The translations under genes were made by a program, and so were the position numbers. From Mycobacterium sherrisii (GTDB taxonomy: Bacteria; Actinomycetota; Actinomycetes; Mycobacteriales; Mycobacteriaceae), in the NCBI RefSeq assembly GCF_002102355.1, contig NZ_LQPT01000033.1, forward strand, positions 34,615 through 98,614: DNA of 64,000 nucleotides. The letters are read 5' to 3'. This document shows positions 1-64,000 of the stretch, in pieces (position 1 is the stretch's first letter; each line of letters starts with the position of its first letter). The notes under the pieces are model-generated. The model saw only the letters and a program-made list of their open reading frames with translations. It did not search any database and had not been told where the DNA came from.

Positions 1-1
1 C

Positions 2-1114
2 TTCGCCGAGGCGCGGAACGACATCGTCACGTACGCGACGTTCAACCTACCGCCGCTGCTGCCCGGTGAACCGCTGGACGCCATCCAAAAGCTCACATAT
101 GCGGGGGTCGTCTTTGTGCTCGCCCCGTTCCAGATCGTCACCGGCGCGGCACAATCCCCGGCGATCGAGGCGAGGTTCCCCTGGTTCGTGCGACTGTTGG
201 GCGGCCGGCAATGGGCGCGCAGTCTGCACTTCCTCGGACTGGTGGGGTTTCTGCTGTTCATCGCGATCCACCTGGCAATGGTGTTCTTCTGGGGGTGGGG
301 ACCACTCACCGCCTCGATGATCTTCGGATCGGTCCGCAACACGCATTGGGCGACTGTATGTTCCCTCGCGATCATCGTTGCTGTTGTTGCCGTGCACGTC
401 GCGGCGACGGTGTGGAGTTTGCGCAGGCCGGTACAGGTACGCCGGGTGCTGGGCGCGGTGGTGACACGTGCCCGACTTATTCTGTTGCGCCCATTGAAGT
501 CTCGGCAGAACTATCCGAGACGGATGCTTTCGGCGGAGCATCGGGTCAATGGCAAACCGCCGTGCTCGGTGGCGTACAAGGTGATGGCCGTGCACAACTT
601 CCGCGATTGGCGGCTCCGGGTTGGCGGACTGGTAGAGAACCCGATGACGCTGGACCTCGCCGCGCTGCGAGCGTTGGCTGACCCGGAAGCTCAACGGGTG
701 CTGCACAATTGCGTGCAGGGCTGGACGAGTATCGGTGAGTGGACGGGGCTTCCGCTGGCGCTGCTCGCTGACCTGGTACGCCCACTTCCACAGGCGCGTT
801 ACGTGTGCTTTTTGACCATGCAGGACACCGGCCGGGACGAACCGAGCGCCGAAGGGGAGGGCCGGTTCTACGAAGTCATTGACCTTGAACTCGCCTACAA
901 GCCGCAAACCATCTTGGCATACGAGATGAACGGAATGCCGTTGCCCATCAAGCACGGCGCACCGCTGCGCCTACGGGTCGAGACGCAGGTCGGCTTCAAG
1001 ATGGCCAAGTGGATCGATCAGATCGAATTCATCGACGACCATCGCGGCATCGGCCACGGCTTGGGCGGATGGCGTGAGGACAACGTCCATTACGACAAAG
1101 ACGTGGAAATTTGA
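2..1114 (+). CDS. cytochrome b561-like / molybdopterin oxidoreductase fusion (5' partial)
   Basis: The reading frame is open from the window edge, so the N-terminus is missing and about 370 residues remain. The first half is membranous: hydrophobic segments lie near fragment residues 33-52, 78-103 and 118-140, matching a di-haem cytochrome b561 or thiosulfate-reductase-type b subunit. The second half resembles the sulfite oxidase/YedY molybdopterin-binding domain, with a Cys in HNCVQGWTSIGEWTG (fragment residue 237) where the family places its molybdenum ligand. Membrane b-type cytochrome and Mo domain therefore sit on one chain, which suggests electron transfer between the quinone pool and a Mo-dependent substrate. 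The substrate is unknown. A small Cys-rich gene follows after 1 base, so the two are probably co-transcribed. The fusion is seen directly; the function is inferred from the families. Confidence 0.8.
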   Translation, partial: FAEARNDIVTYATFNLPPLLPGEPLDAIQKLTYAGVVFVLAPFQIVTGAAQSPAIEARFPWFVRLLGGRQWARSLHFLGLVGFLLFIAIHLAMVFFWGWGPLTASMIFGSVRNTHWATVCSLAIIVAVVAVHVAATVWSLRRPVQVRRVLGAVVTRARLILLRPLKSRQNYPRRMLSAEHRVNGKPPCSVAYKVMAVHNFRDWRLRVGGLVENPMTLDLAALRALADPEAQRVLHNCVQGWTSIGEWTGLPLALLADLVRPLPQARYVCFLTMQDTGRDEPSAEGEGRFYEVIDLELAYKPQTILAYEMNGMPLPIKHGAPLRLRVETQVGFKMAKWIDQIEFIDDHRGIGHGLGGWREDNVHYDKDVEI

Positions 1115-1115
1115 C

Positions 1116-1436
1116 ATGCAAGAGGCGGCGATGGTGCGTCCCGAACTGATTGGATTGGACGAGGCGGCACGGCAACGGGTGCGCCGACGAATAGCCGCCA
1201 AAGGCGGCTATTGCGGTTGTTGCGGGGCAACGGATTTCGATGTCGGCGACGCGCTGTTTCTCGGCTTCCTGTTTCTGGACGAGGACCACGACGCGTACAT
1301 GATCGCGTTGACGTGTCGTAACCGGGAGTGTGCCAAACCGCGGACCGGAATCATCCTGCCGGAGAAAGACTTTCTCACCGGCGAGTCCGTCCGCCGGGGC
1401 GCAAGCGCTTGGCGGTCGCTGGCGGGGCATCGGTGA
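1116..1436 (+). CDS. small cysteine-rich hypothetical protein
   Basis: This 106-residue protein starts at an ATG one base after the stop of the oxidoreductase fusion; a second in-frame ATG lies at 1131. It carries clustered cysteines, CGCC at residues 33-36 and C67-x4-C72, which could form a zinc-ribbon or rubredoxin-like metal site. I do not recognise a named family. Its position suggests an accessory or maturation role for the upstream molybdoenzyme, but that is inference from adjacency only. The last 62 bases overlap the 3' end of the convergent gene on the minus strand. Confidence 0.6.
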   Translation: MQEAAMVRPELIGLDEAARQRVRRRIAAKGGYCGCCGATDFDVGDALFLGFLFLDEDHDAYMIALTCRNRECAKPRTGIILPEKDFLTGESVRRGASAWRSLAGHR

Positions 1437-1734
1437 AGACCGGCCGTGCGAGGCCAAACCGGTCGATCAGGTTCGACAGACCGTGCAGCTCCGTGCACAA
1501 CAGCTCGAAGCGACGTTGGTCGTCGGTGTCCAACTTGCCCAGTGCGCTGTAGTGCACCAGCCGCCGGAACCGTCCTGCCATCGCGGTACCCCATCCGATG
1601 CTGAAGTCGTAACGGCGGCCCTCGGTGATGGGCTCGTCGGCGTCCGCGGCCCCGAGCGCGCGAAGTGCCGCGATTTGGCCGCTGAGCAACACGACGTCCT
1701 CGTCGATGTCGATCTTGTTGGGCGCGGAGTTCAT
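1375..1734 (-). CDS. hypothetical protein, lipoprotein operon
   Basis: This 119-residue soluble protein has no signal peptide, no cysteine cluster and no motif I recognise; the C-terminus is Arg-rich. Its ATG overlaps the stop of the upstream lipoprotein gene by four bases (ATGA), a strong sign of translational coupling. The 3' end overlaps the convergent Cys-rich gene by 62 bases. The coding call rests on the coupling and on codon-position GC bias. Function is unknown. Confidence 0.6.
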   Translation of the reverse strand: MNSAPNKIDIDEDVVLLSGQIAALRALGAADADEPITEGRRYDFSIGWGTAMAGRFRRLVHYSALGKLDTDDQRRFELLCTELHGLSNLIDRFGLARPVFTDAPPATAKRLRPGGRTRR

Positions 1735-2795
1735 GGCTTCGGCTTGGCAATGCTCACCACATCGGGCGAGTCGGCCAGAGTGAGATGGACCCGGTGGGGG
1801 CCGACGGCCATGCCGGAGACGCGAAGCGCGCCGGCAGCGCCGGTCGGACCCGCACGATAAGGGACGACCCGGATCACCGGGATGGTGTGCTGGGCAAAGC
1901 CGGTAAAGCTGTTCGTTTCGAGCACAACCAGTTCGTGATCGGTGGCGGCATAGATTCGGGTGCTATCGGTGGCCAGGTAGCGGATCGGCGAGGGCAGCTG
2001 GGCGCTCGCCAGTACCTCCAATCCCGCCCCGCCCCGGCGCGAGTCGACGGCGTAGAGCACGTTGCTGTCGTGACCGGCCACGTAGCTGCGGGCCACCGCG
2101 GCGCCGTCGCCCGCAGCGACCGCGACGTCGATGCCCAGCGATCCGCGTTCGAGCGGCGGCGAGGACGGGCCCCGAAAATAACGAATTCCGGACGCATCGT
2201 AGAGGTGATAGTCGATCTGGCGGCCGCGGTTTGCCCCGTCGATCCGCTCGGCGGCGGCGCCTTCGATCACGGCCGTCCGTAGTTTCCGGAAGCCGTACTG
2301 ATCCACCGGTGTCACCGACCTGCCGTCGGAAGAGAGAGCGAGCAGGATCCGCATTCCGGCATCCTCGGACAGATAGGCCGGACTCGGACCGGCGTCGAAT
2401 GCGCCGACTTGGTGCAGCGTTTCCAGGTTCACCCGTGCGACGGTGCCGCGTTCGGGTTGCGGGACGAACACGACCAGGTCATCTCGCTGGCTGATCTGCA
2501 GATTGCGCCCAACTGCCAGCGGCGCAGACGAGCGCGTCGTCGCGCGCCGGTGATCGGCCCCCGGGGTGACCTCCACCAGCCGGTTGTCGTCGGTCAGCGC
2601 GATGAGGGTCTGCAAACGGTAGGACCATACCGGCTGACGCAATACCGCACCGCTCGACCACCGAACCACCTCGGGTGCGCTCTGCGACGACGTCGCCGGT
2701 TGGGCACAACCGGCGGCGGTCAAGAACGCGCCAATCAGCACCAGGCAGCCCAGCCGGTGCCCGCGGCGACGAATCCCGGGAACCAAGCCGCTCAC
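1731..2795 (-). CDS. putative lipoprotein, beta-propeller-like
   Basis: A 354-residue protein with an N-terminal signal: a basic stretch, a hydrophobic core and the lipobox LTAAGC with Cys30 as the predicted lipidation site. It should therefore be anchored outside the cytoplasmic membrane. The rest is rich in short beta-strand-like repeats of the type RLVEVTPG and YRLQTLIAL, suggesting a beta-propeller; this is inferred from pattern only. Translation starts at a GTG preceded by GGAAGGGA. The downstream 119-residue gene is coupled by a four-base overlap. No catalytic motif was recognised. Confidence 0.7.
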   Translation of the reverse strand: MSGLVPGIRRRGHRLGCLVLIGAFLTAAGCAQPATSSQSAPEVVRWSSGAVLRQPVWSYRLQTLIALTDDNRLVEVTPGADHRRATTRSSAPLAVGRNLQISQRDDLVVFVPQPERGTVARVNLETLHQVGAFDAGPSPAYLSEDAGMRILLALSSDGRSVTPVDQYGFRKLRTAVIEGAAAERIDGANRGRQIDYHLYDASGIRYFRGPSSPPLERGSLGIDVAVAAGDGAAVARSYVAGHDSNVLYAVDSRRGGAGLEVLASAQLPSPIRYLATDSTRIYAATDHELVVLETNSFTGFAQHTIPVIRVVPYRAGPTGAAGALRVSGMAVGPHRVHLTLADSPDVVSIAKPKP

Positions 2796-2830
2796 CGTCC
2801 CTTCCCGAAATATGCCCCGACCAGGCGCAT

Positions 2831-2855
2831 GTTTCGTGATTCGGGTGATGGGTAG
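2831..2855 (+). promoter_or_regulatory. candidate SigF promoter of the hemerythrin gene
   Basis: GTTT at 2831-2834 is followed after 15 bases by GGGTAG at 2850-2855. The mycobacterial SigF consensus, from general knowledge, is GGTTT, 15-17 nt, GGGTA(T/C). Transcription would begin near 2862, about 55 bases before the hemerythrin start. Confidence 0.55.
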
Positions 2856-2917
2856 CCGCTTGCAGGCGCGCGAAACAGTCTGGCGCGCTGCAAGAACGAA
2901 CTTAACGGGAGGACTTC

Positions 2918-3478
2918 ATGGCTCACGCCGCCGTCACGTCACCCACCGATGTGGTCGACTTTCTGTCCAGTCAGCACGAGCAGATCAAATCGTTGTTCAC
3001 CACGACACTTTCGGCGTCCGGGGACGCCCGCGAGAAGGCGTTCGTCGACCTGCGTCGTTTGCTCGCCGTGCACGAAACGGTGGAGGAGGAAATCGTCCAT
3101 CCGCGGGCGAAGCGCAAGATCGCCGACGGAGCCGCCGTGGTCGAGCAGCGGCTGGAAGAGGAGCACGAAGCCAAGGCGGTGCTGCAGAAGCTGGAGAAGC
3201 TCGACGTCGACAGCGCCGAGTTCACCCGAATGCTGACCGAGCTCCGCGACGCCGTGCTCGACCACGCCGAGCATGAGGAAAAGGACGAGTTCACCAGGCT
3301 GGGCCAGGAATTGAGCAGCGACGAGCTGGAGAGTATGGGCCGCGCCGCCAAGCTGGCCGAAGCGATCGCGCCCACCCGGCCACACGCCGGCGTCGAGTCG
3401 CAATTGGCGAACCTCGTCGCGGGACCGTTCGCGGCGATGCTGGATCGAGCCCGCGACGCCATCGTCGGAAAAGGCTGA
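2918..3478 (+). CDS. hemerythrin HHE domain protein
   Basis: A 186-residue all-helical protein with the spacing of a hemerythrin HHE domain: His20, His52-x3-Glu56, His61, His83 and His116/His119, suited to a di-iron site in a four-helix bundle. Such proteins bind O2, NO or peroxide; in mycobacteria they have been linked to oxidative and nitrosative stress. A strong ribosome site (GGGAGG) precedes the ATG. The C-terminal 60 residues beyond the HHE domain have no recognised fold. A SigF-like promoter lies about 65 bases upstream, which fits a stress role. The gene stands alone: udgX follows with its own promoter. Confidence 0.85.
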   Translation: MAHAAVTSPTDVVDFLSSQHEQIKSLFTTTLSASGDAREKAFVDLRRLLAVHETVEEEIVHPRAKRKIADGAAVVEQRLEEEHEAKAVLQKLEKLDVDSAEFTRMLTELRDAVLDHAEHEEKDEFTRLGQELSSDELESMGRAAKLAEAIAPTRPHAGVESQLANLVAGPFAAMLDRARDAIVGKG

Positions 3479-3492
3479 CCAGCGGCTGATTC

Positions 3493-3517
3493 GTTTCGCC
3501 AACGTCGGCAAGGGTAT
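3493..3517 (+). promoter_or_regulatory. candidate SigF promoter of udgX
   Basis: GTTT at 3493-3496, a 15-base spacer and GGGTAT at 3512-3517 form a near-perfect SigF-type promoter. The expected transcript starts around 3524, about 40 bases before udgX. Confidence 0.65.
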
Positions 3518-3562
3518 GCCCGGGAACATGAGGTTCCCGGGCTACTTGCTGTTCGGCCGGCG

Positions 3563-4231
3563 ATGACCGCGACGAAGCCGACCGCCGAACCATTCCTGCC
3601 CGCGCAGCGTTCGCTCCGGTCCCTGCAGACGGCGGCCGAAAAGTGCGAAGGCTGTTCTCTTTTCGAGAACGCGACCCAGACCGTCTTCGGGCATGGCAAG
3701 GTCAAGGCGCCGATCATGCTGATCGGTGAACAACCCGGAGATCAGGAAGACCGGGCCGGGTTGCCGTTCGTGGGTCCCGCAGGGAGATTGCTGGCGAAGG
3801 CACTCGACGATGCCGACATCGATCCTGAGAGCACGTATCAGACCAATGCGGTCAAGCATTTCAAGTTCACCCGCAAGGGCGGCAAACGGCGAATTCACCA
3901 AAAACCCAACCGCACCGAGGTGGTCGCGTGCCGGCCCTGGCTGCTGGCCGAGATCGACGTGATCCACCCGCAGGTAATCGTGTGTCTCGGCGCTACCGCC
4001 GCGCAATCCCTGCTGGGGGCTTCGTTTCGGGTGTCTGCCCACCGAGGTGAGGTGCTGACTCTGGCCGCAGCGGCGCCCGCAACGACCGCGGACGAGGGGC
4101 CGGCCGTGGTGGCGACGGTGCATCCCTCGGCGGTGCTACGGGATCGCAGCGATCGCCGCGACGACGCATACCAGGCCTTCGTGGACGATCTGCGCAGCGC
4201 ACGCTCGGCTCAGCTGCGCTCGGCGAGCTGA
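3563..4231 (+). CDS. udgX: UdgX uracil-DNA cross-linking glycosylase
   Basis: A 222-residue member of the family 4 uracil-DNA glycosylases. Cys28, Cys31, Cys123 and Cys141 are positioned to bind the [4Fe-4S] cluster. Motif I reads GEQPGDQED (residues 55-63) and the C-terminal motif is HPSAVLR. Residues 108-112 read KRRIH, the extra loop that defines UdgX; in the characterised M. smegmatis protein the His of this loop forms a covalent bond with uracil-containing DNA, and here it is His112. The protein should therefore trap rather than simply excise uracil. No clear ribosome site precedes the ATG. A SigF-like promoter upstream suggests stress-phase expression. Most family 4 enzymes lack this loop, so the assignment is firm. 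Confidence 0.93.
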   Translation: MTATKPTAEPFLPAQRSLRSLQTAAEKCEGCSLFENATQTVFGHGKVKAPIMLIGEQPGDQEDRAGLPFVGPAGRLLAKALDDADIDPESTYQTNAVKHFKFTRKGGKRRIHQKPNRTEVVACRPWLLAEIDVIHPQVIVCLGATAAQSLLGASFRVSAHRGEVLTLAAAAPATTADEGPAVVATVHPSAVLRDRSDRRDDAYQAFVDDLRSARSAQLRSAS

Positions 4232-4240
4232 GCCGGCCCG

Positions 4241-6034
4241 TCAACTGTTCTTGTGCGGCAGGAACTCCTGAACCTTGGTTTTCAGCCCCTGCTTGACGAA
4301 TCCCACACGGTCCTCGTCACCGGACAGCACGGCGGTGGCGGTCGCCTTGAACTGATCCCAGGTGGCGTGCGGTGGGATGGGCGGCATGTCGGGATCGGTG
4401 TAGACGTCGAGCACCGTCGGGCGATCGGCCGACAAGGCCTCGCGCCAAGCGCTGGCGAGGTCCTCGGGATCCTTGATGACCATCGCGTTCAGGCCCAGCC
4501 CGGATGCGAAGGCCGCGAAGTCGACATCCGGAAGTACTTGGGACTCGGCGAATTTCGGCGCGCCCTCCATGGCCCGCATCTCCCAGGTGACCTGGTTGAG
4601 GTCGTTGTTGTGCAGGATCGCCACGATCAGACGCGGATCCTCCCACTCCTGCCAGTACCGCTTGATCGTGATCAGTTCGGCCATGCCGTTCATCTGCATG
4701 GCACCGTCTCCGGCGAATGCGATCACGGGTCGTCGCGGGTGAGCGAATTTCGCGCCGATGGCATAGGGGACACCGGGCCCCATCGTCGCGAGGGTGCCCG
4801 ACAACGACCCGCGAATATTGCCGCGGAACTTCAGGTTACGTGCGTACCAGTTAGCAGCGGAGCCGGAATCGGCTGTCACAATCGCGTCATCCGGCAGTTG
4901 CGGCGAAAGCTCGGAGAACAGTCGCAGCGGATTGATCGGGTGAGCGTTGACTTTGGCTTCCTTGTCCATCGTCTCCCACCACCGGGCGACATTCTTCTCG
5001 ATGCCCTCGCGCCACGACCTGTCCGCCTTGCGGCGCAGGTGCGGGATCAGCGCCCGAAGCGCCGTCTTGGCATCGGCGACCACATTGACCTCGTAGGGGA
5101 AACGCATGCCGATGAACCGGCCGTCGACATCGATCTGCACCGCCCGGCACTGCCCGAACTCGGGCAAGAACTGGGTGTAGGGGAAACTGGATCCCACCGT
5201 CAGCAGGGTGTCACAATCACGCATCATCTCGTAACTGGGCCGGGTTCCCAGTAGCCCGATAGAGCCAGTGACCCAAGGTAATTCGTCGGAAAGCACGTCC
5301 TTGCCGAGCAACGCCTTGGCGGCGCCCGCACCGAGCAGGTCCGCGACCTCGGCGACTTCGGCGCTGGCAGCTCGTGCGCCGTTGCCTATCAGCATGGCGA
5401 CCTTTTTCCCGTCGTTGAGCAGCTGGGCCGCCCGGGTGATTGCGGCATCGTCGGGGGAGACGGCCGGGTACTCGATGCCCAAACTGGACGGCACCATCTT
5501 GAAGGCGTGAGTGGGCGGCGAGTACGGCAACTCCTGCACATCGGCGGGAATGATCAACGCAGTCGGGGCTCGCTGCGTCATCGCTACCCGGATGGCGCGA
5601 TCCAGCACGTTGGGCAGTTGCTCTGGGACCGTGACCATTTGGATGTAATCGCTGGCGACGTCTTTGAACAGGCTCATCAGGTCGACCTCCTGCTGATAGG
5701 AGCCGCCCATGGCGCTGCGGTTGGTCTGCCCGACGATGGCCACCACCGGGACGTGGTCGAGTTTGGCGTCGTAGAGTCCGTTGAGCAGGTGGATCGCGCC
5801 GGGGCCAGACGTGCCCACACATACCCCGACCCGCCCGGTGAACTTGGCGTAACCGACCGCTTCGAACGCGCTCATCTCTTCGTGACGTGCCTGAATGAAT
5901 TTCGGTTGATTGTCGGCGCGTCCCCACGCGGCGAGGAGTCCGTTGATGCCGTCGCCCGGATAGCCGAAGACGTGCTCAACGCCCCACGCCCGCAGCCGCT
6001 CCAACAGGTAGTCGCTGACCTCTTGCTTAGACAC
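4241..6034 (-). CDS. thiamine pyrophosphate enzyme, pyruvate oxidase/dehydrogenase-like
   Basis: A 597-residue enzyme with the three-domain layout of the PoxB/acetolactate synthase family. The N-terminal Pyr domain carries the catalytic Glu in RHEEMSAFEAVGYAK (residues 51-65). A central nucleotide-binding-like domain follows. The PP domain has the TPP/Mg motif starting AGDGAMQMNG and ending about 30 residues later at HNN. The family decarboxylates 2-oxoacids; the closest functional guess is a quinone-dependent pyruvate dehydrogenase making acetate. The distinction from other TPP decarboxylases is uncertain. Translation starts at GTG after GAGAGGA. A 16-bp dyad (6056-6071) lies 22 bases upstream. 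The 3' end faces udgX with a 9-base gap. Confidence 0.85.
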   Translation of the reverse strand: MSKQEVSDYLLERLRAWGVEHVFGYPGDGINGLLAAWGRADNQPKFIQARHEEMSAFEAVGYAKFTGRVGVCVGTSGPGAIHLLNGLYDAKLDHVPVVAIVGQTNRSAMGGSYQQEVDLMSLFKDVASDYIQMVTVPEQLPNVLDRAIRVAMTQRAPTALIIPADVQELPYSPPTHAFKMVPSSLGIEYPAVSPDDAAITRAAQLLNDGKKVAMLIGNGARAASAEVAEVADLLGAGAAKALLGKDVLSDELPWVTGSIGLLGTRPSYEMMRDCDTLLTVGSSFPYTQFLPEFGQCRAVQIDVDGRFIGMRFPYEVNVVADAKTALRALIPHLRRKADRSWREGIEKNVARWWETMDKEAKVNAHPINPLRLFSELSPQLPDDAIVTADSGSAANWYARNLKFRGNIRGSLSGTLATMGPGVPYAIGAKFAHPRRPVIAFAGDGAMQMNGMAELITIKRYWQEWEDPRLIVAILHNNDLNQVTWEMRAMEGAPKFAESQVLPDVDFAAFASGLGLNAMVIKDPEDLASAWREALSADRPTVLDVYTDPDMPPIPPHATWDQFKATATAVLSGDEDRVGFVKQGLKTKVQEFLPHKNS

Positions 6035-6055
6035 TCGTCATCCTCTCTCGAACTG

Positions 6056-6071
6056 TCGGGATGAATCCCGA
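6056..6071. promoter_or_regulatory. 16-bp dyad in the leader of the TPP enzyme
   Basis: Perfect 7-bp arms TCGGGAT and ATCCCGA with a 2-base centre, ending 21 bases before the GTG start of the TPP gene. The spacing suits an operator or a small leader hairpin. The regulator is unknown. Confidence 0.4.
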
Positions 6072-6317
6072 ACGCCGTCCTTGGGGCTCCACGGGTTTGA
6101 CGCCCCAAACGGCGAAGGCGGGAAGGCCCGCCGGCCGTGGCCGAGTCCGCGACCGCCGCGGCGGTAACGGGCACGAGCGGGCAGCATCGATACTTCCCAC
6201 GCGGGGGGAGGTACCCCCGCAGATGCCCATTAAGCATGTCGCAAACCTGTGACTCTGCGTAAAAGATCGGTTCGACCCGAACGGCTGGTCCGAGGTCCGC
6301 CCGGCCCTGACGGGAGC

Positions 6318-6343
6318 GGTTTGCCAGGCGGGTCAACGGGTAC
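6318..6343 (+). promoter_or_regulatory. SigF-type promoter, probably leaderless
   Basis: GGTTT at 6318-6322, 15 bases, GGGTAC at 6338-6343 is a full match to the SigF consensus. The ATG of the FMN reductase lies only 10 bases after the -10 element, and no ribosome site fits between, so the mRNA probably begins at or very near the start codon. Confidence 0.7.
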
Positions 6344-6352
6344 GCCGCGCAG

Positions 6353-6988
6353 ATGCCTAGCGGAGGTCCAGCACCCGTCGGCGCGCCGCGTGCGCTGGCC
6401 CTGGTGTGCAGTCTCAAACGCAGTCCGACGCCGTCGAGCAGTGAGCTGCTCGCCGAGCAGGTGCTCGAGCAGATGCGCAATGCCGGGGCGCGCTGCGAGT
6501 CGATCCGGTGCGTCGACTACGCGATAAAACCCGGCGTAGCGGCCGATATGGGGCCCGGTGACCAGTGGCCACAACTGCGGGAAAAGGCGCTTGCCGCCGA
6601 TATTTTGGTGCTGGCGACGCCGGTGTGGCTGGGCCACCTGTCCAGTGTGGCGCAGCGGGTGCTGGAGCGGTTGGACGCCGAGCTGTCCAACACCGACGAC
6701 GCGGGCCGCCCGACCATGGTGGGTAAGGTCGCGGTGGTCGCGGTCGTCGGGAACGAGGACGGCGCGCACAAGGTCACCGCGGACGCGTTCCAGGCGCTCA
6801 ACGACATCGGGTACACGATCTCTGCGCAGGCCAGCACCTACTGGAACGGTGAAGCGATGCAAACCACCGATTACCGAGATCTGGACAAGGTGCCCGACGC
6901 GGTCGCCTCGGCTACCGCTGCCGCCGCACGAAATGCCGTGTACCTGGCCGGAGTGCTGCGCGACGGCACGTATCCACCGTACGAGTGA
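6353..6988 (+). CDS. NADPH-dependent FMN reductase family protein
   Basis: A 211-residue flavodoxin-fold protein. The segment LALVCSLKRSPTPSSSELL (residues 14-32) matches the FMN phosphate-binding loop, and LATPVWLGHLSSVAQRVLE is the second flavin loop of the family. Such proteins reduce FMN, quinones or other small acceptors with NAD(P)H; the physiological substrate here is unknown. The ATG at 6353 sits 10 bases behind a consensus SigF -10 box, suggesting a leaderless transcript. A 59-residue acidic protein gene follows after 13 bases and is probably in the same transcript. Confidence 0.8.
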   Translation: MPSGGPAPVGAPRALALVCSLKRSPTPSSSELLAEQVLEQMRNAGARCESIRCVDYAIKPGVAADMGPGDQWPQLREKALAADILVLATPVWLGHLSSVAQRVLERLDAELSNTDDAGRPTMVGKVAVVAVVGNEDGAHKVTADAFQALNDIGYTISAQASTYWNGEAMQTTDYRDLDKVPDAVASATAAAARNAVYLAGVLRDGTYPPYE

Positions 6989-7001
6989 GGAAGGGGCCAC
7001 G

Positions 7002-7181
7002 ATGACCGGGAAACACCGCGCTAAGGCCGAGAAATCCGAAGAAGACATCGACCCCGATCCCAACGTTGCCGGATCGCGAGCCGGCAGCGACAAGGACGGC
7101 AGCTATGTCGGTCGCGCATCGTCCGATGATGACTTCGGCAGCGGCGAAACCGGTGCCGAAGCGCGCAGCCAGGACGGTTGA
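7002..7181 (+). CDS. small acidic hydrophilic protein
   Basis: A 59-residue protein that is highly charged and disordered-looking, rich in Asp, Glu, Ser and Gly, with no hydrophobic core. It is preceded by a good ribosome site (GAGGAAGGGG) and starts 13 bases after the FMN reductase stop, so it is probably the second gene of that SigF-type transcript. The composition resembles stress-associated hydrophilins, but I do not recognise a family. Confidence 0.6.
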   Translation: MTGKHRAKAEKSEEDIDPDPNVAGSRAGSDKDGSYVGRASSDDDFGSGETGAEARSQDG

Positions 7182-7294
7182 GCAGCGATCAATAGCCTTG
7201 CGGGAGAACGTTTCTCGGAGCAAGAAGGTGCCGCTGGATCCGAGTGCCTACCGTGGGATAACCCGTCGCTCACAGGTGATCAACCCCACCAATT

Positions 7295-7318
7295 GTTTGA
7301 CCAATCGAACCGGGGGAA
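7295..7318 (+). promoter_or_regulatory. weak SigF-like promoter of the CsbD gene
   Basis: GTTT at 7295-7298, 14 bases, then GGGGAA at 7313-7318. Both spacing and -10 box deviate from the consensus, so this is only a candidate. It lies 51 bases before the CsbD-like start. Confidence 0.25.
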
Positions 7319-7368
7319 GCCCTTGAAGATCACCGGAGCAAGAGCAATTAGCGAAAGAGAGGTGTCCC

Positions 7369-7605
7369 ATGGGGGATGACAAGAGCGGACCGCAGGAAGC
7401 AGTGAAGGGCGCCGTCGAGGGCATCAAGGGCAAGGCCAAGGAGTTCGGCGGAACCATCGCCGGCCGCGACGATCTCGTCGAGGAGGGCCAGGCCCAGCAG
7501 GACAAGGCGGACGCCCAGCGCGATGCCGGAAAGAAAGAAGCCGAAGCCGAATCCGCCCGCGCCGGCGCGAAGGCGGCGGAGGAACGGCAGAAGGACGCCC
7601 AGTAG
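7369..7605 (+). CDS. CsbD-like stress protein
   Basis: A 78-residue, almost entirely hydrophilic Ala/Lys/Glu-rich protein. The segment AVKGAVEGIKGKAKEFGGTI followed by a GRDDLVEEG-like turn matches the CsbD family, general stress proteins of unknown mechanism; mycobacterial members have been named microaggregate-binding protein. The C-terminal half is a charged helix that probably forms a coiled coil. AAGAGAGG lies a few bases before the ATG. A strong hairpin follows the stop. Confidence 0.8.
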   Translation: MGDDKSGPQEAVKGAVEGIKGKAKEFGGTIAGRDDLVEEGQAQQDKADAQRDAGKKEAEAESARAGAKAAEERQKDAQ

Positions 7606-7619
7606 TTCGGTACGACGTT

Positions 7620-7654
7620 AGTAGGCCCGGTCCCGTAACGGGACCGGGCCTACT
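7620..7654 (+). terminator. strong hairpin terminator after the CsbD gene
   Basis: A perfect 15-bp stem (7620-7634 with 7640-7654, beginning AGTAGGCCCGGTCCC) encloses the loop GTAAC, starting 15 bases after the stop codon. No long U-run follows, as is common in mycobacteria. Confidence 0.75.
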
Positions 7655-7706
7655 CGGTTGCGGTAGTGCAAAAGTTTTGCGAATGAGGTTTCAAGCCGGA
7701 GCGCGT

Positions 7707-7735
7707 GGTTACCCATCGCGGTGATCCGCGGGTAC
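7707..7735 (+). promoter_or_regulatory. weak SigF-like promoter of the DUF3349 gene
   Basis: GGTTA at 7707-7711 and GGGTAC at 7730-7735 separated by 18 bases. The -10 element is perfect, but the spacer is one or more bases long and the -35 has one mismatch. It lies 27 bases before the ATG at 7763. Confidence 0.3.
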
Positions 7736-7762
7736 CCTGCGGGACGGACGCGAAGGGCCACG

Positions 7763-8038
7763 ATGAGTATTAGCAGTCGCATATCGAGACTCGTGGCTTT
7801 TCTGCGCCTCCGTTACCCAGCCGTCGCGCCGCCGGTCGGTTATGCGCCGCTGCTGGCGCTTTTGCCGCGGCGAATGTCCGATGACGAAATCTCCGCAACC
7901 GCAACCAAACTTCGGATGTTGGCGTGCTCAACGATCGAGCGAATTGACGTCGGTGTCGAAATCACCCGCGCCACCGACGAACTGCCGCTGCCCGATGACG
8001 TTGACCGGGTCTGCCGTCAACTTCTTCCGCTCGAGTGA
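7763..8038 (+). CDS. DUF3349 family protein
   Basis: A 91-residue helical protein resembling the mycobacterial DUF3349 family (Rv0543c type): a basic N-terminal helix, the pattern PPVGYAPLLALLPRRMSDDE and a C-terminal ITRATDELPLPDDVDRV. The function of the family is unknown. The ATG at 7763 was chosen because it follows GAAGGGCC and matches the family start; a more upstream in-frame ATG at 7721 would place the SigF-like -10 element inside the coding region. The 3' end faces the endonuclease-like gene with a 9-base gap. Confidence 0.75.
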   Translation: MSISSRISRLVAFLRLRYPAVAPPVGYAPLLALLPRRMSDDEISATATKLRMLACSTIERIDVGVEITRATDELPLPDDVDRVCRQLLPLE

Positions 8039-8047
8039 CCTGGGCGG

Positions 8048-8812
8048 TCACGGCCGGTCGATGTCGACCACCAGCGGGCGATGATCGGAGATTGGCATCA
8101 GTTCGGACTCGGTGGTGGTGCCCCTGAGGGACGGATCATCGGTGAGGATGTGATCGAGCTGGCGGTCGGGCGCATCGGCGGGGAAGGTTTTGTCCGCGCC
8201 CAGCGCCCGCATGCCCGACCACCGTCGGACCGCCGCAGGCGTCATGTTCAGATCGCCGGTGAGCAGCCGCGGACCCGAAAAGCCCCGCAAGTCATGCACG
8301 AGCCGGCGCAGTTGACGCCGATTCCAGCCCGGGACGAAGGACAGGTGCGTGTTGGCGACGGTCAGCGCGCCCAGCGGCGTGCTCAGCTGCGCGATCACCG
8401 CCGTCCGTGGTTCCTCGTCGACCATCATCACCCTGTTCGGCCCGGGCAGATACATGGGGAATCGGATCGGGATCCGGGGCAGCCGCACCACTTGCCAGCT
8501 GGTTGCCGGGAACCGCGACAGCAGGGCTATTCCGTACGCCGCGGTCCCCGGTTGCTCGTCGCCGGTGGCGGCCATCCAGGTGGCCCCCGGGGTGCCGGAG
8601 ATGGCCGCCACGAACCGTTGTTCCACCGCTCCCATGGCCTCGGCGGCCACCGTGGTGAAATCGGTGCGATTGGATCGCGGCTGGTCGCAATCCACCTCTT
8701 GAAGGGCCAGCACGTCGGGGTCTATCCGTCGCACGCAATCGACCAGGCGCGCCGGTTCGACACCGTCGCCGACGATGCGGCCGTGCAGGATGTTGAAGGT
8801 GGCTAGCCGCAT
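8048..8812 (-). CDS. endonuclease/exonuclease/phosphatase family protein
   Basis: A 254-residue protein of the metal-dependent EEP fold. It shows Asn7 in ATFNILHG, the metal-binding Glu39 in LALQEVD, GDLNM in the second half and the terminal SDHRPL motif. The family includes AP endonucleases, DNase I and sphingomyelinases; there is no signal peptide, so it should act in the cytoplasm. The substrate cannot be decided from sequence alone. It lies 49 bases downstream of the PIG-L deacetylase gene on the same strand, so it may be the last gene of that operon. Confidence 0.82.
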   Translation of the reverse strand: MRLATFNILHGRIVGDGVEPARLVDCVRRIDPDVLALQEVDCDQPRSNRTDFTTVAAEAMGAVEQRFVAAISGTPGATWMAATGDEQPGTAAYGIALLSRFPATSWQVVRLPRIPIRFPMYLPGPNRVMMVDEEPRTAVIAQLSTPLGALTVANTHLSFVPGWNRRQLRRLVHDLRGFSGPRLLTGDLNMTPAAVRRWSGMRALGADKTFPADAPDRQLDHILTDDPSLRGTTTESELMPISDHRPLVVDIDRP

Positions 8813-8861
8813 CAGTTTTATGCTCCGGACAGCCCATCTTGCAGGCCGGCCAGACGGGCGT

Positions 8862-9632
8862 TCAGCGGAACACCACCTCTCCGACCGCCATCAGTCGGGG
8901 TAAGACGTAGGGCGGCAGCGCCGGTCGAGCGCCGGCGCGAGATTCGAATTGACTCCGGAAGCATTGCGCCGCAAGGCGTTTGCGCGCGACCGCGAACTTC
9001 GCGGTAGGCACCGAGTACCCGCGGTCCCACGGCACCGCCGCATCGAAGGGCGTGGCCCAGTGCCACATCCAGATCGGATACTCCAAAAGCACCGCATCGG
9101 TGCGGGCGCAGGCCGCCGCCGCGGCGCGTCCGACGGCCTCGTGATCCGGATGCCCGTCACCCCGCCAGGTGGCGGCACACCAGGGTGTGACGGCGCTGGT
9201 TGCCAAAATCTCGCTCAGCGAATCGGCCAGCCTGTCCTCGTAGTCGGTCAGCTGACCGTCGGGCAGGCCCAGCGAAACCGGCGGCGGAACGCCCAACATA
9301 TTTGTGGCCCTGCGTAGTTCGTGCCTCCGGATGGCTTCCATGCGAACCCGGTCCATCGGAGCCGCGCCGGGGTGCACCGCCCCGCCGTCGCTGACCGAGA
9401 CGACCTGTACGTCGACGCCCGACGCCACGAGTTGCGCGATCGTGGCTCCCAGCCCGAGTGTCTCGTCGTCCGGGTGAGGGGCGACGACAACCAAGCCCGG
9501 GCAGTGCGTTAAGTCCAGGGGCGCCAACGGTTCCCGGTCAAGCGCGGCCAGCCATACGGGCGTCGGGGTGCCACTGTGGGTCAGCGGCTTCGCCGCGAAC
9601 CTGGTGCAGTTGCCCGTCGATAGTGTCTTCAT
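8862..9632 (-). CDS. PIG-L family N-acetylsugar deacetylase
   Basis: A 256-residue zinc-dependent deacetylase of the PIG-L/LmbE family, related to MshB and Mca. The motif APHPDDE (residues 51-57) and the later HPDH provide the zinc ligands and catalytic Asp. The ATG at 9632 was chosen because it follows GAGGGCGAG and lies 7 bases after the stop of the acyl-CoA dehydrogenase; a longer frame to 9692 would overlap that gene by 53 bases. It forms a three-gene cassette with an acyl-CoA dehydrogenase-like protein and a GT2 glycosyltransferase, suggesting synthesis or remodelling of an acylated amino sugar. The product is unknown. Confidence 0.85.
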   Translation of the reverse strand: MKTLSTGNCTRFAAKPLTHSGTPTPVWLAALDREPLAPLDLTHCPGLVVVAPHPDDETLGLGATIAQLVASGVDVQVVSVSDGGAVHPGAAPMDRVRMEAIRRHELRRATNMLGVPPPVSLGLPDGQLTDYEDRLADSLSEILATSAVTPWCAATWRGDGHPDHEAVGRAAAAACARTDAVLLEYPIWMWHWATPFDAAVPWDRGYSVPTAKFAVARKRLAAQCFRSQFESRAGARPALPPYVLPRLMAVGEVVFR

Positions 9633-9639
9633 CTCGCCC

Positions 9640-10581
9640 TCAGTGCCGATGCCCCGCCAGGCGCCCGAGCGCGGCCAGATCCCGTTCCGCATGGCTCTGC
9701 CGGATGTAGATGCTCAGGTCGGCAACCCGTTGGGCGTGCCGCCCGTCCTGGCACAGGGGCCCCGGTCCCAGCGCGCGGCCGGTACGGGTGATTGCTTCGT
9801 CGGCGGCGTGCTCGACGATGGCGCGGATGCGGCGGGCGAGCAGCTCGGCACTCAGAGACCGGTCGAACGGATCGGCGTCGACCCGACTTGCGGCGTCGAT
9901 CAGCATCGCCTCGCCCGCGGCGAGTGCGGCGTCGACGGCGCCCAGGTGGGCCAGCGAGTAGGCGTCGGCGGATTCGCTTGCCGCACAACGGTACAGCGGC
10001 TCAGCGACCTTGCGTGCTCCACCGAGCCAGCAGGCGGCCACACCAATTGCGCCGTGCCAAAAGCCGGGCCGATTCAGGTAATCACCCGGTTCGCCCACCG
10101 CGACGGCCTGGGCGTTGGTGAATTGCACCGGGCGGGTGTCGCTACCGGCCATGCCGGTGTTCCACCACGTGGTCGGCAACGCCTTGACCGCGGGATCGAC
10201 CAGCGCGACCGCGAACAAGCACCGGCTACCGTCTTCGAGCCGCGCGGTGACCAGGGCGTGCGTGCAGAAACCCGCCCCGGCGCACCAGACCTTGGTGCCG
10301 TTGAGGATGTACGCCCCGTTGATGTCGGTCGCGGTGAGCACCGCCTCCGGCGACTCGGCGGCCCACACGCCCCACAACTGGCCCAATTCGGGCGGCTTGC
10401 CGCCCAATTCGTGCAGAATTGCTACCGCGTCCACATGGGCCTCGGCAATCCGCGCCGCCACGATATCTTCCTCGGCCAACAGTGCCAGCCGTTGCCAACG
10501 TTCCAGCGTGCGTCCCGACGCCGGCAGCGGCAGTTCGAGTCGCCCAGAGTCGAGCCAGTGCTGTACCAGTCCGGCGGTCAC
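9640..10581 (-). CDS. acyl-CoA dehydrogenase-like protein
   Basis: A 313-residue protein with the middle beta-domain and C-terminal helical features of acyl-CoA dehydrogenases, e.g. INGAYILNGTKVWCAGAGFC, GWTS replaced by WNTGMAGSDT, and a C-terminal four-helix region. It is shorter than the usual 380-400 residues because the N-terminal helical domain is reduced. No obvious catalytic Glu was identified, so activity is uncertain. Its GTG start at 10581 overlaps the GT2 stop by four bases (GTGA). The tight linkage to a GT2 and a PIG-L deacetylase argues for a role in making a modified glycoconjugate rather than in beta-oxidation. Confidence 0.75.
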   Translation of the reverse strand: MTAGLVQHWLDSGRLELPLPASGRTLERWQRLALLAEEDIVAARIAEAHVDAVAILHELGGKPPELGQLWGVWAAESPEAVLTATDINGAYILNGTKVWCAGAGFCTHALVTARLEDGSRCLFAVALVDPAVKALPTTWWNTGMAGSDTRPVQFTNAQAVAVGEPGDYLNRPGFWHGAIGVAACWLGGARKVAEPLYRCAASESADAYSLAHLGAVDAALAAGEAMLIDAASRVDADPFDRSLSAELLARRIRAIVEHAADEAITRTGRALGPGPLCQDGRHAQRVADLSIYIRQSHAERDLAALGRLAGHRH

Positions 10582-11219
10582 GCGCAATCACCCGCTGCCG
10601 ATCTGCCCAATGCCGCGAGGTACTGCCCGATTCCCTGGGAGGTGCGCGTGCGGTTGCGTGCCGATCCGATCACCGACAGGTCGGTGTCCCGGTGGATGGA
10701 CAAGCCAGCGGCTTCGAACCGCTCGGCGAGGTCGACGTCTTCGCCCGACGGCATGGTGCGGAACCCGCCGACCCGCCAATAGGCGCGGCCGCTGCAGCCC
10801 ATGTCGGCAATGTGGTCGCACCGGTCGGTGCTGTGCACCGCGCCCAGCACCATGTCGGCACCAACCTCGAGCTGATGGATCAGCCAACCGGGATTTACCC
10901 GCCTGGTCGCATCGACGGTCGCGTACCAGCACCGATCGTCCCCGGACAGGGAACGCCCGTAGCCGAAGCCGACCGCACGCGCGGTACCGCTGTTGCGGGC
11001 GTCGATGGTCACGAAGTGCACGTCCCGCCCGTAGTGTCCGGCCAACCGGGCGCTGTCCTCGTCGGTCGCGTCCAACACCACCACGACCGTCACGGATATC
11101 GGCGTACACAGCGCCGCCGTCAGCACCGCGCGCAGACACGCCGGGAGGTCGACAGTTTGATCGTTAACGGGAACCACCACGACGACCCGGTCGTAGGCGC
11201 GGAACGCACGTGTTGACAT
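10578..11219 (-). CDS. family 2 glycosyltransferase with altered DXD motif
   Basis: A 213-residue GT-A fold protein. The N-terminal VVVVVPVNDQ matches the nucleotide-sugar entry of family 2 glycosyltransferases and RNSGTARAVG is the second nucleotide-binding loop. Where relatives have DADTRV (the metal-binding DXD), this protein reads VDATRRV, so the second Asp is Thr. The acceptor-site GEDVDLAERF is intact. It is the first gene of a cassette with an acyl-CoA dehydrogenase-like protein and a PIG-L deacetylase. It is smaller than typical processive GT2 enzymes and lacks membrane segments. Confidence 0.78.
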   Translation of the reverse strand: MSTRAFRAYDRVVVVVPVNDQTVDLPACLRAVLTAALCTPISVTVVVVLDATDEDSARLAGHYGRDVHFVTIDARNSGTARAVGFGYGRSLSGDDRCWYATVDATRRVNPGWLIHQLEVGADMVLGAVHSTDRCDHIADMGCSGRAYWRVGGFRTMPSGEDVDLAERFEAAGLSIHRDTDLSVIGSARNRTRTSQGIGQYLAALGRSAAGDCA

Positions 11220-11284
11220 GTTGCGTTCGATTGCCCACTCGGGTGCCTTTTAAACAGTTGACAACAGCCGTTCGGGGTTGTTCC

Positions 11285-11310
11285 GGTTGCTCATTCGGTC
11301 CGCCGGGTAT
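11285..11310 (+). promoter_or_regulatory. candidate SigF promoter of the nucleotidyltransferase gene
   Basis: GGTTG at 11285-11289, 15 bases, GGGTAT at 11305-11310. One mismatch in the -35 box, perfect -10. The ATG lies 12 bases after the -10 box, so the transcript would have almost no leader. Confidence 0.5.
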
Positions 11311-11321
11311 GTCTGATCCAC

Positions 11322-11897
11322 ATGGCACCGATCGAGATGGCCACGCAACCGCCCGAGTGTTCGGCGCCGTTGCGGGCGGCGCTGCGTGCGGCGGCGTCTG
11401 CACTCAAGGAGAACGGCCCGCGCTTCGCGTTGGCCGGCAGTTATGCGTTATGGGCTTATGGCGCACCCGAACCCAGCCACGATGTCGATCTCGTCGTAGC
11501 CGAATCCGACGTGGCGCAGGCCGCCGACACCTTGCGGCGTGCCGGATTTGTCATCGAGCATCCGCCCGAGGATTGGCTGTTCAAGGCCCGCAGCGACAAT
11601 GCGCTGGTGGACGTGCTGCACCGGCTCAACGGCGAGCGGGTGGAAGCGGGCACCTTGGACCGTGCCGAGCACCGTGACGTGCTCGCCATAACAATGCCGG
11701 TGCTGCCGCCCACCATGGTGCTCGTACAGAAGCTGCGCTCACTCAACGAACATCACTGCGATTTCGCCAAGTTATTGCCCGCCGTGCGCGCGATTCGCGA
11801 GCACCTGGACTGGGACCACGTCCGGCGACGGACCGCCGACAATGATTACGCGGTCGCGTTTTTGGTGCTCGCCGAACGCCTGAGCCTCACCGATTAG
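11322..11897 (+). CDS. nucleotidyltransferase-fold protein
   Basis: A 191-residue protein with the minimal nucleotidyltransferase signature: Gly39-Ser40 in LAGSYALWAYG followed by the metal-binding pair Asp54/Asp56 in SHDVDLVV. A helical C-terminal region follows. Relatives include antitoxin/toxin-associated nucleotidyltransferases and aminoglycoside-type enzymes. No partner HEPN gene lies alongside, so a toxin-antitoxin role is not supported here. The start at 11322 fits a SigF-type, nearly leaderless transcript; an alternative ATG lies five codons later. Its 3' end overlaps the convergent SAP-like gene by 4 bases. Confidence 0.72.
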   Translation: MAPIEMATQPPECSAPLRAALRAAASALKENGPRFALAGSYALWAYGAPEPSHDVDLVVAESDVAQAADTLRRAGFVIEHPPEDWLFKARSDNALVDVLHRLNGERVEAGTLDRAEHRDVLAITMPVLPPTMVLVQKLRSLNEHHCDFAKLLPAVRAIREHLDWDHVRRRTADNDYAVAFLVLAERLSLTD

Positions 11898-12151
11898 TGA
11901 TTGCGCAACTTGGCGACGAGCTTGTCCTTGGTTAGACCCGAATAGCCGGACATGCCAAGCTCTTTGGCCCGCTTTTTCAATTCCGGGACGGTCCAGTCGC
12001 TGTAGGAACCGGATTTACCGCCTTTGCGCGAAACCGACGACTTGCCGCGGCCGGCCGCGGCGTTGGAGATCCGCGCCGCCTTCTCCTTGGAGTCCCCCTG
12101 CTTGCGCAGGTCCTTGTACAGTTTTTCGTTCTTGATCGACGAATTCGGCAT
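11894..12151 (-). CDS. small basic protein with Rho-N/SAP-like domain
   Basis: An 85-residue Lys/Arg/Ser-rich protein. The C-terminal 33 residues (WTVPELKKRAKELGMSGYSG and after) form the helix-extended loop-helix typical of the Rho N-terminal/SAP-like nucleic acid-binding domain. The N-terminal half is basic and probably disordered. Similar small proteins are common in mycobacteria and may bind DNA or RNA. A strong ribosome site (GGAGGATG) precedes the ATG. It overlaps the nucleotidyltransferase 3' end by 4 bases. Confidence 0.7.
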   Translation of the reverse strand: MPNSSIKNEKLYKDLRKQGDSKEKAARISNAAAGRGKSSVSRKGGKSGSYSDWTVPELKKRAKELGMSGYSGLTKDKLVAKLRNH

Positions 12152-12268
12152 CTGTCATCCTCCTCGCGTGATGAGACCGCTGCCACCGAGTTGCCCGGGC
12201 CGCCCGTCGATAAACGCAGGGCAACCGAATCCGCGCCCACCGCGGTGCAAGCCCATGCCCCGCCGCAG

Positions 12269-12293
12269 GGTTACCCACCCCTGCCGCGGGTAG
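12269..12293 (+). promoter_or_regulatory. possible SigF-type promoter of the Che-like module
   Basis: GGTTA at 12269-12273, 14 bases, GGGTAG at 12288-12293, ending 9 bases before the ATG of the CheB-like gene. The short spacer and a mismatch lower confidence, but the distance to the ATG is close to that of the two other near-leaderless SigF candidates. Confidence 0.35.
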
Positions 12294-12302
12294 TCGGCAA
12301 CG

Positions 12303-13330
12303 ATGACCCGGGCGGCAGGCGACGACATCGGTGGCGTGGTGGCCATCGGCGCGTCGGCCGGGGGTGTCGAAGCACTGTCCAAGCTGGCCGGCGGCTTGTC
12401 GCCCGATTTGCCCTATGCGTTTCTCATGACGTTGCACATGCCCGCGGGTTCGCCGAGCATTTTGGCGCGCATCATCGACCGCAGCGGACCGTTGCCGGCG
12501 GTCGCTGCTGAAAATGGCGGGGCGCTGAAGCCCGCCCATATTTTCGTCGCGCGCCCGGATCACCATTTGCTGGTGCCGATCGCCGCATCGTGCTATCGCA
12601 AGGGCCGACCGAGAACGGGCACCGGCCCGCGATCAACGCATTGTTCCGTTCGGTTGCGGTGGCGTTCGGACCCCGCGCCGTGGGAGTGCTCCTCTCCGGT
12701 GTGCTCGACGACGGCGTATTGGGGCTCAAGGCGATTCGCGCACGCGGCGGCGTCACGATTGGGCAATCCCTCGACGACGCACTTTTTCCGGCATTGCCGG
12801 GGAAAGCCCATGACGCCGGTGTGCTGGATCGACAGGCGGCGGCGGCCGACATCGGCCAAGTATTGAAAGAGCTCTCGGCGCGCGAGATCAAGGAGCCGGT
12901 CATGGAGCCTGACAGCCGGATGGAACTGGAGAACCGCATCGCCATGACGGCGCGCTTCTCGGCGAGTTTCGACTCCCAGGAACTCGGTCCGGCCTCGGGC
13001 TACACCTGCCCCGACTGCAATGGATCATTGGCGGCGATCGGCGACGGCCACTTCCGCTGCCGCGTCGGTCACGCCTGGACGGCCGATGCGTTGCTGTCCG
13101 CGCGCGACCGGGAAGTGGAGGGAGCGCTGTGGGTCGCGCTGCGCAGTCTGCAGGAAAAGGCGAAGCTGGCTCGGCAACTGGCCGATACGGTGGGTCCAGG
13201 TCCGCTCCACCGGCGCTACAGCGCGCAGGCCGACGAGACCGAACGGGCGCTGCACGTGCTCGGTGAGCGGCTCACTTCCATGACCGACCCGCAAGACGGG
13301 GCACCCGAGGCGGGTGGCCCCAGTGGCTGA
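12303..13330 (+). pseudogene. CheB-like methylesterase, interrupted by a one-base frameshift
   Basis: Two frames together encode a CheB methylesterase domain. The first frame gives residues 1-90, with the catalytic Ser18 in IGASAGGVEAL and His45 in LMTLHMP. At about 12573-12575 one base is missing: restoring one G after GTG yields a continuation reading ADRRIVLSQGPTENG in the other frame. That frame then runs to 13330 with the catalytic Asp in SGVLDDGVLGLK. A C-terminal zinc-ribbon follows, with CPDC and CRVGHAW, plus a helical tail. There is no receiver domain. The break is either a real inactivating mutation or a sequencing error. Downstream genes overlap or follow closely, so the module is one operon. 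Confidence 0.8.
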
Positions 13331-14072
13331 GTCGGTTGTGCTGCTCGGCGCGGACCGCCACCAGGACGTCGTGGTGCTGACGGCCACGGGCGTCCTGGAC
13401 GGTACGACCTATCGCACCCTGCGCGACGGAGTGATCAAGGCGGCACTCGAAGAGCCGCGAGCGGTGATCGTGGATGTCAACGATTTGGCGGTGCCCTTCG
13501 CCTCGGCGTATGTGGTGTTCACCAGCGCGCGTTTGCACGTCAGCACCTGGCCGGACGTGCCGATCCTGTTGGTGTGTGAGGACCGCCAGTCGCGGCGCGC
13601 GATCACCGCGGGCGGCGTCGCGCGGTATGTGCCCGTGTTCCCCGACCGCGACTCGGCGGTGAACGCCGCACTGCATCAAAAGCTGGACGGCCGGCAGCGC
13701 GCGCGAACACCGCTGCCCGCCCGGCCGGTCAGCATCGGACTGGCCCGGGCCCTGATCGACAAGTGGTTGACCGCCTGGGGGCACCGCGATCTGATTCCCG
13801 TCGCCGGCACGGTCGCGACGGTCTTCGTCGAAAACGTCCTCGGCCACACCGACGGCGCGCCGGTGCTGATCGCCGAGAGTTACCGAGACACCATTACCGT
13901 CGCCGTAGAGGACGGCAGCCCAGTGCCGGCGGAACGGCGCGAAACCACCCATGGTGCCGAAATGCTGTCGGGTTTATCCATGGTGTCCGCCCTGTGCCGC
14001 GCCTGGGGCAGCACCCCGACGCCGTCCGGCAAGACGGTATGGGCGCTGGTCGGCCCCGAAAACCGGCTTTAA
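13314..14072 (+). CDS. STAS - HATPase fusion, SigF-type partner-switch regulator
   Basis: A 252-residue protein with two parts. Residues 1-115 resemble a STAS domain of anti-sigma factor antagonists (VVVLTATGVLDGTTYRTLRD and the IVDVNDLAVPF strand). Residues 130-250 resemble an RsbW-like ATPase: N-box VATVFVENVLGH and a G-box region THGAEMLSGLSMVSALCRAW. Antagonist and kinase activities of a partner-switching system would thus be joined in one chain. The start is a GTG at 13314 inside the end of the CheB-like gene, with an alternative GTG at 13323. It sits between a CheB-like and a CheR-like gene, suggesting that methylation or ligand sensing feeds into a sigma factor switch. That link is inference. 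Confidence 0.75.
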   Translation: MAPVAESVVLLGADRHQDVVVLTATGVLDGTTYRTLRDGVIKAALEEPRAVIVDVNDLAVPFASAYVVFTSARLHVSTWPDVPILLVCEDRQSRRAITAGGVARYVPVFPDRDSAVNAALHQKLDGRQRARTPLPARPVSIGLARALIDKWLTAWGHRDLIPVAGTVATVFVENVLGHTDGAPVLIAESYRDTITVAVEDGSPVPAERRETTHGAEMLSGLSMVSALCRAWGSTPTPSGKTVWALVGPENRL

Positions 14073-14131
14073 TCCCGCGAGTATTGTGCAAGTCCTCCAC
14101 ACTTGACCGGCCGACCTTCGACGGGATCTCC

Positions 14132-15970
14132 ATGGACGCCACCACCGACGAGTCCTTCGAAGCATTGTTGCGGTACATGCGAGATTCGCGCGGGTTCGAC
14201 TTCACCGGCCACAAGCGCACTTCGCTGATCCGGCCGGTCCGGCATCGGATGGACCAGGCCGGATACCGCTCGTACGAGGAATATCTCGACGTGCTGCAGG
14301 CAAGTTCGGACGAATTCGCGTCGTTGTTCAACACCATCCTGATCAACGTCACGGCCTTTTTTCGCGACGAAGAGGCCTGGGACTTCGTCCGCGACGAGGT
14401 CATCCCGCGGATGCTGGCCGAACGCGGCCCCACCGACCCGATTCGGGTCTGGAGCGCCGGCTGCGCCTCCGGGCAGGAGGCCTACACGCTGGCCATGCTG
14501 CTCGCCGAGGCGCTCGGGCCCGAGGCATTTCGGCAGCGGGTCAAGATCTACGCGACCGATATCGACGAGGAGGCGCTCGCCGAGGCGCGAGCTGCCAGCT
14601 ACGACGCCAGGGCCGTCGAATCGGTGCCGCCGGATATCCTGTCCCGCTATTTCGAACAAGTCAACGGCCGCTACATCTTTCACAAAGATCTGCGTCGCGC
14701 GGTGATCTTCGGCCGCAACGATTTGGTCAAAGACGCACCGATCTCGCGGGTCGACTTCCTCGTCTGTCGCAATACGCTGATGTACCTCAATGCGGAGACG
14801 CAACGAAATGTGTTGGGCCGCCTGCATTTCGCGCTTGGTCCGCAGGGCACGTTGTTTCTCGGCCACGCCGAGATGCTGCTGAGTCATAGCGATCGGTTCA
14901 CTGCGCTGAACCTGAAGAACCGCATCTTCCGCAAGGCGGTCGGCACCCACGGCGGGGCGGAGCGCTACGACCCGGCAGCCTTCTATGACCGCACCGACGA
15001 GTCGTCGGGGTTGACCACGGTGCGCGAGTTGGCTTTTCGCGCCAGCCCGGTGGCACAGATCGTGGTCACCGGGGAAGACACCGTGGCAATGATCAACCAG
15101 CAAGCCGAGAGCATCTTCGGCCTGTCGGCCCGCGATATCGGTCGGCTGCTCAGGGATTTGGAGGTGTCCTACCGAGCGGTGGAGCTGCGCGCCTATCTCG
15201 AGCAGGCCAAGGTGGAGCGCCGCTCGGCGCGGATCCCCGATGTCAAATGGCAACGGCCGGGCGCGGAAACGGTGTGGTTCGAAATCCACGTCAACCCCTT
15301 GGTCGACGCCGAGAACGGATTGCTGGGGGTGTCGATCGTCTTCTTCGACGTCAGCGCCACGCGCGCGCTGCTGGACAAGGTCGTCCAGACCAACCGCCAG
15401 CTCGAAGCGGCTTACGAGGAGTTGCAGTCCACCAACGAAGAACTCGAGACCACCAATGAGGAGTTGCAATCCACGGTGGAGGAACTCGAGACCACTAACG
15501 AGGAGCTGCAGTCCACCAACGAAGAACTCGAGACGATGAACGAGGAGCTGCAGTCCACTAACGACGAATTGCACACCATCAACGACACGTTGCGCGAGCG
15601 CAGTCTGGAACTCGACGGTGCGACAACCTTCCTGGATTCGCTGATCAATTCGGTGCAGATGGGCATGGTCGTGGTCGACCGGGAGATGAAAGTGGTGGTC
15701 TGGAATCGGGGTTGCGAGGACCTGTGGGGGCTGCGGGCCGACGAGATCGCCGGCACCAAACTGACGTCGCTGGATATCGGATTGCCCCTCGATACGGTGC
15801 TGCCGTTGATCGGCAACGCCTTTGTGGATCCGGAGAGCTCGGGCGAAACGCTGGTGGACGCGGTCAACCGGAGGGGACGTCCGGCGCGGGTGCGGGTCAC
15901 GTGCACGTCGTTTCGGTCGAACGACGGTGCGGCCGGTGGAGCGCTGTTGCTGATGGAGGTTTTGGGCTAG
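14132..15970 (+). CDS. CheR-type methyltransferase with PAS and coiled-coil domains
   Basis: A 612-residue protein. Residues 1-270 form a CheR domain: an N-terminal helical region, the SAM-binding motif VWSAGCASGQEAY near 105-120, and FLVCRNTLMYL. A PAS domain spans roughly 290-400. Residues 405-495 form a long coiled coil built on four 14-residue repeats of the EELQSTNEELETTN type (429-484). A second PAS domain ends the protein. This is the CheR-PAS architecture often fused to CheB in other bacteria; here CheB-like genes flank it instead. No flagellar or receptor genes lie nearby. The ATG at 14132 is 59 bases after the STAS-HATPase gene. The last 4 bases overlap the convergent CheB2 gene. 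Confidence 0.85.
   Translation: MDATTDESFEALLRYMRDSRGFDFTGHKRTSLIRPVRHRMDQAGYRSYEEYLDVLQASSDEFASLFNTILINVTAFFRDEEAWDFVRDEVIPRMLAERGPTDPIRVWSAGCASGQEAYTLAMLLAEALGPEAFRQRVKIYATDIDEEALAEARAASYDARAVESVPPDILSRYFEQVNGRYIFHKDLRRAVIFGRNDLVKDAPISRVDFLVCRNTLMYLNAETQRNVLGRLHFALGPQGTLFLGHAEMLLSHSDRFTALNLKNRIFRKAVGTHGGAERYDPAAFYDRTDESSGLTTVRELAFRASPVAQIVVTGEDTVAMINQQAESIFGLSARDIGRLLRDLEVSYRAVELRAYLEQAKVERRSARIPDVKWQRPGAETVWFEIHVNPLVDAENGLLGVSIVFFDVSATRALLDKVVQTNRQLEAAYEELQSTNEELETTNEELQSTVEELETTNEELQSTNEELETMNEELQSTNDELHTINDTLRERSLELDGATTFLDSLINSVQMGMVVVDREMKVVVWNRGCEDLWGLRADEIAGTKLTSLDIGLPLDTVLPLIGNAFVDPESSGETLVDAVNRRGRPARVRVTCTSFRSNDGAAGGALLLMEVLG
15416..15583 (+). repeat. four tandem 42-bp coding repeats (coiled coil)
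   Basis: Four 42-base units (15416, 15458, 15500, 15542) begin with GAGGAG(T/C)TGCA and encode 14-residue heptad pairs within the CheR-PAS protein. The units differ at several wobble positions, so the array is diverged and selected for coiled-coil sequence. Confidence 0.85.
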
Positions 15971-16845
15971 TCACGCAGTTGCGCGACCGCCCGCCTGGCG
16001 GCCTGCTGCGCTTGTTGGGCACGCCGCACGGATTCTTCGGCGCGGCGTCGTGCCATCGCAACCGTTTGGGCCGTGGCGCCGATGCCGGCCGCCAGATCCT
16101 GGCGTCGGCGCCGGAGTTCGTCTGCCCGCAGCCGCGCGGCTTCGGCGCGGGCGGCCGCGTCGTCGAGGGCTCGCGTCGATGGCTCCCGGAACTGATCGTC
16201 GGGCGGGGCGGCACCCGTCTGCGCCGGCGGTGTGGGCGCGCTGGCGCGCTCGGGCGCGGGGGGTATCGGGGCGCCGCGGGCAATGGCGGCAAGCACGCCA
16301 CCGATGTCATGCACCGGCAAGATGAGGTCCGCACCGGCTTCGGCCGCGGCCATCGGCATCGAGGGGTAGTCCGCGGTCCCGGGGCTTTGGGCGATGACGA
16401 TGGCCCCGGCCCGCTTCATCGCCCTGACTCCCTCGGCCCCGTCTCGGCCGGACCCGGACAACACGACGGCCAGTGCGCGCGGCCCGTACGAGCCGGCAAC
16501 GGACACCAGCAACACGTCGAATCGACGCTCCGAGATCGACCCCATTCTGCGCAGTCGACAAGTCCGGTCTGCGACCAGCTCCATGTGCATGTCCGGCGGA
16601 CAGACGGTCACGGGCCCCGGTTCGATGGTTTGGCGGTCGCGTGCCCAGCACACCGGGTGCGCGGTGGACCGTTGCAAGATCATGGGCAGCACGCTCGATT
16701 GCCCGCCGAGGTGCTGTTGCACGACGATGGCGGCACCGAACTCCGTAGGCAAATCGCCTAGGACCGCTAACAACGCCTCTAACCCACCGGCCGAGGCCAT
16801 CAGGACCACCAACTCGACCCCGGGTCGCTGGGTGTCGGTTGCCAT
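15967..16845 (-). CDS. CheB-like methylesterase with Ala/Arg-rich helical tail
   Basis: A 292-residue protein whose first 195 residues form an intact CheB methylesterase domain: Ser18 in MASAGGLEAL, His45 in VVQQHLGG and Asp135 in SGSGRDGAEGV. There is no receiver domain. The last 90 residues are Ala/Arg/Glu-rich and predicted to form a long helix or coiled coil. It is convergent with the CheR-PAS gene (4-base overlap) and could supply the methylesterase activity lost in the frameshifted CheB at 12303-13330. Its substrate in a bacterium without obvious chemoreceptors is unknown. Confidence 0.82.
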   Translation of the reverse strand: MATDTQRPGVELVVLMASAGGLEALLAVLGDLPTEFGAAIVVQQHLGGQSSVLPMILQRSTAHPVCWARDRQTIEPGPVTVCPPDMHMELVADRTCRLRRMGSISERRFDVLLVSVAGSYGPRALAVVLSGSGRDGAEGVRAMKRAGAIVIAQSPGTADYPSMPMAAAEAGADLILPVHDIGGVLAAIARGAPIPPAPERASAPTPPAQTGAAPPDDQFREPSTRALDDAAARAEAARLRADELRRRRQDLAAGIGATAQTVAMARRRAEESVRRAQQAQQAARRAVAQLRD

Positions 16846-16945
16846 GCGTCCAGTGTCCTCCGCCCGCCCTGATCCGGCCTCGGGAACTTTCGCACTATCC
16901 AGCCGGCGAAGGACCCGGACAGCCAGCGAAGCCGCAACGGCGCCG

Positions 16946-16972
16946 CGTTTGGCAGTCGGCCACGCCGGGTAC
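16946..16972 (+). promoter_or_regulatory. candidate SigF promoter of the GT4 gene
   Basis: CGTTT at 16946-16950, 16 bases, GGGTAC at 16967-16972, giving a leader of about 70 bases before the GTG at 17050. Confidence 0.55.
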
Positions 16973-17049
16973 TGCCCAGGGTCGCGGGCTTCCGCCCTTG
17001 CGCCAAAGACCTCGACGGCAGTTCGAACCGGATACGGAGGGATTTCGTC

Positions 17050-18237
17050 GTGAAGATCGCGGTCGTGACCGGAGACGACGTCGCCGGTGACGGGCCAGCG
17101 CAGCTATGTTCCGCGCTCGCCACTCGCGGGCACGACGTGACATGCCATGCGAGGCAACAACGGCGGCCCCGCGCCCAACGCTCAGCCGAGCCGAATTTTC
17201 GGGTCGTGGCGACACGTGTCGGACCGCCGCCAGGGGGAACCGCCGCCGACGTTCTGCCTTTCGTGGGTGATTGGGCGGCCATCCTGCAACGCCGGTGGTC
17301 ACACGACCGGCCCGACATCGTGCACGCGCATGGCTGGCTGGGCGGGCTGGCGGCCCAGCTGGCTGCACGGCGGCAAAGCTGGCCTACCGTCCAGACTTTC
17401 CAGTGCCTGGCCGCAGCAAGGACGTCATCCGCCGACCGGTCCGACGATTCCGCGAGACAACGCATCGAGCCGCTGTTGGCGCGGCACGCCGACTGGGTCA
17501 CCGTCGAAAGCACGGCCGACCTCGAGGCGCTCACCCGGTCGCTGCACAGCCGGTCGCGGATGTCGGTGATCAGTGGTGGCGTCGACGGTGATCGGTACAC
17601 CCCGGTGGGCAGGGCCGACGATCACAGCGCCGCCCTGCCCGGCCTGCTCCGCGTCTTGTGTATCGCGCAGAATCCGTTGTGGGTCAATGGAATCGACACG
17701 GTGATCGCGGCATTGTCCCGGGTCGCGTCCACCGAGCTGGTCATCGCGGAAAGCGGGCCCGACAGCTGTCGCGACGACCGGGCGAGAGCCAAGTTGGAGC
17801 GCTTCGGCGCAAAGTTGGGTGTGGACCAGCGGATCAGGTTCCTCGGCGCCGTCACCGATGACGACATGCCCGCGCTGCTGCGATCCTGCGATGTCCTCCT
17901 CTGCACGCCGCAACGACCACCCACAGCCGCCTCGGTCTTGCAGGCCATGGCCAGCGGGCTGGCGATCGTCGGCCCGGCCATCGGCGTGCTGGACGATCTC
18001 GTGGTCCACGACGTCACCGGCCTGCTGGCAGCCGGGGACGATCCCAGGGATCTGGCGTCGGCACTGAGAATCCTTGCGGCGGAACGTTTTCGCTGCAGCG
18101 GCATGGGGGCGGCCGGCCGCAACCGGGCGTTGTCGCGCTACACCTGGGACCGAATCGCACTGGACTCGCTGGCGATCTATGAGAAACTCAGCTCAGAACG
18201 CGTAGTGGGTGAAGCAATGGAAGAGGTCACACGGTGA
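17050..18237 (+). CDS. GT4-like glycosyltransferase with changed catalytic motif
   Basis: A 395-residue GT-B fold protein. The N-terminal domain starts MKIAVVTGDD and contains IVHAHGWLGGLAAQ; the C-terminal domain contains LLRVLCIAQNPLWVNG and IRFLGAVTDDDMPALLRSCD. In family 4 enzymes the C-terminal EPFGx-LEAM element supplies two catalytic/donor-binding Glu residues (EX7E). Here the same position reads RPPTAASVLQAM, lacking both, so donor use or activity may differ. The start is GTG at 17050. A SigF-like promoter lies upstream, and an AraC-type regulator follows after 13 bases. The acceptor is unknown. Confidence 0.78.
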   Translation: MKIAVVTGDDVAGDGPAQLCSALATRGHDVTCHARQQRRPRAQRSAEPNFRVVATRVGPPPGGTAADVLPFVGDWAAILQRRWSHDRPDIVHAHGWLGGLAAQLAARRQSWPTVQTFQCLAAARTSSADRSDDSARQRIEPLLARHADWVTVESTADLEALTRSLHSRSRMSVISGGVDGDRYTPVGRADDHSAALPGLLRVLCIAQNPLWVNGIDTVIAALSRVASTELVIAESGPDSCRDDRARAKLERFGAKLGVDQRIRFLGAVTDDDMPALLRSCDVLLCTPQRPPTAASVLQAMASGLAIVGPAIGVLDDLVVHDVTGLLAAGDDPRDLASALRILAAERFRCSGMGAAGRNRALSRYTWDRIALDSLAIYEKLSSERVVGEAMEEVTR

Positions 18238-18250
18238 CCGGTGCGCAGTC

Positions 18251-19309
18251 ATGACGAGCATCACCGAAAAGAAACCGCACGGCGTGTCCAACGGCGCGGG
18301 CGACGTTCTGCGTGACTCGTTGAGCGCCAACCTCAAAGCCGCCGGTGACATGGGCGTCCTGTCTCGGCCTTCCGTGGTTCGACACGAGCAGTTCCGCACC
18401 TTCGATCCCGAGGACGCGCGGCGGTTCTTCGCAGCCGCCTACACGCCGGGCTGGCGAATCACCGGTATCGGCAGGGGATCGGCCGTCAAGCACCGGCGCT
18501 ACACCGTGCCGGCGGTCACGCTCGACGACGTCCTGATGCAGGGCCGGGTCAACTGTGAAATCCCGGGCGCCGATGACGTGTTGGTGATCCAACCGCGCGC
18601 GGGCGCATTGACGGTGAGCGCGAATCGGTTGCCCGAGCTGGACCATCCGGTGCTCGTCGCCCACGACATGCCCTGCGTGCTGTGGGTCAACTCAGGGCGA
18701 TTCGACGTGGTCAGCATCGGGTCGGACGTGTTGCGTAAGGCGGCGGCCGGACAGTACGCGCCGTTGCCGCAGAAGATTCGGTTCCTCGATTGGCGTCCGT
18801 GCTCCAGTGCCGCCGCGCGCGCCTGGCATCGAGCACTGGAATACGCGAAAGCCACGCTCTGCTCGGCCGACACTGCGGGCCAACCGTTGATCGCCGCGAC
18901 GGTGGCGACCGTGCTGGCAACAGCGTTACTCGAGTGTTACCCCTCCAACCTTACGGCGGACAGCGACGTGCTGAGCGACCCCGCAGTGCCCGAGGCGCTC
19001 AAGGATGCGGTGTCGTTCATCCACTGTCATGCCGGCGCCGACGTCGGGATTCATGAAGTTGCGGCGGCCGTGCACCTCACCCCGCGGGCAGTGCAGTACC
19101 TGTTCAGGCATCAACTGGACACCACTCCGACGCGGTATCTGCGTCGCGTCCGGTTGCACCGCGCGCATTTGGACCTGTTGTCCAGTGATCGCTCACTGAC
19201 CACCGTGGCCGAGGTCGCCCAGCGGTGGGGATTCCTGCACACCGGCAGGTTCGCCGTGCAATACCGCAAGACCTACGGTCAGAGTCCACACACCACGTTG
19301 AGACAGTGA
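18251..19309 (+). CDS. AraC family transcriptional regulator
   Basis: A 352-residue regulator. The C-terminal 105 residues form the two-HTH AraC domain: the first helix-turn-helix around GIHEVAAAVHLTPRAVQYLF and the second around TTVAEVAQRWGFLHTGRFAVQYRKT. The N-terminal half resembles the sensor of AraC-binding-type proteins. The ATG at 18251 (13 bases after the GT4 stop) was preferred to a GTG at 18209, which would overlap GT4. The ligand and target genes are unknown. Confidence 0.85.
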   Translation: MTSITEKKPHGVSNGAGDVLRDSLSANLKAAGDMGVLSRPSVVRHEQFRTFDPEDARRFFAAAYTPGWRITGIGRGSAVKHRRYTVPAVTLDDVLMQGRVNCEIPGADDVLVIQPRAGALTVSANRLPELDHPVLVAHDMPCVLWVNSGRFDVVSIGSDVLRKAAAGQYAPLPQKIRFLDWRPCSSAAARAWHRALEYAKATLCSADTAGQPLIAATVATVLATALLECYPSNLTADSDVLSDPAVPEALKDAVSFIHCHAGADVGIHEVAAAVHLTPRAVQYLFRHQLDTTPTRYLRRVRLHRAHLDLLSSDRSLTTVAEVAQRWGFLHTGRFAVQYRKTYGQSPHTTLRQ

Positions 19310-19519
19310 GTTTTGGTAACCGCTCGGGTCAAAAGGCCCTGCGCAGCTTGCCTTTCTGAGGTCAAACGTGGCGTCCTGCACACTTTGGGGTCTGCGAACC
19401 CGCGCCGATGCGGCTAGGCTCTTGACAGGTTGAGTCCGCAGCTGCCGATATTTCGGGGCCATTGGGACACCGACGTCGCTTCGGTCTACTTGATCCCTCA
19501 TCCGATTGGGCGTACTCGC

Positions 19520-20029
19520 ATGACTTCATTAGCTTTTCGACCGACCACCGACATGTGCGGCCAACCGCGCTGCCGCTTTTCGATCGACTGCGCCGGGGCG
19601 CAGTTGCATGTGCACACCCGCAGATCGGCCACCGTATTGGGCGTCCACGGCGAAATCGACGCGTTCAACGCGGACCTGGTGGGCGACGGGATTCGCCGGT
19701 ACGCACGGCTCAAAGCGCCGGTGGTCCTGGACCTCAGTCAGCTGGATTTGCTGAGCGCGGCCGGGTTTCGCATGTTGCTCATTCTCAACGAAGAACACGA
19801 GCGCGCCGGATTGCACTGGAGCGTGGTCAGTGGGGCGCGATCGCGCCGCGTCGGCGCGGTCTTCCCGAAACACGGCTTGCCGCTTGTCGATTCGGTCTCC
19901 GAGGCGCTTCACATCGTCGACGACCTGGTTCAGACGCGCCGGCGGTGGCTCGCCGTCCCGGCTCGGCAACACGAGCCGCAGCGCGACAACAGCTCCGGGC
20001 GCGCCGCGGGGCGCCGCGCGATCGCCTGA
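19520..20029 (+). CDS. STAS domain anti-sigma factor antagonist
   Basis: A 169-residue protein with a STAS domain at residues 30-130: the strand TVLGVHGEIDAF, VVLDLSQLDLLSAAGFRML with the Ser that relatives phosphorylate, and a C-terminal helix. Such proteins bind anti-sigma kinases and free stress sigma factors. It lies 7 kb from the STAS-HATPase fusion and within a cluster of SigF-like promoters, so it is a candidate input to SigF. In-frame starts exist at 19430 and 19520; 19520 was chosen as the family-like start. The 210 bases upstream hold only a weak TTGACA-like element (19422). Confidence 0.78.
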   Translation: MTSLAFRPTTDMCGQPRCRFSIDCAGAQLHVHTRRSATVLGVHGEIDAFNADLVGDGIRRYARLKAPVVLDLSQLDLLSAAGFRMLLILNEEHERAGLHWSVVSGARSRRVGAVFPKHGLPLVDSVSEALHIVDDLVQTRRRWLAVPARQHEPQRDNSSGRAAGRRAIA

Positions 20030-20033
20030 GCGA

Positions 20034-21089
20034 TCACGCTGTCTTGGCCAGCCCGGCAGTCTGAGACATGCCGGTGCCTCGGGCCACCCGCCGGATCAGC
20101 GCACGGGTCGCCTTTTCCAGGATTTCCTGGGCGGCGTCCGGCTGCCGGGTCCGCTCGGCGCGCCCGGTCGCCGCGGCGATGGTGAGCTCTTGCTCGTAGC
20201 CGGTGACGACACGGGGATCCACATAGGAGCCTCGTGCCACCGCGGGCGTGTTGCCCAGCCCCTCGGCCACCTCTTTCATCACTGCCGACTCGACGCGCTT
20301 GATCACCCGTTGTGACACTGGGGGATCCGCGTCGGCGAACGCCACGGCCGCCAGCACCGTGCCATGCCAGGTCCGCAGATCCTTGACGGTGAATTCGTCG
20401 CCGACGATTTCCTTGAACCGGGCATTTAGATCGTCGGCCCGCAGCTCAGTCCAGCCGGACCCGTTGCGGTACACCAACAATCGCTCACCGTGTTGGGTAC
20501 TGCGCATCAGCGCACGCACCGCGCGCACCACCGCGGCGTCCTGCACCTCCACGGTCCGCTGCACGCCGCTCTTGGCGGGGTAATCGAACGCGACCGCATC
20601 CCGGCGCACCGTCACGTGCTCGCGCAGCAGGGTCGCGATTCCGTAGGACTCGTGTTCTTCGGCGTATTGCTCTCCGCCGGAACGGAAGTAGCCCCGGTCC
20701 AGCAGGCGCAACCCCAGCGCCAGCACCCGCTCGCGCGACGTCCCGCGCCGGGACAGGTCGGCCACGATGCGATCGCGAAAGTCCGGTAGCCGAGTGGACA
20801 ACTCGAGGACGCGATCGAACTTCTCCTCGGCGCGCTCCTGCTGCCACGCCGCATGGTAAAGATACTGACGGCGTCCGGCCGCGTCGGTGCCCACCGCCTG
20901 GATGTGTCCATTCGGATGAGGGCAGATCCACACCTTCTTCCAGGCCGGCGGGATCACCAGATCCTTGATCCGTTGCAGGGTTGCCTCGTCGGCCAGCGGC
21001 TCGCCGTCGGCGTCGTAGTAGGCGAATCCCTTGCCCCGCGGCTTGCGGGCGATTCCGGGCCCGTCCAGGACGCTTCGTCGTAGCCGCAT
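20034..21089 (-). CDS. type IB DNA topoisomerase
   Basis: A 351-residue poxvirus-like topoisomerase IB. The N-terminal domain has IPPAWKKVWICPHPNGHIQA; the catalytic domain carries the active-site residues, among them Arg239 and His242 in DLRTWHGT and the nucleophile Tyr289 in ARGSYVDPRVV. It relaxes supercoils of either sign through a 3'-phosphotyrosine and needs no ATP. The enzyme is uncommon in bacteria and, to my knowledge, absent from M. tuberculosis. It stands alone, convergent with the STAS gene (4-base gap). Confidence 0.92.
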   Translation of the reverse strand: MRLRRSVLDGPGIARKPRGKGFAYYDADGEPLADEATLQRIKDLVIPPAWKKVWICPHPNGHIQAVGTDAAGRRQYLYHAAWQQERAEEKFDRVLELSTRLPDFRDRIVADLSRRGTSRERVLALGLRLLDRGYFRSGGEQYAEEHESYGIATLLREHVTVRRDAVAFDYPAKSGVQRTVEVQDAAVVRAVRALMRSTQHGERLLVYRNGSGWTELRADDLNARFKEIVGDEFTVKDLRTWHGTVLAAVAFADADPPVSQRVIKRVESAVMKEVAEGLGNTPAVARGSYVDPRVVTGYEQELTIAAATGRAERTRQPDAAQEILEKATRALIRRVARGTGMSQTAGLAKTA

Positions 21090-21176
21090 GGTCGTCGTCT
21101 CCCAGTCTTGTTGGCTGATCGGGAGTTACCCGCCCGCGGGGGGATTCACACGGATGGATTGTCCGTCGCAACGCAA

Positions 21177-21208
21177 AACGACCCGCCACGTCGGTGTGGC
21201 GGGTCGTT
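21177..21208 (-). terminator. terminator of the hemophore-like gene
   Basis: A perfect 13-bp stem (21177-21189 with 21196-21208, arms AACGACCCGCCAC/GTGGCGGGTCGTT) with a 6-base loop, followed on the minus strand by a short T-run. It lies 14 bases after the stop at 21222. Confidence 0.85.
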
Positions 21209-21221
21209 AGCGCGGGAGAAT

Positions 21222-21620
21222 CTAGCCGGCCATGAACTCGTGGTAAGCCGATTCCAGATTCGCCGGCAGGGCCGACACGTTGCACTGACGCTCGGTCTCG
21301 CCGATCGGCGCCAGAATGCCGCGCAGGTCGTAGTACTCCTGCGGGTGCGCGGTGAAGTAGCCGCGAAGGTTGGATGCGGCTTCGGTCCTCGGCTGTCCGT
21401 AGGCAGCCATGACGACCTGGTTGGCGGCCGGGTGAGCCGCGAGGTACTGCTCGGCGGCGCCCTGCGCCGAGGACACCGTGGCGTTCACGCCCGCAGGGCT
21501 GCAGTCGGGTGCCGCGGCCGCGGACGGCGCACCGGCGATCCCCAAGGCCAGACCCCCGAGCAGACAACCGGCACTGACGCCGGCGACTCGCCGGCGCGCG
21601 ACGCTATTGCTGAATTTCAT
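21222..21620 (-). CDS. secreted hemophore-like protein
   Basis: A 132-residue exported protein. It has a basic N-terminus, a hydrophobic core and a likely cleavage after APSAAAA (about residue 37). The mature part is about 95 residues and helical, with two cysteines (Cys40 and Cys113) that probably form a disulfide. This is the layout of the mycobacterial Rv0203-type haem-binding/hemophore-related family. Haem binding itself is not provable from sequence. AAGGA lies 8 bases before the ATG. A strong hairpin terminator follows. Confidence 0.78.
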   Translation of the reverse strand: MKFSNSVARRRVAGVSAGCLLGGLALGIAGAPSAAAAPDCSPAGVNATVSSAQGAAEQYLAAHPAANQVVMAAYGQPRTEAASNLRGYFTAHPQEYYDLRGILAPIGETERQCNVSALPANLESAYHEFMAG

Positions 21621-21993
21621 GCTGTTGTCCTTCGATGATCGACATCAATTGACCGGGGTGCCCGATACCCAGAGACCAACGTAGCTGGCAGAGAACGCGA
21701 CAGTGCCTTAAATTTGCGGGCAGCTAATGTGCGCCGGGAGGGGTTTGACTCGCGGCGGCCACGCCCATCAGTATCCGACGGCCTGTCGTGATCAAATCGT
21801 TACTAGCTAAGGCAGGTATCAGCAAACTCCCCTTAAGCTCGTTATCTGGCATCAATCGAAGCGTGGAGTAGCAGCCGCAAAGCCAGTGAGGGTTGCCCGG
21901 TGAACCCAGTGCGCCGCGGCGGCAGCCCGCCGAGACGGCATCGGGCTAGCATGTGCGGGAGCCGCTGCAGTCACCGCCCGCGGGGGAATTCTG
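21621..21993. other. divergent intergenic region
   Basis: These 373 bases separate the hemophore-like gene from the SRPBCC gene. No gene is supported. I found no convincing IdeR box, SigF promoter or inverted repeat. The part around 21700-21860 is more AT-rich than its surroundings, as expected for a divergent promoter region. Confidence 0.5.
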
Positions 21994-22428
21994 ATGGTCG
22001 AGATTCGCTTGGAACGCACGATCGCCGCGCCTGTGGAGCAGGTTTTCGATTGGCTGGCCGAACCGGTCAATTTCGCCGCCGCTCCGCTGGTGCTCAGGGG
22101 CAAGTGGGCTAAGGGCACGACGGGTCCCGGCCCGGGCGCCGTGCGTGAAGTGATCGGCGCCGGCACCTGGTTCCGTGAAGAGCTCACGGTTTACGACCGG
22201 CCACGCAGCTACAGCTATCTGATCCTGCGATCCTTCCCGCCGTTCGATCACGACGGTGGCACCCTGACATTCACCACGGTCGGCGACGCAACCCGGGTGG
22301 ACTGGCTGACCAGTTACACCCATGCGGCCGCGGTGGGGGGCAAGGCGCTGGAGGCGGTGACGCGCCACCTGTTGCGTCCTAACCTCCTCGCGATTCTCGA
22401 CGCATGCGCCAAGGCGCTGCAGAAATAA
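21994..22428 (+). CDS. SRPBCC (polyketide cyclase-like) family protein
   Basis: A 144-residue protein of the START/SRPBCC fold: beta-strand VEIRLERTIAAPVEQVFDWL at the N-terminus, central strands and a C-terminal helix. Members bind hydrophobic ligands. The gene follows GGGGGAA and stands alone. No specific ligand can be named. Confidence 0.78.
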   Translation: MVEIRLERTIAAPVEQVFDWLAEPVNFAAAPLVLRGKWAKGTTGPGPGAVREVIGAGTWFREELTVYDRPRSYSYLILRSFPPFDHDGGTLTFTTVGDATRVDWLTSYTHAAAVGGKALEAVTRHLLRPNLLAILDACAKALQK

Positions 22429-22465
22429 CCCAGTCTTGTTGGTGCGCGGCGTTTTCGGCACCGGC

Positions 22466-22825
22466 TCAGCGGTGCGGAACGACGGAGTCGGCCAGCAGTG
22501 CGCCCGTGACGACGGCGGCCACGATCAGTACCAGCGCCGCGGCCGGCCACACCCACAGCACGCGCTTGCGTGACGCCGCGATGATGATGCCCGCGACGGC
22601 GAGGACGGCGGCGAGCCCCACACCGCCCCACGTCACCGCATAGGCCCAATCGAGTGCCGAAGTGTCGCAGGCGTTGGGCGAACACGAGTCGGTGGCCATC
22701 GCGAAGAAAAAGGAGAAAGACACCGACAGCGTCCCGGCAATCACGGCCAGCACGAACAGGATGACCGTGGCGATGGTGTCGGCCGTCGAGCGCTGCTTGG
22801 TCTCGGGATGCTGGGCGGCAGTCAT
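22466..22825 (-). CDS. small integral membrane protein
   Basis: A 119-residue protein with three predicted membrane segments (about residues 16-45, 60-82 and 90-112) and a short extracytoplasmic loop carrying DSCSPNACD, two cysteines that may pair. No family is recognised. It is divergent from the HTH regulator at 22898, with 72 bases between the starts, and could be its target. Confidence 0.65.
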   Translation of the reverse strand: MTAAQHPETKQRSTADTIATVILFVLAVIAGTLSVSFSFFFAMATDSCSPNACDTSALDWAYAVTWGGVGLAAVLAVAGIIIAASRKRVLWVWPAAALVLIVAAVVTGALLADSVVPHR

Positions 22826-22897
22826 ACGGCAACTCTATGCCCGCATCGTTTCCTGGCAACGCCGCATGGCGGCCCGCCGCTGGGGTACCCGGAACGG

Positions 22898-23782
22898 GTG
22901 GACGTTGCCAAGGACATCAGGGACTTCTTGATGACGCGGCGTGCCCGGATCGCGCCCGAGCAGGTAGGCATGCCGCCGGGGCGGCGGCGCCGAGTGCCCG
23001 GCTTGCGACGTGAAGAGGTTGCCCAGCTGGCCGGCGTCAGCATCGAGTACTACACCCAAGTAGAGCGCGGGAACGTTGCCGGCGTCTCCGACGACGTGCT
23101 GCGTGCCATTGCCCGGGCGTTGCAACTCACCGAGGCCGAAGAGGCGCACCTGTTCGATCTGGTGCGCGCCGTCAAGGGCGATCGGGGCCGACCGGCGCGG
23201 CCACCGGACCGCGGCCTACCCGAAGGCGTACAGGCGCTGCTGGACGGCATGGTCACCGCACCGGCGATCGTGATCAACGGCCAACTCGATGTGGTGGCCG
23301 CCAACGCGCTCGGGCGTGCGCTCTACGCACCCGTTTGCACCGGGGCGAAGGCGACACCGAACCTGGCCCGGTTCATCTTCCTCGATGCCGCGGCCCGCCG
23401 GTTCTTTCCCGATTGGGACCGCGAAGCCGACGACGTCGTGGCGCTGCTGCGGGCCGAAGCGGCCCGCTCACCCGACTCGCCGGAGCTCGGCCGACTCATC
23501 GGTGAACTCACCGCTCGCAGCGAGCAATTCCGCGGCAGTTGGGCAGCGCACAATGTCAAGGCGCATCACCATGGTGTCAAGCGATTTCACCATGCCGAGG
23601 TCGGTGAATTGACGTTGACCTACAACGTCTTCGACATCACCAGTGTGGGCGGCTTGTCACTGATCGGCCATACCGCCGAACCGCAATCACGATCCGACGA
23701 AGCGCTGCGGCTGCTCGCCAGCTGGGCCGTGACTGAGCACCAGTCCGACGCGGATCCTCGAAATGACAACGCGTCCACCTGA
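22898..23782 (+). CDS. XRE/MmyB family transcriptional regulator
   Basis: A 294-residue regulator. The N-terminal HTH reads GLRREEVAQLAGVSIEYYTQ, and the ligand-binding part from about residue 110 resembles the MmyB domain (VINGQLDVVAANALGRALY and the late HHHGVKRFHHAEVGEL). Such proteins often control a divergent gene, here the small membrane protein. The GTG at 22898 fits the family start; an upstream in-frame ATG at 22808 would overlap the divergent gene. A weak hairpin (23812-23829) follows 30 bases after the stop. Confidence 0.83.
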   Translation: MDVAKDIRDFLMTRRARIAPEQVGMPPGRRRRVPGLRREEVAQLAGVSIEYYTQVERGNVAGVSDDVLRAIARALQLTEAEEAHLFDLVRAVKGDRGRPARPPDRGLPEGVQALLDGMVTAPAIVINGQLDVVAANALGRALYAPVCTGAKATPNLARFIFLDAAARRFFPDWDREADDVVALLRAEAARSPDSPELGRLIGELTARSEQFRGSWAAHNVKAHHHGVKRFHHAEVGELTLTYNVFDITSVGGLSLIGHTAEPQSRSDEALRLLASWAVTEHQSDADPRNDNAST

Positions 23783-24087
23783 CCCGTAGTCCGTCTGGAA
23801 ACCACTGGGGCGACCACGTTTTGGTGGTCTAAGGTGTCAGGTGCTGGATAAGTTGACGTGCGGCGTTGCGGCCGCTGAGCACCGCCCGACGGGACATCGG
23901 GGACATGACAGTCACCCTCTCACACCGCAACCGGGCCCGTGGTGCGGTCGGCGCGCCCGCCCGGACACGTGTGCTGCGATTCGCTGCGCGCGGTTTGGCG
24001 AAAGTTGCATAGTTGGACGCGCGTGCCGATATAAGATTCCGGTATCCGGGGTGCGGCGACGGGGCCGTGTTCGAGGGGGGAGCGGCG
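23783..24087. other. intergenic region between MmyB regulator and hpx-like gene
   Basis: No gene is supported in these 305 bases. There is a weak hairpin GACCAC-GTTTTG-GTGGTC at 23812-23829. A short minus-strand frame ending at 23829 reads SRRAVLSGRNAARQLIQ, which looks like the tail of a flavoprotein, but nothing upstream continues it. Confidence 0.4.
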
Positions 24088-25047
24088 ATGAGTGCTCGGC
24101 GATCGAGGCGAGTGGCCGACCCACTGTCCGGCGCGTTACCGCCGAGCCGCACCCTGACCGTCCGTGCGGTCGACGGCACTCCCTTGCACACCGAGGTTTT
24201 TGGGCCGCCCGAGAGGCTTCCGATCGTGCTGACACACGGCATCACCTGCTCGATCAGGGCGTGGGCGTACCAGATTGCGGAATTGGCCACCGAATACCGG
24301 GTGATCGCGTTCGACCACCGCGGACACGGCCGCAGCGGCGTGCCGCGGCGCTGCGCGTATAGCCTCAAACATCTTGCCTCCGACCTCGATTGCGTCTTGG
24401 AGGCGACGGTGGCTCCGCACGAGCGCGCGGTGCTGGCCGGGCATTCGATGGGAGGCATCACCATCGCCGCCTGGTCGGCCCGTTACCGGCACAAGGTCCA
24501 TCGCCGAGTCAATGCCGTGGCGCTGCTCAACACCACCACCGGTGAGGTCGCCCGCCGGGTAGAGCTGCTGTCGGTGCCGGGGCTGCTCTCGCCGGCGCGG
24601 GTACTCGCCGCGCGCGGCCTGATCGCCGCGTTCGGCGGACTGCCGATTCCGGCGACGGCGCTGCTGGCTACTCGCTCCGTGGTGGCGATGCTGGCGGTCG
24701 GAAAAGAGGCAGATCCGAACACGGCGAAATTCATCTACGAGTTGTTCGCCCAGACATCGCCCGCCGGGCGCGGCGGCTGCGCCAGGATGCTGGTCGAGTC
24801 GCTGGGTGCCCGCTACCTCGATCTGTCCGGGCTGACGGTGCCAACCCTGGTCATCGGTAGCGAGAACGACCGACTGACACCGCTGCGCCAGGCCCGCGAG
24901 ATCGCCCGCACCGCACCCAACGTCGTCGGTCTTGTCGAGTTACCCGGCGGCCATTGTTCGATGCTCGAATATCCGCACGAGGTCAACCGGCAGCTACGCT
25001 TGCTGGCCGAATCGGTCAGCGTGCACGCGGAGCCGATCAGCTCATAG
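24088..25047 (+). CDS. hpx: alpha/beta hydrolase, Hpx-like (Rv3171c type)
   Basis: A 319-residue alpha/beta hydrolase. The oxyanion region reads VLTHGITCS, the nucleophile elbow is AGHSMGG, the acid lies in [12 protein letters not shown] and the His in [14 protein letters not shown]. tuberculosis annotates the corresponding gene next to aofH as non-haem haloperoxidase; real substrates of the family are usually esters. The ATG at 24088 follows GAGGGGGGAG; a more upstream GTG lacks such a site. It converges on aofH with a 6-base overlap, the same arrangement as Rv3171c/Rv3170, which supports orthology. Confidence 0.75.
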
Positions 25048-26406
25048 CTTGGCGCTGACCTCGGCGGCCGCGCGCTGACCCGACCTGACGGCGCCGTCGA
25101 AGAACCCGGTCCATTCGTCGGCGGTCTCGGTGCCGGCCCAATGGATCGGGCCGACCGGTTCGCGCAGCCAAGGACCGAACTGTGTCCACGACCCCGGCGG
25201 CACCGCCGCGGTCGGTCCCCCAGGGGCGAAAGCCTCGGTGCCCCAACGATAATCCGTGTAATCGAGGGGTGTGAGGGCCGCATCCCCGAACAGCGACGCG
25301 AAGCAGCGCAACGCGTCGCGACGGCGTTGATCGGTGGGCAACGAATCGAAGGCGCGGGCGTCGACAAAGCCCATCAGGATGCCGGGCCCGTCACCGTCCG
25401 GACTGACGTCGAACGTGATGAACACCGGCCCCCGATCGGAGAGCGCCTGGCCGGAAAAGCCGTTGGCCCGCCAAAACGGTGTCTCATAAGCCGCGAAGGC
25501 CTTACTGAGCCGGCCCTGCGGCCAGCGGTCGAACAGGTGGTGGTACTCGGCGGGCAGCGGGGGAGTGAACTCGATGGCCGCCCGGTGCGCCGGTGGGATC
25601 GCGACGATGACGAACCCGGCCTCGGCCGCGCCGCGATCCGAGGTGACCGTGACACCCGCACCGTGCCGCTCGATGCGCCGGACGGGCGCGTCGAGCACCA
25701 CACGTGCGCCCAGGGCGTCGGCCGCCGCCCGGGCGATCTGCTGCGTGCCGCCCGGGAAATGGTCCTGCTGGGCGCCGTCCCGGACATCGAGCAACCGGTC
25801 CAGCCCACCGGCGGCACGCACGTAGCGCACCGCGTGCAGCATCGACACGTCCTCGAGTTCGCATCCCCAGGTCACCCGGGCCATGATCGCCATCAGATCC
25901 CGAGACGAGGCGGTGGCCCGGACCGAGCGCAGCCAGCCGGCGAACGACAGGCTGTCCAGCTCGCGCGCACGGCGGGCCTGCCACGGGGCGTCGACCGGGA
26001 TGCTGCGGGTGATTCTCTCGAATTGCCAACGCAGGCGGCCGATGTCGAGCAGCCCGGTCAGCGAGAGCTTGGGGATGGTGCCGTGATACGAGCGCGTCCA
26101 ACCGCGCCAGTGGATGACGTTCTTGCCGTCATGGTGGGTGGGGGTGGTCGGGATCGAAAGTTCGGCGGCCAGCGCCAGCACGGCGTCTTGGGTGGGGCCG
26201 ACGAACGCGCCGCCCATGTCCACTGGCAGCCCGGCCACGCTGCCGGTGAAGGAGCGCCCGCCAACCCGGTCTCGGCCCTCGAAGACCACCACGTCGTGGC
26301 CCTGGTGGGTCAGCGCTCGCGCCGCGCTCAGGCCGGCAAAGCCCCCGCCGACCACCACAACATCGACAGTCCACGACGGCTTCGTCACGCCCCTAGTCAA
26401 CCGCAT
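25042..26406 (-). CDS. aofH: flavin-containing monoamine oxidase AofH
   Basis: A 454-residue flavoprotein very similar to AofH (Rv3170) as I recall it. The FAD dinucleotide fold is [17 protein letters not shown], followed by [14 protein letters not shown]; the C-terminal FAD motif is [13 protein letters not shown]. In eukaryotic MAO a Cys in the GGCY segment binds FAD covalently; the equivalent here is [10 protein letters not shown], so FAD should be non-covalent. The enzyme is expected to oxidise amines with O2. The ATG at 26406 follows GAGGCC; a GTG at 26388 would align better with the annotated Rv3170 N-terminus. Confidence 0.9.
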
Positions 26407-26503
26407 GGTGACGTGGCCTCGGCAGCGCGGTCCCGTTCGGGGTTCTCCTCACCGCGATGGCAACGGTATGCCGGCGGGGGCACCCCGGCTAATCTGCGGT
26501 CAC

Positions 26504-27811
26504 GTGACAGTTATCGAGCCGACCGCGACCGCCGGTGCTCAACCGCAGCTGCGCACCGTGGCCCTGGGCAGCATGATCGGCACCACGATCGAGTGGTACG
26601 ACTTCTATCTCTACGCCACGGCGGCGGCGTTGGTATTCAAACCGCTGTTCTTCCCGAATGTTTCGCCGACTGCCGGAACGCTCGCGTCGTTTGCCACCTA
26701 TGCGGCGGGCTTCGGGGCCCGTCCGCTCGGGGCGGTGGTGTCCGGCCACTTCGGCGACCGGCTGGGCCGCAAGACCGTTCTGGTTGTCGCCCTCGTGACA
26801 ATGGGTTTGGTTACCACCGCCATCGGGCTGCTGCCCAGCTACGCCCAGGCCGGCCTGCTGGCCCCCGCACTGCTGGCGGCGCTGCGGGTGCTGCAGGGGC
26901 TGGCCGTGGGCGCCGAATGGGGCGGTGCCGCCGTGCTGTCGGTGGAGCACGCACCGCCCGGCCGCCGGGGACTTTTCGGTAGCTTCACCCAGCTCGGTTC
27001 TCCCGCGGGCATGTTGCTGGCGACGTCGGTGTTCTATCTGACCCGCAAGGTCACCGGCAGCGCGGAGTTTCTGAGCTTCGGCTGGCGAATCCCGTTCTTG
27101 TTCAGCGCCGTTTTGGTGGGTATCGGGTTGTTCATCCGCCTTCGGCTGACCGATGCCGCGGTCTTCGACCGCCTCAGAGAACGTGACGACCTCGCGGCCC
27201 GGCCGGTGCTGGAAGTGCTGCGCCGGCAGCCGCGGAATGTCTTGATCACCACCGGGTTACGACTGTCGCAGATCGGCCTGTTCGTGCTGCTGACCACGTA
27301 CTCGCTGACCTATCTGCAGGACACGTTCGGTAAGAACAGTGGGATCGGTTTGCTGGCGGTGTTGATCTCGTCGGCAATCGGCCTGATCAGTACCCCCGGC
27401 TGGGCGGTGCTGTCCGACCGGATCGGCCGTCGGCCACCGTATCTGTTCGGCGCCGTCGCCGGGGTGGTGGCACTGACGCTGTTCTTCGTGGCCGCCGCAA
27501 CGCGGTCGCCGCTTGCGGTGTTGCTGGCGATTGTGTTCGGCGTCAACGTCGTTCACGATGCGATGTACGGCCCGCAAGCCGCCTGGTTCGCGGAACTCTT
27601 CGATACCCGGGTTCGTTACAGTGGGTCGGCTCTGGGCTATCAGGTTGGAGCCGTGCTTTCGGGTGGCTTTGCGCCGCTGATCGCGGCGGCGCTGCTGGTC
27701 GTCGGTGGCGGTAGACCGTGGTTGATCGTTGGGTACTTCGCGGTACTGGCCGCAATCACCGTCATCGCGGCCCTGGCAGCGCGGGAAACGTACGCGGATC
27801 AGATCGAGTGA
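26504..27811 (+). CDS. MFS transporter, MHS family
   Basis: A 435-residue, 12-segment transporter of the metabolite:H+ symporter family. The first segment has the typical GTTIEWYDFYLYATAAALVF and the loop after segment 2 reads GHFGDRLGRKT, the MFS signature; a second copy is SDRIGRRPP in the middle. The family imports organic acids and betaines. The GTG at 26504 was chosen as family-like. The monooxygenase gene follows with a 4-base overlap, so the pair probably imports and oxidises one compound. The pair is not at this place in M. tuberculosis. Confidence 0.85.
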   Translation: MTVIEPTATAGAQPQLRTVALGSMIGTTIEWYDFYLYATAAALVFKPLFFPNVSPTAGTLASFATYAAGFGARPLGAVVSGHFGDRLGRKTVLVVALVTMGLVTTAIGLLPSYAQAGLLAPALLAALRVLQGLAVGAEWGGAAVLSVEHAPPGRRGLFGSFTQLGSPAGMLLATSVFYLTRKVTGSAEFLSFGWRIPFLFSAVLVGIGLFIRLRLTDAAVFDRLRERDDLAARPVLEVLRRQPRNVLITTGLRLSQIGLFVLLTTYSLTYLQDTFGKNSGIGLLAVLISSAIGLISTPGWAVLSDRIGRRPPYLFGAVAGVVALTLFFVAAATRSPLAVLLAIVFGVNVVHDAMYGPQAAWFAELFDTRVRYSGSALGYQVGAVLSGGFAPLIAAALLVVGGGRPWLIVGYFAVLAAITVIAALAARETYADQIE

Positions 27812-29169
27812 GTGCAGTGAGCAGGATATATCTCAATGCCTTCGACATGGCATGTGTCGGGCATCAGTCGGCGGGACTGTGGCGGCACCCGCAGGATCAG
27901 GGTTACCGGTACCGCGAGCTCGGCTATTGGACCGAGCTGGCCCGCATCCTAGAGGCGGGCGGCTTCGACGCGCTGTTTCTGGCCGACGTGCTGGGCGTCT
28001 ACGACGTGTATGGCGCCTCGCGCGACGCGGCGGTCCGCGACGCCGCCCAGTTCCCGGTCAACGACCCGACCGCCGCGGTGTCGGCGATGGCCGCCGTCAC
28101 GGAGACCCTGGGCTTCGGGATCACGCTGTCGCTGACCTACGAGCAGCCGTACGCGCTGGCGCGTCGGTTGTCGACACTGGATCACCTGACCGATGGGCGA
28201 GTGGCGTGGAACATCGTGACGTCCTACTTGGACAGCGCCGCACGCAATCTCGGTCTGGACGCCCAAATTCCGCACGATCGGCGTTATGACATCGCCGACG
28301 AGTATCTCGAGGTTTGCTACAAGCTCTGGGAGGCGTCCTGGGAATCCGATGCGCTGGTACGCGATCCGGAGCGTGGAGTGTTCACCGACCCGGCCAAGGT
28401 GCACGACATCGAACACAAGGGCCGTTACTTCACCGTCCCGGGACCGTTTCTGTGCGAGCCGTCGCCGCAACGTACCCCAGTGCTGTTTCAGGCAGGGGCG
28501 TCGCCGCGGGGGGTCAAGTTCGCGGCCGCCAACGCCGAGGCCGCGTTCATCTCCGGTCCGACCCCGCAGATCGTGCGAGGTCCGGTCCGGGCATTGCGGG
28601 AAGCCGCCGCCGCGCTGGGCCGAGACCCGCGTTCTATCAAGGTGTTCACGATGGTGACCCCAGTGGTCGCCGAGACCCGTGAGCAAGCGCTGGGTAAGTT
28701 GGCCGGGTATCGCGAATACGTCAGCACCACAGGCGCTTTGGCGCTGTTCGGCGGGTGGACGGGGGTCGACTTGGCCGAGCTCGGTGACGAGGATCCGTTG
28801 CGCTACAGCGAGACCGATGCCAACCGGTCCGCGCTGGCCTCCTTCACCACCGACGAGCGGACCTGGACCGCACGCGAACTCGCCGAGGAGATCGGCATCG
28901 GCGGTCGCGGCCCGGTGCTGGTGGGTTCGCCCACCGACATCGCCGACGAGCTGGAACGGTGGGTCGACGAGGCCGACGTCGACGGTTTCAACCTGGCCTA
29001 TGTGACGACACCGGGCACCTTCGTGGACTTCGCGAAGTTCGTCGTGCCCGAACTGCGTCGCCGCGGGCGGGTGCCGGAACGGGTGCCGCGCAGCACGTTA
29101 CGGGAACGGTTGGGCGGCAAGGGGCCGCTGTTGCCCGACGATCACCCCGGCGCCGGCTACCGCCGCTGA
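27808..29169 (+). CDS. LLM class flavin monooxygenase, NtaA/DszA type
   Basis: A 453-residue luciferase-like monooxygenase. The start ISRIYLNAFDMA-like strand, GYWTELARILEAGGFDALFLADVLG and HLTDGRVAWNIVTSYLDSAARN are typical of the NtaA/SnaA/DszA subgroup, which oxidises nitrilotriacetate, streptogramin precursors or sulfones with reduced FMN and O2. A separate FMN reductase is needed; one is encoded at 6353 but linkage is unproven. The GTG at 27808 overlaps the transporter stop (GTGA); another GTG lies at 27817. Confidence 0.88.
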   Translation: MSAVSRIYLNAFDMACVGHQSAGLWRHPQDQGYRYRELGYWTELARILEAGGFDALFLADVLGVYDVYGASRDAAVRDAAQFPVNDPTAAVSAMAAVTETLGFGITLSLTYEQPYALARRLSTLDHLTDGRVAWNIVTSYLDSAARNLGLDAQIPHDRRYDIADEYLEVCYKLWEASWESDALVRDPERGVFTDPAKVHDIEHKGRYFTVPGPFLCEPSPQRTPVLFQAGASPRGVKFAAANAEAAFISGPTPQIVRGPVRALREAAAALGRDPRSIKVFTMVTPVVAETREQALGKLAGYREYVSTTGALALFGGWTGVDLAELGDEDPLRYSETDANRSALASFTTDERTWTARELAEEIGIGGRGPVLVGSPTDIADELERWVDEADVDGFNLAYVTTPGTFVDFAKFVVPELRRRGRVPERVPRSTLRERLGGKGPLLPDDHPGAGYRR

Positions 29170-29204
29170 GACCAGCACCGGGCCCGTCGGCGCCGAGCGG
29201 CAGG

Positions 29205-30319
29205 CTACGGCGCCACCGTTAACCAGTCGGCGAAACCGGACGGGTCGTGGCGGCCCAGCGCGCCGTGCTCGTAAAGGCCCCAGCCCTCGACCGGATCCCG
29301 GCCGTCCTCGACGCAGACCGCGCGACCGACGTGGTCGATCACACCGAAGCCGGCGCGTCCGACGATGGCCGGGTCGGTCATGTTGTACGTCAGGCGTTCG
29401 GCGAACTTCTCGCCCTTCCACATGCCGTGTATCCAATCGGAATCACCGCCGTAGCCGCCGCCGACGTGAATCGGTACCGGCAGCTTGGACTCGACGTCGA
29501 AGTGCACCGGCAAGCCGTCGGGTGTGGTCGCGTCGATGGTGGCGCCGGTCGGGATCCGGGTACCGGAGCGGTAGTGGATCTGCACCCGGGGCCAGCCCAG
29601 CTGCTCCACGCGTCCGTCGCGCCAGATCCGGGTGCAGTCGTTGAGTGAGCGAAACCCGTTGGGCTCCTCCTGAATGATCAGCACGATGGCGAAGTCGTCG
29701 AAAGCCATTGGTACATAAAGCCACCACATGCCCTCGAACGGCGGGTCGGCGGGCCGTCCCGCCGGCTCGGCCTCACCGATCGGGCGGATGCCCCAGGATC
29801 GGTCACGGCTGCCCAGCCACGTGCCGGGATCCACCGTGATCCTTTCACCGTCGATCACGATGTGTCCGCTCCAACTGCCGAGTTGGGCAAATCGCTGCGC
29901 ATCCAGGGTGACCCGGGTGCCGGACCGCAGGATGTGCGGCTGTTCCTGCACGACGTCGAACAGCCCCGTCCAGGTGAGATCGGCAGCGATGCCCTCGGTT
30001 TCGTCGAGGACGATGCGCAGCTCGTGCAGCGGCTCGATCACCTCGACGCGGTAGCCGTTGACGTGCTGGTTGAGCCGGTCTTGATCGATCGCGTCCGAAA
30101 CGTGCACGGCGGTCTGCGTGTCGCCGCGCCGGACGAGCACGAAGGCATCCTTGACGCCGAGGTTGGGATAGTAGCCGATGCCGCTGATGAGGAAGATGTT
30201 GCCGGTGCGGTCGTGGGCGTTGAAGTACGACCGATCGTAGAAGTTGCGGTCCGAGGAGCCCGGCCAGGCGATCGGTTGGGGAATCTGGTGTACCGGGTAT
30301 TCGTCGAGCGGTCCGAGCA

Positions 30320-30320
<1 letters not shown>
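29205..30320 (-). CDS. conserved protein, Rv3169 homologue
   Basis: A 371-residue soluble protein close to Rv3169 of M. tuberculosis (e.g. N-terminus MLGPLDEYPVHQ and FYDRSYFNAHDR). It appears all-beta and lacks obvious catalytic motifs. Its ATG overlaps the stop of the phosphotransferase gene by one base (TGATG), so the two are translationally coupled, as Rv3168-Rv3169 are adjacent in M. tuberculosis. A role in modifying or metabolising a lipid-like substrate is a guess from operon context. Confidence 0.8.
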
Positions 30321-32109
<1,789 letters not shown>

Positions 32110-32113
<4 letters not shown>

Positions 32114-32979
32114 CGCGGCGACTCGAGGGGCGGGCCGCGATCGTCACCGGCGGCAGCCGGGGCCTGGGCCGGGCGATCGCGCTGGCACTGGCCGCGGAGG
32201 GGGCCGCCGTGGCAGTGGTCGGGCGGACCGAACAGGTGTGGGATGACCGGCTCCCGGGGACCATCGGGGAAACCACTGCCGCCATCGAGGCGGCGGGCGG
32301 ACGGGCCGTGCCGATTCGGGCCGACCTGACCGATCGGGACGACGTGGCGCGGTTGGTGGGGGAGGCGCGAGCGGCGTTGGGGCCCATCACCGTTCTGGTC
32401 AACAACGCGGCGTTCACCGCGCCCGGACGCCCGCCGGTGCCGGGCACCGCGGCGCGTCCGAGGGCCGCCCGGCCCGCCGGCGCGGCGAAACCGGGCTGGC
32501 CGGGCTTCGTCAGCACACCGGTGTCCGCATTCCGCCGACACTTCGACATCGCGGTGTTCGCCGCCTACGAGCTGATGCAACTGGTATGTCCGGACATGAT
32601 CGAGACCGGCGGGGGTTCGATCATCAACATCACCTCGGTGGCGTCGCGGCTGCCCGGCGATGGGCCTTACGCGGATCGAAGCGGCGGTGTCTTGCCTGGC
32701 TACGGCGGCTCCAAGGCGGCGCTCGAGCATCTCACCCAGTGCGCGGCGTTCGACTTGACCGAATACCGCATCGCCGTCAACGCGCTGGCGCCGTCGAAGC
32801 CGATCATGACGCCCGGACTGTCGTACTACGCAACAGCATTCGACGACACGGCAACCGAAGACGAATTCGCGCGGGCGGCAGTGCAATTGGCGCTGGTGAC
32901 GCCGGATACCGTCACCGGGCGCACGATCGGGCATCATCAGGTCCTGGACGGCAGCTTTCGTCGGTTTGCGCTGGACTAG
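32110..32979 (+). CDS. short-chain dehydrogenase with Pro/Ala-rich insertion
   Basis: A 289-residue SDR. TGGSRGLG (NAD(P) binding), NNAA, the catalytic Ser in NITSVASR and YGGSK (Tyr/Lys) are intact. Between NNAA and the next helix there is an insertion of about 30 residues rich in Pro, Ala and Arg (residues 112-140), which standard SDRs lack. The start is TTG at 32110 overlapping the TetR stop (TTGA); no ATG or GTG is available before the Rossmann motif. The substrate is unknown. Confidence 0.83.
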
Positions 32980-33080
32980 AACCGGTACCCGCCGATGCTG
33001 GCTACCTGACGGCTTGACGTGCAAGGATAAACCAAGCCCGTGCCGCGACGGCGTGGGGAACCCGGCGAGTGGTGTGTCAT

Positions 33081-34019
33081 ATGCCCGATAGGCCGACTGG
33101 GCGCGTCGTTGCGCTCATCGTGCTGGTGATCGTTGTTGCTGCGGCCTTGCGGGGATATCTTCCGGTGCGCGACGGGCCGCCGCACACCCAACCGGGCGGG
33201 GGCCGGGCCGCGACGGTATTCGTCGTCGTTGCCCTCTCTGCTGCCCTCGCGTTGCTGACGGTGGCCGTCGTCGCGCGACTGCGGGATCCGCGCGCGATGG
33301 CGCCCAAGGCCGGCGACCTTTCCGAGCTGCTCGGCACCGGCCGGCGCCGGCCGAGCTGGCGCGTAGTGGTGATCGGGCTCGTCGTGATGGTCGGGTGGTT
33401 GCTGATCGTCCTGCTGCTGTCCCGGCTGTCGCTGCCGCACGGCGAGGTTCCCGTCCAGCAGGCACCCGAGGCCGCCGCGGCACCGCACGGTGCCCCACCG
33501 TCGCAGGCGCCGCGAACCGCACCGTCCAAGGACACCGGCACCATGCTGGGAATGCTGCTCGCCGCAACGGTGCTGATGCTGCTGGTCCTCGTGACGGGCA
33601 CGATCCTCATGTCGCGACGCAAAGCACGCGCCGTCGCCCCGCACCCGTCGCTCGACGACGGCAGCGACGACTTGCCCTCGCCGCAGCGCTCCGAATGCCT
33701 GGTCCGCGCAGCCGAACTGGGGCTGGCAGAGATGGCGGACCTGACCCGCGACCCCCGGGAGGCGATCATCGCGTGCTACGCCGCGATGGAACGCGAACTG
33801 GCGAACTTTCCGGGCGCCGCACCGCAAGAATTCGACACCCCGACCGAGGTGCTGGCCCGCGCCGTCGAACTGCGCGCGCTGCACCGAGACAACGCCGCCG
33901 AGCTGGTCAACCTGTTCGAGGAAGCAAGGTTCAGTCCCCATGTCATGCGCGAGACACATCGGGACGCCGCGACGCATGTGCTTCGGCTGGTTCTCGGCGA
34001 ACTTCGGAGCCCGGCATGA
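33081..34019 (+). CDS. DUF4129 membrane protein, Rv3166c-like
   Basis: A 312-residue protein with an N-terminal membrane segment (about 11-28), further segments near 45-65, 95-115 and 155-180, and a cytoplasmic C-terminal DUF4129 domain (from EAIIACYAAMERELANFPG). The domain is associated with MoxR/DUF58/transglutaminase operons. It is the first gene of a five-gene operon with overlapping starts (Rv3166c-Rv3162c in M. tuberculosis). The ATG at 33081 was chosen; a GTG at 33069 is possible. Confidence 0.82.
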   Translation: MPDRPTGRVVALIVLVIVVAAALRGYLPVRDGPPHTQPGGGRAATVFVVVALSAALALLTVAVVARLRDPRAMAPKAGDLSELLGTGRRRPSWRVVVIGLVVMVGWLLIVLLLSRLSLPHGEVPVQQAPEAAAAPHGAPPSQAPRTAPSKDTGTMLGMLLAATVLMLLVLVTGTILMSRRKARAVAPHPSLDDGSDDLPSPQRSECLVRAAELGLAEMADLTRDPREAIIACYAAMERELANFPGAAPQEFDTPTEVLARAVELRALHRDNAAELVNLFEEARFSPHVMRETHRDAATHVLRLVLGELRSPA

Positions 34020-34494
34020 AAAAGCTGATTGCCCTTGGTGTTTGCCTCATTGCCGGTGTCGAGTTGTTGGCGTTGATCGTGCAGGACCGCCGCTTGGTGT
34101 TGGTGGCTGCCGGTATCGCCCTGGCGCTGGTGCTGCTCGACGTCCGTCGACTCCTGGGACGCAAAACGGAGCCCGGCGCGGATCTGGACCCCGATGATCT
34201 CGGCGATTCGCTGCGCCGCTGGCTTGCCAACACCGAGACGACGATCCGCTGGTCGGAATCCACCCGAGCGGACTGGGATCGGCATCTGCGGCCAATGCTC
34301 GCCCGCCGCTACGAGATTGCGACCGGGCAGCGACAAGCCAAGGATCCGGCGGCTTTCCAGTCGACCGGCCGCATGCTGTTCGGCTCCGAACTCTGGGAGT
34401 GGGTCAACCCCAACAACGTTGCGCGCACCGGCGATCGGCGGCCGGGACCCGGCCGGGCCAGATTTGAAGAAATCCTTTCGAGGTTGGAGCAGGT

Positions 34495-34498
<4 letters not shown>
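34016..34498 (+). CDS. membrane protein, Rv3165c-like
   Basis: A 160-residue protein with two N-terminal membrane segments (about 3-20 and 26-43) and a cytoplasmic C-terminal region ending in SRLEQV. Length and position match Rv3165c. It overlaps its neighbours by 4 bases on both sides (ATGA), so it belongs to the MoxR3 complex operon. No enzyme motif is seen. Confidence 0.8.
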
Positions 34499-35495
<997 letters not shown>

Positions 35496-35499
<4 letters not shown>

Positions 35500-36761
35500 A
35501 CGATGACGAGGTCGAGTTCCGTTGGCGAGCAGCACCTTTGACGCGGGCAATCGCCAGCTGCGCCGGCGTCGCGCTGGCCGGCGCCGTGATCGGCGCCCGC
35601 TGGGAGCTCATCGCGTTCGCGGCGCCGCTGCTCGGCGTACTGTGCTCGATCAGCTGGCAACCTCCGGTACCCCGCGTTCGCGTTCAGGGGGCACCGGAGT
35701 CGCAGCGCTGCTTCGAAGGCGAACGCGCCCGCGTCACGCTCTCGGTGGCCGGCGACGACCGGCTGGGCAGTACCGCGACGGTGCGACTCACGGTCCCCGA
35801 CGTCGACGGCATGCAGATCGAGCATCTCGAGTCGCCATCTCGATGGTCGAAAAGCGTTGCGGCAGTGGCCCAGCGTTGGGGACGATACTTCATTGCGGCG
35901 CGGGTCGACGTGGTCGCGCGCGGTGGCCTGCTCGCGGGGACGGCGGTCGTCGACGCCGCCGACGTCATCGTGTTTCCGCTTACGCCCCCGCAGTCGACGC
36001 CGATACCGCGGACCCCGCTGCTCGACCGGTTGGGCGCCCACCTCACCGCGCATGTCGGGCCCGGTGTCGAGTACGCCGACATCCGCCCGTACGTTCCGGG
36101 TGATCAGTTGCGCGCCGTGAACTGGCCGGTTAGCGCCCGGCGCCGGCAGTTACACGTGACAGAGCGGTTGACCGACCGCGCCGCCGACGTGGTGGTGCTG
36201 ATCGATTCCTACCGGCAGCCGGCGGGCCCGGCGACCGCAGCGACCCAGCGAGCCGTGCGGGGCGCAGCGCAGGTAGTGCAGACCGCGCTGCGCTACAGCG
36301 ACCGGGCCGGCATCGTTGCGCTCGGCGGCAATCGGCCGCGCTGGCTCGGCGCCGACATCGGACAGCGCCAGTTCTATCGGGTGCTCGACACCGTACTGGG
36401 CGCGGGGGACCGATTCGAAAACACCACCGGCACGTTGGCGCCCCGCGCGGCGGTGCCTGCCGGGGCGATCGTCATCGCCTTTTCCACCCTGCTCGACACC
36501 GAATTCGCCCTGGCCCTGATCGATTTGCGCAAGCGCGGCCATGTCGTGGTCGCTGTCGACATCCTGGATCGTTCGCCGTTTGAACACGAGCAGGACCCGC
36601 TGGTGGATCGGCTGTGGGCGTTGCAGCGCTCGGCCATGTATCGCGACATGGCGTCCATCGGTGTCGACATCGTGTCCTGGCAGGACGATCAGGCGCTGGA
36701 GCAGTCGATGAGCGTGTTGCCGGACCATCGCCGCCGCGTGCGGGAACGGTTGCGGCGGTAG
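35496..36761 (+). CDS. DUF58/VWA-like protein, Rv3163c-like
   Basis: A 421-residue protein. Two hydrophobic segments lie near 17-50, and the DUF58 core carries the motif ADIRPYVPGDQLRAVNWPVSA followed by a VWA-like fold with VVVLIDSYRQ, a MIDAS-like DxS. It partners MoxR ATPases. The ATG overlaps the moxR3 stop (ATGA). M. tuberculosis Rv3163c has a predicted secreted/membrane annotation at the same place. Confidence 0.85.
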
Positions 36762-36763
36762 CG

Positions 36764-37213
36764 ATGCCAACGTTCACACGTATCGGTCTGCACGTCCTCT
36801 CGGTCGCGTTCGGCCTACTGATGGTGGGATTGGCCGCGGCGGATGCAAACGGTCCGGCGCGCGGGATCGCGATCGCCGCGGCGGCGGCGGCGGGTGTCGC
36901 AATGGCCTTTCGGCCGGCGGCGACGCTCGCCGTGGCGGGGTCGGTGCTGACGATCCTGCTGTCCGAACCGCCATATGAGGTGGTCGGGCTCTCGGGGCTA
37001 TGTGCGGCCGGGTATCTGGTCTGCCGCCACGCGGCCGGGACGCCGGGCGCGGTCGTGATGGCCAGCTGGCCGACAGTCGTTGGTGCCGTGGGGTTTACCG
37101 GCGCGGGGATGGTCGCGATGTTTTTCCCGCTGCAGCTGCCCTGGGTGCCGCTGGCGGCCCCGCTGGTGGCGCTGGCGATCTATCTGCTCGCCGCCCGGCC
37201 GTTTCTCGGTTGA
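36764..37213 (+). CDS. integral membrane protein, Rv3162c-like
   Basis: A 149-residue protein that is almost wholly hydrophobic, with four or five membrane segments and no soluble domain. It starts 2 bases after the DUF58 gene and is the last gene of the moxR3 operon. Its stop is 4 bases from the nuoN stop (convergent). Function unknown. Confidence 0.78.
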   Translation: MPTFTRIGLHVLSVAFGLLMVGLAAADANGPARGIAIAAAAAAGVAMAFRPAATLAVAGSVLTILLSEPPYEVVGLSGLCAAGYLVCRHAAGTPGAVVMASWPTVVGAVGFTGAGMVAMFFPLQLPWVPLAAPLVALAIYLLAARPFLG

Positions 37214-37217
37214 CGGC

Positions 37218-38816
37218 TCACTGTAATAACTGCGCGGCGTGGTCGGCGAGGTCGAGCAGCGGCTGCGGGAAGATACCCAAAACCACGGTGATCGCGGCGC
37301 ACAATGCGATCGCGATCTTGCTCAGGATCCCGGGTGCGACGACGTGGGGGGTATCGTCGGTCGGTTCGGTGAAGAACATCAGCACGATCACCCGGACGTA
37401 GAAGTACGCGGCGACCCCGCTGGCGATCACACCGATGATCACCAGCGGCACGGCGCCGCCCTGGGCGGCGGCCTTGAACACTGTTAGCTTGCTGATGAAT
37501 CCACTGGTCAGCGGGATGCCGGCGAACGCGAGCAGGAACATCGAAAGCATCACGCCGACAATGGGAGACCGTTGTCCCAAGCCCGCCCAATGCGACAGTC
37601 TGGCGTCTTCGACGCCGTCGGAGTTGCGAACCAGGCCGACGATGGCGAACGCGCCGACGGTGCTGAAGCTGTAGGCGACCAGATAAAACAGGGTCGCGGC
37701 GAGACCGGCATGGTTGTCGGCAATCACGCCGGTGAGGATGAAGCCGACATGGGCGACCGACGAGTAGGCGAGCATCCGCTTGACGTCGACCTGGTTCACC
37801 GCGGTGACCGTGCCGACCGCCATGGTCAGGATCGAAATCGCCCACAGCACCGGCCGCCACTGTTCGTGCAGCGGTGGCAGCGCGACATACACCACCCGCA
37901 GCAACGCGCCGAACGCCGCGACCTTGGTGGCCGCCGCCATGAAGCCGGTGATCGGCGTGGGTGCGCCCTGATACACGTCGGGAATCCACGAATGGAACGG
38001 CACCGCACCGACTTTGAACAACAGGCCGACCGACAGCAGGGCCACCCCGACCAGCGCCATCGAGCTATCCGCGTGCGCCGCGAAGGCGTCACGGATACCG
38101 GTGAGCAGCAGGGTGCCCGTCGCGCCGTAGATCAATGCCACGCCGTAGAGGAAGAACGCCGACGAAAAGGCACCCAGCAGGAAGTACTTCATCGCCGCTT
38201 CCTGCGAGAGCAACCGGCGGTGCCGTGCCAGCCCGCACATCAGATACAACGGTAGCGACAACACCTCCAGCGCGACGAACATCGTCAACAGGTCATTGGC
38301 CGCGGGGAAGACCATCATGCCGCCGACCGACAGCATCAACAGCGGGAAGAGCTCCGTCTGGGAGGCTCCGGCCCGCTCGGCCTCGCGTTCGGCGTCGCTG
38401 CCCGGGACCGCGGATGCCTGGGGGGTGAACGAATCCAGCCCCGACGCGTGCCCGGACACCCCCGTCGCGACCGCGACCTTGGTGGCGGTCTGGGCGATGT
38501 TGCTGCGCTCGGCAATCAAGATGACGGCCATCACCGACACCAGCACGACCGTGCCTTGCAGATACAGCGTCGTCCGGTCGATGGCGACCGCACCCAGCAC
38601 CGCGCTGCGACCCGACGCCGGCAGGGAACGGCTGACCACGATGTCGGCGACGAGCGCCGCGATCAGGCCACCGAGAGCCAGCCCGACCTGGGCGGCGTAT
38701 CGAGAGTTCCTGGGTAGGAACGCTTCAGCGAGCACACCGATCACGGCGATGCCGAAGACGATGAGCATCGGGCACAGCAGGAAGTATTCGACGCTGGGGG
38801 TGGGCAGGGTCATCAT
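37218..38816 (-). CDS. nuoN: NADH-quinone oxidoreductase subunit N
   Basis: A 532-residue antiporter-like subunit of complex I with about 14 membrane helices. The broken helices carry the proton-channel motifs, e.g. KVGAVPFHSWIPDVYQGAP and the AVNQVDVKRMLAYSSVAHVG segment. It forms part of the proton-pumping membrane arm with NuoM and NuoL. A Pro/Ser-rich loop of about 40 residues near 120-155 is typical of mycobacterial NuoN. It is the last gene of the operon, and its ATG overlaps the nuoM stop (ATGA). Confidence 0.95.
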   Translation of the reverse strand: MMTLPTPSVEYFLLCPMLIVFGIAVIGVLAEAFLPRNSRYAAQVGLALGGLIAALVADIVVSRSLPASGRSAVLGAVAIDRTTLYLQGTVVLVSVMAVILIAERSNIAQTATKVAVATGVSGHASGLDSFTPQASAVPGSDAEREAERAGASQTELFPLLMLSVGGMMVFPAANDLLTMFVALEVLSLPLYLMCGLARHRRLLSQEAAMKYFLLGAFSSAFFLYGVALIYGATGTLLLTGIRDAFAAHADSSMALVGVALLSVGLLFKVGAVPFHSWIPDVYQGAPTPITGFMAAATKVAAFGALLRVVYVALPPLHEQWRPVLWAISILTMAVGTVTAVNQVDVKRMLAYSSVAHVGFILTGVIADNHAGLAATLFYLVAYSFSTVGAFAIVGLVRNSDGVEDARLSHWAGLGQRSPIVGVMLSMFLLAFAGIPLTSGFISKLTVFKAAAQGGAVPLVIIGVIASGVAAYFYVRVIVLMFFTEPTDDTPHVVAPGILSKIAIALCAAITVVLGIFPQPLLDLADHAAQLLQ

Positions 38817-40390
38817 CGCGGTCCTTCGCCTGTACCGGGGGTCGCCCCCAAAACCGGACGCGGCACGCTCGGTGCGGGATCGTGCTGGCCGATGGTGATC
38901 ATGGTGTGCTCCACGGCGGGGTTGATGATGTCAAGCACCGGTTTGGGGTAAACGCCGAGGATGAACAGCAGCGCCATCAGCGGGGCGACGACGATCAGCT
39001 CCCGCGGCCGCAGATCGCCGATCCGGTCGTTGCCCTCGGCCACCGGCCCGGTCATGACGCGCTGGTAGAGCCACAGCATGTAGATGGCGGCCAAGACCAG
39101 CGCGGTGACGCCGAAGGCCCCGGCCAGCCAGTACCGGTTGAAAGTGCCGAGCAGAACCAGGAATTCGCTGACGAACGGTGCCAGGCCGGGCAGTGACAGC
39201 GTCGCCATCGCGGAAACCAGGAAGGTGCCGGCCAGGATCGGCGCGACCTTCTGCACACCGCCATAGTCCGCGATCAACCGGCTGCCGCGCCGTGTCACCA
39301 GGAATCCAGCGATCAGGAACACCGCGGCCGTGGACAGGCCGTGGTTGAGCATGTACAGCGTGGAGCCGCTCTGCCCTTGGCTCGTCATCACGAAGATCCC
39401 CGCGATGATGAACCCGAAGTGAGAGATCGAGGTGTAGGCGATCAGCCGCATCATGTCGGTCTGACCGATTGCGACGATCGCACCGTAGATCACCCCGATG
39501 ATGGCCAGCGTCACGATCAGCGGCCGGAAATACGTTGAGGCGTCGGGGAACAGCTGCAGGCAGTAGCGCAGCATGCCGAAGGTGCCGACCTTGTCCATCA
39601 CCGCCGTGATCAGCACCGCGGTGGCCGGGGTGGCCTCAACGCAGGCGTCGGGAAGCCAGCGGTGGAAGGGCCACAGCGGGGCCTTGATAGCGAACGCGAA
39701 CATGAAGCCCAAGAACAGCGCCTTGAACACCGCGGGGTCCACCCCGGCGAAGCGGCCCGAGGAAATGCCGGTCACGATCTCGCGGAAGTCGAAGGTGCCC
39801 CCACCATGCTGCTCGGTCACCACATACAGGCCGATCACCGCGGCCAGCATGATCAGGCCTCCGAACAGGTTGTACAGCAAGAACTTCACCGCGGCACGCG
39901 AGCGGCCCGTGCCCTTGCCGAAGCCGCCGATCAGGAAGTACATCGGGATCAGCATGGCTTCGAAGAACACGTAGAACAGCAGCACGTCGAGGGCGATCAC
40001 CGAGATCAGCACCATCGACTCGATCGCGAGCGTCAGCGCGACGTACGCGTGCACGCCGCGGGTGCGCTCTCCTCCGTCATTCCAGCCCGCCACCAGCAGC
40101 AGCGGAATCAGGATGGCGGTCAGCAGCACCAGCACCACCGCGATGCCGTCCACGCCGAGGTTGTAGCCGGCGCCGAAAGACGGTATCCAGGGATGCTTTT
40201 CGAGGAATTGGTAGGGGGCGCCGCCGGTCTTGAACCCGAGCGCGACGACGATGGCCACCCCCAACGTCGCGACGCTGACCACCACGCCGGTCCATTTCGC
40301 CAGTTGCCGCATCCCCGGCGGCATCAGGATGATCAGCACCGAACCGACCAGCGGGACCAGCCACAGAACGCTCAGCCACGGAACGTTCAC
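38813..40390 (-). CDS. nuoM: NADH-quinone oxidoreductase subunit M
   Basis: A 525-residue proton-pumping subunit. Characteristic motifs are the Glu-bearing [34 protein letters not shown] and [17 protein letters not shown]. About 14 membrane helices. The GTG at 40390 overlaps the nuoL stop (GTGA); a longer frame to 40939 would run into nuoL and is rejected. Confidence 0.95.
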
Positions 40391-42282
40391 CACAGTTGCA
40401 CCGCCAGGATCAGCGCGACCAGCAGGGTGGCGCCCGCCAACATCGAAAGCGCGTAGGAGCGGGCGAATCCGGTTTGTAGCCCGCGCAGGCGGTTCGAGGT
40501 CCGACCGACCAGCGCGGCCAGGGCGTTGACCGAACCGTCCACGCCGGCGTTGTCGACCTCGACCAGCGCCTCGGTCAGCTGCGCGCCAGGGCGCATGAAC
40601 ACCTCCTCGTTGAAGGCATCGCCGTAGAGGTCTCTGCGTGCGGCGGTGGTAAGTGCCGACACCTGGACGGGTGCGACTCTGGGGATGTCGGCTCGGCCGT
40701 ACTTCTGGTAGGCGACCAGGATTCCGACCGCGACGACCCCCAACGCCAGTGTGGTGCTGATCCAGGCGGGCAGCGCGTGCGTGCTTTCCTGGTGCGCCCC
40801 GACGACCGGCTCCAACCAGTGCGGCAGGGTGCCGCCGATGGCGAACAGGCCGCCGGAAAGCACCGAGCCGAAGGCGAGCAGGATCATCGGTCCGGTCATC
40901 AACGCCGGCGCCTCGTGCGGGTGACTGCCGGGCGCCCAACGTTTTTCGCCGAAGAATGTCATCAACATCACCCGCGTCATGTAGAACGCGGTGACACCGG
41001 CCCCCAGCAGTGCCGCCCCGCCCAGTGTGTAGCCACGGGCGCCGCCGTCGGCCAGGGCCGCCTCGATGATGGCGTCCTTGGAGTAAAAGCCGGCGAACGG
41101 CGGCACGCCGATGATCGCGAGGTATCCCAGCCCGAAGGTGATGAAGGTGATCGGCAGGGCCGCGCGCAGGCCACCGTAGCGGCGCATGTCCTGTTCTTCG
41201 TGCATTGCGTGGATGATCGAGCCCGAGCCCAAGAACAGCCCGGCCTTGAAGAAGCCGTGGGTGAGCAGGTGCATGATCGCGAACGCGTAGCCGGCCGGAC
41301 CGAGGCCGGCGGCCAGCACCATGTAGCCGATTTGGCTCATCGTCGACGCGGCCAGCGCGCGTTTGATGTCGTCCTTGGCGCAGCCGATGAATGCTCCGAA
41401 CAGCAGCGTGACGGCACCGACCAGCACCACGCCCAGCTGCGCGCCGGGAGCCAGGTTGTACAGCGGGTTGGACCGCACGATCAGGTACACACCGGCGGTC
41501 ACCATGGTGGCGGCGTGGATCAGCGCGGACACCGGCGTCGGGCCTTCCATCGCGTCACCCAGCCAGGCTTGCAGTGGAACCTGCGCGGACTTGGCGCAGG
41601 CGCCGAGCAGCAGCAGCAGGCCCATGGCCGTCAGGACGCCTGTCTTGCCCGGGCCTGCCGCGGCCGCGCCGGCGAAAACACCGGCGTACGAAAGGGTTCC
41701 GAACGTGCTGAACATCAGGAACATGCCGACGGCCAGACCGGCGTCGCCGACCCGGTTCATCACGAACGCTTTCTTGGCGGCGGTGGCTGCCGACGGCTTG
41801 TGGTACCAGAAACCGATCAGTAGGTACGATGCCAGGCCGACGCCTTCCCAGCCGACGTAGAGCACCAGGTAGTTGTCGGCGACGACCAGGAGCAGCATCG
41901 AAGCCAAGAACAGGTTGAGATATCCGAAAAACCTTCTGCGGTCTGGATCTTCGGCCATGTAGGCGACCGAGTAGATGTGGATCAGCGATCCCACGCCGGA
42001 GGTCAGCAGCACGAAACAGATTGACAGCTGGTCGATCTGCAACCCCAGGTCGACCTGAAAGTCGTTGACCGGGACCCAGGTGAACACTTTCTGGTGGATG
42101 GCGCGGTGCTCACTGTCGCGGCTGAGCAAGTCCGACAACAGCGTCGCGCCGATTCCGAACGATCCCAGCGCGGCGAGGACGCCCAGCCAATGTCCCCACG
42201 TGTCGGTGCGTCTGCCGCCGAACAGCAGGATTGCGGCACCGGCCAGCGGTAATGCGACCAACAGCCAGGTGTATTGAGTCAT
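40387..42282 (-). CDS. nuoL: NADH-quinone oxidoreductase subunit L
   Basis: A 631-residue subunit at the tip of the membrane arm. It has the motifs [35 protein letters not shown] and [18 protein letters not shown], plus the long C-terminal transverse helix region that ties the antiporter subunits together. The ATG at 42282 follows the nuoK stop by 10 bases; the 42342 start would overlap nuoK. Confidence 0.95.
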
Positions 42283-42292
42283 CTTGGCGTTC

Positions 42293-42592
42293 TTAGCCTT
42301 TGAGGAGGTTGGCGTCGTCGACCGACGCGGATTTGCGGGCACGGAAAATCGTCATGATGATGGCCAGGCCGATGACGACCTCGCACGCGGCCACCACCAT
42401 CGTGAAGAACGCGATCATCTGCCCGTCCAGGTGGCCGTGCAGGCGGGCGAACGTGACGAACGCCAGGTTGACGGCGTTGAGCATCAGCTCGACGCACATG
42501 AACATCACGATGGCGTTGCGCCGCAACAGCACACCGGCGGCTCCGATGGTGAACAACAGTGCCGAGAGGTACAGATAGTTGGCCGGGTTCAT
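42293..42592 (-). CDS. nuoK: NADH-quinone oxidoreductase subunit K
   Basis: A 99-residue subunit with three membrane helices. Two conserved membrane Glu residues are visible: Glu35 in [12 protein letters not shown] and Glu71 in [10 protein letters not shown], both needed for proton transfer in studied enzymes. The length equals that of M. tuberculosis NuoK. The ATG overlaps the nuoJ stop by 4 bases. Confidence 0.95.
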
Positions 42593-43383
42593 GAGGCACC
42601 GCCTTTGAGCGCTTGCGGGGTTGTTGTGCCGTCCGCGGCGCGAGCGCGCAGCAGGCTCGACACCGACTCCTGCGAGTACGAGCCGTCGGGCAACAACGCG
42701 GCCACGTCGACGGCGTTGCGGCGTGCATAGACCCCCGGATTGGGCAACGGGGTGGGGCGCCCACCGGAGCGGAACCGCTCCTCGGACAGTTCGCGCTGGG
42801 TCTTGCGGCGTTCGAAACGTTCGCGGTGGGCGAGCACCATGGCCCCGACCGCCGCGGTGATCAGCAACGCGCTGGTCAACTCGAACGCCCACAGGTAGCG
42901 CGAAAAGATCAGCGCCGCCAGGCCTTCGACGTTGCCGTTGGCGTTGGCGGTGGTCAGCCCGACGAAGCCGCCCGTGGCGATGTTCCCGATGGCCGCGACC
43001 AGCAAGACGCCGAACCCGATGCCGGTGATCACCGCGGCGACACGCTGTCCACGCAGCGTTTCCCTCAGTGATTCCGCGGAGTCCACGCCGATCAGCATCA
43101 ACACGAACAGGAACAGCATCATCACCGCGCCGGTGTAGACCACCACTTGGACCACACCGAGAAACAGCGCGTCCTGAATCATGTAGAAGACGGCGAGGAT
43201 GATCATGGTCATCGCCAGGAACATCGCCGAATACACGGCGTTGACGGACATCACCACCCCGATCGCGCCGATCAGCGCCAGGGCGCCCAGTAGCCAGAAC
43301 GCGACCGCTTCGCCGGTCGAGGTGCGAACGATGGTGTCACTCGCCAGCGCGGTGGCCAGCACCTGCCCGGTCACAGCGGTCAC
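42589..43383 (-). CDS. nuoJ: NADH-quinone oxidoreductase subunit J
   Basis: A 264-residue subunit. Five membrane helices occupy residues 25-190, including the conserved [20 protein letters not shown] in the helix that bulges during turnover. The last 70 residues form a hydrophilic Arg/Ser-rich extension typical of actinobacterial NuoJ. The start is GTG at 43383 with a GTGA overlap of the nuoI stop. Confidence 0.95.
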
Positions 43384-43937
43384 CTGGGCTCTCCTGCCGC
43401 ATCTTTGGCGTGGGTCTGCGATCTCAAGCCGTGTGCGGTGACGTTGCCGAGGTAGTAGTCCTTGTCGGTGGCGCCCTCGGTCCTCGGATGTGGCGGCGCG
43501 AGCATGTCTTGCAGCAGCGGTGCCAGCAATCGGTCCTTCTCGTAGATCAGGTCGGCGCGGTTGTCGTCGGCCATTTCATAGTCGTTGGTCATCGTCAGGG
43601 CGCGGGTCGGGCACGCCTCGATGCACAGGCCGCATCCGATGCACCGCAAATAGTTGATCTGATAGACCCGGCCGTAGCGCTCGCCCGGCGAATAACGCGC
43701 CTCTTCGGTGTTGTCGGCGCCCTCGACGTAGATGGCATCGGCCGGGCAGGCCCACGCACACAGTTCGCAGCCGATGCACTTCTCCAGGCCGTCGGGGTAA
43801 CGGTTGAGTTGATGACGGCCGTGATAACGCGGGGCGACCGGGCCGGGCTTCTCCGGATATTCCTCGGTCACAGTCTTTTTGAACATCGCCGCGAACGTCA
43901 CGCCGAATCCGGCCACGGCGTCCAGGAATTTAGCCAT
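43380..43937 (-). CDS. nuoI: NADH-quinone oxidoreductase subunit I
   Basis: A 185-residue peripheral-arm subunit with two [4Fe-4S] clusters (N6a, N6b): [12 protein letters not shown] and [12 protein letters not shown]. It passes electrons to NuoB. M. tuberculosis NuoI is annotated as 211 residues; the ATG at 43937 was chosen because AAGGAG lies 8 bases upstream. Its first codons overlap the nuoH stop by 8 bases. Confidence 0.95.
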
Positions 43938-45204
43938 GCGCGTTCTCCTTGCTCGCACTGACCGAGGACGTCAAGACCTTGCCCGGCAGGGGCGGTGTCG
44001 GGAACGCCGGTGGCGGCGGCAGTGCGTCGCGGTGCTTACGTAGCTCACGTTTCAGGGCGCGCTCGCCGGGTGCCTTGAAGGGCTTGCTGAGCAACGAGAT
44101 CAGGACGACGGCGACAACGATGCTGGAGAGCACGAGCAGCGGGGTCCAGTGCGGGTATCCCTGGTTGCGCAGCGAGCGGATGATGCCGGCGATCAACACC
44201 CAGACCAGCGAGACGGGGATCAGCAACTTCCAGCCCAGGCCCATGAATTGGTCGTAGCGCAACCGCGGCAGCGAGGCCCGCAGCCACATGTAGATGAACA
44301 AAAACGTCCACATCTTGGCGGTGAACCAGATCAGCGGCCACCAACCGGTATTGGCGCCATCCCACAGGTTGAGCGGCCAGGGCGCATGCCAGCCGCCGAA
44401 AAACAGGACGGTGGCCAACGAGGAGACCGTCATCATGTTGACGTATTCGGCGAGCATGAACATCGCGAACTTCAGCGACGAGTACTCGGTGTGAAATCCG
44501 GCTACCAGTTCGCCTTCGGCCTCGGGCAAATCGAAAGGGGCACGGTTGGTTTCACCGACCATCGAGATGAGATAGATGATGAACGACGGCAGCAGCAGGA
44601 ACACATACCAGACACTGCCCTCCTGCGCCTTGACGATGCCCGACGTCGACATCGTGCCGGCGAACAGGAAGACGGCCGCGAACGACAACCCCATCGCGAC
44701 CTCATACGAGATGACCTGGGCGGTGGAACGCACCCCACCCAACAGTGGATAGGTCGATCCCGACGCCCAGCCGCCCAGCACGATGCCGTACACCCCGATC
44801 GCCGACAGCCCCAGGATGAACAGCACCGCGACCGGCAGGTCGGTCAGCTGCAGCGGGGTGCGATGACCGAACACCGACACCTCGGGACCGAACGGGATGA
44901 ACGCGAACGCGGTGAAGGCCGGGATGACCGAAAAGACCGGCGCGGCAAAGTAAACGAACTTGTCGACGCCACCCGGGGTGATGCTTTCCTTCAGGGCCAG
45001 CTTGATCCCGTCGGCCAGGCTTTGCAGCACCCCCCACGGCCCCGCCCGGTTCGGGCCCGGCCGCCGCTGCATCCAGCCGAGGATCTTGCGCTCGAGCAGG
45101 ATGGCGACCAGTACGTTGAGCATCAGGAACACGAAGATGGCAAGCGATTTACCGAGCACCAGCCACCAGGTGTCGTGACCGAAGCCGGTCAAGGTGGAAG
45201 TCAT
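43930..45204 (-). CDS. nuoH: NADH-quinone oxidoreductase subunit H
   Basis: A 424-residue subunit with eight membrane helices that forms the quinone chamber. Conserved elements are [19 protein letters not shown] near residue 42, [19 protein letters not shown] (acidic quinone-site loop) and a C-terminal helix. A 40-residue Pro/Ala-rich tail is extra. Its ATG overlaps the nuoG stop (ATGA). Confidence 0.95.
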
Positions 45205-47621
45205 TGGCCCACTCCGATCCGCACGACGCTGCCAACGGTGACGCCCAGGTCCTGCTGGACTGCCGAACCGGGTGAGTTCAGCGGCAGCCACACCACCCGG
45301 TCGGGCATGTCGGTGATGTTCAACGGCAACCTGATTGATCCGCGCGGGGTGCTCACCGTGACCATGTCACCCTCGACGGCACCGATCTCAGCGGCCGTGG
45401 CGGCGGAGAGTCGGGTCACGGGTTTGCGCGCCGTCCCGGCCAGATGAGGCTCGCCGTCCTGCAGCCGGCCGTTGTCCAGCATCAGCCGCCAGCCGCTCAG
45501 CACGGCTTCTCCCTGCCCCGGCTGCGGCGGCTGAGATGCCTGCACCGATGGGCCGGCTGCGCGTTTGCCGTCCCAGTGACCCAGGGCGGCGATCTCCTCG
45601 CGGGCCGTCGCGACGGTGGTCATGCCCAGATACACGCCCATCTCATCGGCCAGCGTGTCGAGAATCTGATGATCGGATTGCGCGGCCTGCCGGGTGACGC
45701 CGCGCAGCGCCGCCTCGAAGGGGCGGAATCGCCCCTCCCAGTTGACGAATGCCCCCGCCTTTTGCGTCGTCGGTGCGACCGGGAACACCACGTCGGCGCG
45801 TTCGGTGACCTCACTGTGCCGCAGCTCCAGGCTGACGACGAAGGCGGCGGCGTCCAGTGCGGCCCGCACCGCGTCGGGATCGGCGAAGTCGCCGGGCTCG
45901 ATGCCGCCGACCAGCAGAGCGCCTAGAGTCCCGTCCGTCGCGGCGGCCAGGATTCCGTCGACGTCGCGCCCTGGCGCAGACGGCAATTCGTCGACATTCC
46001 ACACCGCGGCCACCTGTGCGCGGGCGGCATCGTCGGCGACGAGGCGACCGCCGGGCAGCAGCCCGGGCAGGGCCCCGGCCTCCAGCGCGCCACGCTCCCC
46101 GGCCCGCCGCGGCACCCAGGCCAGTCGGGCACCGGTGGCATCGGCCAGTCGCGCGGCCGCGGACAGCCCGCCGGGCACCGTGGCCAGCCGCTCGCCGACC
46201 ATGATGACCGCCCCTGGCGTCGACAACAGGTCGCCGACCTCGCCGGTGGCCAGCCCGTCCAACGCCGACGGCTCGGCGCCCGGAGCGGTTTGCAGCAACC
46301 GGCCCGACATCTTCGTCAGCGCGCGAGTGGCGAAGGGGGCGATCGCGTAGATCGGCACACCGCGCTTGCGGGCGGCCTTGCGTAGCCGCAGGAACACGAT
46401 CGGAGCTTCATCCTCGGGCTCGAAGCCGACCAGCAGCACCACCGGTGCCGATTCCAGGTCGGAGTAGGTGACCGCGAGCGGTCGGCCCGCGATACGCGCC
46501 GACAGAAACTCCGTCTCTTCGGCCGAGTAGGGACGAGCGCGGAAGTCGATGTCGTTGGTGTCCAACGCGATTCGCGCGAATTTGGCGTAGGAGTAGGCGT
46601 CTTCCCAAGTGGCCCGACCGCCGACGAGCACGCCGGTGCGCCCGCGGGCCGCCTCGAGCCCGCGGGTGGCGGCCACGATCGCGTGTGCCCACGACGCCGG
46701 CTGCAGCGCGCCGTCGGAGTCCCGAACCAAGGGGGTAGTGAGCACGTCGGGCTGGGTGGCGTAGCGGAACGCCCACCGGCCCTTGTCGCAGTTCCACTCC
46801 TCGTTGACCTCGGGGTCATCCCCGGCCAAGCGGCGCAGCACTTTCCCGCGGCGGTGGTCGGTGCGCTCGGCGCAACCGCCGGCGCAGTGCTCGCAGACGC
46901 TGGGGCTGGAGACGAGGTCGAACGGGCGCGCCCGGAACCGGTAGGCGGCGCCGGTGAGCGCGCCGACGGGGCAGATCTGGACCGTGTTGCCCGAGAAGTA
47001 CGAGTCGAACGGCTCGTTCGCATAAATGCCGACCTGCTGTAGCGCGCCACGCTCCTGCATGTCGATGAACGGGTCACCGGCGATCTGCTCGGAGAATCTC
47101 GTGCAGCGCGCGCACAGGATGCAGCGTTCGCGATCCAGCAGGACCTGCGAGGAGATGTTGATCGGCTTGGCGAACGTGCGCTTGACGTCTTCGAAGCGAG
47201 AATCGGTGCGGCCGTTGGACATCGCCTGGTTCTGCAGCGGGCACTCACCGCCCTTGTCGCACATCGGGCAGTCCAGCGGATGGTTGATCAGCAACAGTTC
47301 CATCACACCGTGCTGGGCCTTGTCCGCCGCTTCGGAGGTCAACTGGGTGCGCACCACCATGTCGTCGGTGCAGACGGTGGTGCACGACGCCAGTGGCTTG
47401 CGCTGGCCCTCGACCTCGACCAGGCACTGCCGGCAGGCGCCGACCGGGTCGAGCAGCGGGTGGTCGCAGAACCGCGGAATCTGGATGCCCATCAACTCGG
47501 CCGCGCGAATCACCAGCGTTCCCTTGGGCACACTGACCTCGACGCCGTCGATGGTCAGGTTGACCATGTCCGGCGGGGTCGCCTCGTCACCACCGGTCTG
47601 CGTTGTGGCCGCACTAGTCAT
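45201..47621 (-). CDS. nuoG: NADH-quinone oxidoreductase subunit G
   Basis: An 806-residue subunit, the same length as M. tuberculosis NuoG. The N-terminus holds the [2Fe-2S] site (CDHP, CRQC), the His/Cys cluster region [13 protein letters not shown] and [12 protein letters not shown], and a further cluster around CEHCAGGC. The rest is the molybdopterin-oxidoreductase-like domain without a cofactor. In M. tuberculosis NuoG also affects host macrophage apoptosis. The start is the ATG at 47621, which overlaps the stop of a MIRU-encoded mini-ORF. Confidence 0.95.
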
Positions 47622-47674
47622 GAGCGCCGCTCCTCCTCATCGCTTCGCTCTGCATCGTCGTTAGCGCGGGTCAT
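47618..47674 (-). CDS. MIRU mini-ORF adjoining nuoG (18 residues)
   Basis: A mini-ORF reading [18 protein letters not shown]. Its ATG overlaps the stop of the preceding mini-ORF, and its TGA overlaps the nuoG ATG. It carries GAGGAGGAGCGGCG near its end, which can serve as the ribosome site of nuoG. It is more likely a translational coupling element than a functional peptide. Confidence 0.5.
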
Positions 47675-47727
47675 GAGCGCCGCTCCTCCTCATCGCTTCG
47701 CTCTGCATCGTCGTCAGCGCGGGTCAT
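47671..47727 (-). CDS. MIRU mini-ORF adjoining nuoF (18 residues)
   Basis: A mini-ORF reading [18 protein letters not shown] that starts 9 bases after the nuoF stop codon and ends overlapping the next mini-ORF (ATGA). With its neighbour it links nuoF to nuoG translation. Confidence 0.5.
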   Translation of the reverse strand: MTRADDDAERSDEEERRS

Positions 47728-47735
47728 GGGCGCCG

Positions 47736-49079
47736 TCAGGCCTTTCCGTTCGCGGTGAGCATGGAGTCTCGCGGGTCGAACGGGCAGCCGCCGCCGTCGA
47801 CGTGGGCGATGTACTCGTCGCGGAAATGCTTGATCGACGACATCACCGGGCTGGCCGCACCATCGCCCAACGCGCAGAAGGACTTCCCGAGAATCGCATC
47901 GGAGATGTCCAGCAGTTTGTCGAGATCCTCGTGGGTCCCGCGACCGGTTTCCAGCCGGGTGTAGATCTGATCCAGCCAGAAGGTGCCCTCACGGCAGGGC
48001 GTGCATTTTCCGCAGGACTCGTGCTTGTAGAAGTAGATCCATCGTCGCACCGCCCGCACCACGCAGGTGGTCTCGTCGAAGATCTCCAGCGCCTTGGTGC
48101 CCAACATCGAACCGACGCCGCCCACGCCCTCGTAATCCAGTGGTACGTCCAGATGTTCGTCGGTGAGCAGCGGGGTGGACGAGCCGCCGGGAGTCCAGAA
48201 CTTCAGCCGATGCCCCGCGCGGACACCGCCGGCGTAAACGAGCAACTCACGCAACGTGATTCCCAGCGGGGCCTCGTACTGACCGGGGCGCGTGACATGC
48301 CCGGACAGCGAGTAGAGGGTGAAGCCGGGCGACTTCTCGCTGCCCATGGACCGGAACCACTCCACACCGTTGAGAATGATCGACGGCACGCTGGCGATGG
48401 TTTCGACGTTGTTGATCACGGTGGGGCAGCCGTACAGGCCCGCCACCGCGGGAAACGGCGGGCGCAACCGGGGCTGACCGCGCCGGCCCTCGAGCGAATC
48501 GAGCAGCGCCGTTTCCTCACCGCAGATGTACGCCCCGGCGCCCGCGTGCACGACCAACTCGAGGTCGAAGCCGGACCCGTTGATGTCACGGCCCAGATAG
48601 CCGGCGGCGTAGGCCTCGGCCACCGCGTTCTGCAAACGGCGCAGCACCGGCACGACTTCGCCGCGCACGTAGATGAAGGCGTGGCTGGCCCGAATGGCGT
48701 ATGCGGCGATGATGATGCCCTCGACCAGCACATGCGGGGTGGCCAGCATCAACGGAATGTCTTTGCACGTACCGGGTTCCGACTCGTCGGCGTTGACCAC
48801 CAAGTAATGAGGTTTGGCCGCCGCACCGGTGTCGCCCTGCGGAATGAACGACCACTTGGTGCCGGTCGAGAAGCCGGCGCCGCCGCGGCCACGCAGGCCT
48901 GAGTCTTTGACGGTGGCGATCACGTCGTCGGGCGGTGTCGCGAGCGCCTTCGTCATCGCCTGGTAACCGCCGTGCCGCAGGTAGGTCTGCAACGTCCACG
49001 ACTCGGGGTCGTCCCAGTACCGGCTGATAACCGGGGTCAGCGGTGTCGCCTGTCCGCCGGGCGCGGTGGGGGCGGCCAT
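47736..49079 (-). CDS. nuoF: NADH-quinone oxidoreductase subunit F
   Basis: A 447-residue NADH-binding subunit. RGRGGAGFSTGTKW binds FMN/NADH, GAGAYICGEETALLDSLEG follows, and the N3 [4Fe-4S] cluster is bound by ESCGKCTPCREG plus a later Cys in FCALGDGA. It accepts hydride from NADH. The ATG overlaps the nuoE stop by one base (TGATG). Confidence 0.96.
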   Translation of the reverse strand: MAAPTAPGGQATPLTPVISRYWDDPESWTLQTYLRHGGYQAMTKALATPPDDVIATVKDSGLRGRGGAGFSTGTKWSFIPQGDTGAAAKPHYLVVNADESEPGTCKDIPLMLATPHVLVEGIIIAAYAIRASHAFIYVRGEVVPVLRRLQNAVAEAYAAGYLGRDINGSGFDLELVVHAGAGAYICGEETALLDSLEGRRGQPRLRPPFPAVAGLYGCPTVINNVETIASVPSIILNGVEWFRSMGSEKSPGFTLYSLSGHVTRPGQYEAPLGITLRELLVYAGGVRAGHRLKFWTPGGSSTPLLTDEHLDVPLDYEGVGGVGSMLGTKALEIFDETTCVVRAVRRWIYFYKHESCGKCTPCREGTFWLDQIYTRLETGRGTHEDLDKLLDISDAILGKSFCALGDGAASPVMSSIKHFRDEYIAHVDGGGCPFDPRDSMLTANGKA

Positions 49080-49861
49080 CAGTCTCCTTCCCCGGTCGGC
49101 GTCTGCGGTGCCTCCGGCGCCTGCATGCCGTTCTCCTTGGCCACCCGCAGTCCGGCCAGCGTCGCCGGGCCGGCGCCCCCTTGGCCTTGGTCGGGCCGTT
49201 CGTCGGGTAGACCGGCCAGGATGCGCGACGTCTCCCGGAACACGCACAGCGGCGCACCGCGAGTGGGCGTCGCGGGCTTGCCGGCCCGCAGCGAGTCGAC
49301 GAGATCGCGTGCGGAGTCGGGCGTCTGGTTGTCGAAGAACTCCCAGTTCACCATCACCACGGGCGCGAAATCGCAGGCGGCATTGCATTCGATGTGCTGC
49401 AGCGTGACCGATCCATCCGCGGTCGTCTCGTCGTTACCGATGCCGAGATGCTCTTTGAGAGAGTCGAATATCGCGTCGCCGCCCATCACCGCGCATAGCG
49501 TGTTGGTGCAGACGCCGACCAGGTAGTCGCCGGTGGGTCCGCGCCGGTACATGGTGTAGAAGCTCGCGACCGCCGACACCTCGGCGCCGGTCAGGCCGAG
49601 TTGTTGGCCGCAGAATTCGAGGCCGGCCGGCGTCAGGTAGGAGTCTTGCGCCTGGACCAGGTGCAGCAACGGCAACAGCGCGGATCGCTTGTTGGGGTAG
49701 CGACCGATGATCTCCTTGGCGTCGACCTCCAGCCGGGCTTGGACCTCCGGCGAATACGACTGCGGCGCACCGTCGACCACGAATTGGTTGGGTTCTTCAG
49801 GCGGCGGACCCAGCCGAAGAAAAACGCGCTCGCCACTGCCGCTTACGTTGGGTTCGCTCAT
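49079..49861 (-). CDS. nuoE: NADH-quinone oxidoreductase subunit E
   Basis: A 260-residue subunit with a [2Fe-2S] cluster bound by CTNTLC and, 40 residues later, CNAAC. The C-terminal 90 residues are a Pro/Ala/Gly-rich extension also seen in M. tuberculosis NuoE. It forms the NADH module with NuoF. The ATG overlaps the nuoD stop (ATGA). Confidence 0.95.
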
Positions 49862-51204
49862 CGGTCCACCCCGCCCATGACCGGGTCGATGCTGGCGACG
49901 GCGGTGATCAAATCGGCGACCAGGCCACCCTCGCACATCGCGGCGACCGACTGCAGATTCGTGAAAGACGGATCTCGGTAGTGCACGCGATAGGGGCGGG
50001 TGCCACCGTCGCTGACCATGTGCACGCCGAGCTCCCCGCGCGGCGATTCGACCGCGCTGTAGACCTGGCCGGCGGGAACGCGAATGCCCTCGGTGACCAG
50101 CTTGAAGTGGTGTATCAGTGCTTCCATCGAGCCGCCCATGATCTTGGCGATGTGCTCGGGCGAGTTGCCCATCCCGTCGGGGCCTACCTTCAAATCCGCG
50201 GGCCAGGCGATCTTGCGGTCCTCGACCATGGTCGGCCCCGGCTTCAGCTTGTCCAGGCACTGCTCGACGATCTTGACCGACTCCCACATTTCCTTGACTC
50301 GAATTATGTAGCGCCCGTAGGCATCACACGTTTCGGCGGTGATCACGTCGAACTCGTAATCTTCGTACCCGCAGTAGGGCTCGCTCTTACGCAGGTCGTG
50401 CGGCAACCCGGTGGCGCGCAGGATCGGCCCCGTGACGCCCAGCGCAATGCACCCGGTCAGGTCGAGGTAGCCGACGTCCTCGGTGCGTGCCTTCCAGATG
50501 GCGTTTTCGTTGAGCAGGTCGCCCATTTCTTTGAGCACTTGCTTGAGATCTTTGAGCGCTTCGGCGACTTCGGTTTCGGCGTTAGGGGGGAGATCCTGCG
50601 CCACACCGCCGGGACGGATGTAGGCGCTGTTCATCCGGAGGCCGCTGATCTTTTCGAACAGGGTCAGCACGATCTCGCGCCCGCGGAACCCGACGAACAT
50701 CGGGGTCATGGCGCCCAATTCCATGCCGCCGGTGGCCAAGGCGACCAGATGTGAGGAAATCCGGTTGAGCTCCATCATCATCACGCGAATGACGTTGACG
50801 CGCTCGGGAATCTCATCGGTAATGCCGAGCAGTTTCTCGACGCCCAGACAGTAGGCGGTCTCGTTGAAAAACGGCGACAGGTAATCCATTCGGGTCACGA
50901 ACGTGACGCCCTGCGCCCAGTAGCGGTATTCGAGATTCTTCTCAATTCCGGTGTGCAGATAGCCGATTCCGCAGCGCACCTCGGTGACGGTCTCGCCCTC
51001 GATCTCCAGGATCAGCCGCAGCACCCCGTGGGTGGAGGGATGCTGCGGTCCCATGTTGACGACGATGCGTTCACCGGGATCCGCCGCGCGCGCGGCTTCG
51101 ACGACCTGGCCCCAGTCCTGTCCGCCGGCAACCACGACCCGCTCGGGGGTCTCGGGGCTCTCTGAGGCGCCGCCACCGGGCGTCGAATCAGTGATTGTGC
51201 TCAT
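49858..51204 (-). CDS. nuoD: NADH-quinone oxidoreductase subunit D
   Basis: A 448-residue subunit derived from the NiFe-hydrogenase large subunit. [21 protein letters not shown] carries the quinone-site His, and the C-terminus DPVMGGVDR is canonical. With NuoB it forms the quinone-reduction site. Its ATG overlaps the nuoC TAA by one base. Confidence 0.96.
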
Positions 51205-51928
51205 TAGTTGTAGGCTCTCCGCTCGTCGGGCGGGGGTATCTCAGCACCCTTGTACTCGACGGGAATTCCACCGAGCGGGTAGTCCTTGCGCTGCGGATGG
51301 CCGTGCCAGTCGTCGGGCATTTCGATGCGGGTCAACGACGGATGCCCGTCGAAGATGATGCCGAAGAAGTCGTACGTCTCGCGCTCGTGCCAGTCGTTGG
51401 TCGGGTAGATCCCATACAGCGACGGGATGTGCGGATCGTTGTCTGGCGCAGACACTTCCAGCCGAAGACGGCGGTTGTGGGTGATCGACTGCAGCGGGTA
51501 GACGGCGTGCAGCTCGCGGCCCGTCTCGTTCGGATAGTGCACCCCGCTGACTCCGAGGCACATCTCGAAGCGCAGTTCGGGGTGGTCGCGAAGATGCTGC
51601 GCCACCGTCGGCAGCGCCGAGCGGCCGACGTGCAGGGTGAGCTCGTTGCGATCGACGACGACTTTCTCGATGGCGTTGTCGAATTCGATACCGTCGGCCT
51701 TGAGCGCGTCGGCGAGCCGGTCGACCACCTCGTCGAAATAACCGCCGTACGGTCGGGGGCTGCCCCCAGGCAGCGTGATCGCGCGCACCAACCGTCCGTA
51801 TCCGGAGGTGTCGCCGGACCCCGAGACGCCGAACATGCCGCGGCGCACGTTGATCACTTCGTCGCCCGCCGCCGGCACCGCGCCGCCCACTTCGCTGGCG
51901 GCTACCTTCGGGTCCTGTTCCGGTGAGC

Positions 51929-51932
<4 letters not shown>
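51204..51932 (-). CDS. nuoC: NADH-quinone oxidoreductase subunit C
   Basis: A 242-residue subunit. The core motif [19 protein letters not shown] and [15 protein letters not shown] are typical. A 70-residue N-terminal extension containing INVRRGMFG is characteristic of actinobacteria. Its ATG overlaps the nuoB stop (ATGA). Confidence 0.95.
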
Positions 51933-52483
<551 letters not shown>

Positions 52484-52490
52484 GTCTACC

Positions 52491-52868
52491 TCAATCCCAC
52501 GTCAGGCCGCCGCGGCGCCACACATATGCGTACGCCACGAAGACCGTGAGCATGAACACCACCATCTCCACAAGGGCAAACACCCCCAACGCGTCAAAGC
52601 TGACGGCCCAGGGGTAGAGGAAAACGATCTCGATGTCGAAGACGATGAAAAGCATCGCGGTCAGGTAGTACTTCACCGGAAAGCGCTGCCCGGGCGTGGC
52701 GTGCGGGCCGCTGACCGACGTCTCGGTCGGCTCGATTCCACACTCGTAGGCGGCCAGCTTCGATTTGTTGTACCGCGACGGGCCGGCGATGCTCGCGATT
52801 CCGACCGAACCCACAGCGAAGGCGGTGGCGATTCCGCCTAGTACCAGGATGGGTATGTAGACGTTCAA
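52491..52868 (-). CDS. nuoA: NADH-quinone oxidoreductase subunit A
   Basis: A 125-residue subunit with three membrane helices; YECGIEP carries the loop Cys and [20 protein letters not shown] is the conserved core. It is the first gene of the operon. The start is an unusual TTG at 52868, supported by GGAG four bases upstream and by alignment to M. tuberculosis NuoA ([10 protein letters not shown]). No ATG or GTG is available nearby. Confidence 0.93.
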
Positions 52869-52927
52869 CTCGCTCCAAGATCCGTCGTTTTGGGCCGCCT
52901 ACAAGCGACCAGGCGGCGACCGGGCTG

Positions 52928-52958
52928 CTGTGACGAACCGGACTGTTGCCCGTCACAG
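52928..52958. promoter_or_regulatory. inverted repeat upstream of nuoA (CTGTGACG)
   Basis: CTGTGACG and CGTCACAG form perfect 8-base arms 15 bases apart, about 60 bases before the nuoA start. The half-sites resemble CRP-type TGTGA/TCACA, but the spacing does not fit CRP. Confidence 0.45.
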
Positions 52959-52967
52959 TGATCTTCA

Positions 52968-52994
52968 ACATAGCGTGAGCCAGCAACGCTATGT
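52968..52994. promoter_or_regulatory. inverted repeat upstream of nuoA (ACATAGCGT)
   Basis: ACATAGCGT and ACGCTATGT are perfect 9-base arms around a 9-base centre, about 100 bases before nuoA. This has the form of a dimer-binding operator. Confidence 0.5.
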
Positions 52995-53061
52995 GGCCCG
53001 GGTGGTGCTAAACCGGCGTTCTCGGTGTGAGATCGGGCACGTTTTTCCGGCAGGCCGAATA

Positions 53062-53080
53062 CGGCGCCCTGAAGGCGCCG
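53062..53080 (-). terminator. possible terminator after the response regulator
   Basis: CGGCGCC-CTGAA-GGCGCCG, a perfect 7-bp hairpin beginning 21 bases after the stop at 53102 on the minus strand. There is no T-run. Confidence 0.4.
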
Positions 53081-53101
53081 GGAAGGAGCAGGTCGTCGGC
53101 G

Positions 53102-53503
53102 TCAGGCGGCGGGCGCGCGAAGCAACCCGAGCACGGTACGGCCCAGCACAATCGGGTCGATGGGATGCGGCACCGAGGCCTCGGCCCGCGACCATCGCGC
53201 CAGCCACGCGTCGTCGGCCCGCCCGGTGAGCACCACGATCGGCGGGCAGGACTCGAGTTCATCTTTGAGCTGTTTGGCGATGCCCATACCGCCAACCGGC
53301 GTGGCCTCGCCGTCCAGGATGGCCAGGTCGATGCCGCCCTTGTCCATCGTGCGGATCACCATCGGTCCGGTCGCCACCTCGACGTAGTTCAGCTCCGGCA
53401 GGTCGGGGTGCAGTTGTTTGCCGAGGGCGCGCTTCACCTCTTCGCGGGTATTGGGGTTGTCGCTGTAAACCAGGATCCGCAGAGCGATGGTGGCTTCGGA
53501 CAC
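53102..53503 (-). CDS. response regulator receiver domain, Rv3143-like
   Basis: A 133-residue stand-alone receiver-like domain close to Rv3143, which also precedes nuo in M. tuberculosis. LRILVYSDNPNTREE gives the first strand, where the usual acidic pair is replaced by SDN. The phospho-acceptor candidate is the Asp in DLAILDGEATP, and VLTGRAD marks the later Thr strand; the switch Lys position is not obvious. It lacks an output domain. The start is GTG. Co-location with nuo in two species suggests a link to respiration. Confidence 0.82.
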   Translation of the reverse strand: MSEATIALRILVYSDNPNTREEVKRALGKQLHPDLPELNYVEVATGPMVIRTMDKGGIDLAILDGEATPVGGMGIAKQLKDELESCPPIVVLTGRADDAWLARWSRAEASVPHPIDPIVLGRTVLGLLRAPAA

Positions 53504-53586
53504 GGTGCAGATGCTACTGGTGCTACGCCGCGTTCATTGGGGAGACCACTGGATTTCGAGCGGGTTCGGGGGCCGGTGGTCGTTCG

Positions 53587-54000
53587 TCAGCCGATCAGCG
53601 GCGCGATCTGGGCCGGGTCGAAGTACTCGTCGATCCGCTCGATCAGACCGTTTGCGCCCACCCTGATCACGATGCACACCCGCATCGAGATCGTCCGGCC
53701 GGCATGACCCGTGGCGTGCAGGATGTGTTGCTGGACAAAGCCGCTGACCGCCCCGTCCTCGAAGAAGCGGCGGTCGAGGATCTCATAGCGGCGGGCGGCG
53801 GTCGCCGTGATGAACCAGTCGATGACCCGCAGCGCTCGGGCCTTGTCGTCCGTCCGGAGGGGATCAGGGCCGGCGCCTGCCCGCCACACCGCAATGTCCT
53901 CGCTCCACAGCCGTTCGACCGCGGCCTTGTCGCCGCGTGTGATCGAGGCGAACAGCCGGTCGGCCGTCTCGGCGACGACCGCGGCGGTGACAGCGGTCAT
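53587..54000 (-). CDS. SnoaL/NTF2-like protein
   Basis: A 137-residue cone-fold protein of the NTF2-like type: an N-terminal helix (TADRLFASITRGDKAAVERLW), IAVWRAG, and strands ending in ERIDEYFDP. Members bind small hydrophobic ligands or isomerise steroids and polyketides. It is the last gene of the catabolic operon, 9 bases after the DUF6285 gene. No specific substrate can be given. Confidence 0.75.
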   Translation of the reverse strand: MTAVTAAVVAETADRLFASITRGDKAAVERLWSEDIAVWRAGAGPDPLRTDDKARALRVIDWFITATAARRYEILDRRFFEDGAVSGFVQQHILHATGHAGRTISMRVCIVIRVGANGLIERIDEYFDPAQIAPLIG

Positions 54001-54009
54001 GATGGCCTC

Positions 54010-54348
54010 CTATTCGCTGTCGTATCCGGGATGGGCAACCGCCAACCGATTGCGAACCAGGGTCCGCAGGCCGGCCAGCACGTCACCGGCTCGGGCGTCG
54101 AGGTCACCGGCCCGGATCGCCGCGGCGAGTTGCTGCTCGTCGGTGAAGCCCAGCGCGGCCAGCGCGGCACGCGACTCGGCTTCGCTCTCGTCGAGCAGCT
54201 CGCGCTCGACGATGCGCAGGGCGTTGGCCGCCACTCGGGCGTGAAAGTTGACCTGTCCGCTGGTCGCCGCGCGGACGTCGGTCTCCAAAAATTCGGCCAC
54301 CGCGGCCACCAGTTCGGCCGCCAGCGGGCGGCCATACGCACCGATCAT
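54010..54348 (-). CDS. DUF6285 family protein
   Basis: A 112-residue helical protein of the small family (DUF6285) that regularly accompanies phosphotransferases and acyl-CoA dehydrogenases. It carries FHARVAANALRIVEREL in the middle. Its ATG overlaps the upstream stop (TGATG), and a GTG at 54351 is also possible. The ribosome site GGGGAG lies in the end of the phosphotransferase gene. Function unknown. Confidence 0.75.
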   Translation of the reverse strand: MIGAYGRPLAAELVAAVAEFLETDVRAATSGQVNFHARVAANALRIVERELLDESEAESRAALAALGFTDEQQLAAAIRAGDLDARAGDVLAGLRTLVRNRLAVAHPGYDSE

Positions 54349-55385
54349 CACGGCATCTCCCCTGATTGCCCGCCTCCTCCTCGCGCCGCTGCGCGGCGCG
54401 CATCGTCACCGGGCGCTTCGAGGAGGTTGAGGATGTCCCATTCCGTCTCGCAGACGCGGCGGCCGATCGTGGCCAACTCGACCGAGCGCGACTGACCGCT
54501 GAGGTGCCGCTCCGCCTGGAAGCGACAGATGACACCCCAGCGCAGCGTCGCCAACACCAGCCACCAGTGCAGCGTCACCCGGTCGACGGTTGTCGCGCTG
54601 GCTTGCTCGTATTCGCGGACGAATCTCTCGATGCTGCCCAGGCCGCCGGCCCCCAGGCTGGCCGGGGCGCCGAACCGCCAGGCACGAATGCAGAACCACG
54701 CCAGGTCTTCGTAGGCCTCGCCGCGGTGCACCAGCTCCCAGTCGAGCACGGCGGCCAAGTGGAATCCGTCCACGATCAGATTCCCCATCCGGTAGTCCCC
54801 GTGCACCAGTACCGGTGCCGACGGTGCCGGCCGATGGGCGGCCAGCCAGCGAAAAGCCCACTCGAAGGTGGCCGTGGTGTCGTTCATCGCGTCGAGACGC
54901 GCGCGGTATTCCTCGAGCTGGTCCTGATAGTCCAGCCCGGGAATGTCCACGTCGGCGCGATGAATGGCGGCCAGCGCCTGCGCGCATTGCCGGAGCAACT
55001 CGGTTCGGCGTGCGTGCCCGTCACCGGCTTCGAGTTGACGCTGGATCCGACGGACAATGGTCTCGCCCTTGATCTCGTCGCAGATGAGGAACGGATTACC
55101 AAGGGCGGCAACCGAATCCTGGGCGACGAGGATGTGGGGGACCGGCGCACCGGCAGCGGCAGCGGCAGCCTGGGACCGGGCTTCCAGCTCCATGCCGGCA
55201 TGCACGTCGTCGGGAGGTCCGGTACGCAGGATCAGTGCCCGGCGCTGCGCACCGGTGACCGCGTCGAAAGCCCACGTGGTGCGGCTGGCGCCGCCGGTCA
55301 GGGCGCGCAGGTTCTCGATCGCGGTGTCCGCACCGAGAACCGGCGCAAGCACCGCGACTAGCTTGGCATCCAGATCCGCGGTCAT
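54348..55385 (-). CDS. APH-like phosphotransferase of an acyl-CoA operon
   Basis: A 345-residue kinase-fold protein with the catalytic VLVHGDYRMGNLIV and VLDWELVHRG. It pairs with the acyl-CoA dehydrogenase upstream (ATGA overlap), like human ACAD10/11, in which the same two domains are fused and act on 4-hydroxy acids by phosphorylation and elimination. A parallel function here is inference. The last 15 residues, DDARRAAARGGGGQS, derive from a hairpin-rich repeat-like sequence at 54370-54410. Confidence 0.82.
   Translation of the reverse strand: MTADLDAKLVAVLAPVLGADTAIENLRALTGGASRTTWAFDAVTGAQRRALILRTGPPDDVHAGMELEARSQAAAAAAGAPVPHILVAQDSVAALGNPFLICDEIKGETIVRRIQRQLEAGDGHARRTELLRQCAQALAAIHRADVDIPGLDYQDQLEEYRARLDAMNDTTATFEWAFRWLAAHRPAPSAPVLVHGDYRMGNLIVDGFHLAAVLDWELVHRGEAYEDLAWFCIRAWRFGAPASLGAGGLGSIERFVREYEQASATTVDRVTLHWWLVLATLRWGVICRFQAERHLSGQSRSVELATIGRRVCETEWDILNLLEAPGDDARRAAARGGGGQSGEMP
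54382..54400. repeat. GC hairpin in the end of the phosphotransferase gene
   Basis: CGCGCCGC-TGC-GCGGCGCG is a perfect 8-bp hairpin. On the minus strand it is followed by GAGGAGGAGG, an arrangement similar to the MIRU coupling repeats in nuo. Confidence 0.45.
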
Positions 55386-56620
55386 TGCTTGCCAAACTTG
55401 AACAGCCGCTGCGCCACTCGGCGGATCTGAATCTCCTCGGCCCCCTCGGTGATCCGGTAGCGGCGGTGATGACGGTAGATGTGCTCGAACTGTTCGTGCC
55501 GGCTGTAGCCGAGTCCGCCGTACACCTGCATGGCGCGGTCGGCGGCGTCGCAGACCAGGCGGTTGGCGCGATAGTTGGCCATCGACACCTTGTCCGACAC
55601 CTCCATGTGGTGGTCGCGGTCTAGGTGCCAGGCCGCGTATTGCACCAGTAGCCGTACCATCTGGGCCTCGGTCTGCAGCTCGGCCAGCGGCCATTGCACG
55701 GCCTGGTTGACCGACAGCGGCTTACCGAACACCGTCCGCTTGGCCGCATATTCGGCGGCCCGGTCGATACAGTATTGCGCGGCGCCCAGGCTGCTGGCGG
55801 CCTGACGAATCCGGTTCTCGTGCAGGAATGTTTGCGCGACTTCCAGGCCGCGGTCGACCTCCCCGAGGACGGCGTCGGCGGGTATTCGCACGTCGGTCAA
55901 CTCGACCTCGCCGTGGTCGGTGGGCATGTTGAAGGTCCACCAGTAGTAGGGGACCCGGAATCCTGGCGTGTCGGTGGGGACCAAAAAAGCGGTGATGCCG
56001 CGGGCTTGCCCCGGCTCGCCGGAGGTGCGGGCGAAGATCAGGTCGTGGGTGGCGCGGTGCACCCCGGTGTTGAACCGCTTGGCGCCGTTGATCACCCAGC
56101 TGTCGCCATCGAGCCGGGCGGTGGTTTCCAGCCACGTCGCGTCGGATCCGTGCTGCGGCTCGGTGAGTCCGAACGCCATCGACCGCTCGCCGGTGATCAG
56201 CGCTTCCGACCACTGGCGCCGCTGCTCGTCGGTGCCGAACCGTTCCATCATGATCACCTGGGGAAAGTTGCCCACGATGGAGGATTCGTTCTGCAGGTCG
56301 TTGTGCAGGCCAAGCCCCTTGTGCGCGAGATGTTCCCGGATTACGGCCATGTCGACGTTGGTGCCGTCGCGTCCGCCCAGCGAGGCCGGCAGCCCGTAGC
56401 GCAGCCAGCCCGCCTTGTCCGCGCGCCGCCGCATTTCGGCGAGTAGCTCCTCCCACGCCGACGTGGGGATGCCGTCGCGGTCCCAATCCGTGCGCGCGTA
56501 TTCGCGTCGCTGGTCGAAGTATTGGATGTGCTCACGTTCCAGCGGCTTGATCTCGGCCTCGATGAAGGCGTCTATCTCGGCCAGCACGCCCGGAAGATGT
56601 TCTGGGAGGGTAAAATCCAT
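55382..56620 (-). CDS. acyl-CoA dehydrogenase
   Basis: A 412-residue flavoenzyme with a full ACAD fold: helical N-domain, the FAD/substrate motif FGLTEPQHGSDATW (about 150-164), beta-domain INGAKRFNTGVHR, and a C-terminal helical domain with VYGGLGYSRHEQFEHIYRHHRRYRITEGAEE. Its family resembles human ACAD11. The fatty substrate is unknown. GGAG lies 8 bases before the ATG. It is 24 bases after TetR and overlaps the phosphotransferase start. Confidence 0.9.
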   Translation of the reverse strand: MDFTLPEHLPGVLAEIDAFIEAEIKPLEREHIQYFDQRREYARTDWDRDGIPTSAWEELLAEMRRRADKAGWLRYGLPASLGGRDGTNVDMAVIREHLAHKGLGLHNDLQNESSIVGNFPQVIMMERFGTDEQRRQWSEALITGERSMAFGLTEPQHGSDATWLETTARLDGDSWVINGAKRFNTGVHRATHDLIFARTSGEPGQARGITAFLVPTDTPGFRVPYYWWTFNMPTDHGEVELTDVRIPADAVLGEVDRGLEVAQTFLHENRIRQAASSLGAAQYCIDRAAEYAAKRTVFGKPLSVNQAVQWPLAELQTEAQMVRLLVQYAAWHLDRDHHMEVSDKVSMANYRANRLVCDAADRAMQVYGGLGYSRHEQFEHIYRHHRRYRITEGAEEIQIRRVAQRLFKFGKQ

Positions 56621-56644
56621 TACAATCTCCTTGCGATCTCGCGG

Positions 56645-57274
56645 TTACGCGCCATAGAGCGTTTTCTTCCACACCGTCGACAACGTGGCGATGGCGTCCT
56701 CGTCGCTGATCTGGAATCCAAGACCGGACTGCCCGACGAAAACGGTGGTGAAGTTCTCGAACAGCAGCGCGATGGCCGCCGCGGTATGTCGTGGGTTGAG
56801 TTCAGCGCCGTAGCCCTGCTTCTGCGCGCGGAGCACGGACGCCGCGATGATGTCCATGCCGAACCGTCGAAACTCGTTCTGCACGGCCGCAAACCGCTGC
56901 TGAGTGGTGGCCAGTTGGGCGACCGCGATCATGATGCCGATGTTCTGCTTGAAGATGTTCCAGTACCCGCTGACCACCGAACGGAAGAAGGCGTCGTCCT
57001 GCGGCGACTCCGGTAGCGTAACGTTCAACCCCGATGGTGCCACGACGTCGTGCAGGAACGACTCGGCCAGCGCGGCCAGCAGGTCTTCCTTGTCGGCGAA
57101 GTACCGGTAGAACACCGCCGGTGACTTTCCCGCCGCCGAGGTGATGTCGGCCAGCGTCGTGCCGTGAAAACCCCTTTCGGCAAACAGCTTTCGCGCGGCT
57201 TGCTCGATGGCCTGGCGGGTCTGGCGACCCTTGGAGGTCAGCGCCGGCGACGAGTCGGGCGTGGGCACCCTCAT
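56645..57274 (-). CDS. TetR family regulator of the catabolic operon
   Basis: A 209-residue TetR protein with the HTH TTLADITSAAGKSPAVFYRYF and an all-helical ligand domain. It lies inside the operon, overlapping HMG-CoA lyase by 4 bases (ATGA), so it probably represses its own operon and is induced by a CoA ester or free acid. The ligand is unknown. Confidence 0.85.
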   Translation of the reverse strand: MRVPTPDSSPALTSKGRQTRQAIEQAARKLFAERGFHGTTLADITSAAGKSPAVFYRYFADKEDLLAALAESFLHDVVAPSGLNVTLPESPQDDAFFRSVVSGYWNIFKQNIGIMIAVAQLATTQQRFAAVQNEFRRFGMDIIAASVLRAQKQGYGAELNPRHTAAAIALLFENFTTVFVGQSGLGFQISDEDAIATLSTVWKKTLYGA

Positions 57275-58182
57275 CGGCTCCTGATCCGGTCGCCGGCGCG
57301 CAGCAGCGCACCCGGCAAGTCATGGCCCACAGCCGATCTCGCGACCTCGGCGGCCGCGATCGCGGCCTGCAGGTCGACGTCGACGGTGCAGCCGCTGTCG
57401 GTGAGCAGGTAGACCAGATCCTCGGTGGCAATATTGCCGGTGGCGCCCGGCGCAAACGGGCAACCCCCCAGCCCGCCCACGGAGGCGTCCAGCCGGGTGA
57501 CTCCGGCGGTAACCGCCGCATACGCGCTGGCCAGCCCGGCGCCGCGGGTGTTGTGAAAGTGCGCCCCCAGCGGCAGGTCACCGATCACTTCAAGCACCTG
57601 GGCGATCAGTGCAGTGACCCGGCCGGGAGTGGTGGTGCCGATGGTGTCGGCGATCGAAATGCGGTCGGCGCCGCGGTCCCGGGCGGCCGCGGCGATCTCG
57701 ACGACCCGCCGTGGCGGGGTAGGGCCTTCGAACGGCGAGTCCCAGGCGGTCGCGATGATGACCTCGACGGTGGCCGGAGACCCTGGGGCGGCGTGCGCGA
57801 TGGTGACGATCTCGTCGATCTGCGCGGTGGCCTCCGCGCTGGTGCGCCCGACGTTGGCCGTGCTGAACGCGTCGTCGGCGGCCACCACGTACTCGATCGA
57901 GCGCAACCCCGCGGCCACGGCCCGCTTGGCGCCGTTGGGACTGGCGACCAGCGCGGAGAATTCGATGTCGGCATAGTTGTGCAGGTGCGTGGCCAGCTCG
58001 GCGGCATCGGCCATCGAGGGGACCTTCGTGGGGGAGACGAAGGCGGTGGCCTCCACCTCCCGAACGCCGGTCGCGGCGACGGCCGCCAGCAGTTCCAGCT
58101 TGGCCGACAACGGGATCGGCGTTTCGATCTGCAACCCGTCGCGCAGGCCGACTTCGCGGATGGTGACGTGGGTTTGCGTCAC
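57271..58182 (-). CDS. HMG-CoA lyase-like enzyme
   Basis: A 303-residue DRE-TIM barrel enzyme of the 3-hydroxy-3-methylglutaryl-CoA lyase subgroup: IREVGLRDGLQIE at the N-terminus, AHFHNTRGAGLASAYAA, and the loop SVGGLGGCPFAPGATGN with the catalytic Cys. It cleaves a 3-hydroxyacyl-CoA to acetyl-CoA or propionyl-CoA and a ketone. The GTG at 58182 overlaps the CaiB stop (GTGA). Confidence 0.88.
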   Translation of the reverse strand: MTQTHVTIREVGLRDGLQIETPIPLSAKLELLAAVAATGVREVEATAFVSPTKVPSMADAAELATHLHNYADIEFSALVASPNGAKRAVAAGLRSIEYVVAADDAFSTANVGRTSAEATAQIDEIVTIAHAAPGSPATVEVIIATAWDSPFEGPTPPRRVVEIAAAARDRGADRISIADTIGTTTPGRVTALIAQVLEVIGDLPLGAHFHNTRGAGLASAYAAVTAGVTRLDASVGGLGGCPFAPGATGNIATEDLVYLLTDSGCTVDVDLQAAIAAAEVARSAVGHDLPGALLRAGDRIRSR

Positions 58183-59462
58183 AGCACCCCCTCGGCGCGC
58201 CACTGCTCGAGTTGCGCGGTTGTCTTGCCCAGTAAGCCGACGTAGACGTCCTCGTTGTGCTGTCCGGGACGGGCCGGACCGGCATGGCGGACGGTGCCCG
58301 GTGTCTCCGAAAGCACCGGAACCACGCCCGGGCCAAGGACATTGCGCTCCAGGCGTTCGTCGTAGTGCTCGACCAGCATGCCGCGTGCCCGCAGTTGTGG
58401 ATCTTCGACGACCTCCGCGACGGTGTTGATGGGACCCGCGATGACGCCTGCGGCGTTGAGGGTTTCGACGATGTCGGCCGGCTGCCGCTCCGCTGCCCAG
58501 GCGCCGATGATCTTGTCGAGCTCGTCTTGATTGCGGCCGCGGGCGACGTGCGTGGCGAACCGGTCATCGGTGGCCAGCTCTGGGCGGTCCATCGCCGCGC
58601 ACAGCCGGGCGAACACGGTGTCCTGATTGGCGGCAATCACCACCCAGGAACCGTCGGCGCTGCGGTAAATGTTGGACGGCGCGATACCGTCCAGCCGGGT
58701 GCCCGACGGTCCGCGCACCACGCCGCCGACGTCGTAGTCGGGAATGGTGGATTCCTGGACGGCCAGACATGCTTCGGTCAGCGCGACGTCGACGACCTGC
58801 CCGCGCCCGGTCACGCTGCGCCGGTACAGCGCGGCCATCGCGCCTTGGGCGCCGAACATGCCGGCCAGGGTGTCGCCCAGGGACAGGGCCAGCCGCGGCG
58901 GCGGTCCGCCGGGAAAACCGTTGAGGTGCCGCAGCCCACTGGCGGCCTCGGCCACCGAGGCGTAGCCAGCCTTGTGCGCGTCGGGTCCGGTCTGCCCGTA
59001 GCCGGACACGCGGACCAGGATGATGCCCGGGTTGCGAGCGCTGAGCACGTCGTAGCCCAGCTGCCACCTTTCCAGCGTGCCCGGGCGGAAGTTTTCCACC
59101 ACGATGTCGGATTTCTCGACGAGCTCACAGAACAGCTCGCGGCCGCGCGGCCGGCGCAGGTCCAGCGTGACCGCTTTCTTGTTGCGCGCGGCCACGGTCC
59201 AAAACACGTGGTGCCCGTTGTATTCGGCTTGCCCCCAGGTGCGCAACGGGTCCGGCGCGCCCGGCGGCTCGATCTTGATGACCTCGGCTCCCATGTCGGC
59301 GAGCTGGCGGCCGGCGAACGGCCCCGCGATCAGGGTGCCCAGCTCGAGCACCCGGATGCCGTCCAGCGGTCCGCTCGGTGTTGTTTGCCGCCGCTGCGCT
59401 GGATCGCGTTGTCCCCCGCACGAGGACGGCGCCCCGACTGGATCGTCGCCGACGGATGTCAT
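58179..59462 (-). CDS. CaiB/BaiF family CoA-transferase
   Basis: A 427-residue class III CoA-transferase. GIRVLELGTLIAGPFAGRQL and MGAEVIKIEPP are the N-terminal CoA-binding elements, and the catalytic Asp is expected around YGQTGPDAHKAGYA. With HMG-CoA lyase it suggests activation and cleavage of a branched acid. The ATG at 59462 overlaps the hydrolase stop (ATGA); a longer frame to 59495 is less likely. Confidence 0.9.
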   Translation of the reverse strand: MTSVGDDPVGAPSSCGGQRDPAQRRQTTPSGPLDGIRVLELGTLIAGPFAGRQLADMGAEVIKIEPPGAPDPLRTWGQAEYNGHHVFWTVAARNKKAVTLDLRRPRGRELFCELVEKSDIVVENFRPGTLERWQLGYDVLSARNPGIILVRVSGYGQTGPDAHKAGYASVAEAASGLRHLNGFPGGPPPRLALSLGDTLAGMFGAQGAMAALYRRSVTGRGQVVDVALTEACLAVQESTIPDYDVGGVVRGPSGTRLDGIAPSNIYRSADGSWVVIAANQDTVFARLCAAMDRPELATDDRFATHVARGRNQDELDKIIGAWAAERQPADIVETLNAAGVIAGPINTVAEVVEDPQLRARGMLVEHYDERLERNVLGPGVVPVLSETPGTVRHAGPARPGQHNEDVYVGLLGKTTAQLEQWRAEGVL

Positions 59463-60658
59463 TGCGCGCTCGCGAAATCGTGGCGGACCAGCCAATCGGA
59501 GACGAGGTTGACGGCTTCGCGCAACTTGTCACGCTGTTGGGGTCCGGCGTAATAGTGTGTCGCACCGGGGATTTCGTACATCTCCTTGTCGGGGTGCCCG
59601 AGGGCATCGAACAGCCGGCGGGTATGGCTGGGGGTGCACGCGTCGTCGGCCAGGTTGCCGATCACCAGGGCGGGAATCGTGATGTCGCGACCGCACGCGA
59701 TGCCGTCGCCGCGCGCCTCGTCATAGCTCCACTGCGACAGCCAGCCCCGCAGCGTCGAGAACCGGGCCAGCCCGACGGGGCTCATGTTCACCACCCGGGG
59801 GTCGCCCAGGTAGCAGGTTCCGGGGGTGCGTTCGTTGGGGTCGACGCTGGGGTCCAGCCACCGCGGGTCGGCCATCGTGCCGTGCACGACGAAACCGAAC
59901 TCGTCTTCGGGACGGCCCTGCGCGCTCAATTCAGCCAGCTTCTCTTTGACCCATGCGGTGATCCGGCGGTTGCGATCGATCTGGGCTTGACGGTACCGGG
60001 CCAAAAATTCCTGGCTGTATGGCGGCTGGTTGGGGTTGGCGGGGTTGTACAGATCCAGCTCGGGATCGCGCTTGGTGGGGTCGGATTCGTCGAGGATGGA
60101 CGCGTCGAGCCATTCGGTCAGCGTGCCGTGCCGACTGATGTGGGCGGCCAGCAGCATGATGCCGTCGGCGGCGGGCAGTTCGAGCTTGGTGAGGTCGGGG
60201 CCGTCGCCGGTAGGGCTCGCAGTGATCGTCGCGTGCTGGGCCTGCTGCTGGTAGAACAGCGACAGCGAACCGCCGCCACTCCATCCGGCCAGCACGACCT
60301 TGCGGTAGCCGAGCCGGCCCTTGGCGTCCTTGATGCACTCGCCCAGGTCCTCGACCACCTTTCCCATCAGAAGAGCGGCGTCCGTACCGCGGAATCGGCT
60401 GTTGCAGTAGATGACATGGTGCCCGGCGCGTGCGAGCGCGTTGATCATCGGCAGGTACGCGCCGCCACCGATCGGGTGCATGAACACCAGCACGGTGTCC
60501 GACGCCGTGTCTTTGGGCTTGAGCAGGTAGCTTTCCAGCACGGTCATCTCGGCCAGCCCGCCGTACACATCGCGGACCGTCGAATTGGTCTGGAAGGCAA
60601 CCAGATACGGGATTCGGTCGTAGTCGTGCTTGACGGTTTGTCGCACGGCGTGGCTCAT
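59459..60658 (-). CDS. alpha/beta hydrolase
   Basis: A 399-residue alpha/beta hydrolase. The oxyanion strand reads VLVFMHPIGGGAYLP, the nucleophile lies in LAGWSGGGSLSLF (GxSxG), and the late acid/His region is VIGNLADDACTPSHT and ATHYYAGP. It is larger than a typical esterase because of a long cap (about 190-270). Its ATG overlaps the dioxygenase stop by one base (TGATG). It probably hydrolyses an ester or C-C bond in the operon pathway. Confidence 0.82.
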   Translation of the reverse strand: MSHAVRQTVKHDYDRIPYLVAFQTNSTVRDVYGGLAEMTVLESYLLKPKDTASDTVLVFMHPIGGGAYLPMINALARAGHHVIYCNSRFRGTDAALLMGKVVEDLGECIKDAKGRLGYRKVVLAGWSGGGSLSLFYQQQAQHATITASPTGDGPDLTKLELPAADGIMLLAAHISRHGTLTEWLDASILDESDPTKRDPELDLYNPANPNQPPYSQEFLARYRQAQIDRNRRITAWVKEKLAELSAQGRPEDEFGFVVHGTMADPRWLDPSVDPNERTPGTCYLGDPRVVNMSPVGLARFSTLRGWLSQWSYDEARGDGIACGRDITIPALVIGNLADDACTPSHTRRLFDALGHPDKEMYEIPGATHYYAGPQQRDKLREAVNLVSDWLVRHDFASAQ

Positions 60659-61761
60659 CAGTGTTGCCCCAGGTCGTGTGCCAGTACTTCGGGCGACGGT
60701 GTCAGTCGGCGGCGGGTGTCGATCGCGATCACCTGCCAGTCGACGCGCGAATGTTCGTCGAATTTGCGTCGTGCCCGCTCCCGCGCCTTTTCCGGGGCCC
60801 CATGGTGAACTCCTTGCGGCGCATGGGTTATCAGCCCCGGGGGCATCGGGATGCCGTAGAGCGAGCCACCGTGGAAGAAGGCGATCTCGTCGTAGTCGAC
60901 GTTGCGGTGATACCACGGCGTGCGCTCGGTGCCCCGAACGCTTTCCGCCGCCCGCGGCAAAAAGTTCATCACGTAGACGCCGGTGGCCTGCATGAACAGA
61001 TGCACAGTTGGCGGCAGGTGGACGCTGTCGGAGGTGATCACGTTGTAGTCGTCGACGTTGAAGGTGAACGCAAAGTTGTCGCCGCGCCATCCTTCGACGT
61101 CGAGCGGATTGTGCTGGTAGTACAGCGTTGTCGGCCCGCCGACATGGACGAGCCGGACTTCGTACTCGTCGCGCTCATCATCTTCGATCGGCGCGGGCTC
61201 GGGGATGGTGGCCTGGGACGGGTCGAAGGGGAAGTGGCGGCCCAGGGCCCCCGGCGGGGGCACCCGAAATTCGTCGGTGGCCTCGACCATCAGCAGCGTC
61301 GTCGCCTCCTTCGTTGCGGGGTCGGGCACCTGACGCCAGGTGCACGCCTTCGGCAGGTACACCCAGTCGCCCTCGCGGTAACGCAGCGGGCCGAACTCCG
61401 TCTGCAGCAGACCGGCGCCTCGGTGCACGAAACACAGCAGGTCGCCGTCGACATGGCGGACGAAATACGGCATCGGTTCGGCGCGGCGGCTTAGCAGGAT
61501 GCGGCAGTCGTCGTTGCTGAACATCAGCAGCGGCCCGCCGTGGGCGTCGATGCTGTCGCCGGGCTTGAGCTCGCCGGACAGCACATCGACGGGACGTAGC
61601 GGCCCGAGCGCCCGGTAAGCGGTCGGGTCGTGGCGCCGGTAGATGTTGGCCGTCCGTCCGGTGAAGCCGCCGCGGCCGAGTTCGTCGTCCTTGAGTCCGT
61701 CGAGATCGGCGTGCAGACGGCGCGGGGTCCTGCCTTTGCGCAGGTGAACGAAGGATTCCAT
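60658..61761 (-). CDS. homogentisate 1,2-dioxygenase-like cupin enzyme
   Basis: A 367-residue two-domain cupin resembling homogentisate dioxygenase. Candidate iron ligands lie in the segment WYHRNVDYDEIAFFHGG (His and Glu) and in HAPQGVHHG (His). Human HGD is about 445 residues, so this is a short variant, and no fumarylacetoacetase or maleylacetoacetate isomerase lies beside it. The ring substrate is therefore uncertain. The ATG at 61761 follows CGGGAG; a GTG at 61833 and an ATG at 61815 are possible. It is the first gene of the operon. Confidence 0.75.
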   Translation of the reverse strand: MESFVHLRKGRTPRRLHADLDGLKDDELGRGGFTGRTANIYRRHDPTAYRALGPLRPVDVLSGELKPGDSIDAHGGPLLMFSNDDCRILLSRRAEPMPYFVRHVDGDLLCFVHRGAGLLQTEFGPLRYREGDWVYLPKACTWRQVPDPATKEATTLLMVEATDEFRVPPPGALGRHFPFDPSQATIPEPAPIEDDERDEYEVRLVHVGGPTTLYYQHNPLDVEGWRGDNFAFTFNVDDYNVITSDSVHLPPTVHLFMQATGVYVMNFLPRAAESVRGTERTPWYHRNVDYDEIAFFHGGSLYGIPMPPGLITHAPQGVHHGAPEKARERARRKFDEHSRVDWQVIAIDTRRRLTPSPEVLAHDLGQH

Positions 61762-61931
61762 GGTGACTCCCGAATGGTGGAGCGGGACGGTCGAGTCAGA
61801 AACTGAAAGTGACATTAGTTTCTCTTTTGCCACGGCACAAGGGCGGGCGGCCGCGCCGTTGCGTCGAGGCTTAAACCATCGCGAGGTCTTGCGGCGTGTC
61901 GTCGCAGACGTTTACGTGTCGCGGGTCGTGC
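61762..61931. promoter_or_regulatory. promoter region of the catabolic operon
   Basis: 170 bases between fadB4 and the dioxygenase gene, with no gene. They probably contain the operon promoter and a TetR site, but I see no clean palindrome. Confidence 0.4.
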
Positions 61932-62900
61932 TCAACGGATGCGCAGGACGACTTTGCCCTTGGCGGTGCGGTTCTCCATGGACGCCACCGCGGCGGCGGC
62001 CTCCTCCAGCGGGTAGACCTCGGGCTGCGGCGCGGCCAACCGGCCGGAGCTGAGCAAGCGCTCGAGGCCGGTCCACTGCTCTTCCAGCGCGCCGGGGTGC
62101 GTGCCCGTCCAGGCGCCCCAGCCCACACCGACGACGTCAATGTTGTTCAGCAGCAATCGATTTACCTTGACGGTGGGGATCTCCCCGCTGGTGAAGCCGA
62201 CGACCAGCAGGCGCCCGCCGGGAGCAAGGGACCGCAGCGAATCGGTGAACCGGTCGCCGCCGACGGGGTCGACGACCATGTCGACGCCGCGACCGCCGGT
62301 CAGTTCCTTCACCGCGTCCTTGAAGCCGTCGGTCTGCACCACATCCGTCGCGCCCGCCGCCAGGGCGACCTGCGCCTTCTCCTCGGAGCTGACGACCGCG
62401 ATGGTGCGCGCCGCGCCGAGTGCCGGTGCCAGGCGCAGCGTCGAGGTCCCAATGCCGCCGGCCGCGCCGTGCACCAGCACGGCCTCGCCCTGGTGCAGCC
62501 GGCCCCGCACGGTCAGCGCGAAGTAGACCGTCAGATCGTTGAACAGCAGCCCGGCACCCGCCTCGAAGCTGACGTTGTCGGGCAGCTTGAACGCCCGCTC
62601 CGGCGACAGCACGGCCACCTCGGCCATACCGCCGGTCAACATCGTCAGGCCGACGACCCGGTCGCCCGGACCGACATGGCAGCCCTGCGGGGCGGACCGG
62701 ACGACCCCCGCGATCTCGGCGCCGAGCACGAACGGCGGATCGGGCCGGTACTGGTACAGGCCCCGGGTGAGCAATGCGTCCGGAAAAGCCGCGCCCGCGG
62801 CGTGCACGTCGACGATGATCCCATCGCCGGTGGGCTCGTCGATCTCGGCGATCTCGATCGCGTCCGGTCCGTCTAGCCGTGTCACCCGTGCTGCGCGCAT
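61932..62900 (-). CDS. fadB4: NADPH quinone oxidoreductase FadB4
   Basis: A 322-residue zinc-free MDR oxidoreductase similar to FadB4 (Rv3141, 323 residues). The cofactor motif reads VLVHGAAGGIGTSTLRLAP, with GGRGVDMVVDPVGGDRF and the long conserved NRLLLNNIDVVGVGWGAW. The family reduces enones or quinones with NADPH. The ATG at 62900 is preferred to 62993. In M. tuberculosis it lies close to Rv3143 and nuo, but here a nine-gene operon separates them. Confidence 0.88.
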   Translation of the reverse strand: MRAARVTRLDGPDAIEIAEIDEPTGDGIIVDVHAAGAAFPDALLTRGLYQYRPDPPFVLGAEIAGVVRSAPQGCHVGPGDRVVGLTMLTGGMAEVAVLSPERAFKLPDNVSFEAGAGLLFNDLTVYFALTVRGRLHQGEAVLVHGAAGGIGTSTLRLAPALGAARTIAVVSSEEKAQVALAAGATDVVQTDGFKDAVKELTGGRGVDMVVDPVGGDRFTDSLRSLAPGGRLLVVGFTSGEIPTVKVNRLLLNNIDVVGVGWGAWTGTHPGALEEQWTGLERLLSSGRLAAPQPEVYPLEEAAAAVASMENRTAKGKVVLRIR

Positions 62901-62922
62901 GGTCGATGAGCCTACTGCCAGC

Positions 62923-63921
62923 TCAGAATCCACCGGCGACGCGGACCACCGCGCGACCCGAGAATCTGCCGGCGCGAAGCTGATCCAGCACATCGACGAC
63001 GTCCTTGACGTCGACGTCCTTGGTCACCGCATCCAGGTGCCGCGGCCGCAACGAGTCGCCCAGCAACGCCCACAGCTGGCGGCGGCGGGCGATCGGCATC
63101 AGCACCGAGTCCATCCCCAGCAGCGCGACGCCCCGCAGGATGAACGGCATCACCGTGGTGTGCAGGGCCGGCCCGCCGGTGAGCCCGCTGGCCGCGACGG
63201 CGCCGCCGTAGTCGATGGTGCTGAGCACGTCGGCCAGTGTCGCGCCGCCGACACAGTCGATCGCACCCGCCCAGCGGGCCTTGGCCAGCGGCCGCGGCTT
63301 GGCGTCGGGGTCGGCGGGCAGCCGCCCGATAACCTCCGCCGCACCAAGCTCTTTCAGCAATTGGGCGGCGTCTTCCTTACCGCTGGACGCGACCACGTGA
63401 TAGCCGGCCGCCGCCAGCAAATCGACGCTGACGGTGCCGACGCCGCCGGACGCGCCGGTGACCACGATCGAACCGCTCTCGGGCGTGATGCCCCAGTCCA
63501 TCAGTGCTTGCACGCTCATCGCGGCGGTGAAGCCCGCGGTTCCGATCGCGGCGCCGTCACGCGGACTGAGCGAGCCCAGCGCGACCACCTGGTCGGCCGG
63601 CAACCGCGCGTACTCGGCGTAGCCGCCGTGGTGGCCGGTGCCGATCTGGTACCCGTGGGCCAGCACCAAGTCGCCGACGCCGAAATCCGGCGACTGCGAT
63701 TCGACGACCTCGCCGGTGAGGTCGATGCCCGGCACGACCGGATAGCTGCGCACCACGCCGCCGCCCGGCGTGAGCGCCAGTGCGTCCTTGAAGTTCGCAC
63801 TCGAATACAGGACCCGGATCGTCACATCCCCGGGGGGCAGATCGGAGGCGCCGAGCGTCTCGACCGACGCGGTTATCCGATCGCCATCTTGACGGGCCAC
63901 CAGCGCGTGAAAGGAATCCAT
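62923..63921 (-). CDS. AcuI/YhdH-type acrylyl-CoA reductase-like oxidoreductase
   Basis: A 332-residue MDR protein of the YhdH/AcuI subgroup: ILYSSANFKDALAL-like segment (VLYSSANFKDALAL), VPGIDLTGEVVES, the cofactor motif VTGASGGVGTVSVDLLAA and GAIDCVGGATL. Known members reduce acrylyl-CoA to propionyl-CoA with NADPH. AGGAG lies 8 bases before the ATG. It precedes fadB4 by 22 bases, so the two reductases probably share a transcript. The 79 bases to the window edge hold no gene start that I can support. Confidence 0.85.
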   Translation of the reverse strand: MDSFHALVARQDGDRITASVETLGASDLPPGDVTIRVLYSSANFKDALALTPGGGVVRSYPVVPGIDLTGEVVESQSPDFGVGDLVLAHGYQIGTGHHGGYAEYARLPADQVVALGSLSPRDGAAIGTAGFTAAMSVQALMDWGITPESGSIVVTGASGGVGTVSVDLLAAAGYHVVASSGKEDAAQLLKELGAAEVIGRLPADPDAKPRPLAKARWAGAIDCVGGATLADVLSTIDYGGAVAASGLTGGPALHTTVMPFILRGVALLGMDSVLMPIARRRQLWALLGDSLRPRHLDAVTKDVDVKDVVDVLDQLRAGRFSGRAVVRVAGGF

Positions 63922-64000
63922 ACGTTTCTCCTATGTCAAGTCGCTGCCGTTTGGCAAGGCTGTGTTCGGGTGTGGTGGTCGGTGTGGAGGTGGCCGAAGA

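Follow-up and report, generated by a model that had tools for sequence, protein, structure and literature searches.

A probable SigF regulon island with a possible feedback module in Mycobacterium sherrisii

Genes and promoter boxes at the locus

The window, meaning the whole stretch of 64,000 nt analysed here, covers positions 34,615 to 98,614 of the forward strand of contig NZ_LQPT01000033.1 (C33) of Mycobacterium sherrisii (GCF_002102355.1), an assembly of 128 contigs rated 100% complete. Genes and SigF-type boxes up to position 21151 are listed in Table 1; the box pattern sought was GTTT-N15-17-GGGTA, and matches were counted when exact or with at most one mismatch. The cheB1 gene is in one frame in all 18 relatives scored.

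Table 1. Features of the window (positions within the window). Conservation is given as relatives with the box at ≤1 mismatch unless stated; these are counts of sequences, not of events, and the relatives are not independent.
Position	Strand	Feature	Remarks
1731..2795	-	Lipoprotein-like protein	No Pfam family at E 0.01; "lipoprotein" from the N-terminus
2831..2854	+	SigF-type promoter GTTT-N15-GGGTA, hemerythrin gene	Exact
2853..2876	-	Divergent SigF-like box GTTT-N15-GGCTA, lipoprotein-like gene	Weak; 11/22 relatives' rows (three genomes entered twice)
2918..3478	+	Hemerythrin-domain protein	PF01814
3493..3516	+	SigF-type promoter GTTT-N15-GGGTA, udgX	Exact
3563..4231	+	UdgX-family uracil-DNA binding protein	TIGR03914, 243 bits vs cut-off 190
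4241..6034	-	Thiamine pyrophosphate (TPP)-requiring enzyme	NF006129
6212..6235	-	Box GCTT-N15-GGGTA, 177 bp before TPP-enzyme gene	Weak; 1/8
6319..6342	+	SigF-type promoter GTTT-N15-GGGTA, FMN reductase gene	Exact
6353..6988	+	NADPH-dependent FMN reductase family protein	PF03358
7295..7318	+	SigF-type promoter GTTT-N15-GGGAA, CsbD-like gene	15/15
7369..7605	+	CsbD-like protein	PF05532, below cut-off (25.0 vs 40 bits)
7688..7711	+	SigF-like box GTTT-N15-GGTTA, DUF3349 gene	10/13
7763..8038	+	DUF3349 protein	PF11829
10578..11219	-	Protein we take to be GT2	No Pfam match
11232..11255	-	SigF-like box GTTT-N15-GGGCA, gene 10578-11219	6/6
11286..11309	+	SigF-type promoter GTTG-N15-GGGTA, nucleotidyltransferase gene	16/16
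11322..11897	+	Nucleotidyltransferase-like protein	PF14907
11894..12151	-	DUF7218 protein	PF23855
12192..12215	-	SigF-like box GTTT-N15-GGGCA, DUF7218 gene	9/15
12269..12292	+	SigF-type promoter GGTT-N15-GGGTA, cheB1-STAS/ATPase-cheR	18/18
12303..13330	+	cheB1 methylesterase gene	Split here; PF01339 halves in two frames
13323..14072	+	STAS + RsbW-like ATPase fusion	
14132..15970	+	CheR methyltransferase with PAS domains	PF01739, PF00989
15967..16845	-	Second CheB-type methylesterase	PF01339; own box in 0/13
16947..16971	+	SigF-type promoter GTTT-N16-GGGTA, GT4 gene	Exact; exact in 19/21
17050..18237	+	Family 4 glycosyltransferase	PF13579/PF13439
19520..20029	+	RsfB-like STAS protein (STAS2)	PF01740; 8ih8 RsfB E 1.1e-7
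20034..21089	-	DNA topoisomerase IB	PF01028, PF21338
21127..21151	-	SigF-type promoter GTGT-N16-GGGTA, topoisomerase IB gene	14/15, 4 exact

Of five strong promoters named in a preliminary description, those of the hemerythrin, udgX, FMN reductase and GT4 genes are exact GTTT-N15/16-GGGTA, while the fifth, before the nucleotidyltransferase gene, is a GTTG variant. Two of its three weaker promoters, before the CsbD-like gene and cheB1, hold; the third, at 7707, is rejected as the box of the gene at 7763, where relatives conserve 7688-7711 instead. All of the promoters face the downstream genes assigned to them. Boxes beyond that description are present on the minus strand at 2853, 6212, 11232, 12192 and 21127, and six more lie upstream of the window at C33:20269, 20306, 21307, 23676, 24945 and 33725, the first two being GATT boxes.

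Density and placement of the boxes

Seven of the 59 exact boxes in the genome, four of them inside the window, are within C33:23676-51585, a span of 28 kb or 0.5% of the genome. Random placement put seven in such a span in 1 of 20,000 simulations, and in none of 5,000 in a repeat, a density above chance. The reversed control pattern has 27 matches genome-wide against the 59, and control matches outnumber pattern matches (193 to 181) with the looser GTT-N16-18-GGGTA; a lone box match therefore tells little.

Between 20 and 56 kb of C33 there are 22 sites with at most one mismatch, 16 of which are directly upstream of a gene start on the same strand. The remainder are three intergenic sites (6212, 177 bp from its gene, and 7688 and 12269, whose genes were uncalled) and three within genes, so that the intergenic boxes, on both strands, number 19. 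Twenty control stretches of 20 kb, picked by round coordinates and containing 375 called genes, hold 78 such sites, 19 of them 1-120 bp before a possible start (17 of these intergenic). Placed boxes thus number 16 per 38 genes in C33:20-56 kb against 19 per 375 in the control (Fisher 1.3e-9, a value that is too small because the span was defined after the sites were known). Genes in the span without a box include those for EEP, PIG-L, ACAD, CheB2, AraC and STAS2.

Chance occurrence of the boxes in a genome rich in G+C would be in keeping with how often the reversed patterns match, but is highly improbable in view of the clustering in the simulations, the placement before gene starts relative to the control stretches, the conservation of boxes while their spacers drift, and the strong clustering in four other genomes, whose selection was based on sigF linkage without regard to boxes (both below).

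Conservation of the boxes in relatives

Across nine promoters aligned with relatives, identity to the window is 0.75-1.00 in the box columns, 0.33-0.53 in the spacer and 0.29-0.51 in the rest, in alignments that could have been biased toward the boxes. For the promoter at 11286 the values are 0.98 (-35) and 1.00 (-10). Among genes taken as negatives, a box with at most one mismatch is seen in relatives for 0/16 EEP, 0/13 PIG-L, 0/19 CheR and 1/16 ACAD genes. For STAS2 (19520) the count is 1 of 11.

The hemerythrin promoter is exact in 5/5 relatives and in all 19 of the relatives' udgX loci where a hemerythrin gene immediately precedes udgX and its promoter DNA is readable, two sets that overlap. 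The FMN reductase promoter is exact in the one relative with a scorable ortholog. In the case of udgX, seven of 29 relatives have its own box (≤1 mismatch), 15 have an unboxed udgX behind an exactly boxed hemerythrin gene, and seven have neither, of which five have hemerythrin about 1 kb upstream with its promoter outside the stretch; in the smaller promoter set, its own box is present in 1/4. On this comparison UdgX is likely to be a SigF-regulon gene (22/29 relatives), and a literature search found no paper treating UdgX together with SigF. The single weak boxes at 6212 and 2853 could be chance matches.

Two proteins in the genome are over the TIGR02980 cut-off, and both of these SigF-type sigma genes are on contigs other than C33, so that "SigF" is here a class name; as readers of the C33 boxes the two factors are indistinguishable. 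It is rather unlikely that the promoters, although real, are served chiefly by the second factor (C84:32659) or shared out between both, with slightly different -35 dialects (GTTT vs GATTG or GAATAA). The existence of two factors would fit this, as would the box before DUF1360 (≤1 mismatch, mostly GATTG...GGGTA, in 23/29 relatives) and the TPP-enzyme gene, which in 5/8 is preceded by a GAATAA...GGGTA element roughly where the 6212 box lies. Against it, a range of many -35 variants is already associated with SigF of M. smegmatis in the available part of PMC4694148 Table 1, and the present data assign no dialect to either factor.

In that part of the M. smegmatis sigF-mutant table the box variants of the window recur, except GGTTA (7688). 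GTTG-N15-GGGTA is listed for sigF-dependent genes, GGCTA is there only with N16, and the type I topoisomerase MSMEG_1784 has GTGT-N16-GGGTA, the same element as at 21127; no counterpart was found there for the GATT boxes at C33:20269 and 20306.

Linkage to sigF in other mycobacteria

In six Mycobacterium genomes, selected because sigF lay near the STAS-ATPase gene, rsbW-sigF is found with 10-18 of the C33 families (tblastn matches of >40% identity, some perhaps paralogues) in 28-45 kb containing 6-11 exact boxes. The STAS-ATPase gene is 7-27 kb from sigF in these islands, and CheB1 and CheR are matched in only four of the six. Exact boxes were counted across the whole genome in four of the six, where the spans holding sigF have 15/34, 16/34, 19/42 and 16/39 of them, or 41-47% in 1-2% of the genome. 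In some mycobacteria, then, 1-2% of the chromosome holds more than 40% of the consensus SigF sites.

A similar run of sigF-dependent genes, sigF among them, is MSMEG_1766-1804 of M. smegmatis, which from the available part of PMC4694148 has the same promoter type and variants; unlike there, the cluster and sigF are here on different contigs. The same partly available table also has the hemerythrins MSMEG_2415 and MSMEG_6212, an arginine decarboxylase and an S-(hydroxymethyl)glutathione dehydrogenase. Chemotaxis, uracil, CsbD and "methyltransferase CheR" were not found in the main text of PMC4694148, where many entries are given merely as "hypothetical".

Since the same stress-type promoter stands before many genes, and many of these genes surround sigF in some other mycobacteria, this part of C33 looks like an evolutionarily kept stress-response island. 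Box density, placement and footprints, together with the relatives that have many of the same families around rsbW-sigF, give strong support to the SigF stress island of the preliminary description, and that observation is confirmed as real and understated: the island measures about 36 kb instead of 15 kb, and its start lies outside the window. Comparison among species, and not the array of a single one, links a list of genes to the general stress sigma factor of mycobacteria, with UdgX and the STAS-RsbW/CheB/CheR gene group as additions.

The STAS-ATPase fusion and the Che genes

The STAS-HATPase fusion reported earlier is confirmed as a fold. In comparisons of its structure model (pLDDT 53-61 in residues 201-249), the structures closest to the N-terminal half are the mycobacterial anti-anti-sigma factors 4qtp and RsfB 8ih8, and the C-terminal half has a fold like B. 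subtilis RsbW and the RsbW domain of Rv1364c (3ke6, among the best structural matches). Sequence profiles relate the latter half to RsbW without significance (hhalign E 0.03-0.6), PF13581 is silent at E 0.001, and HATPase_c reaches a best E of 0.08 in 3/23 sequences; the modelled C-terminal half is thus tied to RsbW by fold and not by sequence profiles. STAS2, earlier put forward as a second SigF-partner type, is RsfB-like by sequence and has no conserved box.

The mycobacterial SigF partner switch (RsbW1/UsfX, RsfA, RsfB, RsbW2, RsbW3; PMC7693655, PMC10950880, as far as available) likewise comprises RsfB-like STAS domains, an ATPase fold of the RsbW kind and one regulator whose own expression depends on sigF. 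That regulator is RsbW3, an RsbW homologue that binds RsbW1 and whose overproduction raises SigF activity (accessible parts of PMC7693655 and, for its sigF dependence, also of PMC4694148 Table 1). Unlike in that system, the STAS and RsbW-like domains are here in one protein, with adjoining CheB/CheR genes, and the fusion is without a conserved Ser at the aligned RsfB phospho-serine site, where residue 60 varies and residue 61 is S/T in 23/23; STAS2 has Ala. Rv1364c of M. tuberculosis (PAS-PP2C-RsbW-STAS) also joins an RsbW-like and a STAS domain in a single chain, but the two are in opposite order in the fusion, which has no phosphatase or PAS domain.

The fusion gene and the orphan genes for CheB and CheR-PAS make up what looks like one operon, which a conserved box precedes; in the relatives without a matched cheB1 (L021, L023, L026, G073) a box lies some 145-190 bp ahead of the STAS-ATPase gene. 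CheB and CheR have the catalytic families of the chemotaxis adaptation pair, unlike which this CheR carries PAS domains, and neither MCP nor CheW had a match at E 0.001 in the genome.

A SigF island with feedback

The proposed "input module" of the island is physically present as this fusion and its neighbours, and that it may act on SigF is a reasonable inference. Our preferred explanation is probable as a whole: a SigF regulon island with a feedback module would occupy C33 from about 20 to 56 kb (window 1-21151 and some 14 kb upstream). Of the parts of this explanation, that on promoters and island is very probable, and that on feedback falls slightly short of an even chance. Some 17-19 short stress-gene transcription units would each be transcribed from a promoter that a SigF-type sigma factor recognises, in a gene set presumably held together by selection. 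Under stress, SigF would be freed from the anti-sigma RsbW and would turn on hemerythrin, UdgX, FMN reductase, CsbD, a glycosyltransferase, topoisomerase IB and others, and one SigF-type promoter would drive cheB1-(STAS-RsbW)-cheR. The RsfB-like and RsbW-like halves may then bind or titrate a SigF partner, giving feedback, and CheR-PAS/CheB may tune that feedback or another target by methylation.

It is quite possible, if somewhat doubtful, that the regulon cluster is a true one while STAS-ATPase, CheB and CheR are outputs acting on an unrelated partner, with no SigF input. The kinship of the STAS half with anti-anti-sigma factors and the 7-27 kb distance from STAS-ATPase gene to sigF in the six linked islands speak for a SigF partner instead. 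Consistent with outputs are the missing MCP and CheW matches, the two linked islands in which CheB1 and CheR are unmatched, and a paralogue on C19 with no box at ≤1 mismatch in the surrounding 12 kb, as well as the ATPase N-box, in which N171 and H175 are kept (23/23) but the usual catalytic Glu is replaced in our own alignment. With the comparative gene list, which signals enter the SigF partner switch becomes a question testable with a handful of gene removals.

A more far-reaching form of that explanation, which is unlikely, would have a consolidated SigF super-locus, in some species with more than 40% of the genome's consensus SigF sites around sigF, in which the SigF-made STAS-RsbW fusion and the orphan CheR-PAS/CheB form a methylation-tuned feedback input to the partner switch. 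Protein methylation would there replace, or add to, serine phosphorylation, with no chemoreceptor. The stressosome RsbR-RsbS-RsbT combines STAS with the logic of a GHKL-type ATPase, a likeness to the fusion, and a separate stressosome-like set is present on C82 in the same genome.

Clustering and placement of the boxes

The Mycobacterium genome that was scanned (5.56 Mb in 128 contigs) contains 59 exact matches to the SigF-type promoter GTTT-N15-17-GGGTA, against 27 for the reversed control pattern. Contig 33 (C33), of which the window is C33:34615-98614, was examined from base 1 onward because the cluster extends past the window's left end. Within C33:23676-51585 there are 7 of the 59 exact boxes, all on the same strand, and random placement gave 7 boxes in an equal span in 1 of 20,000 trials and in none of 5,000 in a repeat run, which bears out the clustering of SigF-type boxes, here within 28 kb, that was claimed in the preliminary description.

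Positions of boxes and related features on contig 33 and in the window
C33	Window	Feature	Gene behind it	10–13 bp before a possible start
20269		box		yes
20306		GATTG...GGGTA element	DUF1360
21307		box		yes
23676		exact box	zinc-type alcohol dehydrogenase
24945		exact box	protein with CBM48 and alpha-amylase domains (here named "GlgX-like")	yes
33725		exact box	small protein without a Pfam family	yes
37445	2831	exact box	hemerythrin
38107	3493	exact box	udgX
40933	6319	exact box	FMN reductase	yes
	6212	box	TPP enzyme (177 bp)
	7688-7711	box	DUF3349
	11232	box		yes
	11286	box		yes
	12269	box		yes
51561	16947	exact box	GT4
	12303-13330	cheB1

When up to one mismatch is allowed, there are 22 sites in C33:20-56 kb, of which 16 are placed with a possible same-strand start 1–120 bp downstream, 3 more are intergenic (window 6212, 7688 and 12269) and 3 are inside genes. 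The genes behind the boxes at 7688 and 12269 were missed by the simple, purpose-made gene caller used for these counts. The sites at C33:31119, 32675 and 32761, being inside genes and not promoter-placed, were omitted as promoters. Twenty control stretches of 20 kb hold 78 sites, 19 of them placed (17 intergenic), among 375 called genes; in island and controls alike, a site also counts as "placed" when the possible start that it precedes lies within the first 60 bp of a called gene. The island therefore has 16 placed boxes per 38 genes vs 19 per 375, with a Fisher value of 1.3e-9 that is too small because the C33:20-56 kb span was chosen after the sites were known. The remainder of C33 has 9 such sites, 1 of them placed. 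The greater density than elsewhere, which had been suggested as a check on the island, is thus found, and the cluster itself stands; its proposed extent of 15 kb does not, as the island spans C33:20-56 kb and runs past the left end of the window.

With the looser GTT-N16-18-GGGTA, the pattern itself (181) is matched less often than its reversed control (193), so single matches mean little and the case is made by clustering, placement and conservation. In 8 of the 19 intergenic boxes only 10–13 bp separate the end of the box from a possible start codon, which would mean that leaderless messages are to be expected.

Conservation in relatives

The window genes were compared with 22 loci carrying a relative of the STAS-ATPase fusion, excluding from the box counts ortholog rows with less than 40% identity, an alignment start after residue 30, or less than 150 bp upstream. 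The box is exact 5' of GT4 in 19 of 21 relatives, of hemerythrin in 5/5 and of FMN reductase in 1/1. With one mismatch or fewer it is present for CheB1 (18/18), nucleotidyltransferase (16/16), CsbD (15/15), GT2 (6/6), topoisomerase IB (14/15), DUF3349 (10/13) and DUF7218 (9/15), and in this locus set for UdgX in 1/4 and the TPP enzyme in 1/8. For DUF3349, the element at 7707 proposed earlier gives way to the one at 7688-7711, which is the one kept in relatives. Among genes taken as negatives, no box with one mismatch or fewer was seen for EEP (0/16), PIG-L (0/13), CheR (0/19) or CheB2 (0/13), and ACAD (1/16), AraC (1/14) and STAS2 (1/11) are nearly boxless; in shuffled upstream DNA the rate is 0–7%.

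Boxes on the opposite strand are also frequent (CsbD 12/15, nucleotidyltransferase 12/16, CheB1 17/18, GT2 6/6, DUF7218 9/15, CheB2 13/13), which is read here as arising because several intergenic regions are common to divergent boxed genes; the pairs with a common intergenic region are CheB2/GT4, GT2/nucleotidyltransferase and DUF7218/CheB1. In 130-bp upstream alignments of nine promoters, identity to the window is 0.77–1.00 in the -35 columns and 0.75–1.00 in the -10 columns, with 0.33–0.53 in the spacer and 0.29–0.51 in the rest. The box cluster is real, and both larger and better conserved than had been described.

Linkage to sigF

Two SigF-type sigma factors score above the TIGR02980 cut-off in this genome, at C29:28749 (L003) and C84:32659 (L004), with none on C33. 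The C29 gene directly follows rsbW and, by our own reading, is itself followed by a STAS gene; no rsbW-like neighbour was seen within the 3.7-kb locus of the C84 gene. From the contig extents, the sigF on C29 is at least roughly 45 kb from the island.

At least six genomes, chosen among the matches listed for having sigF near the STAS-ATPase gene (G022, G069, G072, G073, G101 and G130), combine rsbW-sigF with 10–18 of the gene families of C33 within 28–45 kb, with 6–11 exact boxes; families were matched by tblastn at more than 40% identity, so some may be paralogues. The shared families, not all in each genome, are Hsp20, TPP enzyme, UdgX, PAS-ANTAR, CheB1, STAS-ATPase, CheR, GAF-ANTAR, GT4, hemerythrin, OKR decarboxylase, DUF1360, ADH, CsbD, DUF7218, the two reverse-strand genes at window 1375-2795 and the small protein at C33:33786. 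One common family is presumably a molybdopterin-like gene. The gene order in these islands is unlike that of the window.

Genome-wide shares were counted in four of the six (not G069 or G072). The sigF-holding span has 15 of the 34 exact boxes of G022, 16/34 in G073, 19/42 in G101 and 16/39 in G130, and the reversed pattern totals 23, 8, 15 and 12 across these genomes, respectively. These spans of 43–82 kb were set visually to enclose the dense part and are wider than the 28–45 kb family stretches. They hold boxes at 26- to 49-fold above an even spread, and none of 5,000 random placements reached any of the four counts. A seventh genome, G089, has a smaller cluster with 2 exact boxes; about 19 kb separate rsbW-sigF from the closest of its matched genes.

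The linkage of the island families to sigF in relatives is real, and we infer that it was ancestral and lost in this lineage. A chance origin of the whole cluster is rejected by the clustering simulations, placement against controls, the sigF-linked genomes and the promoter footprints. Density, placement, conservation and sigF linkage in relatives argue well for the SigF stress island predicted previously. Either of the two SigF-type factors may read these predicted promoters.

A study of M. smegmatis sigF-mutant arrays lists nearly the same box variants as here (PMC4694148). Its table has a run, MSMEG_1766-1804, that includes sigF and the type I topoisomerase MSMEG_1784, whose GTGT-N16-GGGTA is the same element as at window 21127, and gives the RsbW homologue RsbW3 (MSMEG_1787) as sigF-dependent. 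Overproduction of RsbW3 increases SigF reporter activity and RsbW3 binds RsbW1, according to PMC7693655. A feedback on SigF is likewise proposed for the island, with RsbW3 as its precedent.

The STAS-ATPase fusion and related loci

The preliminary description suggested that the island may have its own input module, in the STAS-ATPase fusion and a STAS protein. This reading is anatomically sound, with a candidate role toward SigF. By hhalign, matches of the ATPase half to RsbW, RsbT-like and C28 proteins are not significant, and its identity as RsbW-like is settled by fold only. The comparison for STAS2 covers only 6 relatives, one more having been excluded for an internal stop and the others for coverage below 80%. 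The gene next to the fusion, cheB1, is divided between two frames here and is a single frame in 18/18 relatives scored, so that either the gene was damaged recently or the assembly is at fault. No published description of a CheB/CheR/STAS-ATPase group was found among the literature matches listed.

A paralogue of the fusion, 45% identical, is present at C19:114002-114715 (L049), with no box of one mismatch or fewer in the surrounding 12 kb. At C82:44000-58000 (L051) there is a stressosome-like set made up of an RsbT-like ATPase, a SpoIIE phosphatase and two STAS proteins, one of which has a weak RsbRD_N match that does not reach the cut-off. In its neighbourhood are two exact SigF boxes and an RsfB-like fragment, the latter recognized by eye.

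Promoters of udgX, hemerythrin and DUF1360

Of 103 genomes with a udgX match, the 30 best (29 relatives and this one) were read at that locus; udgX has its own box with one mismatch or fewer in 7/29 relatives, lies without one directly behind an exactly boxed hemerythrin in 15/29, and has neither arrangement in 7/29; in 5 of these last 7 hemerythrin is about 1 kb upstream, with its promoter beyond the stretch examined. Hemerythrin at these loci has an exact box in all 19 readable cases. The lipoprotein-like gene divergent from hemerythrin has a box with one mismatch or fewer in 11 of 22 relatives' rows. In L080 (G103:C530) an exact box lies 125 bp 5' of udgX with no matched hemerythrin, an arrangement that would fit loss of the hemerythrin gene with retention of its promoter. 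The literature search found no published report joining UdgX and SigF in mycobacteria.

For DUF1360, upstream of the window, 98 genomes were searched and 30 of the 34 with a match were read; a box with one mismatch or fewer is present in 23/29 relatives, mostly GATTG...GGGTA and including two GGTT and one GATTT. The GATTG...GGGTA element, found before DUF1360 genes here and in relatives L087-L115, differs from GTTT at the -35 and is possibly a second promoter dialect.
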